From positions 744,001 to 808,000 of the forward strand of contig NZ_CP090446.1 in the NCBI RefSeq assembly GCF_021442025.1: 64,000 bases of DNA, written 5' to 3'. The translations under genes and the position numbers were made by a program. A model generated the notes under the pieces. The model had not been told where the DNA came from and searched no databases. It saw only the letters and a list, made by a program, of their open reading frames with translations. Source of the DNA: Sphingobacterium sp. SRCM116780. Lineage in GTDB: Bacteria; Bacteroidota; Bacteroidia; Sphingobacteriales; Sphingobacteriaceae. This document shows, piece by piece, positions 1-64,000 of this stretch; the first letter of the stretch is position 1; the number at the start of each line of letters is the position of its first letter.

Positions 1-389
1 ATTTATTAGGTGTACGAGAAAAATCAATTTATGGAGCACAAGATTTTGAGAGTTATTTTTCAACATTGAAAGCTGCTTATGAATCAGTAGCATTAAGCTA
101 TTATCAAAGTAATACCGAAGGATTTATTATTGATAAAATTCATGAGGTAGGTTTTGATTTTGATGGAATCATACTCAATGCAGGTGCTTACACGCATACT
201 TCAGTCGCTATTGGCGACGCTATTGCTGCAGTAAATACTGCTGTTGTTGAGATACATATTTCAAATGTACATACCAGAGAAGAATTTAGACATCATTCCT
301 TCTTGGCGAAAAACTGTGTCGGAGTCATCTGCGGTTTTGGCTTAGACAGTTATCGCTTGGGACTGGAAGCGCTTTTAGCACGTTCATAG
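1..389 (+). CDS. aroQ: 3-dehydroquinate dehydratase, type II (5'-truncated by window)
   Basis: Third step of the shikimate pathway: dehydration of 3-dehydroquinate to 3-dehydroshikimate, cytosolic. The reading frame is open from base 3 and has no start in the window; the first visible residues are LLGVREKSIYGAQ, matching the family segment that carries the catalytic Tyr. The LNAGAYTHTS motif and the EIHISNVHTREEF segment with the general-acid His follow, and the protein ends normally after about 128 visible residues, so only about 10-15 N-terminal residues are missing. Type II enzymes are small (about 140-150 aa) dodecamers, unlike the unrelated type I AroD. A strong hairpin follows the stop. 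Confidence 0.95.
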   Translation, partial: LLGVREKSIYGAQDFESYFSTLKAAYESVALSYYQSNTEGFIIDKIHEVGFDFDGIILNAGAYTHTSVAIGDAIAAVNTAVVEIHISNVHTREEFRHHSFLAKNCVGVICGFGLDSYRLGLEALLARS

Positions 390-408
390 TTTAAAATTGT
401 ATAGACAT

Positions 409-443
409 AAAAAATCCCAATGATTTGTCATTGGGATTTTTTT
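409..443. terminator. Bidirectional intrinsic terminator
   Basis: The inverted repeat AATCCCAATGA / TCATTGGGATT has a TTTG loop, an A-run on the left and a T-run on the right. It lies between the convergent aroQ and dipeptidyl peptidase genes and can serve both. Confidence 0.85.
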
Positions 444-455
444 ATGAAGTATTCG

Positions 456-2630
456 TTACTTTTTTAAATGAAGATCAAAATATTTTGCGATTTTCTCATA
501 CATATGAATGCGGTCTTTTCCAGAAACATTATGCTCATGTGTAGGGTATAGGAAATAATCAACCTGTTTACCTGCTTTGATGCAAGCTTCTACAAATTCC
601 ATACTGTTTTGTTGTACTACAACAGGATCTTGGGCACCATGGATAATCAATAAATCCCCTTTCAATTGATCCGCTTTATCAATTAAAGAGGTTAATTTGT
701 AGCCTTCTGCGTTTTCTTGCGGCATATCCATATACCGTTCCCCATACATGACTTCGTAGTATTTCCAATCGATTACAGGGCCTCCAGCAACTGCCGCTTT
801 AAAAATATCGTTATGATGAACCATGAATGAAGTGGTCATAAACCCTCCAAAGCTCCATCCAAAAATACCCATTTTTCCTTGATCAACAAATGATTTGGAC
901 TTTAAGTATTCGATACCTTTCATTTGGTCAGCCATTTCTGCTTGTCCCAATTGACGATGTGTTGCTGTTGAAAATGCACGACCTCGAGCATCAGTACCAC
1001 GATTATCCATTGTGAAAACAATATAACCTTGCTGCGCCATATATAGATCAAAATATCCTGCAGCTCCTAGCCATTTATTCGAAACCAATTGTGAATGCGA
1101 TCCTCCATATAGATAGTACATAACAGGATACTTTTTATTGGGATCAAAATCATTTGGATAAATGATACGACCTGTTAGAGGAGTAACGCCATCAGCAGAA
1201 GTTAATGTAATAAACTCTATTTTTGGTGGGTTTATCTTGCCTAAAAATGGATTTTCTGCGGTTATGACCTTATCAATTTTACCCGATTTTACTGCTTTTA
1301 CTTGAACGACATTCGGCGTGGTCAAATTACTATACTGATCCAATACATAAGTACCATCACCATTCAGTTTAGCTTGATGGGTACCTGTATCCTGTGTTAA
1401 TTGTGTCGTTTTGCCCGACTTTAGATCAACTTCAAACAATTGACGATCAAGGCCATTATTGGTTACACCGGTATAGGTAATTTTGTCGCCCTTGGAAGAA
1501 AAATCACCCAATTCATGTACAATAAGATTCTCATAACCTAATTTTTTGACTAATTTTCCATCGGTATCGTACAAATAAAGCTGATTAAAGCCTTCTTTGT
1601 CACTTTGATATAAAAATTGTTTAGGATTATTAGGTAAGAATACTAAATCTGTTTGTGGTTCTACCCATGTAGTTGCTGTTTCTTCAAACAATGTTTTGAC
1701 AAGACTACCATCCTGTGCGCTATACTTGTTTAATTTTAAATGGTTCTGTTCACGATTTAACACACCCACATAAATAAATGCTCCTGAAGGATCCCAAGTT
1801 ACTTGGGTTAAAAATTGTTCTTTGGATTCTCCTGTTGCCAATGTTATCTTTTGTCCATTTTTGGTGTCATAAATGACTAAAGTTACTTCTTCACTTTTCA
1901 TTCCCGCCATAGGATAACGGATATCTTTAACAGAAGCCGTTCGTGTATCCCATTGTATTAAGGGGTATTTAGTCACCATCGTTTCGTCTTTACGATAGTA
2001 CAATAATTTATCATTTTGACTATTCCACCACATCCCTTTTTTTATACCAAACTCTTGTCTATGGGTATAATCACTGCCATTCACGATGCCATCTGTTGTA
2101 TCATCAGTAACTGTGATTAGCTTTCCATCCGCATTTTTAATATTGATATTATTACCAATTAAAAAGGCTACCTTACTATAATCACCTGCATATTCTTGAT
2201 TTGTACCATTGACATCAGATGAAATAGCATGTGCTACAGTTTTATTTTTGATATCGTAAGCAATATAGTATTGGTTTTGTTTTGTGCTGAGCGTAAAATT
2301 AATGGTATTTGCATTTTCCCACTTATAATCTATAGGGAAGTAGGACAAATTAATTTGTTCGTTCGGTAGTTTTGTTTGCAAAGCAGTTTGTAAATCGGCT
2401 TTGCTCAATAATATTTGTTCTGACCAATTGGAAGAGGCCGTTTTTTGAACTAAATTTTGATAGCTTTTATCCAAATAGCTAAAATTGTTGCTGTTTGGAA
2501 TCCAATTGCTATTCACTATGTTCGCTGGAGCATATGTGCGGGGGCCAAAGACTGTCTCTTCTATATTCAAGTTTCGCTGTCCATAGGCCATAGAACTTGC
2601 TAATAATAACAGTAGCGTGAGTTTTTTCAT
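456..2630 (-). CDS. Dipeptidyl peptidase IV-like serine peptidase (family S9)
   Basis: Secreted or periplasmic exopeptidase expected to release X-Pro or X-Ala dipeptides. The 724 residues begin with a signal peptide (MKKLTLLLLLASSMAYGQ). Residues of about 60-470 form the DPPIV N-terminal beta-propeller and the last 230 or so the alpha/beta-hydrolase domain. The nucleophile motif GWSFGG puts Ser near 593, Asp near 668 (HGAQDP) and His near 700 (YPTHEH). The length matches bacterial DPPIV (about 720). It stands alone on the minus strand; a TTTAGCA...TGCTAAA inverted repeat at 2678-2697 lies upstream. Substrate choice within S9 is inferred. Confidence 0.93.
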   Translation of the reverse strand: MKKLTLLLLLASSMAYGQRNLNIEETVFGPRTYAPANIVNSNWIPNSNNFSYLDKSYQNLVQKTASSNWSEQILLSKADLQTALQTKLPNEQINLSYFPIDYKWENANTINFTLSTKQNQYYIAYDIKNKTVAHAISSDVNGTNQEYAGDYSKVAFLIGNNINIKNADGKLITVTDDTTDGIVNGSDYTHRQEFGIKKGMWWNSQNDKLLYYRKDETMVTKYPLIQWDTRTASVKDIRYPMAGMKSEEVTLVIYDTKNGQKITLATGESKEQFLTQVTWDPSGAFIYVGVLNREQNHLKLNKYSAQDGSLVKTLFEETATTWVEPQTDLVFLPNNPKQFLYQSDKEGFNQLYLYDTDGKLVKKLGYENLIVHELGDFSSKGDKITYTGVTNNGLDRQLFEVDLKSGKTTQLTQDTGTHQAKLNGDGTYVLDQYSNLTTPNVVQVKAVKSGKIDKVITAENPFLGKINPPKIEFITLTSADGVTPLTGRIIYPNDFDPNKKYPVMYYLYGGSHSQLVSNKWLGAAGYFDLYMAQQGYIVFTMDNRGTDARGRAFSTATHRQLGQAEMADQMKGIEYLKSKSFVDQGKMGIFGWSFGGFMTTSFMVHHNDIFKAAVAGGPVIDWKYYEVMYGERYMDMPQENAEGYKLTSLIDKADQLKGDLLIIHGAQDPVVVQQNSMEFVEACIKAGKQVDYFLYPTHEHNVSGKDRIHMYEKIAKYFDLHLKK

Positions 2631-2677
2631 GCTTTATAAATTTTTAGTGCTTAAAATTATTGTTTTTCTTTTGATTA

Positions 2678-2697
2678 TTTAGCAGATTTTTGCTAAA
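2678..2697. promoter_or_regulatory. Inverted repeat between divergent genes
   Basis: TTTAGCA-GATTTT-TGCTAAA, a 7-bp perfect inverted repeat in the 269-bp gap between the divergent dipeptidyl peptidase and FUSC genes. It could be an operator; no regulator is encoded beside it. Confidence 0.3.
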
Positions 2698-2797
2698 ATA
2701 AAGATATTTTCTGTAAAATAAGATATTGTTTTTTGATGTAAAACAATATAATAGGTATGTTTTAATTTCAATTTTAAAACTATTTAGAATATAATTA

Positions 2798-2829
2798 TTG
2801 TTTTTGTGGTATTAAATTTGGTAATTTTG
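2798..2829 (+). promoter_or_regulatory. Bacteroidota-type promoter of the FUSC gene
   Basis: TTG at 2798-2800 and TAATTTTG at 2822-2829 match the Bacteroidota -33 TTG / -7 TAnnTTTG pattern with a 21-bp spacer. Transcription would start near 2834, about 65 bp before the proposed TTG start codon. Confidence 0.5.
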
Positions 2830-2899
2830 CCGTTGTAAAATGGCTATAGTGAATAGCATAGTTATTAAATAAATTTTCAAATTCATATACTAACCCACA

Positions 2900-5104
2900 T
2901 TGTTCAAACTCATAGAAAAATTATGGCAAAAGACCAGATTCTTCATCAATAGCCAACCATTTCATGAAGGACTAAAAATTACTATTGCAGTCCTTATTCC
3001 TGTCCTTATTTTTGCCTGTTTTAATCAACTCCATTATGGTGTTACGGTGGGCATAGGTGTTATCATTGCGAGTACACCAGATTTGGTTGGGCCATATCGT
3101 GAGCGTAGAAAATCCATGTTGGTGAATGTGTTTCTCATTTTTACCATGAGTATGTTAACACGTATACTTCCTTTTTCAGATTTATCTCTTGGTCTTTTTA
3201 TTGCTTTTTCTTCTTTTGCGGCATGTATGCTTACGGCTTATGGCATTCGTGCAATGGGAATTGGAGCTTCCTGCTTGTTAACGTTATTTTTTAGCTTGAC
3301 CCTCACACATGAGCACAGTCATCCCATTCTGGAAGCGCTGTTGATGACAGCAGGAGCAATTTGGTATATGTTGTTTGTATTGCTTGTTCGTTTCATTCGA
3401 CCTTATCGTGTTAGCCAACAAGTTTTAGCCGAATGTGCTTATGAAATTGGAAATTTACTACGTGTGAAAGCAGATTTCTTTAATAGCAATATGGCTATTG
3501 CAAAAACACATAAACGAGTTATTCAAGTAAATGTCCTACTCAATCAACATCAGGAGAGTGTACGGGAAATATTGTTTTCAGCAGCAACAGATAAGCAATT
3601 TGCCAGCTCTCAATACCGTCAGTTAACCTTTATTTTTGCAAACACGATGGAATTATTCGAAAGAATAAACGCTTCTCATCATGATTATTATCGCATTCGT
3701 GATCAATACGGAGATACAAAGGCTTATCAATTAATTCCTGGTTTGTTGATTAGTTGTGCACAAGAGATGGAAAGACTTTCAACTTCCATTAGTGTATTAA
3801 AAGCCCCCAAGTCTGAAATTCAATTTACAGGCCAATGGGACCGAGCATATGTTGCTGTTATTGCGTTGGAACAAGAGGAGGGAGAAGCAGCCCTTGTATT
3901 AAAAAAGATATTGGTCAATATTCGGTATGTGATGCAGAAAATTCGAGAAATACATCGCGTCCTATCCAAATCTGCGAAACTTGATGATCATTCAAATTTA
4001 TTAGCTCATAAAGAAAAATTTTTTAAACAGCGTAAATTTTCATGGCTTCAGTTACAGGCACATTTGAATTTTCATTCACCCATTTTTAGACATTCCTTAC
4101 GAGTAGCTATTGTGATGTTGATCGCTTATGTGATCACAAAAATCTTACCGCTCGTTTTTCCTGAATATGCTGCTTTAACGCAACATAGTTTTTGGATCTA
4201 TATTACTATCCTGGTGATTCTTCGACCTGGTTTTAGTTTAAGTAAACAGCGTAGTATCGATCGTTTAAAGGGTTCTTTTTTAGGTGGGTTACTAGCATTG
4301 CTCAATATTTTTTTTATTACTAACACCTATGTTTTATTGGGATTGACGCTGATCTATATGTTGTTAGCTTTTACTTTTTTGCGTGGTAAATATGTTTACG
4401 GTTCGTTTTTTATAACAGCATGTTTCCTTATTATCTATTATTTCTTTACAGGTGTAGACGATTTTGGTATAGTTTTATTGAAAGAACGTTTATTGGATAC
4501 GATTATAGGTTGTATACTTGCATTTTTATCTTTTTATTTTATTCTTCCTACTTGGGAAAGTAATTCGATAAAACCATATTTAAAAGAAGTGATCAAAGCC
4601 AATATTCATTTTTTATCGATTAGTTTCTGCAAGTTTTCAGGTAATGAAATTGAGCTTGCAGATTACAAATTAGCTCGAAAGGAAATCTACTTAAGTTTAG
4701 CAGAATTAAATGCATTGAACGAACGCATATTGAGTGAACCTCGTCATCAACGCCCGTTCACAAAAGAATTAAATGATTTTTCTATTTATACACACTTGTT
4801 GATTTCCTATGCCATGGCTTTTACCAATATGATGGGACAAGGTTCTGCTTTACTTTATAATCAAGATCAGTATCGATTGATGGATCAGATTCTTTCACAA
4901 TTGAAGAAGTGTTATGGCCTGTTTTCAACAGAACCTTATGCGATTATATTTCCTAATCGTGACACGAATCAAGAACAGTCTTCTGCTGTAATGACTAGTG
5001 ATATTGCTCTAATAGGTGAACAATTGGAATTGATGCTAGATGTTGTTGATAAACTATATCATAACTCTTTAGATATTTCGCTATTGGTAAAGCGTTCTTT
5101 ATAA
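2900..5104 (+). CDS. FUSC-family integral membrane protein (YccS/YhfK-like)
   Basis: Inner-membrane protein of the fusaric-acid-resistance/YccS superfamily, probably an efflux component; its substrate is unknown. The 734 residues contain two hydrophobic blocks, each of about five to six helices (about 25-165 and 395-550), each followed by a long soluble helical part. This duplicated layout is typical of YccS/YhfK. The start is taken at TTG 2900 because an in-frame stop at 2891 lies just upstream, no in-frame ATG precedes the first helix, and a promoter sits at 2798-2829. No membrane-fusion protein or outer-membrane factor is next to it. The gene ends convergent with ferritin. Confidence 0.85.
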   Translation: MFKLIEKLWQKTRFFINSQPFHEGLKITIAVLIPVLIFACFNQLHYGVTVGIGVIIASTPDLVGPYRERRKSMLVNVFLIFTMSMLTRILPFSDLSLGLFIAFSSFAACMLTAYGIRAMGIGASCLLTLFFSLTLTHEHSHPILEALLMTAGAIWYMLFVLLVRFIRPYRVSQQVLAECAYEIGNLLRVKADFFNSNMAIAKTHKRVIQVNVLLNQHQESVREILFSAATDKQFASSQYRQLTFIFANTMELFERINASHHDYYRIRDQYGDTKAYQLIPGLLISCAQEMERLSTSISVLKAPKSEIQFTGQWDRAYVAVIALEQEEGEAALVLKKILVNIRYVMQKIREIHRVLSKSAKLDDHSNLLAHKEKFFKQRKFSWLQLQAHLNFHSPIFRHSLRVAIVMLIAYVITKILPLVFPEYAALTQHSFWIYITILVILRPGFSLSKQRSIDRLKGSFLGGLLALLNIFFITNTYVLLGLTLIYMLLAFTFLRGKYVYGSFFITACFLIIYYFFTGVDDFGIVLLKERLLDTIIGCILAFLSFYFILPTWESNSIKPYLKEVIKANIHFLSISFCKFSGNEIELADYKLARKEIYLSLAELNALNERILSEPRHQRPFTKELNDFSIYTHLLISYAMAFTNMMGQGSALLYNQDQYRLMDQILSQLKKCYGLFSTEPYAIIFPNRDTNQEQSSAVMTSDIALIGEQLELMLDVVDKLYHNSLDISLLVKRSL

Positions 5105-5220
5105 ACAAGTTATTCTGTAACTGTTAAAATTTTGGAACCTGACAATAATTGATCTAATTTTTACAAGATTTCTTATTGTTTGGAAGACAAGTGACGATAT
5201 AAGAAACAAATTGATTTTCA

Positions 5221-5250
5221 AAAAGAGCTGCATTTTTTGCAGCTCTTTTT
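5221..5250. terminator. Bidirectional terminator between FUSC and ferritin genes
   Basis: AAAAGAGCTGCA / TGCAGCTCTTTT is a 12-bp perfect stem with a T loop and flanking A and T tracts. It lies between two convergent genes. Confidence 0.85.
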
Positions 5251-5257
5251 CAATATA

Positions 5258-5812
5258 CTACACAAGTGGATTGACGTGATCCGCAACTGGAAACTCTTGA
5301 CCTGTATTGCCAATTAATTTATTCAATTCAAATCTTGCATTATCAGTCATCTCTATACCACCCGCTAATTTTGCTTTATCCAATAAGTCTAGTGCTAGTT
5401 TTTCTTCTTCCCGTTGTTCATTTACAAGCCATTGTAGAAAATTCCAAGTCGCCCAATCTCCTTCTTGCATACTCATGTTTACAATTCTGTAAATAGACTC
5501 TGTATTTTCAATTTCTTGTTGCAAAACCATTTCAAAACATTCCAAAATATTTGTAGGCTCAGGACTTGGTTTTTTAATGGCCTCAATCTTCACAATACTT
5601 CCTCTTTCCTGTACATATTCTATTATCTTGGCCATATGTACACGTTCTTCTTGCGAATGTTTCATCATAAAGCGATTTATGCCATCCAACATATGCTCGT
5701 CAGCCCAACATGCTAACATTAAATAAACTTGAGCGGAGTAAGCTTCGAGTGTAATTTGATCATTCAATGCACGACAAAGTGTTTGTGATAATCGATCTGT
5801 TTTCATTGTCAT
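5258..5812 (-). CDS. Ferritin (FtnA-like iron storage protein)
   Basis: Cytosolic 24-mer iron storage protein oxidising Fe(II) at a di-iron centre. Compared with E. coli FtnA, the ferroxidase ligands appear intact: Glu23 (ITLEAYS), Glu56 and His59 (SQEERVHM), Glu100 (QQEIENT) and Gln133 (VNEQREEEK), with the extra acidic residues 132, 135 and 136 of the third iron site. At 184 aa it is slightly longer than FtnA (165), with a tail rich in V, D and P. Either Met1 or Met3 could be the start. It is probably linked to iron physiology with the metal-regulated TonB receptor 0.5 kb away. Confidence 0.93.
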   Translation of the reverse strand: MTMKTDRLSQTLCRALNDQITLEAYSAQVYLMLACWADEHMLDGINRFMMKHSQEERVHMAKIIEYVQERGSIVKIEAIKKPSPEPTNILECFEMVLQQEIENTESIYRIVNMSMQEGDWATWNFLQWLVNEQREEEKLALDLLDKAKLAGGIEMTDNARFELNKLIGNTGQEFPVADHVNPLV

Positions 5813-6050
5813 TTCTTTAGGATTTTAAATACTTGAATGTAAGTAGTCGTTCAAGGTGATTCTTTTTAAACTTCTCTGTTAAGCACAGCTTTTTAAAATG
5901 TGTGCGCTTTTATAGTAGAACATTCAGGATAAGAAAATGTTTGGAAGTATTAGGAGAGGAGTTAAGTCGCTACTAACTTCTAATTTACCTAGTATTTTGA
6001 ACGAACTTTGTTCGTACTTCAAACGTACCTGATTCGTCTTTGTTCGAACG

Positions 6051-6083
6051 AGGTACGAACAAGGTACGAATCAGGTACGAACC
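6051..6083. repeat. Three tandem copies of an 11-bp unit
   Basis: AGGTACGAACA, AGGTACGAATC and AGGTACGAACC follow one another exactly. Their GTACGAA cores are also present inverted just upstream (TTCGTAC, 6011-6017), so the block can fold back on itself. Confidence 0.85.
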
Positions 6084-6118
6084 AGCTCCCTACTATGTTA
6101 CCAGTTGAACACTATGTT

Positions 6119-6257
6119 TTATCCTGAATTATGCTTTGTCTTATGTTGAATTATCCTGACAGAATTCGGACAGTTATACGGATATATCCTTACATTGTTT
6201 TTTCTTTGTACGGGTATACCCTTACAGTCGAGTTGTGTCTTATCCTGAATTATGCTT
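6119..6257. repeat. 18-bp direct repeat pair
   Basis: TTATCCTGAATTATGCTT occurs identically at 6119-6136 and 6240-6257, 121 bp apart. Shorter relatives (TTATCCTGA near 6151, ATCCTTACA and ACCCTTACA at about 6186 and 6218) lie between them. Confidence 0.8.
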
Positions 6258-6346
6258 AGGAAATACAATTGTTTATTCCTGAAATAGGTTTACAATAAAG
6301 AAGAGTCTATTAACCATACTACCTCGAAAATTTACTTGTAACACTA

Positions 6347-8656
6347 TTACTTAAATAAATGATAACGAAAACCTAAAAATCCTCTGATTCCTTGATTGGG
6401 ACCATAGACATAGGATGGATCAAAAGTCAATCCATACGGATTATCGGCTGTTACCATTGCTTGTCCATCAGTACCAAACTGTACCTTTTTGTCAAATGGA
6501 TCATTAGTTCTTGCGATGATAAACGGATTTCCCTTATTTGGTGTCCAATTCAATAGGTTTTTTACTCCTCCATATATTTCGATTTTTTTACCTAAGTGTT
6601 TTGTCAACTGTATGTTTTGAATACTCCACCATGGTGAATATTCACGACGCGGATCGGTAGCACTTAGTAATGGAAGACGCATCGGTCCATACAGGTTCCC
6701 TGTGTAATCTGCTGTCAGTCCAATTCCCTTAAACGTATATCCAATATTCCATACTGCCGTAAATTTTTCTGTAAACATCTGACCAGATCTTTTACCTTCT
6801 TCGGTATTGTAAACGTCCATTGCGGTAGCACCAGCTAATATTTTCAAACCATTAGCAAAAACAACATCAATGTTTAATGAAACACCACTAGATACCGCAT
6901 GTCCGTTTATATTATCGTAGATGATCTTATTGGGATCTTTGTCGTAGTTAGGGATAATTTTATTGGTAAAATATGTATAGAAAGCTGTGGCATCTAAACC
7001 AATAAATGTAGTGCCAGCATCTATTTTCTTTACAAAATTTATATTTCCATTCCAGGAGGTTTCTGGTTTAAGTGCATGCATGAATACAACTTCTCGGGCG
7101 CCAGTAAGTGCAGCATGATCTTCCGTAAATACATTAGCCACACGATATCCGTTTCCGATACTCAACCGTAACACATTATTCTTGTCAACAGAATTCCATT
7201 TATAATTTAAACGAGGCGTTAAGATACTACCATGTATCGAATTATAGTCATAACGAACGCCTAACAAAAGTTTATTGTTTCCGTTCAAGGTGATCTCGTC
7301 TTGTAGAAATAATCCAGGTAGATGCGTTTGGGTTGGTTTATTCAACGCTATGTTTCCAGCAGATGCAGTTGCTGGTGTATTGTCATCGTAATTGGTATAC
7401 CTGTAAGTCAGACCAGTCAGAAGATCATGTCGACCCAATGTTTTAAACCAAGTGAATTGCCCAAATCCGATATATTGATCTGCTAAATATGGAATGTTAC
7501 CGTACACACTGTTTTGGTTGTGTCCATTCGTACTGAACTGAAACAAAATCTTTTCTTTGATGGGTAACTGATAGGTTCCGAAAAATTCCCAGCGGCTTGT
7601 ATAAATACTTTCACCATATACTTCATCACCACCTCTGTATTTTTTTCCCCAGTTCATTTCTCCTCCCCAACGATCTTCATAGACATAGCGACCTGCTAAA
7701 GAAAAAATACGGTTATCTTTCCTTTCAAAGTTCCATTTGTTGAATATGGAGATGCGGTGTTGTAGGGTGATATCTGTGAAATTGTCGTTGTTATTGTCAA
7801 TAGGGTGTTGATAGTTGAAGTAGTTTATCCCAAGAAGAGATTGTGCTTTTTTACCAACATTAAATTTTGCAGCAACATCCGCACTTATTTCTCCCCAAGT
7901 TGTACCAAATGCATCTAAGGATAGCAAGGGCGCATTTTCAGGTCTTTTCGTAATGATATTGATCAGACCACCTACGGCTTCACTACCGTAAAGTGTTGAA
8001 GCAGGACCTTTCACAATTTCGACCCGATCGATGAGTGATTGTGGGATACCACTGAGTCCATATACGGTGGAGAGTCCGCTGACAATAGGCATACCATCAA
8101 TAAGTATCATGGTATAAGGTCCTTCAAGACCATTGATATGTATATCACCTGTACTGCATACATTACAGTTTAACTGTGGACGTACACCGTTTATGTTCTG
8201 CAAAGCATCAAAAAGGGAAGGTGTCGGGTTAGCCTTAAAAAATTTGGAGGTATAGACCTCAACAGGCACAGAACTTTCCAGCTTTGACACCTCTTTCATT
8301 GTTCCTGAAACAACAACTTCATCCAGATCTGTGTTTGACTTTTCAGATAGTTCAATATGCTGTTCCAATGAATCGCTATTTAATGTAATCATTTTTTTTA
8401 AGGTATGAAATCCAACAAACCTAACTTCTAGTTCCCATGTTCCATATGGAATATCAGTCAGTTCGTAAGCACCTGAAATAGTTGATTTCACACTCTTCTT
8501 CAATTTTGGAATAGAAACAGTTGCTGCCTGAACATCTTCATGATCCCTTTGGGTAACCTTCCCCTTTATCTTTCCAGTTTGGGCTAATGCAATACAGGTT
8601 ATCAGGATAAAACATACTGTACCTATCAGCTCTTTAATCTTTGTCATAATTTTCAT
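6347..8656 (-). CDS. TonB-dependent outer-membrane receptor, probably metal uptake
   Basis: Outer-membrane beta-barrel that imports a ligand with TonB energy. The 769 residues start with a signal peptide (to about 26), a carboxypeptidase-like regulatory (CarboxypepD_reg) domain (about 28-105), a TonB box-like segment before DLDEVVVSG, a plug domain (about 120-235, with LIDGMPI and GSEAVGGLINIITKR) and a barrel ending in aromatic YHLF. The plug carries a Cys pair (LNCNVCSTG). It is too short and lacks a SusD partner, so it is not SusC. The divergent DtxR/MntR gene and the palindromes between them suggest control by iron or manganese; the ligand is inferred, not shown. Confidence 0.88.
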   Translation of the reverse strand: MKIMTKIKELIGTVCFILITCIALAQTGKIKGKVTQRDHEDVQAATVSIPKLKKSVKSTISGAYELTDIPYGTWELEVRFVGFHTLKKMITLNSDSLEQHIELSEKSNTDLDEVVVSGTMKEVSKLESSVPVEVYTSKFFKANPTPSLFDALQNINGVRPQLNCNVCSTGDIHINGLEGPYTMILIDGMPIVSGLSTVYGLSGIPQSLIDRVEIVKGPASTLYGSEAVGGLINIITKRPENAPLLSLDAFGTTWGEISADVAAKFNVGKKAQSLLGINYFNYQHPIDNNNDNFTDITLQHRISIFNKWNFERKDNRIFSLAGRYVYEDRWGGEMNWGKKYRGGDEVYGESIYTSRWEFFGTYQLPIKEKILFQFSTNGHNQNSVYGNIPYLADQYIGFGQFTWFKTLGRHDLLTGLTYRYTNYDDNTPATASAGNIALNKPTQTHLPGLFLQDEITLNGNNKLLLGVRYDYNSIHGSILTPRLNYKWNSVDKNNVLRLSIGNGYRVANVFTEDHAALTGAREVVFMHALKPETSWNGNINFVKKIDAGTTFIGLDATAFYTYFTNKIIPNYDKDPNKIIYDNINGHAVSSGVSLNIDVVFANGLKILAGATAMDVYNTEEGKRSGQMFTEKFTAVWNIGYTFKGIGLTADYTGNLYGPMRLPLLSATDPRREYSPWWSIQNIQLTKHLGKKIEIYGGVKNLLNWTPNKGNPFIIARTNDPFDKKVQFGTDGQAMVTADNPYGLTFDPSYVYGPNQGIRGFLGFRYHLFK

Positions 8657-8670
8657 CGGTAATTTTAATG

Positions 8671-8691
8671 TACTAATTATATTAATTAGTA
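8671..8691. promoter_or_regulatory. Palindromic operator proximal to the TonB receptor
   Basis: The core ACTAATTATATTAATTAGT (8672-8690) is a perfect palindrome with a TAT centre, extended one base on each side, 15 bp upstream of the receptor start codon. It probably binds the divergently encoded DtxR/MntR-type repressor. Confidence 0.6.
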
Positions 8692-8706
8692 AAGCAAAAG
8701 TAATAA

Positions 8707-8747
8707 GTTAGATTGATCTAACAAAATAAATCTAACAAAATTGTTAG
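8707..8747. promoter_or_regulatory. Two palindromic operators proximal to the metal regulator
   Basis: GTTAGATTGATCTAAC (8707-8722) and CTAACAAAATTGTTAG (8732-8747) each have perfect 7-bp arms around a 2-bp centre and share the TTAG/CTAA core with the palindrome at 8671. The second overlaps the proposed -33 element of the regulator gene, as expected for autorepression. Confidence 0.6.
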
Positions 8748-8771
8748 TAAGGTCTAATTATGTTAAATTTG
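8741..8771 (+). promoter_or_regulatory. Promoter of the DtxR/MntR-type regulator
   Basis: TTG at 8741-8743, a 20-bp spacer and TAAATTTG at 8764-8771. The ATG is at 8776, so transcription would begin at or near the start codon, giving a leaderless mRNA. Confidence 0.55.
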
Positions 8772-8775
8772 TTTC

Positions 8776-9426
8776 ATGATCTCACAGACGGAAGAAAATT
8801 ATCTAAAGGCACTGTTTATGCTAACCAGTGCAAAAGGGGAAGCAAACTTAAATGAACTTGGTAAACAATTAACAGTCAAAATGCCGACAGTGAGTAGCAT
8901 GATGAAGCGTCTGGCCGAGAAAAATCTTGTTGTTTATGAAAGTTATAAACCTATTAAACTAACGAAAAAAGGAGAAGGAGAGGCTATTCTTATTATCAGA
9001 AAACATCGGCTAACAGAAATGTATCTGGTTGAGAAGATGGGATTTGGATGGGAAGAGGTGCATGAGATTGCTGAACAGATCGAACATATAAAATCGCCAG
9101 CTTTTTTCGATAAAATGGATGAACTTCTTGGGTATCCTAAGGTAGATCCGCATGGTTCACCTATCCCAGATCGAAATGGAAATATGAAAGATAATAGCTA
9201 TGTAAAATTGGGAAAATTTAAGGAAGGAGATAAGGTAACTTTTATGGCTATAACGGATTCTTCAGAAGATTTTCTTAGGTTTTTAAACAGTCGTGAGTTA
9301 ATATTAGGCACAACAATTAAGATCAATGCTGTCGAATCTTTTGATGGAAGCATGTCCGTGAGTTATTCGAAAAGAAAGAATGAAATTTTGAGTAGTATAA
9401 TTTGTGATAAATTGCTTGTTCAATAA
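8776..9426 (+). CDS. DtxR/MntR-family metal-dependent transcriptional regulator
   Basis: Metal-sensing repressor. The 216 residues have an N-terminal winged helix-turn-helix (about 5-62), a metal-binding dimerisation domain (about 65-125; His77, His96, and the EQIEH segment Glu100, Glu103, His104 match MntR ligands) and a C-terminal FeoA/SH3-like domain (about 145-216). The first-site residues of B. subtilis MntR (Asp8, Glu11) are Asn8 and Lys11 here, so metal preference (Mn or Fe) cannot be assigned. It is divergent from the TonB receptor with three palindromes between, which supports control of the receptor and itself. A hairpin terminator follows. Confidence 0.9.
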   Translation: MISQTEENYLKALFMLTSAKGEANLNELGKQLTVKMPTVSSMMKRLAEKNLVVYESYKPIKLTKKGEGEAILIIRKHRLTEMYLVEKMGFGWEEVHEIAEQIEHIKSPAFFDKMDELLGYPKVDPHGSPIPDRNGNMKDNSYVKLGKFKEGDKVTFMAITDSSEDFLRFLNSRELILGTTIKINAVESFDGSMSVSYSKRKNEILSSIICDKLLVQ

Positions 9427-9471
9427 AGGACGCAATTTCGAATCGCAACTGTGAAATATGGAAGCGATGGC

Positions 9472-9498
9472 AAAAGAAAACATATGTTTTCTTTTTTT
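9472..9498. terminator. Palindromic terminator
   Basis: AAAAGAAAACAT / ATGTTTTCTTTT is a 24-bp perfect palindrome followed by more T. It lies between the metal regulator and the convergent ArsC-like gene. Confidence 0.6.
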
Positions 9499-9533
9499 AT
9501 TTAAAGGCTATATCATACGATATGTTAAAACAG

Positions 9534-10148
9534 TCATGAAGATTTTATCATCGAAAAAACATAAAACATCTCGGAAGCTATTTCTAAGCTTCTTGCTTGA
9601 TAGACTTCATCTTGTTGATTGGTATTGTCCGCTATCTTCGGGTCTTCATATGTGATGGGGATTCTTTTTTCAGCACCTGGAATAAAGGGACATCCGCCAT
9701 TTGCTTGCGAACAAGTCATAACAGCTGTAAATTCGGATTGCGGATTGAAGCTGTCATCATATTTTTTAGAGAATCCAATGATAGGCATTGTATTTTCGTT
9801 ATATTTTATCGCATATATGGGATTTGATGTTGCGGCAATCACTTGAATATCTATTCCTGCTGCTGCTAATGTTTCTGCAACCTTCGGAAATAATGCCGTT
9901 TCTTCAGTTCCTCCGGAATAACAATAAACTTTTTGAGTTTGATAAAATGCCGAAGCTACTTGTGCCCATACTTGACAAAGATGACTTCTGCGAGAATTAT
10001 GTGTACAGATAAAGTTTATATGGATTGGTTTATCTGCGTTCACTTTTTCTTGAATAAGATCAATCAAGGGTTGTAAAATTGCTTTACGTCCCTGATTGAT
10101 CTCTTTAGTCAGAATTTTCTGAATGGTTTCGTTAAGTACAGCATTCAT
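9534..10148 (-). CDS. ArsC-like low-molecular-weight phosphatase family protein
   Basis: Cytosolic thiol phosphatase-fold protein, probably an arsenate reductase or arsenic-responsive phosphatase. From the chosen start (Met at 10148) it has 204 residues. The P-loop CTHNSRRS gives Cys48-x5-Arg54, and a second Cys pair is in MTCSQANGGCPF, where ArsC enzymes carry their resolving cysteines. An upstream in-frame start at 10199 would overlap the preceding gene by 38 bp and adds a sequence unlike the family, so the internal Met is preferred; it lies 13 bp after the DUF6428 stop. ArsR and DUF6428 neighbours support an arsenic role. No Acr3/ArsB pump follows. Confidence 0.85.
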   Translation of the reverse strand: MNAVLNETIQKILTKEINQGRKAILQPLIDLIQEKVNADKPIHINFICTHNSRRSHLCQVWAQVASAFYQTQKVYCYSGGTEETALFPKVAETLAAAGIDIQVIAATSNPIYAIKYNENTMPIIGFSKKYDDSFNPQSEFTAVMTCSQANGGCPFIPGAEKRIPITYEDPKIADNTNQQDEVYQARSLEIASEMFYVFSMIKSS

Positions 10149-10161
10149 ATTATACAAGTTT

Positions 10162-10623
10162 TTATGAGCAACATCCTGATCCTGGTGTACACACGTCATT
10201 GGTTGAAGCTATTACTGTTAAAGGTTTGGGTGTAATTCCGCATGCATCAGAAGCAAGACAAGCTGTAGTCTTACTCGTAAGAACAAAATTTTTGCCATTG
10301 AATTGCAATCCATATTTGCCAATGGTATCACTTTGGTATTCTACTTCAATTTCGTGATTTCCCATTTGAAGTTTTTCCTCAGATAATTTGATGATATCCA
10401 ATAATTTTCCTGGCTTTACACGGTGTTCAACATCATGAGCATTCCACAGTTGAAAATTGACAACATTTTCTTTTCGGATAGTACCGCCACAGTCAATAAA
10501 ATGTTTACTGATCTGACCTACTTCTGTTACGTGAAAGTGTTCTGGTACAAATGTTCCATTTTCTAATTGAAATTCCACATTATCTAATGTTGGAAGAACT
10601 TGTTTAATTTGTTCGAGTGTCAT
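10162..10623 (-). CDS. DUF6428 family protein of ars operons
   Basis: Function unknown. A 153-residue cytosolic protein lacking signal or membrane segments, with a Cys-rich C-terminus (ACLASDACG, and VCTPGSGCCS at the end) suited to binding thiophilic metal or metalloid. By recall, this family commonly sits between arsR and arsC in Bacteroidota, as here. It is followed 13 bp later by the ArsC-like gene and preceded by an ArsR-type box at 10686-10705, so the two genes probably form one arsenic-induced unit. Confidence 0.8.
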   Translation of the reverse strand: MTLEQIKQVLPTLDNVEFQLENGTFVPEHFHVTEVGQISKHFIDCGGTIRKENVVNFQLWNAHDVEHRVKPGKLLDIIKLSEEKLQMGNHEIEVEYQSDTIGKYGLQFNGKNFVLTSKTTACLASDACGITPKPLTVIASTNDVCTPGSGCCS

Positions 10624-10685
10624 ATTACTGGTGTTTAATTGTTTTAATGCATACTAGCGAATGGTGATACGCTGATTTATTTAAT

Positions 10686-10705
10686 ATATCGTTATATTAC
10701 GATAT
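10686..10705. promoter_or_regulatory. ArsR-type operator upstream of DUF6428-arsC
   Basis: ATATCGTTATATTACGATAT has perfect 6-bp outer arms (ATATCG/CGATAT) and shares ATCGnnATATTACGAT with a second site upstream of arsR at 11080-11099. Matching boxes before both transcription units point to one regulator, most likely the adjacent ArsR protein. Confidence 0.65.
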
Positions 10706-10735
10706 TTGATGATAAAAAACTCTTTTAAATGCGCA

Positions 10736-11062
10736 TTAACAACATTTCTGATTATTAGTATGGATCACAATTTCTTTGAAGTAGTTCTTGAGCAAGCTGA
10801 ATGTTTTTTCATCAATACAATAGCAGATGGATGTACCTTCAATATTTCCTTTGATCAATCCTGCATTTTTTAATTCTTTTAGATGTTGAGATATGGTGGA
10901 TTGAGCCAATGGCAATTCTTCCACGATATCACTGCAGATACATGCATTTACTTTTAATAAATATTCAATAATTGCAATACGTGCTGGGTGACCAAGTGCT
11001 TTCGTGATCATAGCAATTTGATTTTGCTGTTCTGTAAAATGATCTGTTTTAGTAACTCCCAT
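10736..11062 (-). CDS. ArsR-family winged-helix repressor
   Basis: Metalloid-responsive repressor. From Met at 11062 it has 108 residues with a typical ArsR winged helix: ALGHPARIAIIEYLL, then VNACICSDIVEELPLAQSTISQHLKELKNAG, where the Cys pair CIC at the recognition region is the likely As(III)/Sb(III) sensor, plus a terminal CC. A longer frame starts at 11146, but the extra 28 residues are not family-like and would put the operator at 11080-11099 inside the gene. It is transcribed toward DUF6428-arsC with a 112-bp gap containing a second operator, so it may be a separate autoregulated unit. Confidence 0.88.
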   Translation of the reverse strand: MGVTKTDHFTEQQNQIAMITKALGHPARIAIIEYLLKVNACICSDIVEELPLAQSTISQHLKELKNAGLIKGNIEGTSICYCIDEKTFSLLKNYFKEIVIHTNNQKCC

Positions 11063-11079
11063 GTCAATTCTATATTTGT

Positions 11080-11099
11080 ATATCGCAATATTACGATTA
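11080..11099. promoter_or_regulatory. ArsR-type operator upstream of arsR
   Basis: ATATCGCAATATTACGATTA matches the box at 10686-10705 over ATCGnnATATTACGAT and lies 17 bp upstream of the chosen arsR start. Its position supports both autoregulation and the internal start codon. Confidence 0.6.
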
Positions 11100-11241
11100 A
11101 TATTTTTAAAACCAAAATAATTGATTTCAAACAGATGGTTCAGCATTAAAAAATAACAAAAACAGTTCTATGTTACTGTAGAGATTGAATATTTATATTT
11201 ATCTTGTCAAGAAGTTGTTATTTCCAAGACCTTAATCCTAT

Positions 11242-12192
11242 ATGAAAGAAAATATTTTAGTCAATAACGTTCGTATAGCGAAAGTCATCATTTATGACTT
11301 TATCAAACAACATAATTCCGCAGATGCCATAGAATTTATCTGTAATCAAGCGAATGTCAGGTATAAAACAGGTAGGGACATTGTGGAAATGTTTAAAGAT
11401 GGACATATTGATCGTTTTGACGGGATAGATTTATTTTTGGATGACTATGATACGGTGCCCAATACAGATCCACTGGAAAGAGATGAAAGGATAACAGATA
11501 GCATATTGGAACATGACCACGAACAGCCCAAGTCAGGTTTCAAGAATGGGCTTATATTCTTATTATGTATCTTCTTGATCGGATTTGTTGTGATTAAATA
11601 TGTTGTCGGATTTCATCATGTTGGTCACCACTTAAGAGAGCTTAAGGATGTTGTTTTTGGTTCAAACAAAGGTGTTGCAGCTATAGATGTAGATTCTGTA
11701 GCCAATAAGGGTGTTCTAAAAGTAGACACAACTGATTTCGCATTGACTTCTGCTGACTTATACCCTGTAGATACGAATAACCTCATTCCAGAAATAAGAG
11801 CGACTGAAATAAAGATCATTAAGTACGCACATTTTGACAAACTAAAACGAGTAACAGATCCCCCAACTGACGAGGATGCACAAGCGGCATTGATTCGTTT
11901 GACTGAAGGGAGATTAGCAGACGTTATTGTTGATCAAAAGTTGAACATAAAGATTGGAACTTGTTATGAAAATCCAAACAAAGACGGTAATTTCCGTTGT
12001 GTGAGTTGTATGATATTGTTATATAATCGGGATAAAAAAGATTGGCAAGAAGCTCCTAATGGGGAAAACTTTTTGAGTAATGCCTACGATTTTTATCAGC
12101 CTTCTAAAGGGGATGTTTGGGAAGCAAAAGAACTGAGTATACGCATTCCTTATGATTATGCACTTATCCATAAATATGAGCGAAAGGATTGA
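11242..12192 (+). CDS. Hypothetical single-span membrane protein
   Basis: Not recognised. The 316 residues divide into a soluble, acidic N-terminal part (1-97), one hydrophobic helix (about 99-123, LIFLLCIFLIGFVVIKYVV) followed by a His-rich stretch (GFHHVGHHL), and a C-terminal domain (about 170-316) that includes a Cys-rich bit (FRCVSCMILLYN). The topology suggests an inner-membrane protein with a cytoplasmic N-terminal part and a periplasmic C-terminal domain. It stands alone on the plus strand. A defined start and normal composition make it a credible gene. Confidence 0.65.
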   Translation: MKENILVNNVRIAKVIIYDFIKQHNSADAIEFICNQANVRYKTGRDIVEMFKDGHIDRFDGIDLFLDDYDTVPNTDPLERDERITDSILEHDHEQPKSGFKNGLIFLLCIFLIGFVVIKYVVGFHHVGHHLRELKDVVFGSNKGVAAIDVDSVANKGVLKVDTTDFALTSADLYPVDTNNLIPEIRATEIKIIKYAHFDKLKRVTDPPTDEDAQAALIRLTEGRLADVIVDQKLNIKIGTCYENPNKDGNFRCVSCMILLYNRDKKDWQEAPNGENFLSNAYDFYQPSKGDVWEAKELSIRIPYDYALIHKYERKD

Positions 12193-12460
12193 TATTAAGC
12201 ATATCAATTGATTGTCCACGATTCCACTTCAAAGCAGATATGATGAGGAGTCCAAATCAGTCAATATAAAAAATAAGAGCAGCCCACATACTAATACACT
12301 AAGTGTTTGTCATTTCTGACTAATTTTTCGTTATTCGTTCTGAACAACTACGATCAATATCGAAAGATCTGAAACGAATCTTGATAGCTGTCAAACGAAT
12401 CTTTAAAACTTAAAAACAAGTTATTAAAATAGCCTAGATTGTTGCAAGAAAACCTTATAT

Positions 12461-13009
12461 ATGAAATTTATAAAAGAAAAGAAATTTATCCAAATCCCAG
12501 GAATAAAAAACCAATTATTTACGGTTATTCTCTTTCTAGTCATGGTATTATCTTCTTGTGGCAATAATCAGGATTTTGGTTATAATGAAAAAATGACGAG
12601 TAATTTCTATTCTTGCAAAGAACGTCTGGATGAACGACACAAGAAACTACTGGCAGGTGATTTTGATGCAGACAAAAGCAGTAAAACAGCGTTTGATATG
12701 GAACTTAAAGACGCAAAAGGTTTGGGTAGTTATTGCAATGAAATTAAAACCGAAGCAAGTCAACTTGGGCATAGTGAAGTTGCAAATGTCTTTCATGAAG
12801 CTGTTATCAGGTATATGTCAAAAATTGAAGATGAATATACGGTATTGTTAACTCAGTATGTGGAGGAACAGGATAGCACTGCTCGGAAAGCAATACGTAC
12901 GCAATTGGAGACCAAAAAAGAAGAACTATCAGCGTTGGAAGATAAATGCTTAGCAGCGCAGATTGCTTTTTTGAAAGAAGTGGGTATCCAGATAAATGAA
13001 GAAACTTAA
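12461..13009 (+). CDS. Hypothetical lipoprotein
   Basis: Function unknown. The 182-residue product has a charged N-terminus, a hydrophobic stretch (about 18-30) and lipobox LSSC at about 31-34, so it is probably anchored to the outer membrane by Cys34. The mature part is almost wholly charged alpha-helix with heptad-like spacing (for example RTQLETKKEELSALEDKCLA), suggesting a helical bundle. It sits 268 bp after the previous gene and is convergent with the alpha/beta hydrolase. Confidence 0.65.
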   Translation: MKFIKEKKFIQIPGIKNQLFTVILFLVMVLSSCGNNQDFGYNEKMTSNFYSCKERLDERHKKLLAGDFDADKSSKTAFDMELKDAKGLGSYCNEIKTEASQLGHSEVANVFHEAVIRYMSKIEDEYTVLLTQYVEEQDSTARKAIRTQLETKKEELSALEDKCLAAQIAFLKEVGIQINEET

Positions 13010-13078
13010 CAAGTATTTAGCCCTTGTACAATAAAATATTTTCATTTTTAAATGGAATTTCCAAGCACACTCTTGCTC

Positions 13079-13864
13079 TTAATGGGCGATTAATTCCGTT
13101 ATTATTTCGTTTAATAATAAATTAAATTCCTTTGGTTTCTCTAGCATAGGATAGTGTCCTGTTCCGTTAATGATTTTGTAATTATAATCTTTCAAATACT
13201 TTTGGTTATTTTCCAGACTTGTTGCCGATGCGTCAGAATTTATGGCTCTTACAGGGACCTCTATTGATTTGGCTAGTTGGCGAATATCCATCTTGTATAA
13301 AGGTGCAAGCGTATTGATGGCGAGTTCCGGCTGATTTTGAATAAACTCTTCTTGAAGTTGCTTTTTTATAGATGCAGGAGTTTCCACAACAAAAAGGTGT
13401 TGAGGAAGAATCTGCTCCACGGCTTCTTTAAAATCTTTTCGATAATTGCTAAACAGGATTTGCTCTGCTTGTTCATAAGTAAAAACTTGGTCTAAGTCTT
13501 TTAACGTGTCTACTAAAATTATCGCTTTTATTTTTGGGGAATCTACAGATGCTTCAAGTACATAAGCTCCTGACATGGAATGACCAATCAATATAATTTC
13601 GGTCGTATGAATTTGGTCAAGTACCGCTTTAATATCATCAGCATATTGTGTGCTAGTCCAATTTCGTCTTGTTTTTTCTGATTTTCCGTGCCCACCTAAA
13701 TCTATTTGGACAATGTTATATTTCTCTTTAAAATACGTCTGTTGATTATTCCACCAATCGATGTTGCCCAACCATCCATGGACGAAAACTAGTGTTATAT
13801 TTCCTTTTCCAGTCTCTATATAGTGAATCTTCAATCCATCTGAAGATGATACATGTTTTTCCAT
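13079..13864 (-). CDS. Alpha/beta-fold hydrolase
   Basis: Cytosolic hydrolase of unknown substrate (esterase, haloperoxidase or lactonase-like). The 261 residues show the oxyanion motif VFVHGWLGN (about 27-35), the nucleophile elbow LIGHSMSG (Ser near 98), and a C-terminal His in NGTGHYPMLEKP; the acid is probably the Asp of INSDAS. No signal peptide is present. The length is normal for the family. It is a lone minus-strand gene. Confidence 0.85.
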   Translation of the reverse strand: MEKHVSSSDGLKIHYIETGKGNITLVFVHGWLGNIDWWNNQQTYFKEKYNIVQIDLGGHGKSEKTRRNWTSTQYADDIKAVLDQIHTTEIILIGHSMSGAYVLEASVDSPKIKAIILVDTLKDLDQVFTYEQAEQILFSNYRKDFKEAVEQILPQHLFVVETPASIKKQLQEEFIQNQPELAINTLAPLYKMDIRQLAKSIEVPVRAINSDASATSLENNQKYLKDYNYKIINGTGHYPMLEKPKEFNLLLNEIITELIAH

Positions 13865-14063
13865 TTGTCTTATTTTGTTAAGTCTTATATAACCACGATT
13901 ACTTTAAGATGTTAGGCATTACCATTTTCCAATCGTATATAACCGATATTCAATTCTACTAATTTAGTAAGATTTGATTGTTTTATTACTTAACGCATAA
14001 ATTTAAAATCTTTAAAACATTAGGTTTGATTTATGCTTTATGCTATTAATTTCTAAATCGGAC

Positions 14064-14636
14064 TTACTTAAGCTTCATTTTTTTTGGCATATCGTCTACA
14101 TGTTTATTCGAAATTGTATCTGAAATAGGAGTGTCCACTTTGTCTGTCACATTCAGTGATTTTGCAAGCTCTAAATGATTTTTTAAAGAAGATATCGTTT
14201 GATTTAACCAAGTATTCTTGGTATCATCTTTTGCCATATTACTTTTTATGGCAGATTCAAACAAAGTGATAATATTTTCATGAGAAGCAATTATTTCAGA
14301 TTTGAATCTTTCGTCATAAGCCGCCCCATTTAAGTTAGCGGTCTCTGTTAACAATTGTTGTTGTTCACGACTCATATCGTTTTCTACAGTCAGATTATTC
14401 GCTGTTGCATAGGCATCCAATTGAGATTGCAACTTATGATGATCGTCAACAAGCATTTTAGAAAAGTCTTGAACTCCCTTGTTTTGAGATTTATTCATTG
14501 CTTGTTCAGAAATAGCTATTTCAAAACGATTTGACGCAATTGCTTTATTGATAAAATTGTCATGTTGATGTGGTTTAAATGATTGCAGGCTTATTAGTCC
14601 TAGAATAATAAAGCCTATAATTAAAAACTTTTTCAT
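14064..14636 (-). CDS. DUF4142 domain protein, exported
   Basis: Periplasmic protein of unknown activity. The 190 residues begin with an N-terminal hydrophobic signal (MKKFLIIGFIILGLISLQ). Residues of about 27-160 form the ferritin-like helical bundle of DUF4142, recognisable from the sequence around FINKAIASNRFEIAISEQA and FSKMLVDDHHKLQ. The C-terminus is Lys- and Met-rich. Bacteroidota often carry such genes near stress genes, as here with DUF892 1 kb away. Confidence 0.82.
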   Translation of the reverse strand: MKKFLIIGFIILGLISLQSFKPHQHDNFINKAIASNRFEIAISEQAMNKSQNKGVQDFSKMLVDDHHKLQSQLDAYATANNLTVENDMSREQQQLLTETANLNGAAYDERFKSEIIASHENIITLFESAIKSNMAKDDTKNTWLNQTISSLKNHLELAKSLNVTDKVDTPISDTISNKHVDDMPKKMKLK

Positions 14637-14815
14637 GATATTATGATTGATTACCTTTTCTTCTTATTTATAGAACATGACGAGTCAGTTAAGAGTTGTA
14701 TGATATGAAAATTAGCGTATTAATTGCTTTTTACACACGTATTAACATTTGATTAAAAAGCTTATTATTTATTTGGGTTTCGTATGTTTATTCCGATAGT
14801 AGTCGAATTAGAGAG

Positions 14816-14931
14816 GGTGTCTAAAAAGTACATTTAATCCTCTGTGAATTGAATCTTTGAAAATACAACTTTGGGTTGGGACGCAAATAAAATTAAAAAA
14901 AATAGATGGTGTCCGATTTTTTTTGGACACC
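14816..14931. mobile_element. Possible MITE or insertion-sequence scar
   Basis: GGTGTCTAAAAAG (14816-14828) and, inverted, CTTTTTGGACACC-like sequence (TTTTTGGACACC, 14920-14931) bound 116 bp of AT-rich DNA with no reading frame. GGTGTC(T/C)AAAAA-type ends resemble insertion-sequence termini seen in Bacteroidota. No target duplication is clear, and the right end is shared with a terminator hairpin, so this is tentative. Otherwise the 14637-14975 gap holds nothing visible. Confidence 0.35.
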
Positions 14932-14940
14932 ATCTATTTT
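14897..14940 (-). terminator. Terminator of the Rho_N-like repeat protein gene
   Basis: AATAGATGGTGTCC and GGACACCATCTATT form a perfect stem of at least 14 bp around a T-rich loop. Read on the minus strand, the stem is followed by a long T-run, placed 36 bp after the stop of the gene at 14976. Confidence 0.75.
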
Positions 14941-14975
14941 AAATATTTATCATCAGGTATAAAATAGTTTACAAA

Positions 14976-15332
14976 TTATTTTTTAGCATGTTGATCAACT
15001 GCTTTTGAAAGTTCATCTTTTGACATATCATGTCGTCCAGTGATGTCAAGCTTTTTTGCCATTTCTAGCAGTTCCTCTTTTGTTTTACCTGATTGCTCAT
15101 CTGAATTCGAATTTGTTGCGGATTTACTGGTTTTATCCATTGTTTTACCCGATTGCTCATCTGAATTCGAATTTGTTGCGGATTTACTGGTTTTATCCAT
15201 TGTTTTACCTGATTGCTCATCTGAATTTGTTGCAGATTTACTGTTTTTGTTCATGTTTTGGTTCTTGTCAGTACCTTTTCCCTGGCTATTTTTTTGATCA
15301 GCTTCTTGGGTTGTTTTTTTTGTTGTGTTCAT
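14976..15332 (-). CDS. Low-complexity repeat protein with C-terminal Rho_N/SAP-like helices
   Basis: A 118-residue, very hydrophilic protein of unknown role. Residues 1-80 are disordered and made of three copies of a unit like SKSATNSNSDEQSGKTMDKT (the first copy is shorter). The last 40 residues (TKEELLEMAKKLDITGRHD..SKDELSKAV) look like the small Rho N-terminal or SAP helical motif that binds nucleic acid. The repeats are almost identical at the DNA level (60-bp period). Composition and neighbours (DUF4142, DUF892) suggest a general-stress protein. Confidence 0.72.
   Translation of the reverse strand: MNTTKKTTQEADQKNSQGKGTDKNQNMNKNSKSATNSDEQSGKTMDKTSKSATNSNSDEQSGKTMDKTSKSATNSNSDEQSGKTKEELLEMAKKLDITGRHDMSKDELSKAVDQHAKK
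15081..15236. repeat. 60-bp in-frame tandem repeat inside the Rho_N-like gene
   Basis: Two almost identical 60-bp units (15081-15140 and 15141-15200) and a third partial unit with a 6-bp deletion. One T/C change separates the first two over most of their length, so the duplication is recent or homogenised. Confidence 0.85.
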
Positions 15333-15561
15333 AAGACATTAATTTAAAGGGTTTATAATTTATTTATTATTGAATTTACTATTGAATGAACACCCTGGTT
15401 AGAAAAATAGTTGGCTGATTTAGTACTTTAACTGGAGGGTTTTCTACTGTATTTTTTAAAGTATATTTTGGGTAATGCTTCTTTAAAAATAAAATGAACG
15501 AAACTATTGGTCAGCCTGTTCTTTAAGAGAACCGCTTGTAAGAGCATTAAAATGATGAACT

Positions 15562-16161
15562 ATGGCAACAATAAAAAGTACAGCGAACAAAAGCAACGCC
15601 GCAGAAAAAACAGAAGATGTTTCTTCAGTTGCAACAAAGACTGCAGTTGCGCAAAAAAATAAAGCTAAATCAGGCGCTGCAAAAGATCTAAGTGAACTCT
15701 TTGAAGATGGTTTGAAAGATATTTATTGGGCAGAAAAGGCACTCACAAAAGCATTACCCAAAATGGAAAAAAATGCGACCTCGGATGAACTTAAAGCAGC
15801 TATTACCAAGCATTTGAAAGAAACAAAGGTGCATGTCGAACGTCTGGAAGCTTGTTTTGAATCTATTGGAAAAGCGGCAAAAGCAAAAAAATGTGATGCT
15901 ATGGCAGGCCTGATTGAAGAAGGAGAGGGTATTATGGAGGAAACTGAAGTAGGGTCTGTTCGGGATGCTGGGATCATAGCAGCAGCACAGAAAGTGGAAC
16001 ATTATGAAATCGCTACTTATGGAACTTTAGCCGCATTTGCCAAAGTATTGGACTGTAAGGAAGCATTAAATCTTCTTCTTGAAACACTGGAAGAAGAAAA
16101 AAAATGCGATCAGGATTTAACTGCTATTGCGGATACAAACCTGAATTCAAAGGCAGTATAA
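15562..16161 (+). CDS. DUF892 ferritin-like stress protein (YciE/YciF family)
   Basis: Cytosolic ferritin-like four-helix protein linked in other bacteria to osmotic and general stress. The 199 residues have a disordered Ala/Lys/Thr-rich N-terminal extension of about 40 residues followed by the DUF892 domain ([19 protein letters not shown]). Candidate metal ligands are in [13 protein letters not shown] and [13 protein letters not shown], with [10 protein letters not shown] near the end. At about 155-160 residues, the domain is complete. A 56-residue gene follows at 16238 and may be co-transcribed. Confidence 0.9.
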
Positions 16162-16237
16162 AGTCTATTTGTAACGAAATACTGTTTGGATTGCTTTAAT
16201 GTTGTTGGAAATCACATTTATATAAAATTATCATAGT

Positions 16238-16408
16238 ATGCAGCCATCAAATACAAGGGATGGAGCCAAGCCTATTAATCGGCTAAATCCCAAGAAACCT
16301 GTTCAAAATAAAGATGATCTCGATAGTAGAGAGTTTGAAGAAAATGAATTTAAAGGTGAGGATATCACGCACAATAAAAAAGAAAGAAAAAGTGAGGGTA
16401 AAAAATAA
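16238..16408 (+). CDS. Small hydrophilic protein (56 aa)
   Basis: A short frame beginning ATG CAG CCA and ending TAA encodes 56 residues: very charged, no hydrophobic segment, starting MQPSNTRDGAKPINRLNPKK and ending KKERKSEGKK. It lies 76 bp after the DUF892 gene on the same strand and a clear terminator begins directly after its stop, which is the main evidence that it is a gene. It is probably disordered. Function unknown; similar small charged proteins accompany stress genes in this group. Confidence 0.55.
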   Translation: MQPSNTRDGAKPINRLNPKKPVQNKDDLDSREFEENEFKGEDITHNKKERKSEGKK

Positions 16409-16436
16409 AACAGAGCGCATAGCTCTGTTTTTATTT
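16409..16436 (+). terminator. Terminator after the DUF892 and small-protein genes
   Basis: ACAGAGC GCATA GCTCTGT hairpin followed by TTTTATTTT, starting right after the TAA of the 56-residue gene. Confidence 0.8.
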
Positions 16437-16539
16437 TAAAAGCTCTGGATGGATTGTTTGGTGAAAAATACCTCATCCAGAGTTTGATTGATACTGGTAA
16501 CCAAAACCATTCGTAATGAAAGTTCAGGTATTCGGTTTG

Positions 16540-17106
16540 TTATAATGCTTCTTTGTAGTAGGCAACAAATTCACGAAATATAGAGTAAACATCTCGCCAT
16601 TCAAAATAGTCAGGACTTGCACTTTCAATATTTTTGAATCCATTTTTCCGAAATAATTTTTTTGTTCTCGTTTGGTGAAAGTATTGCGAAACAGAAATGG
16701 CACTTTTATAATGCAGGCTATCCATGATTCTTATGGAATTGTGTACTGTTTTTTCGGTATCATTGCCATAATTATCGACACTAATTTTTTCAGAAGGGAT
16801 ATTGTTCGCAAGAAGATATTCTTTCATTTTATTACCTTCCCAAAAACCTTCTTTTCCTATACCTCCACTGACAATTATTTCCTTAACGCGTTTTTGCTGA
16901 TATAATGCTATACTTTTATTTAAACGTTGTTGTAGTCTTTGTGATAAAGTTCCGTCTTCATTCACTTTGTTCCCAAGTACTATTGCCACGTCAGCATGTT
17001 TATTTTTATCGCTCAATCCATCAATTGTTATGTAAATGGAATGTATTAAAAACCACAGCATAAAAACGCCTAAAATTATTTTTACAATCCGAAACGTTCT
17101 TTTCAT
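16540..17106 (-). CDS. YdcF/SanA-like (DUF218) membrane-anchored protein
   Basis: Envelope protein of the YdcF family, which includes SanA, linked to cell-envelope barrier function; the exact reaction is not known. The 188 residues have one N-terminal membrane helix (about 8-28), then the DUF218 fold: ADVAIVLGNKVNEDGTLSQRL (about 38-58), IIVSGGIGKEG, and ENYGNDTEKTV-like DNYGNDTEKTVHNS. Length is normal for the family. A lipoprotein gene lies 44 bp upstream on the same strand, so the two are probably co-transcribed. Confidence 0.85.
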   Translation of the reverse strand: MKRTFRIVKIILGVFMLWFLIHSIYITIDGLSDKNKHADVAIVLGNKVNEDGTLSQRLQQRLNKSIALYQQKRVKEIIVSGGIGKEGFWEGNKMKEYLLANNIPSEKISVDNYGNDTEKTVHNSIRIMDSLHYKSAISVSQYFHQTRTKKLFRKNGFKNIESASPDYFEWRDVYSIFREFVAYYKEAL

Positions 17107-17150
17107 TGTCTAATTTTAAAGTTACTGGTAAAGCGTTATATGTGGACTCA

Positions 17151-17768
17151 TTATTTAACAAATGTAGTGACGCAATAATCAATTTTGTAATGACCATTTT
17201 CTTCAACCAAAATGACTTGATTCTCTGTTTTAATGCCTCCTCCATAATCAACAAAAACATCATATTTAAGGTCAGCTGTAGGTATTATTTTCACATCTTG
17301 AATGTTTTCCATATCATCATTACTTCTTCCAAAAAGCCAGGTTTCTCCAATACTATCGGTTCTTAAAGGATAAATATTCGTCCATTTCTGTTGATATTTT
17401 TTAACAGCATCTGGATACTCACTTGCAGTGAGATTAGATGCGCCAAATATTTCTTCGGAATCAATCATAAATTGATAGAATCTCTTTGTGCATAGTTTTT
17501 CTTCGTCTTCTAGGTAGAAGCAAAATTTATTCTTCTTGTTATTACATGTAAAAATATTTTCTAACCAAGCTTTTCCATTCTGCTGATGGTTATTTTGAAC
17601 TTCTTCCTGTTTATGTGTAATTAGATTTTCAGTATCAGCCCGGCTCACATGGACTGAACTGGATTTTTCTGAAACTGTTTTATCCAGAATAGCTTGATTT
17701 TTTTCATTCTTTTGTTTGCAGGAAAACAATAAAAATGCTGATAGATAATATAGGAGATATTTTTTCAT
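17151..17768 (-). CDS. Hypothetical lipoprotein upstream of ydcF-like gene
   Basis: Not recognised. The 205 residues have a lipobox (FLLFSC, Cys at about 17) then a 45-residue charged linker and a domain with two Cys (FTCNNKKNKFCFYLEDEEKLC) followed by a segment ending in a strand-rich C-terminus. It should be anchored in the envelope facing the periplasm. It precedes the DUF218 gene by 44 bp. Expression control is not evident. Confidence 0.7.
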   Translation of the reverse strand: MKKYLLYYLSAFLLFSCKQKNEKNQAILDKTVSEKSSSVHVSRADTENLITHKQEEVQNNHQQNGKAWLENIFTCNNKKNKFCFYLEDEEKLCTKRFYQFMIDSEEIFGASNLTASEYPDAVKKYQQKWTNIYPLRTDSIGETWLFGRSNDDMENIQDVKIIPTADLKYDVFVDYGGGIKTENQVILVEENGHYKIDYCVTTFVK

Positions 17769-17909
17769 TTCAGTTTTATAAGCTGTAAATATGATGGAAT
17801 TTCGCTGTTCTTTAATTGGTTACAAACAGATTCTTTCCTACTCAAAAGAAGTAAAAATATCTGTTTCTTTCAGCATCTTTTTACAATGTGTTGAGAATGG
17901 CTTACAATT

Positions 17910-18483
17910 CGTTGTTGCTCCAACATTTAGCAATAATATTCCAGTCTTGGAGACCTTGATTCAAAAAGGGATTTATTGACCCTTCGGAACAATAAACCAG
18001 TGAAGGTTCGCTCTTTCAGCGGTCACTTAAATCCAATAAAATTGAAGACTCTGTCTGGAAATAGAGCAGAACCACAATACTATCCTGCATTTTATAATAG
18101 TTGTAGTTGCTTTTTATAACATTTATACCCCTCTCTGGTTTAAGTGTTCGCTTTTTCAGCGGTCACTTAAATCCATATATAAAATCGAAGACTCTGTCTG
18201 GAAATAGAGCAGAACCACAATACTATCCTGCATTTTATAACGGTTGTAGTTGCTCCTATAACATTTATACCCCTCTCTGGTTTAAGTGTTCGCTTTTTCA
18301 GCGGTCACTTAAATCCATATATAAAATCGAAGACTCTGTCTGGAAATAGAGCAGAACCACAATACTATCCTGCATTTTATAACGGTTGTAGTTGCTCCTA
18401 TAACATTTATGCAATACTATTCAGGTCTGGAGACCTTGGTTTTCAAAAAAGATTTAAGTGACCCTTCGGAACACTTAAACCAG
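17910..18483. repeat. R1 repeat array: right half-copy plus about 141-bp tandem units
   Basis: Begins with the right half of a long-type R1 element ending ATAAACCAG at 18000, followed by three left-arm units: GGTCACTTAAATCC starts at 18021, 18161 and 18303, a period of 140-142 bp. The array closes with an R1 right end (GGTCTGGAGACC near 18425, ending CTTAAACCAG at 18483). Units two and three are nearly identical. No coding potential: frames through it are made of the repeat itself. Confidence 0.85.
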
Positions 18484-18616
18484 TGAAGGTTCATGATGAT
18501 AAAATAGTTGAGAATAATTAAGTGTCAATATGAGTTAGAACTGAGTGAAAGTTCAATAAATCGAAACTTAATCAAAGCAGTATCGCTTTAGGCTAAGTTA
18601 ATAAAAAAAACCTTAT

Positions 18617-18819
18617 CTGGTTTAAGTGTTCGCTCTTTCAGCGGTCACTTAAATCCAATAAAATCGAAGACTCTGTCTGGAAATAGAGCAGAACCACAAT
18701 ACTATCCTGCATTTTATAATGGTTGTAGTTGCTTTTTATAACATTTATACAATAATATTCTGGTCTGGAGACCTTGGTTTTCAAAAAAGGTTTATTGATC
18801 CTTTGGAACAATAAACCAG
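18617..18819. repeat. R1 repeat, long type (203 bp)
   Basis: Runs from CTGGTTTAAGTGTTCGC to GGAACAATAAACCAG. It contains the long-type middle with GACTCTGTCTGGAAATAGAGC, then GGTCTGGAGACCTTGG and TTTTCAAAAAAGG before the right hairpin. It is separated from the array at 17910 by 133 bp without visible features. Confidence 0.85.
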
Positions 18820-19171
18820 AGAACAGTATTGTTGATGCTCGTTGGAGGTGTAAAACCTAAAACCGTAATTATGGTAAAAAAATCAGTAATGTGGGTCTTT
18901 TTTATTACATAATATTTTTAATCTTCGTAATGGATAATAGTAGCCTGTTATATCCATTTTTTGACGCTATATGAGGATTTGTTATCACCATCTGAATTTT
19001 TATCGTACGATAAGAATAAATAATAAAACTAATAGGTAGTTTTATGTGTTTTTATGATAAGTGTTTTGTGTACACATACTTTATTGGTAGATGATCTTCC
19101 ATAAAATATTAAAAATATAGGGTGTAGATTAAGACATCTAACCATTTGACAACAATGAAAATGATTCAATT
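18820..19171. other. Leader region of the molybdenum hydroxylase operon
   Basis: About 350 AT-rich bases with no gene. The perfect palindrome TTATCGTACGATAA lies at 19000-19013, about 160 bp before the first gene, and may be an operator. No convincing TAnnTTTG promoter or Moco-riboswitch-like structure was found by eye. Confidence 0.4.
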
Positions 19172-19765
19172 ATGAGAAAGAATGATAAATTGAGTAGGCG
19201 ATTTTTTTTAAAGGCTAGTGGAGCATTAACCCTATTGGCAGCAATTCCAACTGCTTTAAAAGCCACTTATATACACGTCAAGAATTTCATTATCCCAGAA
19301 AAAAAAGTGGTACCGTTAACGGTCTCCATAAATAAAAAAGCTTATACATTAAATTCGGATACACGTACGACATTATTGGATTTATTGCGGGAAAACTTAT
19401 CATTGACGGGTACAAAAAAAGGATGCGACCATGGACAGTGTGGCGCATGTACTGTTCACGTTGATGGAGAACGGGTATTAAGTTGCCTCACGCTTTCCGC
19501 TATGGTTGTTGGAAAGGAAGTGACTACCATTGAAGGAATAGCCCAAGGTGATCAACTGCACCCTATGCAAGAAGCATTTATATCCTGTGATGGTTTTCAG
19601 TGTGGATATTGTACGCCTGGTCAAATCATGTCGGCTATAGCATGTGTTAAGGAAGGACATACGCATTCTGTTGAAGAAATAAAAGCGTACATGAGTGGGA
19701 ATCTTTGCCGTTGTGGAGCCTATAATGGAATTGTTGAATCTATTCAAAAAGTAGCGGCATTATGA
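19172..19765 (+). CDS. paoA: PaoA-like (YagT) aldehyde oxidoreductase 2Fe-2S subunit, Tat-exported
   Basis: Electron-transfer subunit of a trimeric molybdenum hydroxylase. The 197 residues start with a twin-arginine signal (SRRFFLKASGALTLLAAIP). The plant-type ferredoxin cluster is in KKGCDHGQCGACTVHVDGERVLSC and the second 2Fe-2S in FQCGYCTPGQ...NLCRCGAY. The Tat signal on the small subunit is a hallmark of E. coli PaoABC, in which the folded trimer is exported to the periplasm. The ATGA overlap with the next gene implies translational coupling. The substrate (probably aldehydes) is inferred from family. Confidence 0.88.
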   Translation: MRKNDKLSRRFFLKASGALTLLAAIPTALKATYIHVKNFIIPEKKVVPLTVSINKKAYTLNSDTRTTLLDLLRENLSLTGTKKGCDHGQCGACTVHVDGERVLSCLTLSAMVVGKEVTTIEGIAQGDQLHPMQEAFISCDGFQCGYCTPGQIMSAIACVKEGHTHSVEEIKAYMSGNLCRCGAYNGIVESIQKVAAL

Positions 19766-20739
19766 GACCATTCGATTTAAAAAAAGTAGACAGTCCAAAA
19801 ACTGCACTCACACATAAAAAGGATCAAGTTCAATTTATCGCTGGGGGAACCAATCTGGTTGACCTGATGAAGAAGAATATTAGCCAACCCGATACTTTAC
19901 TTGATATAGCAACAGCGTTATCGTCTACCATAGAAAAGCAGGGTGCGCACTTTCATATTGGTGCCATGACACGTAATACGACCATTGCTACAGATTGGAT
20001 TATTTTAGAACATTTTCCATTACTTGCAAAAGCTGTCTTAGCAGGTGCATCCCCTCAGATCCGTAATATGGCCTCTACCGCGGGCAATCTATTGCAACGT
20101 ACGCGTTGTCCTTATTTTTATGATAGCACAACCGCCTGTAATAAGCGTAAGCCCGGTTCGGGTTGTAGCGCATATGATGGACAGAATAGAATGAGTGCTG
20201 TTATTGGATATAGCAAGGACTGTGTTGCAGTACATCCTTCTGATCTTTGCATTGCTTTAGTTGCCTTGGATGCCAAAGTACATGTTACGCATAAAGATCA
20301 AAAAAAATCAGTCATTGCTTTTCAAGATTTTCATCGCTTACCAGGCAATGAACCGCATCGCGATAATACCCTACCCGAACATGCATTAATTACATCCGTT
20401 GAATTGACAGCTAATGCTATTTTTAAGCATTGTGCTTATGTTAAAGTTCGAGATCGGGATTCTTATGCTTTCGCTTTGGTATCTGTCGCTGCAGCTTTGC
20501 AATTGGATGGTGATCAAATTGTAGAGGCGCGATTAGCTTCAGGAGGAGTAGCCCATAAACCTTGGCGATGGTTGAAAGCAGAGCAGTTTTTGAAAGGTAA
20601 AAAAGCGACCGCATCAATTTTTAGTGAAGCTGCTGAGCTTATTGTTAGCGATCTAAAACCATTGTCACATAACGGTTTTAAAATACCCATGTTAAAGGGT
20701 GCTGTTGAGACCGCATTGTCACAATGCCTAACTGTTTAA
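19762..20739 (+). CDS. paoB: PaoB-like (YagS) FAD-binding subunit with 4Fe-4S cluster
   Basis: FAD subunit of the trimeric aldehyde oxidoreductase. The 325 residues have the FAD-binding fold (FIAGGTNLVDLMKKN near 26-40) and the CO_dehydrogenase flavoprotein C-terminal domain (about 215-322). The Cys residues 116, 126, 135 and 154 (RTRCPYF, ACNKRK, GSGCSA, KDCVAV) match the extra 4Fe-4S cluster that distinguishes PaoB from xanthine dehydrogenase FAD subunits. No signal is present, as expected when export depends on the PaoA Tat signal. Length agrees with E. coli YagS (318). Confidence 0.88.
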   Translation: MRPFDLKKVDSPKTALTHKKDQVQFIAGGTNLVDLMKKNISQPDTLLDIATALSSTIEKQGAHFHIGAMTRNTTIATDWIILEHFPLLAKAVLAGASPQIRNMASTAGNLLQRTRCPYFYDSTTACNKRKPGSGCSAYDGQNRMSAVIGYSKDCVAVHPSDLCIALVALDAKVHVTHKDQKKSVIAFQDFHRLPGNEPHRDNTLPEHALITSVELTANAIFKHCAYVKVRDRDSYAFALVSVAAALQLDGDQIVEARLASGGVAHKPWRWLKAEQFLKGKKATASIFSEAAELIVSDLKPLSHNGFKIPMLKGAVETALSQCLTV

Positions 20740-20809
20740 AGTAGTGTAAATAAATTTACTCGTTCAGCTCTTGAAAAAGGAGGAGCGAGTTTCCGTAAAA
20801 ATTAAAAGG

Positions 20810-23017
20810 ATGAGCATCTTCGATCAACAAAATTATACTATACCTGAAGGACGTGTGGAAGCTGTCGATAAAGTTACTGGGAGAGGGAAATATGCAGCCG
20901 AATATGAGGTGGAAAATATGTGTTATGCGGTTTTGGTCGGTAGCACCATTCCTAGTGGCACTATAACAGCTATTGATTTGACAAAAGCACAACAGGTAAA
21001 AGGGGTCGTAGACTTTGTAACCCACCTTCACAAACCTGATGTGCCAGGATTTGCTACAGAGTCTTTAATAAAAGAATCGCGCTTTGGTCTTCCCATTTTC
21101 CACACAAACAAAATATATTTCAAAGGTCAGCCCATTGTACTGGTAATTGCCGAAACGTTAGAAGAGGCTACTTTTGCCGCATCGCTTGTGGAAGTGCAAT
21201 ACCAGTCTGAAAGCTTTCAAGTGGATTTTGATGCTGTACATCCTACCATACCTCTTCAAGAGGCAGGTAAGGAACGAGGTCTAATCGATGCATGGAAGGA
21301 TGCACAGCATGTTGTAGAAGAAGAATATACCATTAAAGCTGAGGTGCACAATCCGATGGAAATGCATGCTACGCTTGCACATTGGATCGGTGAAGATCGC
21401 TTAAAGCTATACGATAAAACGCAGGGAGTCAACAATGTACAGCAGGTAATTGCACCTTTATTTAAGCTTAAAAAAGAAAATGTAGAGGTGGTAAGTGAGT
21501 TTGTTGGAGGTGGGTTTGGTTCAGGCTTACGTGTCTGGCCACATGTGCTGGCAAGTATAATGGCTGCAAAACAAGTAAAAAGACCCGTTAAATTGATGCT
21601 AACCAGACCTCAAATGTTTATCGGTACGGGTTACCGACCTGCTTCTTGGCAAAAGATCAAGATAGGGGCAGATAACTCGGGTAAATTTCTAGGGATATTC
21701 CATCAGGCTAAAAACGAAACTTCCCTTTATGAACGTTTTTCGGATCAAATTACGCGGATTGCTCGATTGATCTACAACTTTGATAACCTGAAAACGGAGG
21801 ATGCTTTGGTGCCTTTGAACCTGAATGCCGCAACATGGATGCGTGGACCAGGTGATTGCACGGGTGATTTTGCCATTGAATGTGCCATTGATGAGTTAAG
21901 TTATCAATTAAAAATGGATCCTCTGGCAATACGATTAAAAAATATAGCTTCCAGTCATCATCCGGACAACAAACTACCGTGGTCTTCCAACCATTTAAAA
22001 GAATGTATGGAAATCGGTGCAACCCGTATACAATGGAATGATCGAAATTCTGCTCCTAATGCTACGAAAGAGGGTGATTGGCGAATTGGATATGGCATGG
22101 CTGTTGGGATGTGGAATGCAGGACGCAATAAAACCAGTGCAGCCATTGTCATGAAAAAAGATGGAACCATTACGATTCAAACGGCAATGACTGATATTGG
22201 CACAGGTACCGGAACAGGAATGAAAAATGTCGCACATGAAGCTACTGGTATACCCAAGGATCTGATTAAGATTGAATTGGGGAATTCCAATTTACCTCCA
22301 GCGCCTAGTCAAGGAGGAAGTACAGGGATGTCATCTGTCAGTGGAGCTGTTGTGGAAGCTTCCAACGCTTTAAAACTTAAGCTAGCGGAATATGCTGCTT
22401 TGACGAATCCAAAATTTAAAAACCTATCTCCAGATGATATTCTGTTATCAGAAAAAGGAATTTCATTGAAAAAAATAACTGGTGAAACGGTTTCTTATGC
22501 TGACCTATGGGCTAAAAATAAATTGGATACCATCGTTGTGGATGCTACTTCAGGTCCTGGAGAAGAAAGGAAGAAATATGCATTTTGTTCTTCTGCGGCT
22601 CATTTTTGCCAAGTTCGGGTAAATATTAAAACGGGTAAAGTTAAGATTGAAAAGATGGTTTGCGTGGCTGATGGTGGAAAGATAGTAAACGAAAAAGCGG
22701 CAGCAAATCAGATGTCAGGAGCAGCTATTGGAGGCATTGGAATGGCATTGATGGAAGAAAAGCTATTGGATCCAAAAAGTGGTGGTTTGATTGGGGATGA
22801 TTTGGCAGGTTATCACTTTCCTGTGAATGCCGATGCTCCCATCATTGATGTGAGTTTTATAGGAAAGGCCGATCCATATATTAATCCAACGGGAGCAAAG
22901 GGATTGGGTGAAGTGGGAATTATCGGGACAGCTGCTGCGATTGCAAATGCGATTTATCATGCAACAGGTAAAAGGATTCGAAATTTACCGATTACTCCAG
23001 ATAAAATATTGGTTTAA
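20810..23017 (+). CDS. paoC: PaoC-like (YagR) molybdopterin-binding catalytic subunit
   Basis: Large catalytic subunit holding molybdenum cofactor, hydroxylating aldehydes to acids. From the ATG at 20810 it has 735 residues, close to E. coli PaoC (732); an in-frame TTG at 20771 would add 13 residues unlike the family. Domain a/b hammerhead (about 10-115) precedes two Moco-binding domains; EFVGGGFGSG lies near the hammerhead end, and the invariant Glu is in KGLGEVG (about residue 701 of this start). It lacks a signal, matching export with PaoA. It is followed by XdhC after 70 bp. Confidence 0.88.
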   Translation: MSIFDQQNYTIPEGRVEAVDKVTGRGKYAAEYEVENMCYAVLVGSTIPSGTITAIDLTKAQQVKGVVDFVTHLHKPDVPGFATESLIKESRFGLPIFHTNKIYFKGQPIVLVIAETLEEATFAASLVEVQYQSESFQVDFDAVHPTIPLQEAGKERGLIDAWKDAQHVVEEEYTIKAEVHNPMEMHATLAHWIGEDRLKLYDKTQGVNNVQQVIAPLFKLKKENVEVVSEFVGGGFGSGLRVWPHVLASIMAAKQVKRPVKLMLTRPQMFIGTGYRPASWQKIKIGADNSGKFLGIFHQAKNETSLYERFSDQITRIARLIYNFDNLKTEDALVPLNLNAATWMRGPGDCTGDFAIECAIDELSYQLKMDPLAIRLKNIASSHHPDNKLPWSSNHLKECMEIGATRIQWNDRNSAPNATKEGDWRIGYGMAVGMWNAGRNKTSAAIVMKKDGTITIQTAMTDIGTGTGTGMKNVAHEATGIPKDLIKIELGNSNLPPAPSQGGSTGMSSVSGAVVEASNALKLKLAEYAALTNPKFKNLSPDDILLSEKGISLKKITGETVSYADLWAKNKLDTIVVDATSGPGEERKKYAFCSSAAHFCQVRVNIKTGKVKIEKMVCVADGGKIVNEKAAANQMSGAAIGGIGMALMEEKLLDPKSGGLIGDDLAGYHFPVNADAPIIDVSFIGKADPYINPTGAKGLGEVGIIGTAAAIANAIYHATGKRIRNLPITPDKILV

Positions 23018-23087
23018 AAATGATAGTTCAACAATATGTTTATCAGTATGATATATCATGTGTTGTTGGACAAAAAGACGTTAAAAG

Positions 23088-24218
23088 ATGAATGAATTAT
23101 GTGCCATAATTGAAGCTTATCAGGAAGCAGAACAAGCAAATATCAAAGCTGTTCTGGCTACTGTCGTGAAGGTTGAAGGATCTTCCTACCGCATGCCTGG
23201 GGCTCGGATGCTGGTCACAGAATTCGGGGAAATGACCGGTGCTATCAGTGGAGGGTGCCTCGAAGGAGACGCATTACGAAGAGCTATGCTGGCATTAACA
23301 CAACAAACGAATAAATTGGTTACCTATGATACCTCCAATGATGCTGATGTAACGATCGGCGTTCAATTGGGCTGTAATGGAATCGTTCATATCTTATTTG
23401 AGTATATCGATCACGCAAAACCAAATAACCCGATTACTTTACTGGAAAAGTTACTGGATAAACGTACTGCTTCTGTTGTGGTTACGGTATGCTCGTTGGA
23501 TAGAAATGCCGACCAACCTGGGACATGTTGCGTACAATTGGAAAATGAAACGTTATTCAGTGATACGACAATCCTATCCCTTACAGATTTATCGGCTTCC
23601 ATCGAGCAGGTGTTCGCAAGCCAGCAAACCTTACGAACGGTATTCGCACACGGGCAATCTACTTATGAAGTTTTATTTGAATATGTGATACCTGTCACGC
23701 GATTGATTCTGATTGGCGCTGGCAATGATGTACAACCTTTGGTTGAAATGGCAAACATCATGGGTTGGGAAAGTTGGATTGTGGATGGACGTTCAACACA
23801 TGCCACGAAAAAGCGATTTCCAACGGCAAAATCTATCACTGTAACTTCTTCGGATGAATTTCAGCAGCAGATAACCATAGATCCCTACAGTGTATGTGTT
23901 TTGATGTCACATAATTATAACTATGACAAAGCAATCTTACAGCAACTTATAACGACTGATTGTCCTTATATTGGTTTATTGGGCCCTAAAAAGCGCTTTA
24001 TGCGTATGGTTGAAGAGTTGCAAGCCGAAGGAATTACGTTGGATTCAGCGCAACAGGCTAAATTATTTGGTCCTGTAGGTTTGGATATTGGAGCGGAGAC
24101 ATCAGCAGAAATTGCGCTCGCTATATTAGCTGAAATTAAAGCGGTACTTCATCATAAATCAGCCTGCTCACTTCGAGACCGAACGGGAAAAATGCACCAA
24201 GATATTTCTATTATATAA
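23088..24218 (+). CDS. XdhC/PaoD-family Moco insertion chaperone
   Basis: Cytosolic protein that binds matured Moco, helps its sulfuration and inserts it into the hydroxylase. The 376 residues have an N-terminal XdhC_CoxI domain (about 10-105, SSYRMPGARMLV and GAISGGCLEGD) and a C-terminal Rossmann-like domain (about 200-345, LILIGAGNDVQPLVEMA). It follows the catalytic subunit and precedes moaA by 6 bp, matching PaoD position in E. coli. PaoD acts on the cytidylated cofactor, which fits the MocA domain two genes downstream. Confidence 0.87.
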   Translation: MNELCAIIEAYQEAEQANIKAVLATVVKVEGSSYRMPGARMLVTEFGEMTGAISGGCLEGDALRRAMLALTQQTNKLVTYDTSNDADVTIGVQLGCNGIVHILFEYIDHAKPNNPITLLEKLLDKRTASVVVTVCSLDRNADQPGTCCVQLENETLFSDTTILSLTDLSASIEQVFASQQTLRTVFAHGQSTYEVLFEYVIPVTRLILIGAGNDVQPLVEMANIMGWESWIVDGRSTHATKKRFPTAKSITVTSSDEFQQQITIDPYSVCVLMSHNYNYDKAILQQLITTDCPYIGLLGPKKRFMRMVEELQAEGITLDSAQQAKLFGPVGLDIGAETSAEIALAILAEIKAVLHHKSACSLRDRTGKMHQDISII

Positions 24219-24224
24219 CGTATT

Positions 24225-25205
24225 ATGCTCTTCGATAAATTTGGTAGACAACATACCTATCTGCGGATATCCCTTACCGACAATTGTAACCTACGGTGCT
24301 TCTACTGTATGCCCGAAGAGGAGTATGCCTTTGCTGCACCCTCCAAACTGATGCAACCGCAGGAAATCTTGGAAATCGCACAAACTTTTGTGGATCAGGG
24401 GATCACAAAAATACGGCTTACAGGTGGCGAGCCTTTTGTTCGAAAGGATGTAGACATTATTTTGGCGGGTTTGTCTAAACTTCCGGTTGAACTTACTTGT
24501 ACCACAAATGGTATTCGTATTGATGCTTTATTACCTATGATCAAAGCAGCAAATTTTAGTAGTATGAATATTAGCTTGGATACCTTAAATGCTCAAAAAT
24601 TTCATCGCATAACACGCAGAGATCTTTTTGATAAAGTGCGTAGCAATATTGATCTGTTGTTGAAAGAGGGGATTCGTTGTAAGTTGAATGTCGTGGTGAT
24701 GAAAGGGCTAAACGACGATGAAATTTTAGATTTTGTAAGGCTCACCAAAGAATTGCCTTTGATCGTCCGTTTTATCGAATTTATGCCTTTCAGTGGTAAT
24801 AAGTGGACAAGTAATCAGGTATTTACACTGGATGAGATCAAGAAGGTTATCGCAAGTGCTTTTGAGATTCAGGCTGTGGTAGGAGATGTGCACGACACAG
24901 CTAAACACTTCCAAATCGCAGGTCATCAGGGATCTTTCTCCGTGATCAGTACCATGAGCGAACCCTTTTGTGGAGGATGTAACCGTATTCGACTAACAGC
25001 TGATGGAAAATTAAAAAATTGTTTATTTTCTACACATGAGACGGATTTATTAGGCGCACTTCGTCAAGGAGAACCGATTTTACCACTTATACAGACGAAC
25101 ATTCAATCTAAAGCATATGCCTTAGGTGGACAACTGGAAAAAGATTTTACGCAAATAGATGTAGATAAACTGGAAAATAGAAGCATGATTACTATAGGAG
25201 GCTAA
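24225..25205 (+). CDS. moaA: GTP 3',8-cyclase (radical SAM)
   Basis: First Moco step: GTP to (8S)-3',8-cyclo-7,8-dihydro-GTP, cytosolic. The 326 residues carry the radical-SAM cluster CNLRCFYC (Cys21, 25, 28) near the N-terminus, the LTGGEPFVR motif, and a second cluster at CGGC..C (about 249, 252, 266) with NRIRLTADGKLKNCLF. It ends in the family GG tail (MITIGG), which enters the active site. Length is normal (about 330). Its TAA overlaps the ATG of the next gene by one base. Confidence 0.95.
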   Translation: MLFDKFGRQHTYLRISLTDNCNLRCFYCMPEEEYAFAAPSKLMQPQEILEIAQTFVDQGITKIRLTGGEPFVRKDVDIILAGLSKLPVELTCTTNGIRIDALLPMIKAANFSSMNISLDTLNAQKFHRITRRDLFDKVRSNIDLLLKEGIRCKLNVVVMKGLNDDEILDFVRLTKELPLIVRFIEFMPFSGNKWTSNQVFTLDEIKKVIASAFEIQAVVGDVHDTAKHFQIAGHQGSFSVISTMSEPFCGGCNRIRLTADGKLKNCLFSTHETDLLGALRQGEPILPLIQTNIQSKAYALGGQLEKDFTQIDVDKLENRSMITIGG

Positions 25206-26968
25206 TGAACAATACTGGAATAATTATTTTGGCAGCAGGTAATTCCTCTCGCTTAGGTACTGCAAAACAATTGTTGCCATTCGAAGGAAAATCTTTACTG
25301 CTGCATACGGTTGAACAAGCATTAGCCAGTCAACCTGCTGTAGTCATCGTTGTAGTAGGAGCAAATCAAGCGGATATCGTGCCCTCATTAGCGAATCAAC
25401 CTATTTCCATATGCTACAATGAGGAGTGGTCTTCAGGCATGGCATCTTCTATCCGAAAAGCGGTACAGCAATTAATAACGGAACACCCATCTGTGGAGAA
25501 CTGTATTTTATCTGTCTGCGATCAGCCGTATTTAAATACAGCCATTTTCAATCAATTATTGGCTACTTATTCGACTTCAGAGAAAGAAATCGTTGCTTCG
25601 GATTATGGAACTGCAATTGGTGTTCCAGTACTATTTGGTCAAAACTATTTTCAGACACTTTTGTCACTTGAAGGAGAGAACGGAGCAAAAATAGTACTGA
25701 AAAATAATATGCATGATGTGGCTATCATCTCCTTTGAGAAAGGGGTAATTGATATCGATGAACCAGAAGATATGACGCATTTGATCACGCAAATGATTAC
25801 TGTATCTGAAGCACAGGATATCATCAAAGCAAACTGTCAACTGGAACATAAAGGGATAGAGAAGATTGGAAACGTTGCAGGATATGTCGTGGCAGAGTCC
25901 ATTGTAGCTACGCTGGATATTCCCAATTATGTGCAATCTTCCATGGATGGATATGCCATCAAATTCGAAGATCGCTATAAAACGTTGACCGTTGTTGATG
26001 AAATGCCCGCAGGTCGACAAACAGCTATACAGTTGACAAGTGGACAAGCTGTGCGCGTGTTTACTGGTGCGCCGTTACCCGAAAATGCAGATACTGTGGT
26101 GATGCAGGAAAAAGTCATCCGCGAAGGAGATAACATAACAATTGATGCAGATGATCTTGTAGCAGGGATGCATGTTCGTCAAAAAGGGAGTGAGGTAAAA
26201 AAGGACTCTTTGGCTTTGGAAGTGGGTACTGTATTGACAGCGGCGGCTATCGGATTTTTGGCAGGTATCGGTTGCGAAGAGGTTGTGATATTTAAAGCTC
26301 CTAAAGTTGCAATTATTGTGACAGGTGATGAGTTGCAGGAAGTGGGAAAACCTCTTACATTCGGACAGGTGTATGAATCAAATTCCTGGCAGCTACAAGC
26401 GGCTTTACAGCAAGCTGGAGTTCAGGAGTTTTCTCTATACCGATGTGAGGATGATCGGGAAAAATTAAATCATGTCCTAAAAGAAGCATTGCAGACGGCT
26501 GATATCGTGCTGCTGGTTGGGGGTGTAAGTGTTGGCGATTATGATTTTGTTGTGCAAACCACTCTCGCACAACAGGTGCAGCCACACTTCCATAAAGTAA
26601 AACAGAAACCTGGAAAACCATTGTTTTTCGGGACAAAAGGTAAACAAATGATTTTTGGTTTACCTGGTAATCCTTCATCAGCGCTGACTTGTTTTTATTT
26701 GTATGTCCTTCCTGCAATCGACCATATTCTACATAGACCAAATTCGTTAATAACGGTTTCGGCAATCTCAACAGTTGATTATAGTAAAAATAAAGGGCTG
26801 ACACATTTTATTAAAGCAGAATTGAAAGCAGGTGAAGTAATACCATTACATGCGCAAGAATCTTATCGATTGCATTCGTATGCACAGGCGAACTGCCTCA
26901 TGGTACTAGATGAAACTTCATCAGGATGTCAAGTTGGGGATGAAGTTGAGGTTATTTTGTTACCCTAA
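25205..26968 (+). CDS. Fusion of MocA-like nucleotidyltransferase and MoeA molybdotransferase
   Basis: Bifunctional Moco enzyme. Residues of about 1-195 are a MobA/MocA-type NTP transferase (IIILAAGNSSRLGTAKQLLP near 6-25; CDQPYL; DIDEPEDM); residues of about 200-587 are MoeA (domains with ANCLMVLDE at the end, GGVSVGDYDFV and GLPGNPSSALTCFY). MoeA inserts molybdate into adenylylated molybdopterin and MocA adds CMP to make the cytosine dinucleotide cofactor used by PaoABC. In E. coli these are separate proteins. The N-terminal domain could in principle act as MobA (GMP), but MocA better fits the Pao context. Confidence 0.88.
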   Translation: MNNTGIIILAAGNSSRLGTAKQLLPFEGKSLLLHTVEQALASQPAVVIVVVGANQADIVPSLANQPISICYNEEWSSGMASSIRKAVQQLITEHPSVENCILSVCDQPYLNTAIFNQLLATYSTSEKEIVASDYGTAIGVPVLFGQNYFQTLLSLEGENGAKIVLKNNMHDVAIISFEKGVIDIDEPEDMTHLITQMITVSEAQDIIKANCQLEHKGIEKIGNVAGYVVAESIVATLDIPNYVQSSMDGYAIKFEDRYKTLTVVDEMPAGRQTAIQLTSGQAVRVFTGAPLPENADTVVMQEKVIREGDNITIDADDLVAGMHVRQKGSEVKKDSLALEVGTVLTAAAIGFLAGIGCEEVVIFKAPKVAIIVTGDELQEVGKPLTFGQVYESNSWQLQAALQQAGVQEFSLYRCEDDREKLNHVLKEALQTADIVLLVGGVSVGDYDFVVQTTLAQQVQPHFHKVKQKPGKPLFFGTKGKQMIFGLPGNPSSALTCFYLYVLPAIDHILHRPNSLITVSAISTVDYSKNKGLTHFIKAELKAGEVIPLHAQESYRLHSYAQANCLMVLDETSSGCQVGDEVEVILLP

Positions 26969-26974
26969 AGATCA

Positions 26975-27709
26975 ATGGAGACAGAAATTTTTTATAGTAT
27001 ACTTTTTATAGTCGCCTTTTTATATGCATCTGTGGGTCATGGTGGAGCAAGTGGCTATTTGGCTTTGATGGCTTTATATGGTATTGCCCCTCAAGAAATG
27101 AAACCAACTGCACTCTTGCTGAATTTATTTGTATCGCTCACTTCATTTATCCAGTATTATCGAGGCAATCATTTTAAAAAGGATATTTTCATTCCCATAG
27201 CACTGGCATCGATTCCATTTGCATTTCTAGGAGGTATGCTGACCATCGACGATCATCTGTATAAAAAAATATTAGGAGTTTTGTTGTTGTTACCTATCAT
27301 TCGCTTTTTCTTTTTTAAGAATGTGGAGGATGATCGTTTGATTCCCTCCGTACGCTGGTTATCGGTGCTAATAGGGGCAATAATTGGACTGTTGTCGGGA
27401 ATGATTGGGATAGGTGGAGGAATTATCTTGTCGCCGATATTGATCCTGCTATTATGGACCAATCAAAAACAAACGGCAGCCATCAGTGCAGCTTTTATCT
27501 TTGTCAATTCTTTGGCTGGATTAGGAGGAATGTTGACGCAAGGTATCTCGTTGACATCCCATATGGTCGTGTATATTGTTATCGCATTTTGTGGAGGTCT
27601 GTTAGGATCTTACCTGGGATCAAAAAAGTTCAATCAGGAGGTATTGAAATATGTTCTAGCAACAGTACTATTGGTCGCGGCGTATAAGCTTCTTTTTACC
27701 GCAGCTTAA
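26975..27709 (+). CDS. TSUP-family permease (TauE/SafE-like)
   Basis: Inner-membrane transporter. The 244 residues comprise about eight hydrophobic segments in two similar halves, with the characteristic GHGGASGYLALMALYG and GIGGGIILSPILILL motifs. TSUP proteins move sulfite or other small anions. Its place in the middle of the Moco operon, 6 bp after the mocA-moeA fusion, suggests anion traffic connected to the cofactor, for example molybdate or sulfur-oxyanion transport, but this is a guess. Confidence 0.85.
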   Translation: METEIFYSILFIVAFLYASVGHGGASGYLALMALYGIAPQEMKPTALLLNLFVSLTSFIQYYRGNHFKKDIFIPIALASIPFAFLGGMLTIDDHLYKKILGVLLLLPIIRFFFFKNVEDDRLIPSVRWLSVLIGAIIGLLSGMIGIGGGIILSPILILLLWTNQKQTAAISAAFIFVNSLAGLGGMLTQGISLTSHMVVYIVIAFCGGLLGSYLGSKKFNQEVLKYVLATVLLVAAYKLLFTAA

Positions 27710-27785
27710 GCTACATGATAAAAAAACTCAGAAGGAATTTAGTAATTTTATGATGGTATAACGGGTTATATAAAAAAATAGGAAG

Positions 27786-28013
27786 ATGAAGATTAAGGTG
27801 CTTGCATTTGGACCACTTTTAGATATGATGGATCGTGAATTATTTGTGGAAGCGAGTGATACGAAGGCTTTGTTAGATACCCTTGTGAAACGGTTTCCTG
27901 CAATTGCAGATCGAAAAATTGCAGTAGCGGTTAATGGAAAAGTTGCCAACGAAACAATGGTCTTAAGGGATCAGGATACTGTAGCACTTTTACCCCCTTA
28001 TTCTGGAGGTTAA
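27786..28013 (+). CDS. moaD: Molybdopterin synthase small subunit (sulfur carrier)
   Basis: Ubiquitin-like sulfur carrier of 75 residues. After adenylation and thiocarboxylation at its C-terminal Gly-Gly it donates sulfur to cyclic pyranopterin in complex with MoaE. The sequence ends DTVALLPPYSGG, the exact family ending. The start ATG is at 27786, 76 bp after the TSUP gene. It is followed immediately by the MoeB-like gene that would activate it. Confidence 0.93.
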   Translation: MKIKVLAFGPLLDMMDRELFVEASDTKALLDTLVKRFPAIADRKIAVAVNGKVANETMVLRDQDTVALLPPYSGG

Positions 28014-28014
28014 T

Positions 28015-29139
28015 ATGCAGTGGAATCCGCGATACGAAAGACATTATAGTTTACCTGGATTTGGATCTGAGTCACAGGAAAAATTGGCGCTCTCCAAAGT
28101 GTTGGTAATTGGGGCAGGAGGGCTTGGTTGCCCTGTTTTGCAATATTTAGCGGCATCTGGTGTTGGAAGGATTGGCGTAGTGGATTTTGATGTGATCCAA
28201 TTGAGTAATCTACAGCGTCAGCCACTTTACACAACAGCAACTGTTGGTCAATTAAAGACGGAAGTTGCGGTAGAACGAATCCGATTGATTAATCCTGACA
28301 TTCAAATAATCGAGTACCCCATTCGCTTGGATCAAGATAATGCACATGATATCTTACAGGAATATGATATTGTCGTGGATTGTACGGATAATTTCTCTGT
28401 GCGCTATCTCATAAATGACTACTGTGTCCTGTTGCAAAAACCGCTTGTCTTTGCTGCAATTTACCAATACGAAGGACAGGTAGCCATATTCAATGTAAAG
28501 GATGATCAGGGAATTGCTTGTAATTACAGAGACCTTTTTCCTGAGGTGCCTCGTGCAGAGGAGGCTCCTAATTGTGTCGATAATGGTGTATTGGGCGTAT
28601 TGCCAGGGTTAATTGGTCTGATGCAGGCTACGGAAGTCATCAAGTTAATCACACACATTGGAGAACCTTTAGTGAACAAATTAATGATTTTCAATTTGCT
28701 TACTTATCAGTCGATGATCCTAGAGATCACGCACAATTCAACCGTTTCCATCGTTGATCCCCGTGAAATAAACACCCGTATAGACGCTTTAGATCACTTC
28801 TATTTGACAGATGAAAGAAAAACCACTATTCAGGAAGAAATAGCAATGATAACGGTCCATGAAATCGAACAGTTTGTTCATGAACCTACAGTATGTGTAT
28901 TGGATGTACGTGAAATTCATGAACGACCTGAATTTCCGCTTACCCATCATGCAATGCCACTTTCTATTTTACCCAATCATTTGGATGAATTAACGGCAGC
29001 ACATATTATTGTTGTTTGCCAAAGTGGTCAACGAAGCTTACAGGCAGGGAAAATTCTAAAAAAATATTTTGGAAATCAAAAAAGAATCAGTCATCTTGAA
29101 GGTGGTATAATGGGGTATTTAAATTATAGTAAAGCATAA
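28015..29139 (+). CDS. moeB: MoeB/ThiF-type adenylyltransferase with C-terminal rhodanese domain
   Basis: Activates the MoaD C-terminus with ATP and probably delivers sulfur. The 374 residues contain the ThiF/MoeB fold (nucleotide motif VIGAGGLGCPVLQYLAASG near 27-45, VVDFDVIQLSNLQRQ near 56-70, DCTDNFSVRYL) and a rhodanese domain (about 275-374) with active loop CQSGQRS. E. coli MoeB is shorter and lacks rhodanese; the fused form resembles eukaryotic MOCS3/Uba4. The usual zinc Cys pairs are not evident, only isolated Cys. Starts 2 bp after the moaD stop. Confidence 0.9.
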   Translation: MQWNPRYERHYSLPGFGSESQEKLALSKVLVIGAGGLGCPVLQYLAASGVGRIGVVDFDVIQLSNLQRQPLYTTATVGQLKTEVAVERIRLINPDIQIIEYPIRLDQDNAHDILQEYDIVVDCTDNFSVRYLINDYCVLLQKPLVFAAIYQYEGQVAIFNVKDDQGIACNYRDLFPEVPRAEEAPNCVDNGVLGVLPGLIGLMQATEVIKLITHIGEPLVNKLMIFNLLTYQSMILEITHNSTVSIVDPREINTRIDALDHFYLTDERKTTIQEEIAMITVHEIEQFVHEPTVCVLDVREIHERPEFPLTHHAMPLSILPNHLDELTAAHIIVVCQSGQRSLQAGKILKKYFGNQKRISHLEGGIMGYLNYSKA

Positions 29140-29143
29140 AACC

Positions 29144-29572
29144 GTGAAGAATATATTTGTTGATGGAGCGATATCGCCCGACCAAATTGCTGCAAGCATT
29201 TCAAAACATGCACAGAAAACGGATATTGGGGCACATGCACTTTTTTTGGGACAAGTAAGAGCTGATGAGGTAGACGATCGTCGCGTATCGGCTATTCTGT
29301 ATACTGCTTATGAGGAAATGGCTTTGGAAAAGATGCATACCATACGCGAACATGTGTTTGCGAAGTATGACTTAATCTGCATGCATGTATACCACAGTTT
29401 GGGAGAAGTGCAAACCGGACAACTCTGTTTATTTGTGTTTGTTTCTTCCAAACATAGACGTGATGCCCAAGAGGCTTGTAAAGAACTTGTTGAGCAGATT
29501 AAGAAAGAGTTACCCATCTGGGGTAAGGAACTCTTTGAAGACAATACACATCAATGGAAAAAAAATAATTAG
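29144..29572 (+). CDS. moaE: Molybdopterin synthase catalytic subunit
   Basis: Large subunit of molybdopterin synthase, converting cyclic pyranopterin monophosphate to molybdopterin with MoaD thiocarboxylate. The 142 residues match the family (about 150) with GAHALFLGQVRADE near 28-41, YEEMALEKM and a C-terminal ELPIWGKELFED that normally reads ..PIWKKE. The start is a GTG at 29144, 4 bp after the moeB stop. The last Lys-rich residues lie 1 base from the next start. Confidence 0.92.
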   Translation: MKNIFVDGAISPDQIAASISKHAQKTDIGAHALFLGQVRADEVDDRRVSAILYTAYEEMALEKMHTIREHVFAKYDLICMHVYHSLGEVQTGQLCLFVFVSSKHRRDAQEACKELVEQIKKELPIWGKELFEDNTHQWKKNN

Positions 29573-29573
29573 C

Positions 29574-30488
29574 ATGGTCAATATTACTTATAAAAACTAT
29601 ACACTACGTAAGGCTATTGCTACAGCCACAGTGATGACTTCGGATGAGGCAACAATAGAGGCGATAAAACAACATAAAGTTCCAAAAGGCAATGTGTATG
29701 ATTTTGCTCGGGCAGCGACATTTCTAGCGATTAAAAAGACCAGTGATCTGATTCCCGACTGTCATCCTTTACCTATCGAGTATGCAAAGGTCGATTTTCA
29801 TATCGAAGGACTTGATATTGTCATCACTGTAGAAGTACATACGATTTACAAGACTGGGGTAGAGGTGGAAGCCATGCATGGTGCTTCAGTGGCGGCATTA
29901 GTTTTATATGATATGTTAAAACCTATTGATAAAAAAGTCGAAATAGGATCCATTCGATTGTTGCATAAAGAAGGAGGCAAAAGTAGTATTGAAACAGCAA
30001 GTAAACACACATCGCTTCAAGCGGCTGTCATTGTTTGTAGTGATTCTATTCATGCCGATGAGAAAAAAGATCGCTCTGGTTTAGTGTTAAAAGAGCTTTT
30101 GGAAGAACAAGGGATAACGGTGGTTCATTATGAAGTGATTCCAGATGATATTGACGCGATTCAAAAGCAATTGCTATCCGCTAAAGAAAAGGCTATTGAT
30201 ATCCTTTTGTATACTGGAGGAACGGGTGTTTCTGATCGGGATGTTACACCAGAGGCTGTTTTACCTTTTTTGACTAAACCGTTGCCAGGTGTTATGGAAA
30301 TTGCACGGCAGTATGGTCAGCAATTTGTACCAACAGCCATGCTAAGCAGAGCTGTTGCCGGTCTTTCTGACCAAATGTTGGTCTTGACTCTTCCAGGATC
30401 TACGAATGCGGTTAAGGAAAATATGAAAGCTTTATTTCCACAGATCCTTCATGTATTTCCAGTGAAAGACAATAAAGGACACGATTAA
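29574..30488 (+). CDS. Fusion of MoaC and MoaB/MogA
   Basis: Bifunctional Moco enzyme of 304 residues. The first part (about 1-145) is MoaC, the cyclic pyranopterin monophosphate synthase; key residues lie in EAMHGASVAALVLYDMLK, which carries the Asp and Lys of the active site. The second (about 150-304) is a MoaB/MogA adenylyltransferase (TGGTGVSDRDVTPEAV, GSTNAVKENM). The real start is the ATG at 29574, one base after the moaE stop; longer upstream frame codons overlap moaE. The stop lies inside the terminator hairpin shared with the convergent cysteine desulfurase gene. Confidence 0.92.
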   Translation: MVNITYKNYTLRKAIATATVMTSDEATIEAIKQHKVPKGNVYDFARAATFLAIKKTSDLIPDCHPLPIEYAKVDFHIEGLDIVITVEVHTIYKTGVEVEAMHGASVAALVLYDMLKPIDKKVEIGSIRLLHKEGGKSSIETASKHTSLQAAVIVCSDSIHADEKKDRSGLVLKELLEEQGITVVHYEVIPDDIDAIQKQLLSAKEKAIDILLYTGGTGVSDRDVTPEAVLPFLTKPLPGVMEIARQYGQQFVPTAMLSRAVAGLSDQMLVLTLPGSTNAVKENMKALFPQILHVFPVKDNKGHD

Positions 30489-30504
30489 ACGGTCCTTTAT
30501 TGTC
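30468..30504. terminator. Terminator overlapping the ends of two convergent genes
   Basis: GACAATAAAGGAC (30468-30480) and GTCCTTTATTGTC (30492-30504) form a 13-bp perfect stem. Its left arm is coding for MoaCB and its right arm for the cysteine desulfurase; the two stop codons lie in or near the loop. Confidence 0.65.
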
Positions 30505-31627
30505 GAAGTTTTTTGACGATTTTTTCGACCATCTCAATGGTATAGTCGATTTCATCTGCGGTTGTAAATCTTCCTAAACTAAAGCGTATAGCGCTGAGAC
30601 TATAAGTGTCTGCCAATCCCATAGCTTTCAGGACATGAGATGGTCTGTTGGTAATTGAGGAGCATGCCGACCCACTGGATACAGCAATATTTCCCAATGC
30701 CAATAGCAATTGCTGCGATTGCACACCTGGAAAACATAGATTTGTTGTATTGTGTATTCTTTTTTCCAAATGTCCATGGAGAAAAACAGCATCAATTTTT
30801 AGTAAGGATGTTTCTAGATGATCTCTTAAAGATCTAACTCGTTGCGTTTCAGTTGCCATTTCTTTTTCGGCTATCTCGGCAGCCTTTCCAAGCGCAATGA
30901 TTCCAGGGACGTTCAATGTTCCACTTCTTACTCCATTTTGTTGTTTTCCACCATGCAAAAGTGGGCTTAAATTTTCAACATCGGGATTTATATACAAGGC
31001 ACCTATACCTTTAGGACCATAAAACTTATGGGCTGAAAGAGGCATCAGATCAATTCCCATTTTTTTGACAGCAATAGGTATTTTACCTACCGCTTGGGTT
31101 GCATCGCATAACAGCCAAGCACCGGTTTTATGCACGATATCGGCAATTGTTTGTATATCTTGTATGACTCCGGTTTCATTATTGACCAACATGATACAGA
31201 CAAGTAGCGTTTCTGCATGTATACTCGCCTGCAGTACGTCTGGATCAATAAGTCCATCAGCAGATACCGGAAGATAAGTAACATCATAATCCTTATTTTC
31301 CAAAAATCGACAACAGTCCAATACTGCCTCATGCTCCGTTGATGCACAAACAATATGTTTACGCCCCTTATTTTGAATCCCTTTTATAGCGAGATTAATG
31401 GCTTCTGTTGCTCCCGATGTAAAAATAAGATCAGCTGGCCTGCAACCCACGAGATGAGCTAAATCTTGTTGTGCAAATTCGATTTGTTCCTGCACTTGCA
31501 TGCCGAATAAGTGGGGACTGTTCGGATTGGCATATTGATACTTAAAATACGGTAACATCGTTTCCAGTACCCGATCGTCCACTGCTGTTGTCGCATTATT
31601 ATCCAGATATACGAATGGTGATTGCAT
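30497..31627 (-). CDS. Cysteine desulfurase (NifS/IscS-like)
   Basis: PLP enzyme that takes sulfur from cysteine as a persulfide. The 376 residues contain the PLP Lys in SAHKFYGPKG (near 200), the His of STEHEAVLD and the catalytic Cys in SSGSACSS (near 325). It is NifS/IscS class rather than SufS. Convergent with the Moco operon, it is probably the sulfur source for MoeB rhodanese/MoaD or for XdhC-guided sulfuration, as known for NifS-like partners of XdhC. General Fe-S assembly cannot be excluded. Confidence 0.92.
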   Translation of the reverse strand: MQSPFVYLDNNATTAVDDRVLETMLPYFKYQYANPNSPHLFGMQVQEQIEFAQQDLAHLVGCRPADLIFTSGATEAINLAIKGIQNKGRKHIVCASTEHEAVLDCCRFLENKDYDVTYLPVSADGLIDPDVLQASIHAETLLVCIMLVNNETGVIQDIQTIADIVHKTGAWLLCDATQAVGKIPIAVKKMGIDLMPLSAHKFYGPKGIGALYINPDVENLSPLLHGGKQQNGVRSGTLNVPGIIALGKAAEIAEKEMATETQRVRSLRDHLETSLLKIDAVFLHGHLEKRIHNTTNLCFPGVQSQQLLLALGNIAVSSGSACSSITNRPSHVLKAMGLADTYSLSAIRFSLGRFTTADEIDYTIEMVEKIVKKLRQ

Positions 31628-31918
31628 AGGTTAAATGTACTGATTTAAGTTGACTCGGTGATCTTCAAAACACGTGTTTATGATACAAATTGGTATACAT
31701 ATTACGGAATTGTCTACCCAAATTACTGATTCCTATGCCTTCATAAAAAAAAGCCAAGTTATTATCTTATTTTAGGATGATCATCATTGTGCTGTTGATG
31801 TTCTGACTAATGGGATCTAAAGATAATTTTTAAGATCATATGGCTTTAAAAAACAGGCTATTGCGGATCAAATAAAACTTGTTATAATAGGTTATACAAC
31901 TACTAACAATAAACGATT
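31628..31918. other. Divergent intergenic region of two Mo-related units
   Basis: About 290 bp between the desulfurase and the IorA-like gene. CTTGTTATAATAGG near 31880 resembles a general -10 region upstream of the second hydroxylase operon. No other structure was recognised. Confidence 0.35.
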
Positions 31919-32383
31919 ATGGACACTATTCAAATCAATAAAAAGAAATATAAGGTAGATACAGATAAAGAAATGCCTCTTTTGTGGTTTTTGCGTGATG
32001 TTGTTGGATTGACAGGAACTAAATATGGATGTGGAGTTGCACAATGTGGAGCTTGTGTTGTTCACCTAGATGGAGAAGCTGTACGATCATGTGTCACCAA
32101 AGTAAAACGAGCGATAGGAAAAGAGGTCATCACCATAGAAGGTCTTTCGGAGCATGGTGATCATCCACTACAGCTTGCGTGGAAGGATGTCGATGTTCCG
32201 CAATGTGGTTATTGCCATGCCGGTCAGATCATGTCTGCAGCAGTACTGTTGCGCGAAAGACCAAATCCAACCGATCAAGATATTGATGATGCCATGACGG
32301 GTAATATTTGTCGTTGTGGTACTTACTCCCGTATTCGTACAGCAATCCATCATGCTGCTGATATCCAACGAAATAAGGGTTAA
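31919..32383 (+). CDS. IorA-like 2Fe-2S subunit of a molybdenum hydroxylase
   Basis: Electron-transfer subunit of an isoquinoline 1-oxidoreductase-type enzyme. The 154 residues carry both clusters: [21 protein letters not shown] and [12 protein letters not shown]...CRCGTY. No signal peptide is visible, but it may be exported bound to the Tat-dependent large subunit two genes down. Length is typical (about 150). It leads a three-gene unit with a cytochrome c and the catalytic subunit. Confidence 0.9.
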
Positions 32384-32425
32384 ATATAGAATGAATCGCG
32401 ATATATACTTTATAAGATATAGCTA

Positions 32426-33067
32426 ATGAATATATTTAAAAGAAACCAAACCTTAGGTCAGTATAAACTACTCCTCACTTTAGGTGTTATTATGCTCGTT
32501 CTGACTGCCATCGTTTCGGCTTTTTCTTATGATACAAACTTAACACCTTCCGGTGACTTGAATCTTAAGGTGAAGAAAGATAGCATCAAATCGGTCGAAG
32601 CCTTTAAGAAGGTATACGCTGTACTTCAAAGTCCACGCTGTATGAACTGTCATCCAAGTGGCGATATTCCTTTACAGGGTGATAAAAGCAAATTGCACGC
32701 GATGTTTCCAAAGCGAGGACATGAAGGTAAGGGTATGTTGACCATGAAATGTGGTAATTGTCATCAAGATGAAAATACTGCTGGGTTGAAGACACCTCCA
32801 GGTAGCCCCAATTGGCATTTGCCTCCGGCGGATATGAAAATGGTATTCCAGGGGAAAAGTGCGTATGAATTGGCGAAACAGTTAGTGGATCGAAAACAAA
32901 ATGGGAATAAAGACCTGAAGGCATTAATCGCCCATGCAGATGATGGTTTAGTCAAATGGGGATGGGAACCTGGAGAGGGAAGAACATTACCACCAATAAG
33001 CCATGCAGCCTTTAAAGAGGCTTGGATTACTTGGTTGACGACAGGTGCCTATGCACCAACAAAATAA
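32426..33067 (+). CDS. Di-haem cytochrome c of the IorAB-like hydroxylase
   Basis: Probable periplasmic electron acceptor. The 213 residues have one N-terminal hydrophobic segment (about 12-35, LLLTLGVIMLVLTAIVSAF) and two CxxCH haem motifs, CMNCH and CGNCH, separated by about 40 residues. It is placed between the small and large hydroxylase subunits, so electrons from the Mo site could pass over the 2Fe-2S centres to the haems. Similar proteins are annotated as isoquinoline 1-oxidoreductase subunits by recall. The next start is 31 bp after its stop. Confidence 0.82.
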   Translation: MNIFKRNQTLGQYKLLLTLGVIMLVLTAIVSAFSYDTNLTPSGDLNLKVKKDSIKSVEAFKKVYAVLQSPRCMNCHPSGDIPLQGDKSKLHAMFPKRGHEGKGMLTMKCGNCHQDENTAGLKTPPGSPNWHLPPADMKMVFQGKSAYELAKQLVDRKQNGNKDLKALIAHADDGLVKWGWEPGEGRTLPPISHAAFKEAWITWLTTGAYAPTK

Positions 33068-33098
33068 GTATAATTATCATGAGAGAAAGTTACGCGCT

Positions 33099-35324
33099 AT
33101 GACAGCAGGTAAAACAACGATAGACAGAAGATCATTTCTAAAAGCAGCTTTATTGGCTGGTGGAGGTATGGTCTTGCATTTCAATTGGCCAGGTGCTGAA
33201 GCAATGGCAACTGAGAACATCCTACTTGATGAACAGGTGTTTGAATTAAACAGTTACATCAAAATCCATCAAAATGGACAGATTACATTATTCAATCCGA
33301 ATCCTGAATTTGGACAAAATGTAAAAACCTCTTTGCCGATGATTTTGGCAGAAGAACTGGATGTAGATTGGGACAAGGTGCAAGTCTTACAAGCTGATTT
33401 TTTTCCTGAAAGATATGGTCGACAGTTTACAGGTGGTAGTCAATCGATACGACAAGCATGGCCGGTTTTAAGAAATGCTGGAGCTACTGCTCGTCAAATG
33501 CTTTTAATTGCCGCAGCACAAAAATGGTCTGTTCCGGTAGAAGAGATCACGACTAATGCGGGCGTATTATTGCATCAAAAAACCAATAGAAAATTAACTT
33601 ATGGGGAAGTTGCTTCAGCAGCAGCTTCTGTACCGATTCCCAAGGAAGTGAAGCTTAAAAATGTAGCGGACTTTAAGATTATTGGTACATCAAAACAGAA
33701 TGTAGAGCTGGACAATATCATCACAGGAAAACCATTGTTTACCAGTGATTATAAACAAGAAGGCATGTTGATTGCTATGATCGTACATCCACCAGCTTTC
33801 GGACAAGAGATCAAGTCAATAGACGATAGCGCTGTTCGAAGTATGCCAGGTATCCGTGATGTATTTGTTATCGAAACCTTAACGAAAGATTTTAAGAAGA
33901 ATTTTTTTGATGCGACAAGTTTCAGCAAGTTAGCTGTGGTTGTGGGTGATTCCACCTGGGAGGTAATGCAGGCAAAGAAAAAACTAATTTTGGAATTCGA
34001 GCATGTTGCCAAAAAGACTAATATGGATTCCAATGGGAATTTAGAAAGTACGGAACGGCATTATGCTGATATGGACAGATATTCTAAAATTCCAGGTGAG
34101 ATAAAACGTAAAGACGGTGATCCGGAGACGGCATTTAAAAATGCTGCACGCATCATCGAAAGAACATATACTGCACCTTATCTGGTACACAATACCATGG
34201 AACCGGTGTCCTGTTTTGCACATGTCACAGCAGATTCAGCAGTTTTATATGCACCTATTCAAGCGCCAGAAGTTATTACAGGAACGTTGGTTGCACGATT
34301 GGGTTTACCAAAAGAAAAGATTAAAATCAATTTGGCGCGTATGGGAGGAGGTTTCGGATTACGTGCTTATGGTCATCATTTAGTAGAAGCAGCTATCATC
34401 TCACAAAAGATTAAAGCTCCTGTTAAATTGATGTATACCCGTGAAGATGAAGCAACTTATGGAATCTATCGACCTACCTATAGCGCTACTTATCGAGCAG
34501 CCTTAGACAAAGACAATCAACTGATTGGATTCCATGTAAAAGCAGGTGGGGTTCCAGAATCACCCCTTCATGAAAATAGATTTCCTGCAGGTGCTATAGA
34601 TAATTATCTGGCAGAATCGTGGCAGGTTGATTCAGAAATTACAGTGGGAGCATTTCGAGCTCCTCGATCAAATTTTATAGCAAGTGCGGAGCAGTCGTTC
34701 TTGGATGAACTGGCATTTGAAATGAAAAAAGATCCCATTGATTTCCGATTGGAGTTGTTGACTCGAGCAAAGGAAAATCCTGTAGGTAAGAGCAATGATT
34801 ATGACGCGGCTCGTTATGCAGGGGTCATTCAATTGTTGAAAGAAAAAGGTGATTTGTTAGCAAGACCTGCCGGAACGGGAAGGGGTATCGCGGCTTATTT
34901 TTGTCATAATACGTATGCAGCGGCATTAGTCGATGTTCTGGTTGAAAATAATGAACCTCGTGTTGTGCAAGCTGTTGCTGCTATGGATTGTGGTATTGTT
35001 GTCAATAAAGATGCTGCTACCAATATGGCTGAAGGAGCTGTGATCGATGGTATCGGCAACTCGTTATATGGGGAACAGTTATTCCGAAACGGGATACCAC
35101 AAAAGAGCAATTTCAATACCTATAGAATCATTCGTATGAATGAGATCCCTCGACATATTGAAATTCATTTTGTCGATAATCAAGAGAACCCAACCGGAAT
35201 GGGAGAACCTTTATTTCCTCCTATGTTCGGGGCGGTTGCAAATGCATTATACCAACATACTGGACAGCGGTTTTATAACCAGCCTTTTATAAACCGATTA
35301 ACGGATGCTAAAAAGAAAGTGTAA
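33099..35324 (+). CDS. IorB-like molybdopterin-binding catalytic subunit, Tat-exported
   Basis: Large subunit of a periplasmic molybdenum hydroxylase, expected to oxidise N-heterocycles or aldehydes. From ATG 33099 it has 741 residues with a Tat signal (DRRSFLKAALLAGGGMV) near the start; an upstream in-frame ATG at 33045 would overlap the cytochrome gene and add 18 odd residues. It contains the MGGGFGLRAYG motif and the catalytic Glu in GMGEP (about residue 703). Unlike the Pao set, export relies on this subunit. Substrate is not predictable. A terminator follows at 35346. Confidence 0.9.
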   Translation: MTAGKTTIDRRSFLKAALLAGGGMVLHFNWPGAEAMATENILLDEQVFELNSYIKIHQNGQITLFNPNPEFGQNVKTSLPMILAEELDVDWDKVQVLQADFFPERYGRQFTGGSQSIRQAWPVLRNAGATARQMLLIAAAQKWSVPVEEITTNAGVLLHQKTNRKLTYGEVASAAASVPIPKEVKLKNVADFKIIGTSKQNVELDNIITGKPLFTSDYKQEGMLIAMIVHPPAFGQEIKSIDDSAVRSMPGIRDVFVIETLTKDFKKNFFDATSFSKLAVVVGDSTWEVMQAKKKLILEFEHVAKKTNMDSNGNLESTERHYADMDRYSKIPGEIKRKDGDPETAFKNAARIIERTYTAPYLVHNTMEPVSCFAHVTADSAVLYAPIQAPEVITGTLVARLGLPKEKIKINLARMGGGFGLRAYGHHLVEAAIISQKIKAPVKLMYTREDEATYGIYRPTYSATYRAALDKDNQLIGFHVKAGGVPESPLHENRFPAGAIDNYLAESWQVDSEITVGAFRAPRSNFIASAEQSFLDELAFEMKKDPIDFRLELLTRAKENPVGKSNDYDAARYAGVIQLLKEKGDLLARPAGTGRGIAAYFCHNTYAAALVDVLVENNEPRVVQAVAAMDCGIVVNKDAATNMAEGAVIDGIGNSLYGEQLFRNGIPQKSNFNTYRIIRMNEIPRHIEIHFVDNQENPTGMGEPLFPPMFGAVANALYQHTGQRFYNQPFINRLTDAKKKV

Positions 35325-35345
35325 TTACAAGATGTAATAACGTAT

Positions 35346-35378
35346 AAAAAAGCTTCTATTCGAATAGAAGCTTTTTTT
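35346..35378 (+). terminator. Terminator after the IorB-like gene
   Basis: AAAAAGCTTCTATTCGAATAGAAGCTTTTT forms a 30-bp perfect palindrome (35346-35375) flanked by T, 22 bp downstream of the stop. Confidence 0.85.
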
Positions 35379-35649
35379 ATATCAACTTTTTTCTAAACTT
35401 TTTAATGCAGATTATTAACATGTTTGCTATCGTGACAATACACTACATGTTTTACCGAACCTAACGATATAGGATTAGCATATTATCATAAATACGTATT
35501 CGCAATCTGTAATAATGGTAAACATTACCGTAATCTGTATAAGTATAAAATGGATTGTAGTTTGGAAATTTGTATTATAAGTAAAGAGGAATACATATTC
35601 CAAAGTTTAAAAAGAATGGAGTGGTTAGGATGCATCTGTTCAATTTATA

Positions 35650-35782
35650 ACAATGTTTAGTGGGTAAAGCAAAACTTGCAATTAATGGAGGTAGTATTTA
35701 TCAGCTGATTTATACCGAAGTCTATACACGGAAAAATGACCAATGGAAATTGGTCAATTTACACACGACCTCTAGTTATTAA
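35650..35782 (+). pseudogene. C-terminal remnant of an NTF2-like/DUF4440 protein
   Basis: The frame ending at 35780-35782 translates to about 36 residues (AINGGSIYQLIYTEVYTRKN, then DQWKLVNLHTTSSY) that resemble the C-terminal end of the SnoaL/NTF2-like protein at 39485 (TEFTVTEVYKKHGNDWKLLAL). Upstream bases show no matching N-terminal part and contain stops in all frames, so only the tail of a once longer gene remains. It lies 21 bp before the aldo/keto reductase. The rest of 35379-35650 shows nothing but GGTAA-ACA-TTACC at 35519-35531. Confidence 0.55.
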
Positions 35783-35788
35783 GAATAG

Positions 35789-36801
<1,013 letters not shown>

Positions 36802-36919
36802 TTAAATGATATTTCTATATATTGATTTATCACTATATGGAAATATCATTCTTTTTATATATTCGAAGTCGAATGAATTGTAACTAAAATTATCGTGTTC
36901 AGTTTATGGATAAAAATTC

Positions 36920-37819
36920 TTAATCAGTTGCGTTTACTTTCAAAATTTTTCTGACCATTTCTATTTGTTCAGTCGTCACATTATTCTTATTGTAAGTCAG
37001 ATAAAGTGTGTTTGATGTCGGATGATTACCTTTCCATATTTCTTTCAATTTTTTCTGTTGTATCAAGTCGTTCACCAAATAGTCTGCTGCAACGGTAATA
37101 CCTGTACCACAGCTAATACCCTTTAAGATGGAATTGAAGTCTGGAATGATAAAACGAGGTTTTATTGCTGGTCGTTTCTTGAAATTTTCTAACCAGAATC
37201 GCCTGATGATCGTGAGATTGCTGCTGTATGCATACCAATCCTGTTCACAAAGATGACGTTCAGCTTTATCGAGATCACCCTTAGAAATATATTCATCCAG
37301 GGTTTTGGTCTCAAAATCTGGATGGCCAACGAGAAGAAAATTTTCATAAACGATGGGCTCATACACAATATCCTTTTCATCGGTACAGTGAGTCGCGATG
37401 ACGAAATATAATTTTCCCTTTCCAAGCTTTTGCATCAGGTCTTTGGTCAGGCCAAATTCAAACACGAGGTTAGCAGGAGCTTGGCTGATGCGTGAGGCTA
37501 ATACACTATAAAAAAATTCTTTGGGAGCACCTATACAGGTTAGTGGTATATTGGACGTACGCGTATACCGAAACTCAGCTTCCACATGCTCGAGTTTATC
37601 TACAGCTTCAATGATCTGCGTGTAAAACAACTTACCATATTCTGTAGGTACCATTCGGCGTGGCTTGCGCTCAAATAATTGTTTCCCAATATGTGCTTCC
37701 AATGCTGATAAATGCTGGCTCACATTGGGTTGAGATATCAGTAATTCCTGTGCAGCACCTGTTAACGTACCTATTTGATATATTGCCTTGAAAGACCTGT
37801 ACCATTCTAAATTTACCAT
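36920..37819 (-). CDS. LysR-type transcriptional regulator
   Basis: DNA-binding regulator of 299 residues. The N-terminal helix-turn-helix (about 16-45: GTLTGAAQELLISQPNVSQHLSALE) is followed by the substrate-binding domain (about 90-295). Divergent from the serine hydrolase at 38055 across 235 bp, it is the most likely regulator of that gene; convergent to the aldo/keto reductase on the other side. LysR regulators often need a small effector; none is suggested by the sequence. Confidence 0.9.
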   Translation of the reverse strand: MVNLEWYRSFKAIYQIGTLTGAAQELLISQPNVSQHLSALEAHIGKQLFERKPRRMVPTEYGKLFYTQIIEAVDKLEHVEAEFRYTRTSNIPLTCIGAPKEFFYSVLASRISQAPANLVFEFGLTKDLMQKLGKGKLYFVIATHCTDEKDIVYEPIVYENFLLVGHPDFETKTLDEYISKGDLDKAERHLCEQDWYAYSSNLTIIRRFWLENFKKRPAIKPRFIIPDFNSILKGISCGTGITVAADYLVNDLIQQKKLKEIWKGNHPTSNTLYLTYNKNNVTTEQIEMVRKILKVNATD

Positions 37820-38054
37820 GATACAAAGTTAGCAATATTCCTACTACGCTTACTTTTATTAGTATAAATTAATTTATATCAAAATATAAATTATACTATT
37901 TTATTTATGCATAAATGCTCCTCACATTTGCAATGTAAAAACAAAGAAATCATACCAATTTGTTGCTGTTTTAAACCTGTGGTATTGGTCAGGAATGGTT
38001 GTTCTTTGCGTATGGGCGGGGGATGTGGTATAAACAATTTTATAAAATAAGACG

Positions 38055-39362
38055 ATGAAACAATTACTAAAGTTCAAAAGGAGCAGTTATTCAATAGCAG
38101 CGATCCTTTTATTTTTAATAGGAAGTATCTTGCATGCACAGGCACAGCAGGCTGGTTTTAACAAAGAACGATTACTTAAAATAGATGAAGTCATTAATCG
38201 TCAGATCGCAGCTCATCATATACCTGGAGCTACTGCTCTTATCATTCGTAACGGGGAGGTCGTATACAACAAAGCCTTTGGGTATGCGGATATCGGAACA
38301 AAAAGAAAGATGAAGACAGATGATATTTTTAGGATTGCCTCACAATCGAAAGCAATTACCAGCCTTGCGGTGATGATGCTTTGGGAAGATGGTAAATTCC
38401 TGTTGGACGATCCGATTTCCAACTATATTCCTGCTTTTAAAAATCCGAAAGTACTGGTAGATTATCATGCAAAAGATGGAAGTTATACAACAAAACCTGC
38501 GAATCGAGAAATAACTGTTCGAGATCTGTTACGACATACTTCCGGTATTGCTTATCCGGCTATTTTCAGTGATCCGACGATGTGGCGCATCTATGAGGAG
38601 GCAGGTATTCCCTCCGGTATCGGTACAATAAAATCTACCAGCAAAGAAAAAATGGAATTACTAGCGACCCTGCCTTTGCAGCATCACCCTGGTGAACGTT
38701 TCACCTACGGTTTAAATATTGATCTACTGGGGTACTTGATTGAGATATGGAGTGGGCAGTCATTAGAAGCTTTTCTTAAACAACGCGTATTGGAACCATT
38801 GGAAATGAACGACACCTATTTTCATATTCCGAAAGAGAAACAGGATAGATTGGTAACTCTTTATGAAACAGCTGAAAATGGTAATTTATTGCAAGTGGAG
38901 CATCCGCTTTATGAAGGAGTCGATCCTTTATTTCCAAAACAAAATGGGAGCTATCTGTCAGGAGGAGCTGGATTAAGTGCTACGACGGCAGATATGGCTA
39001 AATTCTATTCCCTTTACCTCAATAAGGGAATGTATAAAAATAAAAGAATAATCGGTAGCAAGACCATAGCCCTGATGCTGACCAATCAGTTGAATGACGA
39101 TGTAAAGATTTCTCCATTACCTCCACAACCTGAGAATTTTCAATTCAGCTTAGGTGGTTTTGCCGTTGTGACCGAAAAGAACCATTATTTATCGCCACAA
39201 AGTATTGGTGCATTTGGTTGGGGAGGAGCATTTAATACACATGGTTGGGCAGATCCGAAAGAAGGGATAATCGCGCTTTTATTTACCCAAGAGTATTTAT
39301 CACCTTGGTTCTCTATTGGAGAAGAATTTCAAGTAGCGGTTTATCAGGCGATTAAAAACTAA
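38055..39362 (+). CDS. Serine hydrolase of the class C beta-lactamase fold
   Basis: Exported enzyme of 435 residues with a signal peptide (to about 30, ending AQAQQ). SxxK is in ASQSKAITS (Ser near 97), Tyr in FTYGLNIDLLG (near 220), and the third motif is probably WGGAFNTHGWADP. The Y-x-x-N-I-D spacing is like family VIII esterases and EstB-like enzymes rather than true AmpC, so esterase or peptidase activity is more likely than antibiotic resistance. It is divergent from a LysR gene. Confidence 0.85.
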   Translation: MKQLLKFKRSSYSIAAILLFLIGSILHAQAQQAGFNKERLLKIDEVINRQIAAHHIPGATALIIRNGEVVYNKAFGYADIGTKRKMKTDDIFRIASQSKAITSLAVMMLWEDGKFLLDDPISNYIPAFKNPKVLVDYHAKDGSYTTKPANREITVRDLLRHTSGIAYPAIFSDPTMWRIYEEAGIPSGIGTIKSTSKEKMELLATLPLQHHPGERFTYGLNIDLLGYLIEIWSGQSLEAFLKQRVLEPLEMNDTYFHIPKEKQDRLVTLYETAENGNLLQVEHPLYEGVDPLFPKQNGSYLSGGAGLSATTADMAKFYSLYLNKGMYKNKRIIGSKTIALMLTNQLNDDVKISPLPPQPENFQFSLGGFAVVTEKNHYLSPQSIGAFGWGGAFNTHGWADPKEGIIALLFTQEYLSPWFSIGEEFQVAVYQAIKN

Positions 39363-39484
39363 GAGGGTAAAGTAAGTAAAAATGTCTAATCTGTAATATT
39401 GGTAGAAGAAACAGTAATATATATCCCAATACACGCAATTTCAATGTGCATATTTGTGATATCATGAATTTAACCATTGAAAAA

Positions 39485-39937
39485 ATGAAAAAAACACTTT
39501 TTGGATTATTATTAATCATGCTGAGTGTGCAGTTATCTTTTGCACAAGACTCTACTGCTGTACAAGAAATTAAGGAGCTTTCTAAATTAAAATGGCAATG
39601 GATGGCCGATAAAAATGTGGATAAGCTGGCTTCACTTTTCGATGATAAGTCAAAATTTGTTCACATGAGTGGCACATGGAAAAAGGCTGAAGAACTCGAC
39701 ATCATCAAAACTGGAAGCATTTGGTATAAGAAAGCAGATGTTCATGATGTTGCTGTAGAAATTTCTGACGATGTAGCCATTGTTTGGAACCGTATTACGC
39801 TGACTGCTGTCGTTCGCGGTAATGATGCGGTAACTGAATTTACCGTTACCGAAGTTTATAAAAAGCACGGAAACGACTGGAAATTGTTAGCACTGACATT
39901 TAGCAGTGTACGAGACACCCATAAGATCGCACATTAG
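39485..39937 (+). CDS. Exported NTF2-like (DUF4440/SnoaL-like) protein
   Basis: A 150-residue cone-fold protein from the preferred ATG at 39485, which gives a normal signal peptide (MKKTLFGLLLIMLSVQLSFAQ); an in-frame ATG at 39446 adds 13 residues with no counterpart. The NTF2-like domain covers about 28-145, with WQWMADKNVDKLASLFDDKSKFVH and a final TEVYKKHGNDWKLLALTFS. Function is unknown; relatives include isomerases and ligand-binding proteins. A related C-terminal fragment lies at 35650. Confidence 0.82.
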   Translation: MKKTLFGLLLIMLSVQLSFAQDSTAVQEIKELSKLKWQWMADKNVDKLASLFDDKSKFVHMSGTWKKAEELDIIKTGSIWYKKADVHDVAVEISDDVAIVWNRITLTAVVRGNDAVTEFTVTEVYKKHGNDWKLLALTFSSVRDTHKIAH

Positions 39938-40006
39938 TTGAATTAATTTTTTAAGATTTGGAGGGAAGTAATGTGAACTTGTTGAGCAAGAATTTCAAAT
40001 CTATAC

Positions 40007-40043
40007 AAAAAAGTCGTTGACGTTAAGGTCAGCGACTTTTTTT
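40007..40043 (+). terminator. Terminator after the NTF2-like gene
   Basis: AAAAAAGTCGTTGACG TTAAGG TCAGCGACTTTTTT: imperfect but strong hairpin followed by a T-run. Confidence 0.75.
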
Positions 40044-40129
40044 ATTGGCATATGGAGAGCGCAATTATTCCAGAATGTAACAAAGAACAGAATTGATACA
40101 TATTGTGCACTTCTTCAATTATCCCAATA

Positions 40130-40258
40130 CAGTTTAAAGGTTCGCTTTTCAGCTGGCAATAAATCCAAAATGTAATAGACATGTCGTGCTGTACTTCGGT
40201 CCGGAGATCTTGATTTTCAAAAGAGGGATTGAAGTGACCCTTCGAAACAATAAACCAG
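40130..40258. repeat. R1 repeat, short type
   Basis: About 129 bp: GTTTAAAGGTTCGC at the left, GGCAATAAATCC inner left arm, GGTCCGGAGATC centre, right hairpin AGTGACCCTTCGAAACAATAAACCAG. It is one of the more diverged copies. The flanking 39938-40447 gap holds nothing else except the terminator at 40007. Confidence 0.8.
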
Positions 40259-40447
40259 AGGGGTCTTTAACTATAAATCATTCACTACGTTTATTCCTTT
40301 TTGTTGTTACACTTTTTTAAAGAGGACAAACAAATCGTCTTAAAAACCTTGACTATTTTTAAGGGAGAAAAGATTGCCTATTTGTGAAGGCTTCATGAGG
40401 AAATTCAAGCTAAAATTTTTCGCTATCTTGTTTTAAAATTCTACAAG

Positions 40448-40843
40448 ATGAAAGCGAAAAAAATATGGGCTAATTTTAGTGTAAAAGATGTCAAGCGTAC
40501 TAATCAATTCTACACACAATTGGGTTTTACGCCCAATAAGCCAAATAACCATCCTAAGCTAGCTAGTTTTCTTTTCGGTAATGATGATTTTGTGATTCAT
40601 TTTTTTGAACAGGGCTCACAGATAGATGAGTATCTACCCCTAGCATCAAAAGGCTGTGAAATTATATTTACACTTTCTGCTGAGACAAAGGAAGAAGTGA
40701 AAGAATGGATGGATAAAGTTAAAGAGGCTGGAGGTACCATTTTTAACGAAGCGGGCAGAGATAAAACCAATTACTATGGTTTTGCCTTCGCTGATCCCGA
40801 TGGTCATAAATTTAATATACTCCTGATGGAAGAGGGGATGTGA
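40448..40843 (+). CDS. VOC-superfamily (glyoxalase/bleomycin-resistance-like) protein
   Basis: A 131-residue cytosolic protein with the paired beta-alpha-beta-beta-beta fold: VKDVKRTNQFYTQLGFTPN (about 12-30) opens module 1 and NYYGFAFADPDGHKFNILLM ends module 2 with the usual DPDGH. Candidate metal ligands are present but no specific reaction can be named. Stand-alone gene between two R1 copies. Confidence 0.85.
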   Translation: MKAKKIWANFSVKDVKRTNQFYTQLGFTPNKPNNHPKLASFLFGNDDFVIHFFEQGSQIDEYLPLASKGCEIIFTLSAETKEEVKEWMDKVKEAGGTIFNEAGRDKTNYYGFAFADPDGHKFNILLMEEGM

Positions 40844-40890
40844 TGAAGTTTTGGATGTTAATCTCCATCACGCATTGTGTCAAATCAGTG

Positions 40891-41496
40891 TTAAAGCAGG
40901 TGATTTTCTTTTAATGAATTTTCCAATTCTAATGATTCACTTTTTGATAATTTTAGCACATTAGAAAGATTCTTGAAAGAGATTTTTCCTATTGTATGAT
41001 AATATATCAGAATATCTTGAATTTTTCCCATATCATATTTATTATATAATTGAAAATATGTAGTAGTTTCAGTCCCATTATTAAGTATTATAATTAATTG
41101 ATTGTCAACGCCATTTGAAAAATCGGAAGCGTAAGTGTTCCCAACAACTGATTTTCCAAAGTAATCTCCATTATAAATTGATATTGTTTTTATCATGGAT
41201 AAATCAATTTTCTTATCGTCTATCACAATAAAATCATTTTGAAACTCAAGAAAACCATTTAATATGCCATTTAATTTTTCAGGTTTTCCGATCATATAAA
41301 ATTTTCGTATAACAGCAAAAGCGAGTATTCCAAACATAAAATATGCAATTGGCTTATTCATTTTATTGTCAACATCTATATTTAAATATGAACATAAGTA
41401 TAGAATAGAAGCCAAGAAAAAAAAGATGATGGGTATTAATAAATCGATATTTATCCTAATTTTATTTGACTTAATAAAAATGCTAAATCTTTCCAT
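40891..41496 (-). CDS. Hypothetical two-helix membrane protein
   Basis: Not recognised. The 201 residues have two hydrophobic helices (about 18-38 and 48-66) followed by a soluble domain with beta-strand character (FIVIDDKKIDLSMIKTISIYNGDYFGKS) resembling PH-like domains of small membrane proteins. Very A+T-rich codons (many ATT, AAA, TTA) set it apart from the core genes and suggest acquisition. It is convergent with the VOC gene 47 bp away. Confidence 0.6.
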   Translation of the reverse strand: MERFSIFIKSNKIRINIDLLIPIIFFFLASILYLCSYLNIDVDNKMNKPIAYFMFGILAFAVIRKFYMIGKPEKLNGILNGFLEFQNDFIVIDDKKIDLSMIKTISIYNGDYFGKSVVGNTYASDFSNGVDNQLIIILNNGTETTTYFQLYNKYDMGKIQDILIYYHTIGKISFKNLSNVLKLSKSESLELENSLKENHLL

Positions 41497-41672
41497 AATT
41501 TATTATGAGAGAAGTAATTTTATGTACTCTAATAATGTGAAGTTTAGTGAAATTGGTGAAAAAGAAAATACTAATTTTTAACTTTACAACACAATAGTAT
41601 AAACCCGGTTACTAATTTAATAAAAAATAGAATTTAAATAATTAATGGATAAAAAGAATTATTGACTTTAGT

Positions 41673-41801
41673 CTGGTTTAAGTGTTCGCTCTTTCAGAAG
41701 TCAATAAATTCAGGACGTAATATACATGTAGTGGTATATTTTGGTCTGGAGACCCTAGTTTTCAAAAAAGGTTTAAGAGATCCTTCGGAACATTTAAACC
41801 G
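41673..41801. repeat. R1 repeat, short type
   Basis: 129 bp from CTGGTTTAAGTGTTCGC to ACATTTAAACC. The centre GGTCTGGAGACC is exact. The right hairpin uses GGTTTAA/TTAAACC rather than TTTATTG/CAATAAA. It lies in the 441-bp gap before the AraC gene, which holds no other feature. Confidence 0.8.
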
Positions 41802-41937
41802 AGGGGGTTACTCTTAATGGAGGAAGGGATGTGATAACCATTTTTTGTGTATCGATAATTAAGCACAAGAAATCTCCATATTTTCTAAATCCAGTTTGCT
41901 TATCTTTATATGAAATTAGGCTATTATTTTATTTGGA

Positions 41938-42858
41938 ATGGAGACAGAATTTTTCGATATTAAAACAACGATTTCTCGGTTTATAGATGACAAAAACATA
42001 GTCAACCATACGTTAATAGCAGACATTCAAAACAGTTGTTCTTATCTAGACGAGTTTGCCATTGTCACTTTCAACGCTCCCTTGGCAAACCTAATTCCAT
42101 TTAAACCAAAACATTATTTTTTGATTATAGGTATCACTGGTACTTGCCATGTAACAGCAGGATATCATACTTTTGAAATTCTTCCAGACACCATTTCTTT
42201 ATTAGCAGCAAATCAACTTTGCTGTTTCACAGATAGCTCTGATGACTTTCGAGCAGATGTCATATTATTTAAAAAAGATTTTCTTACGGAGAGTTATGTG
42301 AAAGACCCTGTCATTGAGGAGTTAGTCTATATTAATCCCGATTATCCGCCTACTTACCTGTTAACAGAAGAACAAAATCGGGTGAAGATACGTCATAAGT
42401 TTGAGGATATTCAAGATGAATTTAAACAGCAGGGTCCATTTTACTTAAATATAATCCGTTTAAAAATCATCGAATTATTATATGATTATAATAGAGCTTG
42501 TGAATATTGCCTTCTTTTATTTAAAAAACAGATGAATAGACAATATCAGCTAACTTATTCATTTAAGAGGTTGGTTGATGAGAAATTTCTGTCCATAAAA
42601 ACAGTTGCAGAATATGCCAGTCTGTTAAATATTAGTCCTAAATATCTGAGTGATACCATTAAGTCAGAAACAGGTACGGCTGCATTGGATATTGTGCACA
42701 AACGTTTATTGATGGAGGCTCAATATCTTTTAAAATACTCAAAAAAAAGTATCAAAGAAATAGCAGGAATTCTTGGTTTCGATTCAACTTCTCACTTTTG
42801 TCGTTTTTTTAAAAGAAAGGTGGGTACAACGCCTTTAAAATATAAAGGCAATAGGTAA
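41938..42858 (+). CDS. AraC-family transcriptional regulator
   Basis: A 306-residue regulator with an N-terminal AraC-like sensor (cupin-type, about 40-190) and two C-terminal helix-turn-helix units (about 205-300; IKTVAEYASLLNISPKYLSDTIKSETG, and KEIAGILGFDSTSHFCRFFKRKVGTTP). It precedes the MFS gene by 79 bp on the same strand, so it probably controls this exporter. Inducer unknown. Confidence 0.9.
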   Translation: METEFFDIKTTISRFIDDKNIVNHTLIADIQNSCSYLDEFAIVTFNAPLANLIPFKPKHYFLIIGITGTCHVTAGYHTFEILPDTISLLAANQLCCFTDSSDDFRADVILFKKDFLTESYVKDPVIEELVYINPDYPPTYLLTEEQNRVKIRHKFEDIQDEFKQQGPFYLNIIRLKIIELLYDYNRACEYCLLLFKKQMNRQYQLTYSFKRLVDEKFLSIKTVAEYASLLNISPKYLSDTIKSETGTAALDIVHKRLLMEAQYLLKYSKKSIKEIAGILGFDSTSHFCRFFKRKVGTTPLKYKGNR

Positions 42859-42937
42859 AATTGGTCGTATTTACCCCTATACTTGACGTATTTCCCTTTT
42901 TATAACGATTAATTTTGAGCCATATCAAATTAAAATT

Positions 42938-44344
42938 ATGGCTACTATCGCAGAAAAAGAAAAGGGAAGTTGGAATGAATTGCTTTCTGGTAAGAATGGT
43001 TTAAGGGCTATTGCACTGGCTGCAGGAGTGATACTCCATGCAACAGATGTTTATCTGGCGACCACCATTATGCCATCCGTGATCGAAGAAATCGGAGGAC
43101 TTTCGTTTTATTCATGGGCAACTACGATCTATGTTGTTGCCGCAATCATCGGTTCAGTAATTTCATCCAGTAACCTGATCAAGCAGGGGCCTAAGAAAGC
43201 ATATACCCTGGCTGCATTGATTTTCGCTATCGGTGCAGTAATCTGTACCCTTGCACCTGCCATGTATATCTTACTGATCGGACGGTTTATCCAGGGAATA
43301 GGAGGAGGATTATTGTTTGCATTATCCTATGCGATGATCGGTATTTTATTCCAAGAAAAGCTTTGGCCAAGAGCGATGGCACTTGTTTCGGCGATGTGGG
43401 GTGTTTCCACTTTTTTCGGACCATTAATTGGAGGATCCTTCGCTCAATATAGTCATTGGCGTATGGCTTTCTTGACGCTTGCCGTATGTGCTCTTTTGTT
43501 AATTATACTCATTCAAGTCGTACTTCCTAAAAGCATAAAAGAAACGAAAGCACTACCGGTTATTCCTTGGAGTAAATTGATCTTAATTACTGCAGCGACA
43601 TTGGCTGTTTCAATGGGTGCTGCTAGTACGCATGTCATTATTAAGCTATCAGGAATTTTAATAGCTGTTGTATTGTTCGTCATCATGGTCATTACAGATA
43701 AAAAAAGTACGAATAGTTTATTACCACGTGGTAGCTATAACATGACTTCATCTTTGGGTGCAACTTATATGATTATGGCTTTGCTTACGATCAGTACTGC
43801 AGTAGAAATTTATATTCCTTATTTTATGCGGGAGATCCATAAATTTGGACCTCTGAAGGCGGGTTATTTAACCGTTCTCATTGGTTTAGGCTGGTCGCTA
43901 TCTTCGGTTTTCTTTTCAGGCGCTAAACAAAATAAAGTCATCCGTTTAATATCCATAGGAATCATGATTGTTTTTGTCGGACTGTGTGGCTTGTCTTTTA
44001 TCATACCTTCATTTCATAGCACAAATGGGATAGGATTCGTAGCGATGTGTATTTTTCTTCTATCTATTGGTGTTGGCGTTGGAATGGGGTGGCCTCATTT
44101 GTTAACGAAAGTATTATCTTCTGCGCCAAAAGGGGAAGAAGAAAAAGCATCTGCCTCCATTACGACCGTTCAACTCTTTTCAACAGCGTTTGGAACAGCT
44201 CTTTGTGGTTTAGTGGCTAATGCTACAGGTATTTTAACTCCCGGTGGTGTATCCGGTAGTCAACAAGCTGCGCTGTGGCTATTTGGGTTATTCTCGATAG
44301 CTCCTCTCATGGCGATTATCATCTTTAGGAAGATAAATAAGTAA
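42938..44344 (+). CDS. MFS transporter, DHA2-like drug/metabolite exporter
   Basis: Inner-membrane permease of 468 residues with about 12-14 hydrophobic segments. The first loop motif is GPKKAYTLAALIFAIGA-like, and FIQGIGGGLLFALSYAMIG and GVSTFFGPLIGGSFAQYSHWRMAF (motif C region) mark the 14-helix drug-exporter group. Follows the AraC gene, so export of a toxic compound is plausible. Followed by a terminator. Confidence 0.88.
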   Translation: MATIAEKEKGSWNELLSGKNGLRAIALAAGVILHATDVYLATTIMPSVIEEIGGLSFYSWATTIYVVAAIIGSVISSSNLIKQGPKKAYTLAALIFAIGAVICTLAPAMYILLIGRFIQGIGGGLLFALSYAMIGILFQEKLWPRAMALVSAMWGVSTFFGPLIGGSFAQYSHWRMAFLTLAVCALLLIILIQVVLPKSIKETKALPVIPWSKLILITAATLAVSMGAASTHVIIKLSGILIAVVLFVIMVITDKKSTNSLLPRGSYNMTSSLGATYMIMALLTISTAVEIYIPYFMREIHKFGPLKAGYLTVLIGLGWSLSSVFFSGAKQNKVIRLISIGIMIVFVGLCGLSFIIPSFHSTNGIGFVAMCIFLLSIGVGVGMGWPHLLTKVLSSAPKGEEEKASASITTVQLFSTAFGTALCGLVANATGILTPGGVSGSQQAALWLFGLFSIAPLMAIIIFRKINK

Positions 44345-44420
44345 CGTGTTGTTCTTTCGTTAAGGAATAATATAATAATTTCCTTTTGATCAAACGTCGT
44401 TTGCAAAAGTCTATAAACAA

Positions 44421-44446
44421 CAAAGCCCGATGTTATTCGGGCTTTA
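44421..44446. terminator. Terminator between MFS and GNAT genes
   Basis: AAAGCCCGA TGTTAT TCGGGCTTT hairpin between the convergent genes; flanking A and T tracts. Confidence 0.85.
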
Positions 44447-44449
44447 TTA

Positions 44450-44890
44450 TTACTCTGCTAATTTCATTCTTAACAGTGGATAGTTCCTACCTTGGTCATC
44501 CTTGTCAGTTCTCTCAAATGTTTGAAATCCAAACTTTTGATAGAATTTTATAGCTTTTGTATTTTGTTCATTGACATCAAGTGTGTTCGCCTTTAATTCT
44601 TTTACTGCAAAATTTAATAATTTCAATCCGAGTCCATGTCCAAAATAATTTGGATCTAAAAAAAGCATCTCAATTTTTTGGTTCATAACTCCAATAAAAC
44701 CCAGTACCAATTTTTCGTTTGTTAAGCAAAATACTTGAAAGTCATTAAAATCTATACTCTTTACAAGTTCTTTAATTTCTTCAAAGTCGGATGGAGTCAA
44801 AAAGTTGTGTGTGGCAAGAACCGAGTTTTCCCAAACGGTCAAAATCTGCTCTCTATAATTATCATGGTATTCATTTATTGTCGTATTCAT
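44450..44890 (-). CDS. GNAT-family N-acetyltransferase
   Basis: A 146-residue acetyl-CoA-dependent transferase. The acyl-CoA loop is in DPNYFGHGLGLKLLNFAVKEL (about 85-105) and the last part is EQNTKAIKFYQKFGFQTFERTDKDDQGRNYPLLRM, typical of GNAT. Substrate unknown. Codon use is A+T-rich. Lone minus-strand gene after the MFS terminator. Confidence 0.87.
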   Translation of the reverse strand: MNTTINEYHDNYREQILTVWENSVLATHNFLTPSDFEEIKELVKSIDFNDFQVFCLTNEKLVLGFIGVMNQKIEMLFLDPNYFGHGLGLKLLNFAVKELKANTLDVNEQNTKAIKFYQKFGFQTFERTDKDDQGRNYPLLRMKLAE

Positions 44891-45105
44891 CTTTGTCTTC
44901 TTAAAATTATATCAATGTGTATTGAACTTATTGTGTTGTCATAGTTTGACCACTCACATTGCAAGCTTGGTAACCGTGGAGAAGTAAGCTGAAACTTTGA
45001 AAGTTGTATCAACTTTAGCATAGGCTAATTCATGCTTCTAAATTAGGAAAAAAGAAAACATAAGTGGCTTATGCAACAAAAGAATTACTATTGATTTTTC
45101 TTATA

Positions 45106-45858
45106 TTATTTAGTATTCGATAACCCTCCATCAACTAAAATCTCAACTCCATGTATGTATGAAGCATCTTCAGATGCAAGAAATACAACTGTTTTAGCAA
45201 TTTCAGAAGCTTCACCAAAACGTTTAAATGGAAGGGTGGGGGTAATGCTTGCTATTGCCCCTTCGATTTGATCAGGTGAAAGACCTGTATTATTAAAAAT
45301 ATTGGTTTTGATATAACCTGGGCTTATTCCGTTTACACGGATTTGTTTTGCTGTACACTCAACAGAAAATGTCTTTATGAATGATCGAACGGCAGCTTTT
45401 GCTGCAGAATAAATTGAAAAATTTTCTATTCCAAATGCTGTTACGAAAGAGGTGTTTAAAATAATAGAACTTCCTACATTCATTATTGGTAACATTTGTT
45501 GAACGGTAAAGAATGTTCCTTTGACCAACATATTAAATAGTTCATCAAAGTGAACTTCGTCAACCATTTCAATGGGTGCAAACTTACCATAACCGGCATT
45601 TATAAATAAAACATCCAATTTATTTGCGTGCTTTTGAACTTGCTTTTGTAAATCGAAAATATCAGATAATTTTCCTGCATTTGATACAAGACCAATGGCA
45701 TTTGAACCTAAACTGTTTATCGCCTTATCTACTGTTTCTTTGCTACGTCCAGTAATGATTACAGTTGCCCCTTCGTAAATAAATTCTTGAGCTGTGGCAA
45801 AACCCATTCCGCTTGTTCCACCAGTGATTAAGACCACTTTGTTTTTAAATTTTTGCAT
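45106..45858 (-). CDS. Short-chain dehydrogenase/reductase
   Basis: A 250-residue classical SDR with NAD(P)-binding TGGTSGMG (about 12-19), the NAGYG motif (about 88-92), Ser in the NTSFVTA strand and catalytic YSAAK (about 148-152). The carboxy end (YIHGVEILVDGGLSN) is also normal. The arginine after the first strand (GRSKETV) favours NADPH. Substrate unknown. The following 587-bp gap contains an R1 copy. Confidence 0.92.
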   Translation of the reverse strand: MQKFKNKVVLITGGTSGMGFATAQEFIYEGATVIITGRSKETVDKAINSLGSNAIGLVSNAGKLSDIFDLQKQVQKHANKLDVLFINAGYGKFAPIEMVDEVHFDELFNMLVKGTFFTVQQMLPIMNVGSSIILNTSFVTAFGIENFSIYSAAKAAVRSFIKTFSVECTAKQIRVNGISPGYIKTNIFNNTGLSPDQIEGAIASITPTLPFKRFGEASEIAKTVVFLASEDASYIHGVEILVDGGLSNTK

Positions 45859-46072
45859 TTCTATTTAATTTAAATTTCTATACAAAGATTCATATAGTTA
45901 AGTCGCCATAAAATCCGAAACTTGCTGAATACATTCAAAATGTGCTTTAATTCCTTCAACAATGTTGCAATGGAATAATTTGAAGGGCAGAAAGCATCTT
46001 CAAAATAGCACTGACTATTCGCTCTTCAAAGAACTTGTATGTGAGGACTACGCCTAACCAAAATACCACTGG

Positions 46073-46199
46073 CTGGTTTAAGTGTTTGCTCCTTCAGCGG
46101 TCAATAAATCCAATAGAATATATCTGTAGTGTTCTATTTCGGTCTGGAAACCGTAGTTTTCAAAAAAGGATTTATTGACCCTTCGGAACAATAAACCAG
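46073..46199. repeat. R1 repeat, short type
   Basis: 127 bp from CTGGTTTAAGTGTTTGC to GGAACAATAAACCAG; inner left arm GGTCAATAAATCC, centre GGTCTGGAAACC, then TTTTCAAAAAAGG and right hairpin GGATTTATTG...CAATAAACC. The rest of 45859-46445 contains no gene I can support. Confidence 0.85.
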
Positions 46200-46445
46200 G
46201 GTGGGAAAAAATATACTGGAGAAATGATGAACAAATGAGCTTATCTATTCGTTAGACATAGGAACAATTTTACTAAACGAACCTCTATGGATGTTGTTCC
46301 GGAAAACAAAGTATTTACTTCCCTTTGTGATATAAACTAGGGAAACTGAATCCCTTTATCGTACCTACTTTCAAGAATGAACATTAGAATTTACAATGGA
46401 TACATAAACGTCAGATACAATACTTCAGGATTAAATAAATAGCTA

Positions 46446-46838
46446 ATGAATACGACTATTTACTACGAAAGTAAGACAAATAATGTTCGGCGGTTTATCG
46501 ACAAGATAAGAGCCAAACGACCCCATTGGCAATTTAGCAATATTGTAGATGTTCAACATTCTATCCATGAATATGGACATTTGGTAACCTATACAGCATC
46601 AATGGGTGAATGTCCAAAACTATCACTTCATTTTGCATCACTTAACAGTAAATATTTATTGTCCGTTTCGGTCTCCGGCAATAGAAATTTCGGTCATGAT
46701 TTTGCCTTATCAGCAGACATCATAACACAAGAGTTTGCTATACCGACATTATTGAAATTTGAACTGTCTGGCTTTAAAGAAGATGTTTCACACTTTATTG
46801 CTGGTATAGAAAAATTAGAAAATACCTTCAAAAAATAA
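46446..46838 (+). CDS. NrdI-like flavoprotein (orphan)
   Basis: NrdI is a small flavodoxin-like partner of class Ib ribonucleotide reductase, supplying oxidant to assemble the Mn2-tyrosyl radical of NrdF. The 130 residues match the family at the start (IYYESKTNNVRRFIDKI: FMN phosphate loop), in the middle (VSGNRNFGHDFALSADII) and at the end (PTLLKFELSGFKEDV). The region that is usually a glycine-rich loop reads TASMGECPKLS. No nrdE or nrdF lies near. Assignment is by motif recall. Confidence 0.75.
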   Translation: MNTTIYYESKTNNVRRFIDKIRAKRPHWQFSNIVDVQHSIHEYGHLVTYTASMGECPKLSLHFASLNSKYLLSVSVSGNRNFGHDFALSADIITQEFAIPTLLKFELSGFKEDVSHFIAGIEKLENTFKK

Positions 46839-46858
46839 ACGAGCTATGGACACACAGT

Positions 46859-46987
46859 TTGGTTCAAGTGTTCACTCTTTCAGCGGTCAATAAATCCAAA
46901 ATGTAATATAGATTTAGCGATGTATTTCGGTCTAGAGACTGGAGTTTTTAAAAGAGGATTTATTGACCCTTTGGAACAATAAACCAG
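46859..46987. repeat. R1 repeat, short type
   Basis: 129 bp starting TTGGTTCAAGTGTTCAC and ending GGAACAATAAACCAG; centre GGTCTAGAGACT; right hairpin GGATTTATTGACCCTTTGG. Diverged mainly at the left end. It fills most of the gap between nrdI-like and VOC genes. Confidence 0.85.
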
Positions 46988-47085
46988 AGGGGAGGTGACC
47001 GTAAATTCAATCTTTACGAACAAATGGTTGACTTCGCCTAAAGACATTGTTCTCGGCGCCATATAAGGGATCGCTTCTTCTTCAG

Positions 47086-47526
47086 TTAAACTCGCTCGTT
47101 ATCATTTGGGTCAAATTCCACAATCCATTCAATACCATATTTGTCTCTAAACATTCCAGCATATGTACCCCAAGGACTGTCGTCAATAGGTCCTTCAATA
47201 TTTCCACCTGCTGACAGTCCGTTAAAAAGTCTGTCTGCTTCTTCACGACTTTCTGCACTGATTGATATTTTAGACCTGTTTTCGTTTTCGTTTACCCGTC
47301 CCATAAATTCAGGAACATCATTAGCGATTAACACATTGTGTTTTCCTATAGGCAAAACAATGGTCATTATTTTATTTGCATCTTTTTCTGCTACCTGAAA
47401 TTCAGGGCTTGAAAGGTCTTTGAAACGAATAATCTTTGTGAACTCTCCGCCAAAAACTGATTTGTAAAAAGTGAATGCTTCTTCAGCATTTCCATTGAAG
47501 TTGATCCAGGGATTGATTGTTCTCAT
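47086..47526 (-). CDS. VOC-superfamily protein, PhnB-like
   Basis: A 146-residue glyoxalase-fold protein of the PhnB/YdgB type (MRTINPWINFNGNAEEAFTFYKSVFGG at the start, IDDSPWGTYAGMFRDKYGIEWIVEF at the end). Such proteins lack a clear known reaction; family names referring to methyltransferases are misleading. Lies between two R1 copies. Confidence 0.88.
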   Translation of the reverse strand: MRTINPWINFNGNAEEAFTFYKSVFGGEFTKIIRFKDLSSPEFQVAEKDANKIMTIVLPIGKHNVLIANDVPEFMGRVNENENRSKISISAESREEADRLFNGLSAGGNIEGPIDDSPWGTYAGMFRDKYGIEWIVEFDPNDNERV

Positions 47527-47573
47527 AACTTTATTTTTTAATTTTTCTGTTTACGCTATTCTGTATTTCCAGT

Positions 47574-47632
47574 CTGGTTTAAGTGTTCGTTCTTTCAGCA
47601 GTCAATAAATCCAAGACGTAAATATACATTTA
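47574..47632. repeat. R1 half-copy (left arm only)
   Basis: CTGGTTTAAGTGTTCGTTCTTTCAGCAGTCAATAAATCC and the start of the centre, matching other copies until 47632. It stops one base before the TAG (plus-strand 47633-47635) of the secreted-protein gene; the right half is missing. Confidence 0.8.
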
Positions 47633-48538
47633 CTATTTTTCTTCTTTTTTAAAAGTTGAAACTTGAGAAGCTATTCCAGTATTATCTTCATCTGGAAAAT
47701 TGAATTTAAAAATCAAGATCGAGCCATCCAGTCTCACTATTTCACTAGCTGATTTTTCACCATCATTATAGACCAAATTAATCTTATTACCAGATATAAA
47801 ATATTTAAAGTCATATTCTTCACCATTTCCAATATCTCTTCCGCTTCCATCAGCTCTAAATACAAAAGATTGAAATAATTCACCTCTTTGAACTTCCTTA
47901 CCATCTTTATATACATATACATCTTCAGTAATAGTCCATGTTCCAACAATAAGTTTAGAATGGTTGTCTTCTCCTGTGGTTGAAATAGCAGTTTTTTCAG
48001 ACGGGTCAACAGTAGCGGTACCTTCGGTTTTACTATTTGTTTCATTCCCTTTAGAAGGAATTAGTTCATAGGTAAAGTATTTACTAGGCTCAGGGACCTG
48101 TTCTCCTTGCTTTACCTCTACGTAACCCGTAGCTACCATATTATCATTCGGTAGAAGATGAACAAATCTATTGACCCAGTATTGGGTTTGATGTTTCGTC
48201 AGGTGAGCAATATCTAGATTAAACAGCTTATTAATAACCTCTCCACCTGGAGGTCCATCATTGCTATAGATCTTATTACAGGCCTGACCTTCAAAACTTA
48301 AAATTGCTGTAACCATGGCAGCTTTATCACTGTTATTGTTTATGACAGTTCCTTCTACCTGATAAATATCAAAAGTAGTTTTACAGTATTCATCATACCG
48401 GCTACCTATTTTATCCAATTTTTTGTATTGTAATACAAGTCCGTTTTCGTTGGCAAGTATTGATGTTGACTGACCAAAGCATATTGACGAGCTTAGTGCT
48501 GTATATGCTATAAATAAAAAGCTAAGTAGATTTTGCAT
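47633..48538 (-). CDS. Secreted protein with lipocalin-like C-terminal domain, paralogue 1
   Basis: A 301-residue exported protein, signal peptide to about 23 (SICFGQ). Residues of about 24-158 form a domain unknown to me with three Cys (DEYCKTT, GQACNKI); about 165-190 is a Ser/Thr/Glu linker; 190-301 resembles a lipocalin-like family (LIVGTWTITEDVYVYKDGKE). The N-terminal 158 residues differ from the neighbour at 48630 by only about a dozen residues, whereas the C-terminal domains are highly divergent. The stop abuts an R1 half-copy. Function unknown. Confidence 0.7.
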   Translation of the reverse strand: MQNLLSFLFIAYTALSSSICFGQSTSILANENGLVLQYKKLDKIGSRYDEYCKTTFDIYQVEGTVINNNSDKAAMVTAILSFEGQACNKIYSNDGPPGGEVINKLFNLDIAHLTKHQTQYWVNRFVHLLPNDNMVATGYVEVKQGEQVPEPSKYFTYELIPSKGNETNSKTEGTATVDPSEKTAISTTGEDNHSKLIVGTWTITEDVYVYKDGKEVQRGELFQSFVFRADGSGRDIGNGEEYDFKYFISGNKINLVYNDGEKSASEIVRLDGSILIFKFNFPDEDNTGIASQVSTFKKEEK

Positions 48539-48629
48539 TTTGATGAAGATTAAATGGTTAATAATGTTTTTCTTATCCTAATTAGTTTAGAAATTTTTCC
48601 GATTTATGTCATTTAGTGGACTACTTGAA

Positions 48630-49508
48630 TTACTTTTTGGTATAGGTAAATTTCATAAAGCCCATTACTGATTCCGAAGCGCCCTGCAAAACCATTCTTT
48701 TATTGTCCAACTGTAATATTTCACGAATTATTTTAAGGCCATCTTCATATATGAAATGAATTTCGTTTTCCGATATTTCCCATCTAATGTTGTATTTTTT
48801 ATCGTATGCAATTTGAATAGCGGTACCATCAGATTTAATCACATATTTTCCAGAGTTATCAGTTTCTACGACTTCTTTTCCGTTCTCATCTTCATATGTC
48901 AAACTATTAAAATACCACTCCCCTAAAATGAGTGAATTGTATTTTGAGGTATTATTATCTGGCTTTACAGGTTGGTTTGCAGAGGTTTTTCCTTCAACAT
49001 TGACAGTTGAGCTGGTATTTTGCGATGGAATCAGTTCATAGGTAAAGTATTTATCAGGATCAGGGACCTGCTCTCCTTGCTTTACTTCCACATAGCCTCT
49101 AGCTATCATACTATCGTTTGGTAGAAGATGAACATATCTATTGACCCAGTATTGGGTTTGATGTTTCGTCAGGTGAGCAATATCGAGATTAAACATCTTA
49201 TTAATAACCTCTCCACCTGCGGGTGCATCATTGCTATAGATCTTATTACAGGCCTGACCTTCAAAACTTAAAATTGCTGTAACCATGGCAGCTTTATCAC
49301 TGTTGTTGTTTATAACAGTTCCTTCTACCTGATAAATATCAAAAGTAGTTTTACAGTATTCATCATACCGGCTACCTATTTTATCCAATTTTTTGTATTG
49401 TAATACAAGTCCGTTTTCGTTGGCAAGTATTGATGTTGACTGACCAAAACATATTGACGAGCTCAGTGTTGTATATGCTATAAATAAAAAGCTAAGTAGA
49501 TTTTGCAT
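48630..49508 (-). CDS. Secreted protein with lipocalin-like C-terminal domain, paralogue 2
   Basis: A 292-residue exported protein, tandem paralogue of the gene at 47633, with a 91-bp gap. The signal peptide and N-terminal domain are nearly the same; the linker (NTSSTVNVEGKTSANQPVKP) and the lipocalin-like domain (LILGEWYFNSLTYEDENGKE) are different. The DNA of the N-terminal halves is almost identical too. Likely created by a recent duplication with exchange of the distal part. Function unknown. Confidence 0.7.
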   Translation of the reverse strand: MQNLLSFLFIAYTTLSSSICFGQSTSILANENGLVLQYKKLDKIGSRYDEYCKTTFDIYQVEGTVINNNSDKAAMVTAILSFEGQACNKIYSNDAPAGGEVINKMFNLDIAHLTKHQTQYWVNRYVHLLPNDSMIARGYVEVKQGEQVPDPDKYFTYELIPSQNTSSTVNVEGKTSANQPVKPDNNTSKYNSLILGEWYFNSLTYEDENGKEVVETDNSGKYVIKSDGTAIQIAYDKKYNIRWEISENEIHFIYEDGLKIIREILQLDNKRMVLQGASESVMGFMKFTYTKK

Positions 49509-49582
49509 TTTGATGAAGTTTAAGATTCATAACTTTAATACTACTCCATGATTCAAATAGTCTAAGATATTTGTTGAATGCT

Positions 49583-49762
49583 TTATGATAAACAGGACTT
49601 CCAACCCCCTGATAAAATCCACCAATGTAAAAAATCCATTTTAATTGAAAAAGATTGCTGTTCTATGGAAGTAACTCGATGATTTTGGGCAGAAGAAGTA
49701 AAACTAAACAGAAAACTGAGGAATACACACCATAGTAATGGGTGCAAAATAGGTCTTTTCAT
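49583..49762 (-). pseudogene. Probable decayed exported protein gene (59-residue frame)
   Basis: An ATG at 49762 opens a frame of 59 residues with a normal Bacteroidota signal peptide (LLWCVFLSFLFSFTSSAQ) then about 33 residues and a stop at 49583. In the +1 shifted frame, the sequence continues past that stop as FYIGGFYQGVGSPVYHKAF and runs to the start of the gene at 49508, which suggests a frameshifted outer-membrane or secreted protein. It could also be a real small secreted peptide. Confidence 0.4.
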
Positions 49763-49873
49763 AGCGTAGTTTTTGTACTACTAAATTTAAGGAAAATTTA
49801 GGACATAATTTAAAAAATAATCATGTTTCAGATCTTATTTTTAATTCGTCAGAAAGGTAAGGGGCATTATGTT

Positions 49874-49998
49874 CATGATCCCTGATGGGGGGCTTCATCA
49901 AGCAATAAAGCCATTAGCTACGCTCATTTCTTTTATTGTTTATACGATTTTGTTTAAGCAAGCTTACAAAACCGTATAAACAATAAAACCCAACTTTG
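49874..49998. repeat. R2 repeat, copy 1
   Basis: 125 bp from CATGATCCCTGATGGGGGG to CAATAAAACCCAACTTTG. It contains GCTTCATCAA, GCTACGCTCATT, and an 18-bp inverted repeat TTGTTTATACGATTTTGT / ACAAAACCGTATAAACAA about a 12-bp centre TTAAGCAAGCTT. Directly repeated at 53568-53695 on the other side of the KAP gene. The rest of 49763-50120 is AT-rich without visible genes. Confidence 0.85.
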
Positions 49999-50120
49999 CA
50001 AAGCACTCTATTATAAGAAAAATCATAAAGAAAGCCCATTTTCACTAGTTGTGATTCAGACCCATTTTATTAAATCTATACCAGATTAATTTTTTGATAA
50101 TATTATTGGTGGGGAATAAA

Positions 50121-53100
50121 TTATTCATTACCATCTTTGTCCTTAGGCTTTCTCATTCCAATAATTTTCGCTAAATCTTCAATCTTCGGTTTTGAGGATC
50201 TTAACTCATTAATTATATTTCTGAAATCTTCTTTTTTTGAATTTGGAGAATTCTGATAAAATTTCTTTACGAAATCAGATTCCTTAATTAAAATATTTAC
50301 GAATTCATCATAATTTAAAAAGTTGTTTTTAATAATTGTTCTAAAAACATCAGTATTAACATCCAAAAGTCCGTATTTAATAAAAAGAGTTAATAAATAT
50401 TGTGCGGTAGTTAAATCTATTTCTGGATTATTATTTAAAAATTTATCTCTTAGATCTTTAAGTGTATTAACAACAGACAAATAAGAATTATTTGATTCAT
50501 ATTTTCCTAAAATCTTGTACCATTTTTCATTTATTTTTTCCTGTTCAATTTTTAATAGAAAACATTCTTTGAACACGTCCAAGGATTGTTGGGTTAATAA
50601 ATCAGAATCCACATTATCAAAGTATTTAAAATAAATATCATCTCCTTTATCAAATATCATTTTTAATCCATCCTGATTTAAATTTTGAAATTGAATATTG
50701 AATTGCTTTATAAAATCATTAGAGATCTGAAACTCTCTAAAATTAAAACAATCCTGTATAAAGCTGTCATCTAATTCATTTAATACAATTAACGAAAAGT
50801 CAATATGATTGTTATTTATCTCTTTTAACAGTTTGCTACCTTCTATATCTAAGGACTCTTTCAGTTTTGAATATTGATCAGTTATTATTGCAGGAACGTT
50901 TTTAATTTCTCTATTTATTGAACTTGAAAAGATATAAAGTAAAGAATTTTTAAATAAATTAAAATCTTTAAAATATTCGCTATTTAACAAAAGATCACCA
51001 TATGAAGTATAATTAAGCAATGTTTCTCCTACATTCTTTGCCATTTCAACATCTTCCCTTTCAAGTATGGCTTCAAAACTAGGTTTATAAGTTCGATGAA
51101 AATTTGTACCCTCAGCTATTCTCATTGCTATGAGATCATTTATTATTGGTAAAGAAGAAGAGGGATTATTTATATAAAGCGTATGTATCTGATTTTCGTC
51201 GAGTAGATCTGCCAGTCTTGCATTTTGGCCTTTATCTAATTCTTTAAGTTTGATAAGGACATCATTTGCTTTTTCGATATTATTTTGATCAACAAAGGCT
51301 GTAAATTTTGTTTGTAACAATTCTTTATATTTAGGTAGCTTAAAATTGTCACATATTACTTCTGAATGTTTAAGTTCTAATAACACATCAATAATTTGTT
51401 CAGATAAATATTGATCAACAGAAGTGCCAAATGCAGATAATTTATAATCTTTAAATTCACTGCCTTTTTGGTTAATTAATTCAACAAGATTTGCGGCATT
51501 GATATCTTTAGATTTTAATAGAAGATAAATTCTGTTATGTCCTAACCTTGTAACCATTAAATCTAATAGAGCAACATATTCCAATACATTTGAATCTGTC
51601 AATAATTGATTATAGTTTTGCAAAAGATTATTTAAATATTCCTCGTCACTATAATTTTCTATCAGTACTAATTGCCAATCTTCAATTATTAACTTTTCAA
51701 TTATAGTTTTACTGTGTAAGGCTTGATAATAGAATTTTTTCCATGCTTGTCTTACAAGTAATTTTGAAATCTTGGATTCGTCATCAATTTTTGACAATGC
51801 TTTAATAGGATTATCCAGAACTTGAATATCTGATAATGCTGAAATAAAAATAGAATCTGCAAAATCAGAATTGCAGATTGAATTCAATTTCTCAATATCA
51901 TTTTTATTTAATGAATCTATAAGTTCTTGAGTATAAATTAACTCTAAAGCTTCATCTACATCAATATGGTATGTAATGGCTGTAATTTGTTTCGCAAAAT
52001 CAGGATCATTATGGTATATAGATTTCAAACCATCAAGATAATCTAATATCGTAATAGCCTTTAATGGATCTTCCAATATTTCATCTTTTTTTAGCACGAA
52101 CACTGCTACATATCTTTCTTTAAAGGCTTTATCTAAAAGCTTTATTGTTAGAACTTCATTAATGAATGCAATAATCTCTCTTGGTGTATTCTTTTTACTT
52201 AAAAACTCATATACTTGGATTACCAGTTGTAATTCATCCTTATCAAAACTTGAAAAAGCTTTTTTCCATTGATTTTCAAAAAATTGCTTCCAGTCTGACA
52301 TGATAGGAAGTGTAACTCTAAATACGATATCAAATGTTTTATTTACATAATCATCGCCAAATGTTTTATTTTTATCTGATCCATTTAATTCACTAAATGC
52401 ATTTTGAACATGTTCCCTATCGAAAGGTAAAATGACTTTAATATTTTTATATTCTTTTTCAGCAAAGAATATGTGAATTGAGGACCATATATTTAAAATA
52501 TGCTTTTTTGGCAATCTGTCGAAATTGTCAAAAACTATTACAATTTTTTTATTTAGATCATTATCAATTTCTTCCATCCATTTTTGAAAATCTCGAACAG
52601 AGGGTTGGTTTTCTGAAATTGTTTCAATTTTAGTTTCTTCTTTTTGTTTATTTGTATAAACTTGAAAAGTTTCTTCTGCAGAGATTCGAAACGATGACGA
52701 AAATCCTTTACCATTACATAACCAGTTTTTGAAATAGTTATATAAATAAATACCAATTACAATAAGTATTGGTGCCATAACCAAAAGGACTTTTCCCAAT
52801 ATGGATGTAATCTCGAAATAGGACGATACATCGTCTTTGAAAACATTTACAGAAGGTATATATATAATTGATAATAAACTAAAAATAAATCCTACACTTA
52901 GATATGGTTGATTTATCGTAATGGTCTCTTTAGAATTTGCCAAAAGGACCTTAAGTTTTGATTCCCAATTATTTCCATTTTGCTTTAAAAGTCCCTCTTC
53001 AATTTTTATAAATTCTGTCAATTCAACAAGGATTGCTTTCCTTTGCTCATCTTCTTGATGTCCCCAAACGTCATATATGAAAAATGAATGAGTATTCTTA

Positions 53101-53309
53101 ACTTTTTTCTCAATTAGATGAACTAAATTGCTTTTTCCAGATCCCCAGGTTCCGTCTATCCCTATAATTTTGAATTTTTCTTCATTTATAATTTTCGAAC
53201 TAATTACTGAAGCAATTTTTTCTTGGGATTTGTTCTTGAATAAATCTTCACCTAGCGGTTGATTCGTTAAAAAAGTATAATTATTATCAGTTTTAGAATT
53301 ATCTTCCAT
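50121..53309 (-). CDS. KAP-family P-loop NTPase with C-terminal helical-repeat region
   Basis: A 1062-residue membrane-associated NTPase. Walker A GTWGSGKSN (53-61), Walker B KKIVIVFDNFDRLP (254-267), and two hydrophobic helices (about 137-154 and 170-193) inserted between them; this inserted-helix layout is diagnostic of the KAP family. The NTPase domain ends near 400; the remaining about 660 residues look like alpha-helical repeats rich in Leu, Asn, Lys, suited to sensing or scaffold. Very A+T-rich, flanked by R2 direct repeats and next to tRNA-Ser, it looks acquired. KAP proteins include phage-exclusion PifA; defence here is an inference. Confidence 0.85.
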   Translation of the reverse strand: MEDNSKTDNNYTFLTNQPLGEDLFKNKSQEKIASVISSKIINEEKFKIIGIDGTWGSGKSNLVHLIEKKVKNTHSFFIYDVWGHQEDEQRKAILVELTEFIKIEEGLLKQNGNNWESKLKVLLANSKETITINQPYLSVGFIFSLLSIIYIPSVNVFKDDVSSYFEITSILGKVLLVMAPILIVIGIYLYNYFKNWLCNGKGFSSSFRISAEETFQVYTNKQKEETKIETISENQPSVRDFQKWMEEIDNDLNKKIVIVFDNFDRLPKKHILNIWSSIHIFFAEKEYKNIKVILPFDREHVQNAFSELNGSDKNKTFGDDYVNKTFDIVFRVTLPIMSDWKQFFENQWKKAFSSFDKDELQLVIQVYEFLSKKNTPREIIAFINEVLTIKLLDKAFKERYVAVFVLKKDEILEDPLKAITILDYLDGLKSIYHNDPDFAKQITAITYHIDVDEALELIYTQELIDSLNKNDIEKLNSICNSDFADSIFISALSDIQVLDNPIKALSKIDDESKISKLLVRQAWKKFYYQALHSKTIIEKLIIEDWQLVLIENYSDEEYLNNLLQNYNQLLTDSNVLEYVALLDLMVTRLGHNRIYLLLKSKDINAANLVELINQKGSEFKDYKLSAFGTSVDQYLSEQIIDVLLELKHSEVICDNFKLPKYKELLQTKFTAFVDQNNIEKANDVLIKLKELDKGQNARLADLLDENQIHTLYINNPSSSLPIINDLIAMRIAEGTNFHRTYKPSFEAILEREDVEMAKNVGETLLNYTSYGDLLLNSEYFKDFNLFKNSLLYIFSSSINREIKNVPAIITDQYSKLKESLDIEGSKLLKEINNNHIDFSLIVLNELDDSFIQDCFNFREFQISNDFIKQFNIQFQNLNQDGLKMIFDKGDDIYFKYFDNVDSDLLTQQSLDVFKECFLLKIEQEKINEKWYKILGKYESNNSYLSVVNTLKDLRDKFLNNNPEIDLTTAQYLLTLFIKYGLLDVNTDVFRTIIKNNFLNYDEFVNILIKESDFVKKFYQNSPNSKKEDFRNIINELRSSKPKIEDLAKIIGMRKPKDKDGNE

Positions 53310-53567
53310 ACTCTGTATTTAATTGATTAGTTAAATCATGGCATATTTTATCGAAAATACAAAAAGAAGAAGAATTTACACTATGTTTTCCCGTAAATTA
53401 AATTAGTGTTTTTTCCTATAACTAATTAGAAGATAAAATTCTGAATACTAATATTTTTAATTGTATTTATGTGTAAATTATCTGAAAATAAAAGGGTTGC
53501 TTGTATATTAAAAAAGAGGATCTTATTGATGAACACCCTCATTAGCGCAAAAAGAACGGGATTACTC
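53310..53567. other. AT-rich gap between the KAP gene and R2 copy 2
   Basis: About 260 bp upstream of the KAP gene; it should hold its promoter, but no clean TAnnTTTG site was recognised by eye on the minus strand. No reading frame is convincing. Confidence 0.5.
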
Positions 53568-53695
53568 CATGATCCCCGGTGGGGGGTGGCTTCATCAAAC
53601 AACAAAGCCATTCGCTACGCTCATTCTTTTTGTTGTTTATACGATTTTGTTTAAGCAAGCTTACAAAACCCTATAAACAACAAAACCCAACTTTG
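53568..53695. repeat. R2 repeat, copy 2
   Basis: 128 bp from CATGATCCCCGGTGGGGGG to CAACAAAACCCAACTTTG, direct orientation to copy 1. Its stem uses TTGTTG/CAACAA where copy 1 uses TATTG/CAATA, so pairing is kept. Its end runs into the terminator of the tRNA-Ser gene. Confidence 0.85.
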
Positions 53696-53714
53696 TAGTT
53701 GGGCTTTATTTTTT
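53681..53714 (-). terminator. Terminator of tRNA-Ser
   Basis: On the minus strand AAGCCCAACT ACAA AGTTGGGTTTTGTTGTTT follows the tRNA end: a 7-bp stem (CCCAACT/AGTTGGG) with a T-rich tail. Part of the stem belongs to R2 copy 2. Confidence 0.65.
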
Positions 53715-53716
53715 GA

Positions 53717-53804
53717 TGGCGGAGAGAGAGGGATTCGAACCCTCGGTACCGTTAAGTACACACGCTTTCCAAGCGTGCTCGATCGACCACTCTGACATCT
53801 CTCC
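53717..53804 (-). tRNA. tRNA-Ser (anticodon GGA)
   Basis: Minus-strand sequence folds as a type II tRNA: acceptor GGAGAGA/TCTCTCC, D arm with GTGG, anticodon stem ACGCT TGGAAA AGCGT with anticodon GGA, a long variable arm (GTACTTAACGGTAC) and T arm GAGGGTTCGAATCCCTC. The 3' CCA is encoded (53719-53717). It reads UCC/UCU codons. The KAP/R2 module adjoins its 3' end. Confidence 0.95.
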
Positions 53805-53816
53805 GTAGTCTGTTGG

Positions 53817-53846
53817 CAAAAATAGAAGTATAATTCTATTTTCCAA
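53817..53846 (-). promoter_or_regulatory. Promoter of tRNA-Ser
   Basis: On the minus strand TTG (53846-53844), 19-bp spacer, TATTTTTG (53824-53817), matching TTG / TAnnTTTG. Transcription would start about 8 bp before the mature 5' end. Confidence 0.65.
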
Positions 53847-53923
53847 AACAATTTTACTTGAAATGTGTTATTTTCTCGTTAAAAAAAATCTAAATTTACT
53901 AAGGTATTTGAAACTAGAAAATT

Positions 53924-55966
53924 ATGGTAAATAAAAAACTGTGGTCCTTATTACCACTTGCAGCCTTAGCATTTGGTTGCCAATCCAATACAAGTTCTGA
54001 TCAAAAGCAAGCAGAGCGAACGGTATTTTTTGATGTGTCTGGAATGGATACAACCGTGAATCCTGGGGATAACTTCTTTATGTATGCCAATGGGAAATGG
54101 ATTAAGAATACGGTTATTCCTGCTTCAGAGTCTGGTTGGGGATCATTCTATATCTTAAATGATGAAAACTTACAGAAGCTTCACGGTATTTTAGAGAAAG
54201 CTGCAAAATCAAATAGCAGCAAAGGAAGTGATCAACAGAAAGTAGGTGATTTCTATACCAGTGGAATGGATACCGTAACCATCGAGAAATTGGGTATTAA
54301 ACCAATCGAAGAAAAACTGAAAAAGATTGACGGTCTAAAATCAATAGAGGAACTGATTGCCTATAGTGCCGATGGTTTTAAAGAAGGGGATGGGGACTTG
54401 TTCTCATTTTATATTGCTGCTGATGATCGAATCAGCAATAAAAACGCAGCTACTTTTGTACAAGGGGGATTAAATCTTCCTGAGGCGAGTTATTATTTGG
54501 ATCAAGATGATAAAGCGAAGAAAATCAGGGAAGTTTATACCAACTACTTGACCAAATTATTTACATTGGCTGGTAATCAAACTACAGCTAAGGCAGCTGC
54601 TGAATCTGTTTTGAAACTAGAAACAGCAATAGCAAAATCACATTTAAGTCCTGTTGAATTACGTGATCCGATTAAGAATTACAATAAAGTAGCAGTAACA
54701 GCATTTCAACAACAAACACCTAATCTGAAATGGAATGATATTCTGAATAGATTAGCGATAAAAACGGATACTTTATTGGTGCAGCAACCAAAGTTTTATG
54801 TTGCTTTGAATAACTTGCTGAAATCTGAATCGCTAGATACATGGAAACTGAAATTGAAAGCTGATGTATTGAATTCCTCAGCCACAGCTTTAACAAAAGA
54901 TTTTCGGGATGCTAGCTTTGAACTATACGGTAAAACCTTAAATGGTCAAAAAGAACAGAAAGAACGTTGGAAACTGATGGTAACGACTGTTGATGGAAGT
55001 CTAGGTGAAGTGTTGGGTAAATTATTTACGGATGAATATTTCAAACCTGAGGCGAAAAAGAGAATGATCGAGTTGGTGAACAATTTAGAACTTGCTTATC
55101 GTGAGCGTATTGAAAAATTAGATTGGATGACACCAGAAACAAAGAAAAAGGCAATTGAAAAATTAGAGGCTTTTACCAAAAAGATCGGTTATCCGGATAA
55201 ATGGAAAGATTATTCAGATGTTGAAATTAATAAGGACACCTATTATGCTAATTTACAATCGGCTTCACGTCATGCTTATCAAGAGATGATTAACAAGATG
55301 GGAAAACCAGTTGATAAGGCAGAATGGTTGATGACAACACCAACAGTCAATGCTTATTACAATCCTCCTTATAACGAGATTGTATTCCCTGCAGGAATTT
55401 TACAATTCCCATTCTTCGATGCAAATGCTGATGATGCGATCAATTATGGCGCTATTGGAGCGGTGATTGGACATGAAATGACGCATGGTTTTGATGATCA
55501 AGGTCGTCAATATGATAAAGAAGGAAACCTGAAAGATTGGTGGACGCCAGAAGATGCTGCGAAATTTACGACGAAAGCCAGCCAAGTAGCTTCGCTTTAT
55601 GATAGCTTCACGCTGCTGGATAATCAACATGTAAATGGTAAATTGACCTTAGGCGAAAATTTAGCAGATATTGGTGGACTAAACATTGCATTTGATGCTT
55701 TCAAGAAAACAAAACAAGGAAAAGAATCAACTAAAATAGATGGTTTTACACCAGATCAACGTTTCTTTTTGGGTTTCGCGCAAGTATGGCGGGTGAAAAA
55801 TAGTGATGAAAGAATGCGTATGCGCTTGAAAGTAGATCCACATAGTCCAGAGGAGTTTCGTATCAATGGACCTCTGTATCATATGGAAGCTTTTTATCAG
55901 GCATTTCATATTCCTAAGACGGCAAAGATGTATGTAGCACCAGAAAAAAGGGTAGCAGTTTGGTAA
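53924..55966 (+). CDS. M13-family zinc metallopeptidase, lipoprotein (PepO-like)
   Basis: Membrane-anchored endopeptidase of the neprilysin family. The 680 residues have a lipobox (LAFGC, Cys near 19), the M13 N-terminal domain (about 45-420) and the catalytic domain with HEMTH (His517, Glu518, His521) and the third ligand Glu578 in ENLADIGG. A NAYYNPPYNEIVFPAGIL stretch precedes the zinc site. Length fits. Substrates are short peptides in the family; the specific role is unknown. It starts 119 bp after the divergent tRNA. Confidence 0.95.
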   Translation: MVNKKLWSLLPLAALAFGCQSNTSSDQKQAERTVFFDVSGMDTTVNPGDNFFMYANGKWIKNTVIPASESGWGSFYILNDENLQKLHGILEKAAKSNSSKGSDQQKVGDFYTSGMDTVTIEKLGIKPIEEKLKKIDGLKSIEELIAYSADGFKEGDGDLFSFYIAADDRISNKNAATFVQGGLNLPEASYYLDQDDKAKKIREVYTNYLTKLFTLAGNQTTAKAAAESVLKLETAIAKSHLSPVELRDPIKNYNKVAVTAFQQQTPNLKWNDILNRLAIKTDTLLVQQPKFYVALNNLLKSESLDTWKLKLKADVLNSSATALTKDFRDASFELYGKTLNGQKEQKERWKLMVTTVDGSLGEVLGKLFTDEYFKPEAKKRMIELVNNLELAYRERIEKLDWMTPETKKKAIEKLEAFTKKIGYPDKWKDYSDVEINKDTYYANLQSASRHAYQEMINKMGKPVDKAEWLMTTPTVNAYYNPPYNEIVFPAGILQFPFFDANADDAINYGAIGAVIGHEMTHGFDDQGRQYDKEGNLKDWWTPEDAAKFTTKASQVASLYDSFTLLDNQHVNGKLTLGENLADIGGLNIAFDAFKKTKQGKESTKIDGFTPDQRFFLGFAQVWRVKNSDERMRMRLKVDPHSPEEFRINGPLYHMEAFYQAFHIPKTAKMYVAPEKRVAVW

Positions 55967-55988
55967 CAAGAAAAAGTATAATTTATTT

Positions 55989-56017
55989 TTGTAAGTGAAT
56001 AATAATTGCTACTTTTG
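55989..56017 (+). promoter_or_regulatory. Promoter of rplU-rpmA
   Basis: TTTTTG ending at 55991, 18-bp spacer and TACTTTTG (56010-56017): a near-consensus Bacteroidota promoter. Start of transcription is expected near 56022, giving a leader of about 37 bases. Confidence 0.75.
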
Positions 56018-56058
56018 CCGTTCATTAACAATAAACACATTTAATTAATTTATTAACA

Positions 56059-56370
56059 ATGTACGCAATAGTAAATATAGCAGGACAGCAATTCAAGGTT
56101 GCAAAAGACCAATTTCTTTTTGTTCACCGTTTACAAGGAGATGAAGGCGCTAGTATTGAATTTGACAATGTATTGTTAGCAGAAGATGGTGGTAAATTCA
56201 CAGTCGGTACTCCGAACGTGGCAGGTGCTAAAATTTCGGCTAAAATTTTGTCTCATTTAAAAGGTGATAAAGTTATCGTTTTCAAGAAAAAACGTCGTAA
56301 AGGCTACAAAAAGAAAAACGGTCACCGTCAACAATTCACTAAAATCCAGATCACTGGTATTACATTATAA
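56059..56370 (+). CDS. rplU: 50S ribosomal protein bL21
   Basis: A 103-residue ribosomal protein of the large subunit that contacts 23S rRNA. The N-terminal [14 protein letters not shown] and the C-terminal basic [23 protein letters not shown] are typical. It is paired with rpmA, 43 bp downstream, as in most bacteria, and has a strong promoter just upstream. Confidence 0.98.
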
Positions 56371-56413
56371 TTGAATTTTTAATCAGACACTAGTCTTAAA
56401 TTAAGATAAAGAA

Positions 56414-56677
56414 ATGGCACATAAAAAAGGTGCGGGTAGTTCTAAGAACGGCCGTGAGTCACACTCGAAACGTTTAGGTATCAAAATCTTCGGTGGTCAA
56501 GCTGCTATCGCTGGTAACATCATCGTTCGCCAACGTGGTACAAATCACAATCCTGACTTAAATGTTGGTATTGGTAAAGATCATACATTGTTCGCTTTAG
56601 TTGACGGTAAAGTAGTTTTCCGTAAAAAAGCAAACAATAAATCTTATGTATCTGTAATCCCTACAGAACAAGCATAA
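56414..56677 (+). CDS. rpmA: 50S ribosomal protein bL27
   Basis: An 87-residue ribosomal protein whose N-terminus reaches the peptidyl-transferase centre. Starts [16 protein letters not shown] with [12 protein letters not shown] and [24 protein letters not shown], the typical sequence. No cleavable Firmicute-like extension is present. Followed by a strong terminator; second gene of the rplU-rpmA operon. Confidence 0.98.
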
Positions 56678-56698
56678 GTTTTGCTACACAATATTTGT

Positions 56699-56731
56699 AA
56701 AAGGCGTTAAGTTCACTTAACGCCTTTTTTA
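56699..56731 (+). terminator. Terminator of rplU-rpmA
   Basis: AAAAGGCGTTAAG TTCA CTTAACGCCTTTTTT: long perfect stem and T-run. Confidence 0.92.
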
Positions 56732-56847
56732 TTTTAAAGCTTAATAACGAGTTCTTTATTGGTGTTTTTCATAATTATTTGCGACTGAACGGGAGTTTGG
56801 TACAATTTTATCTATGAAATGCAGTTTATAGGTTATATTAAACATTC

Positions 56848-57591
56848 ATGATTTCTAAAAGTCTATCCTACAGTATCCCGGCAGTTATTGTATTACTGTT
56901 GTCATCTTGTAGTTCTATGTATATGCCGAATGTACCTGCGGCACCCATGTTTAAAGACGCTGGTGAGGTATATGTGTCGGGAAATATCAATTTAAAAGGA
57001 AATATCTCTGCTAGTGGCGGACTGGCTATTACCGATCATATCGGTGTGATCGCAAATGGTTCTTATATCGACCATAAAGAGAGTCCTACGAATTTTGCTC
57101 AAAAAATGGGTGAGCTAGGTGTTGGTTATTTTACTAGTTTTGGAAAATATCGTAATCGTGTTTTTGAGGTATATGCTGGTTATGGAAAAGGGGTGGTAAA
57201 TGAAGTAGATCAACGATCCTCAACTGCTGGACAGGCTGTTGTCGAAACTCGGGATATGGATTTTGATAAGATATTCGTTCAAGTCAATTATTCTTCCACA
57301 CGAAGAAAGAAGATTCGTTTGTTTGGAGGTGATCGCTCTCTGAATTACGGTACGATTGTCAGGTTATCGCACTTGGATATGACAGATTTTAAGATTGACA
57401 AGATAGCGGCAGAGAAAGAGAATAATCTGTTCATCGAGCCTGTGTTCTATACACGTATGGAAGTTGGACGAGGTTGGCAAGTACAATATATGACAGGAAT
57501 GAATTTCGGTCTTCAAAGTAATGATTATTTAAAAGCAGGACATCCTATTAATAGTTTAGGAGTTCTTTATAAATTTGGAGGGAAAAAATAA
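56848..57591 (+). CDS. Hypothetical lipoprotein, probable outer-membrane beta-structure
   Basis: Not recognised by name. The 247 residues start with an SPII signal (VIVLLLSSC, Cys near 21) and a mature part with repeated glycine-rich amphipathic strands (VYVSGNINLKGNISASGGLAI, GVGYFTSF, VYAGYGKG, VGRGWQVQYMTGMNFG) suggestive of a small barrel with aromatic girdles. It precedes the LEA-like lipoprotein gene with a 3-bp gap, so the two are an operon. Confidence 0.72.
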   Translation: MISKSLSYSIPAVIVLLLSSCSSMYMPNVPAAPMFKDAGEVYVSGNINLKGNISASGGLAITDHIGVIANGSYIDHKESPTNFAQKMGELGVGYFTSFGKYRNRVFEVYAGYGKGVVNEVDQRSSTAGQAVVETRDMDFDKIFVQVNYSSTRRKKIRLFGGDRSLNYGTIVRLSHLDMTDFKIDKIAAEKENNLFIEPVFYTRMEVGRGWQVQYMTGMNFGLQSNDYLKAGHPINSLGVLYKFGGKK

Positions 57592-57594
57592 ATC

Positions 57595-58191
57595 ATGATA
57601 AACGTGTTGAAAAAGAATTGGCTAGTGGCGCTGTTGAGCATAGCGCTTTTGAGTAGCTGTGGAATTAGTAGACAAAAGGCTCAAATTGAAAACCTTGGAA
57701 AATGTAAGTTCGATATCCAATCTGTTGATAGTGTTCGAGTGGCAGGAACCTCCATTCAGAAAATGATCAAAGGTGGTGGAATTGACTTATCATCTCTGCC
57801 TAGTGTTGCTTTGGGTATGTTGCGTAAAAATATCCCCTTGGATGCGGTTATCAGATTAAAGATTGAGAATCCAACCTTGAAAAAAGCAGCAATTAATCAA
57901 TTTCAGTATATTGTGTTGTTTGAAAAGCAACAATTAGCAGAAGGGATCGTGAATCAATCAGTTTCTTTAGATCCTGGACAATCAACAGTCGCTTCTGTTC
58001 GATTGAATACTAATATTTATGAATTAATCAACAATGGTGATCTGGCAAGCTTTATCGGATCTAGTTCAGATACAAAAAAGGGATTATTTACAATCAAGAT
58101 TAAACCATCTATCCAGGTGGGAGGTAAGTCTATTTTCTATCCAGGGTATATTACCATTGATAAAGAGGTGAGTCGCAAAATTTTACTGTAG
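57595..58191 (+). CDS. LEA type 2-like (WHy domain) lipoprotein
   Basis: A 198-residue lipoprotein with lipobox LLSSC (Cys near 22). The mature part resembles the late-embryogenesis-abundant group 2 fold (IPLDAVIRLKIENPTLKKAAINQFQYIVLFEKQQLAEG...VSLDPGQSTVASVRL), a single immunoglobulin-like domain found in envelope proteins. Function unknown. Co-transcribed with the previous gene; a 15-bp stem terminator follows. Confidence 0.7.
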   Translation: MINVLKKNWLVALLSIALLSSCGISRQKAQIENLGKCKFDIQSVDSVRVAGTSIQKMIKGGGIDLSSLPSVALGMLRKNIPLDAVIRLKIENPTLKKAAINQFQYIVLFEKQQLAEGIVNQSVSLDPGQSTVASVRLNTNIYELINNGDLASFIGSSSDTKKGLFTIKIKPSIQVGGKSIFYPGYITIDKEVSRKILL

Positions 58192-58210
58192 CTCGAAAAA
58201 ATTTAATAAA

Positions 58211-58251
58211 GAAGGCCTGTAAAACAAAGTTTTACAGGCCTTCCTGTTTTT
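58211..58251 (+). terminator. Terminator after the lipoprotein operon
   Basis: GAAGGCCTGTAAAAC AAA GTTTTACAGGCCTTC, a 15-bp perfect stem followed by CTGTTTTTAT. Confidence 0.88.
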
Positions 58252-58364
58252 ATATTGTTCAGATAATAAGCCTTTGTAATAAAAAAGTTATGCTACTTAT
58301 TGTTTATAATACACAATGAATTAATATATTAGACAAATAATACATAGAACTTCATCAAAGTTTG

Positions 58365-58384
58365 AAAACCAATTATTTATAGAA
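58365..58384 (+). promoter_or_regulatory. Leader motif AAAACCAATTATTTATAGAA, copy 1
   Basis: The same 20 bases recur at 62729-62748 before the MFS gene. Here they end 8 bp before the FGE-like start codon. It could be a leader element or operator of the sugar cluster. Confidence 0.5.
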
Positions 58385-58392
58385 AAACAAAA

Positions 58393-59355
58393 ATGTGTAA
58401 AAGTTTACTTGCTATTATCTTGTTAGGAATGTCCAGTGCCTCGTTGGCACAACAGAAGTTGGAAAACTACGTACAGGAGATAAAAGGCACAAAATTGACA
58501 TTTGACATGGTTGCTATTCCTGCTGGAGTTTTTAAACAAGGCAGTGATGTGAAACCAGATGAAAAACCTATTCATGAAGTGAAAATTGATCCTTTCTGGA
58601 TCGGTAAATATGAAGTTACCTGGAATTTGTTTGAACCTTTCCTGTATAAAGATTATGAGTTGACACAAAGCATTGAAGGAAAGATTGCGCCTGAAGTGGA
58701 TGCGGTCACTCGTCCAACAAAACCTTATTTGGATATGACCTTTGGTATGGGGAAAGAAGGGCATCCTGCTTTGGCGATGACCCATTACAATGCGATTCAA
58801 TTCTGTAAATGGTTGTATATACGTACAGGTGTATTTTATCGCTTGCCGACTGAAGCGGAATGGGAGTATGCTTGTCGTGCTGGAAGTGATCAAGCTTATA
58901 GTTTTGGAAACGATGCAACACAGCTGGATCAATATGCTTGGCATAAAGGAAATAGTGAAGGTAAAACACATTTAGTCGGGCAGAAAAAACCAAATGCATG
59001 GGGATTATTTGATATGCATGGAAATGTTTCCGAATGGACTTTTGATCAATATATAGCTGATTATTACCAACAGTTTGCTGGTAAAGTGGCTAGTAATCCA
59101 GTGGCAGTTCCCACGACATTATATCCCAATAGTGTAAGAGGAGGTTCTTTTGATAGTGAGGCGGTAGATTTGAGAAGTGCAGCTAGGCTGGCTTCTGATC
59201 CTTTTTGGAAACAATTGGATCCACAGATTCCTAAAAGTAATTGGTGGTTTCCAGAAGCTCCTTTCGTGGGGATGCGGTTAGTAAGACCCGTTAACCCACC
59301 ATCGCATGAAGAAATATTAGCTTATTATGATAAAGCTCCAATTAAAGATTATTAA
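58393..59355 (+). CDS. Exported formylglycine-generating-enzyme-like (SUMF1) protein
   Basis: A 320-residue periplasmic protein with a signal peptide (to about 19, SASLAQQ). The FGE-sulfatase fold (about 35-310) is recognised by MVAIPAGVFKQGSD, KYEVTWNLFEPFL, RLPTEAEWEYACRAG, FDMHGNVSEWTFD and VRGGSFDSEAVDLRSAARL. True FGE needs paired Cys for copper; these are not seen, so maturation of sulfatases is unlikely; it is probably a ligand-binding or redox-unrelated member. First gene of the probable sugar cluster. Confidence 0.85.
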   Translation: MCKSLLAIILLGMSSASLAQQKLENYVQEIKGTKLTFDMVAIPAGVFKQGSDVKPDEKPIHEVKIDPFWIGKYEVTWNLFEPFLYKDYELTQSIEGKIAPEVDAVTRPTKPYLDMTFGMGKEGHPALAMTHYNAIQFCKWLYIRTGVFYRLPTEAEWEYACRAGSDQAYSFGNDATQLDQYAWHKGNSEGKTHLVGQKKPNAWGLFDMHGNVSEWTFDQYIADYYQQFAGKVASNPVAVPTTLYPNSVRGGSFDSEAVDLRSAARLASDPFWKQLDPQIPKSNWWFPEAPFVGMRLVRPVNPPSHEEILAYYDKAPIKDY

Positions 59356-59385
59356 TCAATAATAATAACCTAAAATACCTAAAAT

Positions 59386-60699
59386 ATGGAAAAATTTGAA
59401 CGTCGTGATTTTTTAAAAACGACAGCAGCGATCGCTGGAGGAACCGTTTTGAGCGCAATGCCCTTAACAGGAGCATTTGCCGCAGGAAGTGATGTGATTA
59501 AAGTCGCATTGATTGGTTGCGGAGGTCGTGGTACCGGAGCAACTTTTGATGCCTTAAGCTCAGGATTCAATATCAAAATAGTAGCACTTGCTGATGCATT
59601 CAAAGATAATCTGGAGAGTACTTATAAAACATTAAAGGATAAATGGCAAGATAAAATTGATGTTTCGGAGAATCATAAATTTGTTGGCTTTGATGCCTAC
59701 AAAGAAGCCATTAAAGTAGCAGATGTTGTTATTTTGGCAACTCCTCCAGGATTCCGCCCTATTCATTTTGAAGAAGCTGTACGTCAAGGTAAACATATAT
59801 TTATGGAGAAACCAGTTGCTGTGGATATCCCGGGGATCCGGAAGGTGTTAGCTGCTGCTGAAATCGCTAAAAAGAAAAAACTAAACGTTGTTGTTGGTCT
59901 TCAGAGAAGATATCAAACAAACTATAGAGAGGCAATTAAAAGAATTCATGATGGTGCTATTGGTGATGTTGTGGCCGGACAGGTATACTGGAATAGTGGC
60001 GGTGTGTGGGTGAGACCTCGTAAACCAGGACAAACGGAGATGGAGTATCAGATGCGTAATTGGTATTATTTTAACTGGTTATGTGGTGATCATATTGTAG
60101 AGCAACATGTGCATAATATTGATATTGCTAATTGGGTGAAAGGTGCTTATCCAGTACGCATTCAAGGAACAGGTAGTCGTGCCCATCGTACAGGCAAAGA
60201 ATATGGTGAAATCTATGATAATTTTGCATTAGAACTTACTTATGCGGATAACTCGGTGGTTTATAGCCAATGTGCACACTTCGAAGGAGTGACCAACCGT
60301 GTGGATGAGCAGTTTCAAGCAACCAAAGGAAGGGTGTATCTTTCTGGAGGCGGACAAGCTGTTCTTTATGATGCAAAAGGCAATGAAATCTATCGTCATG
60401 ATCCGAAAGGGAATCCGAATCCTTACCAACAAGAGCATAAAGAATTGTTTGAAGCCATTTCGAAAGGTGAATACAAATTTAATAATGCTGAATATGGCGC
60501 ATATAGTACATTAACCGGTATCATTGGCCGTATCGCTTGTTATACAGGTACAGTAATCAAATGGGATGCTGCCCTGCAATCGAATATTGATATTATGCCG
60601 ACCAATTATGCATGGGATGCATTGCCGAAGCTGCTGCCAAAAGAAGATGGTTTCTACCCGGTAGCAATACCAGGTCAGAATACAAATTTATACATTTAA
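59386..60699 (+). CDS. Gfo/Idh/MocA-family oxidoreductase, Tat-exported
   Basis: NAD(P)-dependent sugar oxidoreductase of 437 residues. A Tat signal (RRDFLKTTAAIAGGTVLSAMP) at 6-26 precedes a Rossmann fold (IKVALIGCGGRGTGATFDAL) with EKPVAVD (Lys about 142) and the alpha/beta domain (about 170-400). Export with a bound cofactor by Tat is characteristic of Bacteroidota oxidoreductases acting on glycosides. It starts 30 bp after the FGE-like gene. Substrate unknown; relatives include 3-keto-glycoside-forming enzymes. Confidence 0.9.
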   Translation: MEKFERRDFLKTTAAIAGGTVLSAMPLTGAFAAGSDVIKVALIGCGGRGTGATFDALSSGFNIKIVALADAFKDNLESTYKTLKDKWQDKIDVSENHKFVGFDAYKEAIKVADVVILATPPGFRPIHFEEAVRQGKHIFMEKPVAVDIPGIRKVLAAAEIAKKKKLNVVVGLQRRYQTNYREAIKRIHDGAIGDVVAGQVYWNSGGVWVRPRKPGQTEMEYQMRNWYYFNWLCGDHIVEQHVHNIDIANWVKGAYPVRIQGTGSRAHRTGKEYGEIYDNFALELTYADNSVVYSQCAHFEGVTNRVDEQFQATKGRVYLSGGGQAVLYDAKGNEIYRHDPKGNPNPYQQEHKELFEAISKGEYKFNNAEYGAYSTLTGIIGRIACYTGTVIKWDAALQSNIDIMPTNYAWDALPKLLPKEDGFYPVAIPGQNTNLYI

Positions 60700-60715
60700 T
60701 ATAACGGATGCATTC

Positions 60716-61753
60716 ATGTATTTTAAATCATGGATATCCATTTTAATTAGTTTTTTTAGCTTGTGCGGTAATGGCTCCGCACGAGCTGAACAAACTTCTT
60801 ATTCTTTAAAATCACCCTACAAAATAGTACTAACAGGCCCTGCGCAAGGTACTTCTTATCACATTACCTATTTTGATCGACAAGAAACGATTTCAAAAAA
60901 TGAGATTGATAGTATACTGCAAGTCATTGATCAATCCATGTCGATATACAATCCGTTATCAACAATTAGTCAGTTTAATCAACTTAGGGAAGGGACAGTA
61001 AAACTCGATTCCCATTTTCAAAAGGTCATCCAAGCATCGTTTGAGTACAATCGTATTACAGAGGGCATTTTTGACATCACCGTGGCTCCGCTTATTCAAT
61101 TGTGGGGATTTGGTCCTAAAAAGGTCAATCATTTTCCAGATTCAAACGAGATTTCAACGACTTTACGATCTGTAGGAATGGATAAGCTGATCTGGAAAGT
61201 TCCTTACCTCCAAAAATCAAAACCCATGGTAAGCATCGATGTCAACGGTATTGCTCAAGGGTATTCGGTTGATGTCTTAGCAGATTTTCTCGAAAGCAAG
61301 CATATCAAAAATTATATTGTGGAACTGGGAGGAGAAATGCGAGTAAAGGGGAAAAATTTACAAGATGATTTTTTTAAAATAGGTATTGAAAGGCCTTCTG
61401 CTCGTCATGATCAACAATTGAAAACGGAAGTGGTTCGCATCAAATCAGGAGCATTGACTACTGCGGGTAATTTTGAAAAGTTTATGATGCGTGGAAACCA
61501 AAAGATTACCCATCATGTGAATCCATTGACTGGGTATATGTTTGCGAGTCCAATTATTAGTGTAACGGTTTATGCAAAAACAGCTATGGAAGCAGATGCT
61601 TTGGATAATTATTTTATGGCATTGACACCCGATCAGGTAATCAATTTTGTAGAAAGAAGAAAGAATTTAGAAGTTTATATTATATTTAAGAATGAAAACG
61701 GGGAAATAGAAGAAAAATTTTCAACAGGTTTTTCTACTTTTTTCTTAAAATAA
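60716..61753 (+). CDS. apbE: FAD:protein FMN transferase (ApbE family)
   Basis: Transfers FMN from FAD to Thr or Ser of target flavoproteins, in the periplasm. The 345 residues have a signal peptide (to about 24) and the ApbE fold: SIYNPLSTISQFN, IFDITVAPLIQLWGFG, DVNGIAQGYSVD (metal/FAD), GGEMRVKG, SGALTTAGNFEKF and HHVNPLTGY. No flavinylation target with the usual motif (D/S-G-A-T/S) is visible in the cluster. It follows the oxidoreductase by 16 bp. Confidence 0.88.
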   Translation: MYFKSWISILISFFSLCGNGSARAEQTSYSLKSPYKIVLTGPAQGTSYHITYFDRQETISKNEIDSILQVIDQSMSIYNPLSTISQFNQLREGTVKLDSHFQKVIQASFEYNRITEGIFDITVAPLIQLWGFGPKKVNHFPDSNEISTTLRSVGMDKLIWKVPYLQKSKPMVSIDVNGIAQGYSVDVLADFLESKHIKNYIVELGGEMRVKGKNLQDDFFKIGIERPSARHDQQLKTEVVRIKSGALTTAGNFEKFMMRGNQKITHHVNPLTGYMFASPIISVTVYAKTAMEADALDNYFMALTPDQVINFVERRKNLEVYIIFKNENGEIEEKFSTGFSTFFLK

Positions 61754-61769
61754 CCAATAAAATAACGTT

Positions 61770-62690
61770 ATGAAAAGAGCTGAATTTTTAAAAAATACAT
61801 TACTTGCAGCTGGTTCTGCTGTTAGTTTAAACGCATTTGGAGAACAATCAAAGCAAAAAAAAGATATGACTGTACCATCATTTAACTTAGACTATGCACC
61901 CCATCAGGGCATGTTTAGCGCCAGTGCAGGTAAAAATTTTATTGATGAAATAAAATATATGCACGATTTAGGCTTTAAAAGTATTGAAGACAACGGACTG
62001 TCGGAACGTAGCGTTGCCGAGCAAAAGGCAATTGGCGAAACGCTGGCTAGACTAAGTATGCGAATGGGCGTGTTTGTTGTTCCGAAGGGGGGTAACGGTG
62101 CCAATACATTAGCAGCAGGAAAGCAGGAGTATATCGATATTTTTCTAAAGGGATGTAAAGAATCTGTTGAAATCGCCAAACGTGTGAATGCCAAATGGGC
62201 AACGGTGGTTCCAGGTGACTACCAACGCGAGTTGTCGATTGGGGTACAAACGGGGAATGTGATAGAAGCATTGAAAAGAGGGGCCGAAATATTTGAACCA
62301 CATGGAATAACCATGGTGTTAGAACCTTTAAGTGATACCCCTGATTTATTTTTGAGACACACTGATCAGACTTACGAAATTTGTAAGGGAGTGGGTAGTC
62401 CTTCGTGTAAAATTCTATACGATATTTATCATATGCAGAAGAATGAAGGTAACATTATTAATAAAATGAATGAATGTTGGAATGAAATTGCGTATATCCA
62501 AATAGGGGATAATCCAGGAAGAAAAGAACCAACTACAGGTGAGATTAACTATAAGAATGTGTTCAAATGGCTTCATAATAAGGGATATAAGGGCGTGTTA
62601 GGAATGGAGCATGGTGTTTCAAAAAGTGGAAAAGCTGGTGAAGAAACTTTGCTGAACGCTTATAAAGAAGTTGATAATTTCTTAGTGTAA
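61770..62690 (+). CDS. TIM-barrel sugar isomerase-like protein (hydroxypyruvate isomerase type)
   Basis: A 306-residue xylose-isomerase-like barrel with an N-terminal signal-like segment (KRAEFLKNTLLAAGSAVSLNAFG), probably exported. Metal ligands are expected at Glu in MVLEPLSD, Asp in ILYDIYHMQ, the His region YIQIGDNPGR and Glu in LGMEHGV. The family covers hydroxypyruvate isomerases and sugar epimerases/isomerases; the exact reaction is not predictable. Starts 16 bp after apbE, in the putative sugar operon. Confidence 0.85.
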   Translation: MKRAEFLKNTLLAAGSAVSLNAFGEQSKQKKDMTVPSFNLDYAPHQGMFSASAGKNFIDEIKYMHDLGFKSIEDNGLSERSVAEQKAIGETLARLSMRMGVFVVPKGGNGANTLAAGKQEYIDIFLKGCKESVEIAKRVNAKWATVVPGDYQRELSIGVQTGNVIEALKRGAEIFEPHGITMVLEPLSDTPDLFLRHTDQTYEICKGVGSPSCKILYDIYHMQKNEGNIINKMNECWNEIAYIQIGDNPGRKEPTTGEINYKNVFKWLHNKGYKGVLGMEHGVSKSGKAGEETLLNAYKEVDNFLV

Positions 62691-62728
62691 CTTGTACAAT
62701 TGTTTTTTTTATGCTAAATTGTCTTAGT

Positions 62729-62748
62729 AAAACCAATTATTTATAGAA
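62729..62748 (+). promoter_or_regulatory. Leader motif AAAACCAATTATTTATAGAA, copy 2
   Basis: Identical to 58365-58384; 35 bp before the MFS start codon. Confidence 0.5.
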
Positions 62749-62783
62749 TCACTTTTTAAAAACAATAATAACATAAACTTATA

Positions 62784-64000
62784 ATGTCTACATCAATTAG
62801 ATTTAAACTATCGTTCATGATGTTTCTGGAATTTTTTATCTGGGGCGCATGGTTCGTTACATTGGGTACTTACCTAACTAAAAATTTACAGGCACAACCG
62901 CTTGAAATAGCGAATGTCTTTTCTACCCAATCTTTGGGAGCGATTATAGCGCCCTTTATTATTGGGATGATTGCCGATCGTTATTTTAATGCGGAACGTA
63001 TATTAGGGGTACTGCATATTATTGGTGCTGTATTGATGTATCAGATGTATAATGCAACAGCAATATCATCATTTTATCCATACGTTTTGGCTTATATGGT
63101 ACTATATATGCCAACATTGTCTCTCGTGAACTCGGTTTCTTTCAGACAATTGAGTAATCCGGAAAAACAATTCTCCAATATCCGTATCTGGGGTACTATA
63201 GGTTGGATCATCGCTGGTCTTTCTATTAGTTATTTATTTAAATGGGATTCAGCAGCTTCTTCTACTGGAGGCGCTTTGAAAAATACCTTTTTAATGGGCG
63301 CAATCGCTTCTTTGGTGTTGGGTCTTTTTTCATTTACGTTACCTAAAACTCCTCCAGTTAAAATTGAATCGGATCAAAAACCATCGTTTGCATCCATTAT
63401 TGGTCTAGATGCAATCAAATTATTGAAAGATAGAAACTTCTTAATTTTCTTTGTTTCTTCAATTTTGATCTGTATCCCTTTAGCTTTTTACTATCAAAAC
63501 GCAAATGCCTTTTTAGATCAAATAGGGATGGAAAACCCGACTGGAAAAATGACTATTGGTCAGATTTCTGAGGTCTTGTTTTTATTAGCGTTACCTATTT
63601 TCTTTACGAAATTTGGTTTTAAGAAAACGATTCTAGTAGGTATGCTAGCATGGGCAGTGCGTTATATTTTATTTGCTTATGGCAATGCAGGAGACCTTTC
63701 TTTCATGCTGTTAATTGGTATCGCATTACACGGTATCTGTTATGATTTCTTCTTTGTTTCAGGACAGATTTATACCGATAGTAAAGCAGGTGTCAAATAC
63801 AAGAGTGCTGCACAAGGCTTGATCACATTAGCGACTTATGGAGTAGGTCAATTAATCGGATTCTGGGTTGCTGGTTTTATAGGAGAAAAATATGCATACT
63901 TGAAAGAATCAAGTGTGGCAGATTTTTGGAAACAAACATGGATTATTCCTGCAGGAATCGCCTTTGTTGTTTTCATTATTTTCTTAGTAGCCTTTAAAGA
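62784..64000 (+). CDS. NupG-like (nucleoside:H+ symporter family) MFS transporter, 3'-truncated
   Basis: Inner-membrane permease; 405 residues visible, cut by the window end. The first helix FMMFLEFFIWGAWFVTLGTYL, loop IIGMIADRYF, IWGTIGWIIAGL and the late helix GICYDFFFVSGQIYTDS match the NHS-type MFS. In sugar clusters such proteins often import mono- or disaccharides or keto-sugars rather than nucleosides. Last visible gene of the cluster, preceded by the same leader motif as the first. Confidence 0.85.
   Translation, partial: MSTSIRFKLSFMMFLEFFIWGAWFVTLGTYLTKNLQAQPLEIANVFSTQSLGAIIAPFIIGMIADRYFNAERILGVLHIIGAVLMYQMYNATAISSFYPYVLAYMVLYMPTLSLVNSVSFRQLSNPEKQFSNIRIWGTIGWIIAGLSISYLFKWDSAASSTGGALKNTFLMGAIASLVLGLFSFTLPKTPPVKIESDQKPSFASIIGLDAIKLLKDRNFLIFFVSSILICIPLAFYYQNANAFLDQIGMENPTGKMTIGQISEVLFLLALPIFFTKFGFKKTILVGMLAWAVRYILFAYGNAGDLSFMLLIGIALHGICYDFFFVSGQIYTDSKAGVKYKSAAQGLITLATYGVGQLIGFWVAGFIGEKYAYLKESSVADFWKQTWIIPAGIAFVVFIIFLVAFK

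Follow-up and report, generated by a model that had tools for sequence, protein, structure and literature searches.

R1 repeats of a Sphingobacterium chromosome as probable miniature derivatives of a REP-associated tyrosine transposase unit

The 64,000-nucleotide window analysed here (Sphingobacterium sp. SRCM116780, NZ_CP090446.1, positions 744,001 to 808,000) contains a dispersed repeat family, R1. All seven loci listed in an earlier sequence-only reading were found, and the family is real. Positions below are those of the window unless given in kb or Mb, and all features listed lie on the plus strand. The reference is a complete long copy at 18617..18819. Its left end has an outer hairpin H1 with a single-base bulge (18619..18656; single-stranded DNA fold of 18617-18656, -9.3 kcal/mol, z -7.1) and a small inner hairpin H2, CTCT...AGAG, recognised by eye (18671..18688). 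Its right end has a small inner hairpin H3, GGTCTGGAGACC (18762..18773), weak alone as DNA (z -0.8), and an outer hairpin H4, the inverted counterpart of H1 (18789..18817; fold of 18784-18819, -9.1 kcal/mol, z -4.5). Between the ends lies a remnant of about codons 13-20 of a RAYT (REP-associated tyrosine transposase) gene (18709..18731, unit positions 136-158, 87% identity).

The segment 17910-18483, previously taken for one copy, is an array of a right, three left and a right module. At its left edge is a solitary right module, H3 with H4 (17937..18004, an HMM match; covariance model match at 17936-18000, 60.2 bits). It is followed by a truncated left module, H1 with H2, carrying a RAYT 5' remnant (18006..18128), a chimera in which the junction with the right module before it takes the place of the first 11 or so nucleotides. 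A left module with its spacer (18135..18276) is a unit in a tandem array with a 142-bp period (18006-18410, 2.9 copies by TRF). The last element is a complete long copy (18277..18483) with RAYT coding matches of 34 nt (5' part) and 15 nt (3' part). Short copies lie at 40130..40258 (left end degenerate), 41673..41801, 46073..46199 (left hairpin mixed-armed and folding poorly, z -1.0) and 46859..46987, the last with an NrdI-like gene 21 bp before it. The element at 47574..47632 is a left half only. The hairpin centre GGTCTGGAGACC, proposed as shared, is exact in three window copies and has one mismatch in another (chance expectation 0.04), but other copies vary; the ends and A-tract quoted as common features also vary among copies.

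The family extends beyond the window. BLAST located R1 at 72 places in the same 4.28-Mb chromosome, and a covariance model of the right module found 46 right modules in this genome (E<=1e-4; two runs agree). The model matched none of 92 other congeneric genomes at the same threshold (Infernal with stricter filters and 56 candidates scored in each genome). A DNA search of congeners gave only seven matches, all in the middle of R1 with E of about 5e-4 to 1e-3, which we take as chance. Many R1 copies are only 70-90% identical to each other. The pairs at 97.8-99.2% identity lie within an array or within larger segments that are shared, and therefore were not counted as recent movement in this genome.

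Each R1 end consists of an outer bulged hairpin of 34-40 nt (H1 on the left, H4 on the right) and a small inner hairpin (H2, H3), with a C-run or G-run just outside the outer hairpins (CCCC...GGGG in the best units). The right-module model also picks up left modules, but on the other strand (in the reference copy 18618-18686, minus strand, 26.4 bits); the two ends are therefore inverted repeats. By eye, no GT[AG]G was observed at the foot of the outer hairpins: a C-run and CT precede the left one, A-rich DNA and GG the right one. Insertion into palindromes was considered and rejected, as there was no excess of inverted matches outside the C/G tips (3.28 of 12 observed, 3.50 in shuffled sequences). 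A reading of elements between single small genes as integron attC sites was rejected by eye, the ends having no core pattern of the attC type.

The sequence-only reading had suggested looking for a REP-associated tyrosine transposase elsewhere. The chromosome contains one Y1_Tnp match, a RAYT gene, 560 kb from the window and within the densest R1 array (cluster 1,367,188-1,369,688). The gene encodes 183 amino acids and is preceded by H1-H2 and followed by H3; no H4 directly follows, and the next element starts there. The R1 ends are the same as the ends of RAYT units. The protein scores 97.4 bits with the NCBIfam model REP_Tyr_transpos (cut-off 80) and 26.5 bits with transpos_IS200, under the cut-off of 55. 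It has the motifs NHIH, WQ and YLHENP; N59 H60 H62, W124 Q125 and Y145 H147 N149 P150 are invariant across 12 aligned sequences, with 83 residues from H62 to Y145, and S165 S166 are invariant in 40 sequences. A PDB sequence search with the protein gave nothing at E<=0.01. The AlphaFold model of L056, a relative 83% identical to it, has a pLDDT of 93 and its top PDB match is 4ER8 (E 8.2e-9, TM 0.67/0.74); an HUH fold is thus predicted from this close relative.

Subclass 2.6 of Bacteroidetes (group 5 of Bertels) is characterised, in the relevant passages of PMC6006769, by the motifs NH[LIV]H, WQ and YIH[QN]NP, a length of about 179 aa, a median HuH-Y spacing of 82, an SS tail motif and flanks termed 'atypical secondary structures'. 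The motifs, the missing GTAG heads and the predicted fold place the RAYT in this subclass, the third motif agreeing loosely, with L in place of I and E in place of Q/N. The HuH-Y spacing, length, SS motif and phylum are shared, as are unusual flank structures without GT[AG]G and copies elsewhere in the genome, here 46 right modules. However, the subclass as described in those passages comes without flank anatomy, whereas in the present case the ends have a defined structure, gene remnants survive in deleted copies, and similar full units are found at sites unrelated to each other. The end anatomy, inverted double hairpins with C-run/G-run tips, is new.

Thirty-four two-ended R1 copies map to the RAYT unit with its middle absent, and all keep both ends, as is characteristic of a MITE that is a deletion derivative. 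A 35th, at 484,000, was excluded for the reversed order of its modules. RAYT coding matches of at least 15 nt, a count that takes in short weak matches, are present in 24 of the 34 (first half of the gene in 17, second half in 16, both in nine). Pieces of the RAYT N-terminal protein sequence were found at 309, 698, 816 and 4,280 kb; all but the last lie within the 34 copies. As judged from these alignments, R1 copies are MITE/BIME-like internal-deletion derivatives of the RAYT unit.

We consider it very likely that R1 represents miniature elements derived from a RAYT unit and probably moved in trans by the RAYT of the same chromosome. The earlier proposal of REP/MITE-like repeats mobilised in trans agrees with a RAYT gene that occurs once, inside an R1 array, and of which R1 copies contain pieces; movement in trans is what we infer. 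Deletion of most of the gene from a full unit would yield the long copies, further deletion the 130-bp copies, and repetition of units the arrays. The enzyme may bind the end hairpins as single-stranded DNA, cut near the CC/GG tips, and copy or move the elements, in the manner of TnpAREP enzymes, which cleave REPs of their own in vitro.

RAYT genes of Pedobacter are adjoined by the same ends as R1, and there the full unit reads CCCC-H1-H2-RAYT gene-H3-H4-GGGG. Pedobacter xixiisoli has two full units that are 97.0% identical over 723 columns and have unrelated flanks. Their similarity begins one base before CCCC and ends at GGGG (1382-2103, 2906-3627), and beyond the tips there are just short weak matches. 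In G162, a genome of another genus, two units 91.5% identical lie 2.97 Mb apart with unrelated flanks, and the similarity likewise stops at the CC/GG tips; this is the only clear pair among those compared in the same analysis. Full RAYT units this alike in unrelated surroundings are a new observation. They speak against the statement that RAYTs do not move, and suggest that a supposedly settled transposase family may still move. Tentatively, the Bacteroidota RAYT subclass may not be domesticated: live IS-like units (CCCC-double hairpin-RAYT-double hairpin-GGGG) might transpose whole, shed miniatures and sometimes duplicate stretches of adjacent host DNA that are tens to hundreds of bases long. 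To our knowledge, such a target duplication pattern would have no parallel among HUH elements.

The similar units could also result from recombination or gene conversion of old copies, the RAYTs staying domesticated and R1 spreading otherwise. The arrays with repeated spacers indeed show recombination or slippage at work, and this explanation is in line with RAYTs being described as single-copy and vertically inherited (passages of PMC8049555) and class 2 genes being described, in the corresponding part of PMC6006769, without evidence of mobility. However, conversion requires a second copy already present, and the similarity is bounded by the tips in P. xixiisoli and G162; we regard this explanation as rather unlikely. 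Attempts to find empty sites gave no alignable intergenic DNA, either for window positions 45050-50100 in congeners or for an insertion after recA of G194 in the congeners of that genome. Direct repeats near RAYTs, searched for with loose settings, were present at 23 of 75 loci against three of 123 shifted controls, a result that was set aside because the palindromes themselves account for many of these repeats. A few copies are bordered by long direct repeats of 39-275 bp. The duplicated DNA beside R1 at 2.128 and 3.386 Mb was rejected as an R1 footprint, being mostly shared RHS-gene sequence.

It had been claimed that both arms of the hairpins change together, indicating selection for structure. 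This holds for the pair of stems on which it was based, but is not general. Among the R1 copies fetched, mixed stem types (an AAGTG arm with a CAAT arm or the reverse) were found in eight of 46 classified left hairpins, with five more unclassified (Fisher p 0.001), and in 15 of 42 right hairpins (p 0.075). With one copy dropped from each set, paired cells numbered 458 of 500 in H1, reached by none of 5000 arm shuffles, and 359 of 410 in H4, reached by one of 5000. The excess is weaker when only distinct arm pairs are considered (247 of 5000 shuffles for H1 and 362 for H4). In H4, a swap from T-A to G-C is clean among 22 copies whose arm is of the CACTT type (17 and 5); of 41 copies, however, the seven whose arms are of the CAAT type have G opposite A at that position. 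In an alignment of 28 right modules, which places ATTG-type stems wrongly, the paired cells and covariation score were reached by none of 500 shuffles, but the stricter measures gave no excess: four pairs changed on both sides against 3.4 in shuffles (230/500), and ten further pair types against 9.2 (194/500). Covariation is thus partial and modest, and not secure.

This bears on the possibility that R1 is a functional structured RNA, or an element of transcription termination or mRNA stability, under selection, and that the RAYT is only its distant origin. Such a role would agree with the partial covariation, with the stable single-stranded DNA folds of the outer hairpins, with the fold of a long copy as RNA, better than that of shuffled sequences (z -3.6), and with the position of 38 of 39 R1 clusters outside long ORFs. 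However, gene context is near background (convergent neighbours at 10 of the 36 clusters whose two neighbours are known and at 25 of 113 gaps), the only Rfam match in the window is a tRNA, mixed-arm and half copies are frequent, and the model matched none of 92 congeners. The gene remnants, too, fit decay better than a conserved RNA, and we consider this explanation improbable.

Derivation from the RAYT unit was also examined across the family. The model matched ten of the 12 other genomes that have a RAYT match (at least 66% identity along most of the protein) and 16 of the remaining 288, with 17 candidates scored per genome (Fisher p 2e-10, kinship ignored). In G011 and G143 the match is the RAYT's own flank only, and dispersed copies are therefore present in eight of 12 genomes; RAYT-bearing G141 and G219 had no match in the survey. 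G245, which has model matches, was counted among the 288, as its 80% RAYT match spans residues 92-182 only. That the RAYT lies in the R1 array by chance and another transposase, such as a DDE enzyme, moves R1 is most improbable: R1 has the long inverted ends typical of DDE MITEs, and some genomes, e.g. G176 and G242, lack a RAYT match at E<=1e-40 yet have R1-like modules, but the same ends flank Pedobacter RAYTs, RAYT codons occur inside R1 copies, R1 presence tracks RAYT presence, and no short constant target duplication was seen by eye in the flanks inspected.

The RAYT-derived elements resemble several known systems. Like the REP/BIME/REPIN elements of gammaproteobacteria, as presented in parts of PMC2817692, PMC8266576 and PMC8049555, R1 forms inverted pairs of palindromes, is intergenic, occurs in arrays and has a cognate RAYT flanked by the same palindromes. 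Unlike them, it has no GT[AG]G head, has two hairpins per end and A+T-rich stems, and keeps scraps of RAYT coding sequence. The hairpin ends and the HUH Y1 fold, here predicted, are common to IS200/IS605 elements. However, the hairpin ends of the latter have the same orientation on one strand, whereas those of R1 are inverted to each other; the Y---Q motif is replaced by Y---NP (Y145-L-H-E-N-P), and by eye the Pedobacter units contain no second gene. With MITEs, R1 shares internal deletion of a transposase unit with the ends kept, but its parent is a RAYT unit rather than a DDE insertion sequence. In published accounts RAYTs are single-copy, vertically inherited, domesticated transposases. A RAYT lineage with whole units at unrelated sites and a graded series of deletion derivatives would connect REP systems with ordinary insertion sequences, and offers a short, defined element for a direct assay of REP mobilisation.

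R1 has no clear orientation relative to replication: 18 of 29 loci are co-oriented (p 0.26) and, on the clockwise arm alone, 12 of 15 (p 0.035), with loci grouped by hand and the replication frame taken from dnaA at 3.688 Mb and from GC skew in sampled stretches, which give conflicting readings between 3.38 and 3.69 Mb.

All seven R1 loci listed by the sequence-only reading were recovered in the window. The central 12-mer of the repeat occurs four times with at most one mismatch, against 0.04 expected. Confinement to the window would have spoken against that reading, but the family extends beyond it: BLAST with the best copy gives 72 places across the chromosome (4,282,846 nt; the window is 744,001-808,000). 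Profile scans of the window together with 24 fetched stretches yielded 68 matches to left modules and 42 to right ones; 17 left matches overlapping a right module on the opposite strand were discarded, and 51 left and 42 right were retained. At E<=1e-4, a covariance model built from 28 right modules identified 46 right modules in the whole genome and, under stricter filters, none in 92 congeners. Of 39 R1 clusters, 38 have no overlap above 60 bp with an ORF of at least 120 aa.

On the plus strand, the left module consists of an outer hairpin H1 (CTGGTTTAAGTG...CACTTAAATCC) followed by a small inner hairpin H2 (CTCT...AGAG). After a variable middle comes the right module, with the small inner hairpin H3 (GGTCTGGAGACC) and, last, the outer hairpin H4 (GGATTTAAGTG...CACTTAAACCAG). 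The right-module covariance model also matches left modules on the opposite strand, and thus the two whole ends of R1, each about 70-80 nt long, are inverted versions of one another. Left hairpins are preceded by a C-run (49-75% C at -6 to -3 in 97 left flanks; strict CCYY in 45) and right hairpins are followed by a G-run (positions +2 to +6 are 54-69% G in 52 right flanks; strict RRGG in 27). The outer hairpins of the long reference copy 18617-18819 are stable as single-stranded DNA (z -7.1 and -4.5); the mixed-armed left hairpin of the short copy 46073-46199 folds poorly (z -1.0). The proposal that hairpin arms change together has a signal on some measures and none on stricter ones, mixed stems are common, and the arm pair originally cited is the favourable case. 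Arm covariation is given little weight here.

A REP-associated tyrosine transposase (RAYT) encoded outside the window, as had been suggested, does exist. The single Y1_Tnp match in the genome is an intact ORF of 183 aa at 1,367,774-1,368,325, surrounded by R1 copies and scoring 97.4 bits with the NCBIfam model of REP-associated tyrosine transposases (cut-off 80). H1 and H2 precede the gene and H3 follows it; it has no H4 of its own. PMC6006769 describes subclass 2.6 of Bacteroidetes by NH[LIV]H, WQ and YIH[QN]NP motifs, about 179 aa and HuH-Y 82, with atypical flanking structures lacking GT[AG]G and having copies elsewhere in the genome. The protein fits this subclass, its third motif being YLHENP. 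The best PDB match of the AlphaFold model of the Pedobacter homologue L056 is 4ER8, the structure of a RAYT together with a REP hairpin. According to PMC8266576, enzymes of this kind cleave single-stranded REP DNA in vitro, and by analogy our RAYT would cut REP-type DNA likewise. We found no earlier account of the R1 family in literature judged by titles and abstract openings; supplements, e.g. Table S1 of PMC6006769, could list such palindromes.

Compared by BLAST with this RAYT unit and the complete L056 unit, 34 two-ended R1 copies retain the ends and lack the middle, with varying end points. The coding sequence is matched over at least 15 nt in 24 of the 34 (first half 17, second half 16, both 9), counts that include short weak matches and exclude one copy with reversed module order. 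In the window, 18709-18731 corresponds to codons 13-20 or so. At the protein level, N-terminal RAYT pieces occur at 309, 698, 816 and 4,280 kb of the genome, and a further decayed match at 223 kb.

A scan of named genomes produced 136 RAYT loci, of which 80 were kept; the closest are from Pedobacter and other Sphingobacteriaceae. The gene is bracketed by left and right modules in Pedobacter loci L056, L057 and L058, and also in L060, from a record named Saprospiraceae. Across 301 genomes of the family, counting this one, a RAYT match at E<=1e-40 occurs in 119 and R1-type modules at E<=1e-4 in 27. Twelve other genomes carry a near-full RAYT match of at least 66% identity; 10 of these twelve have modules, compared with 16 among the 288 that remain (p 2e-10). 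In two of the ten (G011, G143) the sole module match is the RAYT's own flank, and the 288 include G245, with a partial RAYT match at 80%. The two of the twelve without module matches are G141 and G219. The RAYT place in G071 matches the P. montanisoli locus L057; G071 (genus g14) and the window's genome (g1) belong to different genera of the family.

Closely similar whole units occur in pairs in two genomes. P. xixiisoli (L058) has two, at 1382-2103 and 2906-3627, both with open RAYT genes and 97.0% identical over 723 columns; similarity runs from one base before CCCC to GGGG, and the flanks are unrelated. Among RAYT pairs compared in eight genomes, the clear case is one G162 pair 2.97 Mb apart, 91.5% identical over 910 columns, ending at CCTAACTGG/CCAGTTTGG, again with unrelated flanks. 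Gene conversion remains a rival explanation of similar units in unrelated flanks. Other pairs are more distant (G224 83.6%, G098 78.7%) or lie uninformatively at contig ends (G103); close copies are absent in the other two G162 pairs and in pairs of G288, G234, G287 and G248.

Some copies are bracketed by direct repeats touching both ends: 275 bp (100%) at L056, 39 bp including low-complexity DNA at L057, 79 bp at L063, 95 bp at L070, 61 bp (82%) at 3,130,115 in our genome and 157 bp (91.7%) beside recA at L190. In a uniform test, abutting repeats of at least 30 bp were found in 7 of 70 distinct two-ended copies versus 0 of 324 shifted pseudo-copies (p 4e-6); three of the seven are among 50 isolated copies (p 0.002) and four are in arrays. 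L195 (58 bp) is outside these positives. Flank pairs taken from different loci gave repeats of at least 25 bp in 1 of 300. In one scan L056 was negative because its repeat sits beyond an extra right module, and L063 and L070 were not recognised as two-ended copies by the profiles. Most copies, including the two P. xixiisoli units, have no direct repeats. The repeats could result from staggered cutting on insertion, or from tandem duplication primed at the ends.

Several other repeats were observed. At L033, 144 bp spanning a gene end (4044-4187) is repeated at 6738-6881 beside R1 copies, with three genes between (by eye one AraC-like and one NAD(P)-binding-like, and a third); this stretch could be a composite R1 unit. 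An R1 copy lies close to the end of a duplication of at least 2.77 kb (99.8%, opposite orientation) at genome positions 213160-215925 (L034) and 2107235-2110000 (L045). At 2.128 and 3.386 Mb (L046, L051), R1 directly precedes orphan RHS C-terminal cassettes, some with an insert of about 50 bp carrying a small hairpin, and then small genes; these may be toxin tip and immunity pairs. In the window, a 60-bp tandem repeat (15080-15227, 2.5 copies) lies within the minus-strand ORF 14976-15332 and opposite-strand ORFs, and a 300-bp direct repeat (48054-48353 and 49024-49323, 92%) in two adjacent minus-strand ORFs, likely paralogues. A second palindromic repeat, unrelated to R1, occurs at 49887-49998 and 53584-53695 (92% alike), one copy adjoining tRNA-Ser. 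Its 23-nt stem reads TTTTATTGTTTATACG... versus TTTTGTTGTTTATACG..., the opposite arm being altered to match, and similar pieces are present in several congeners.
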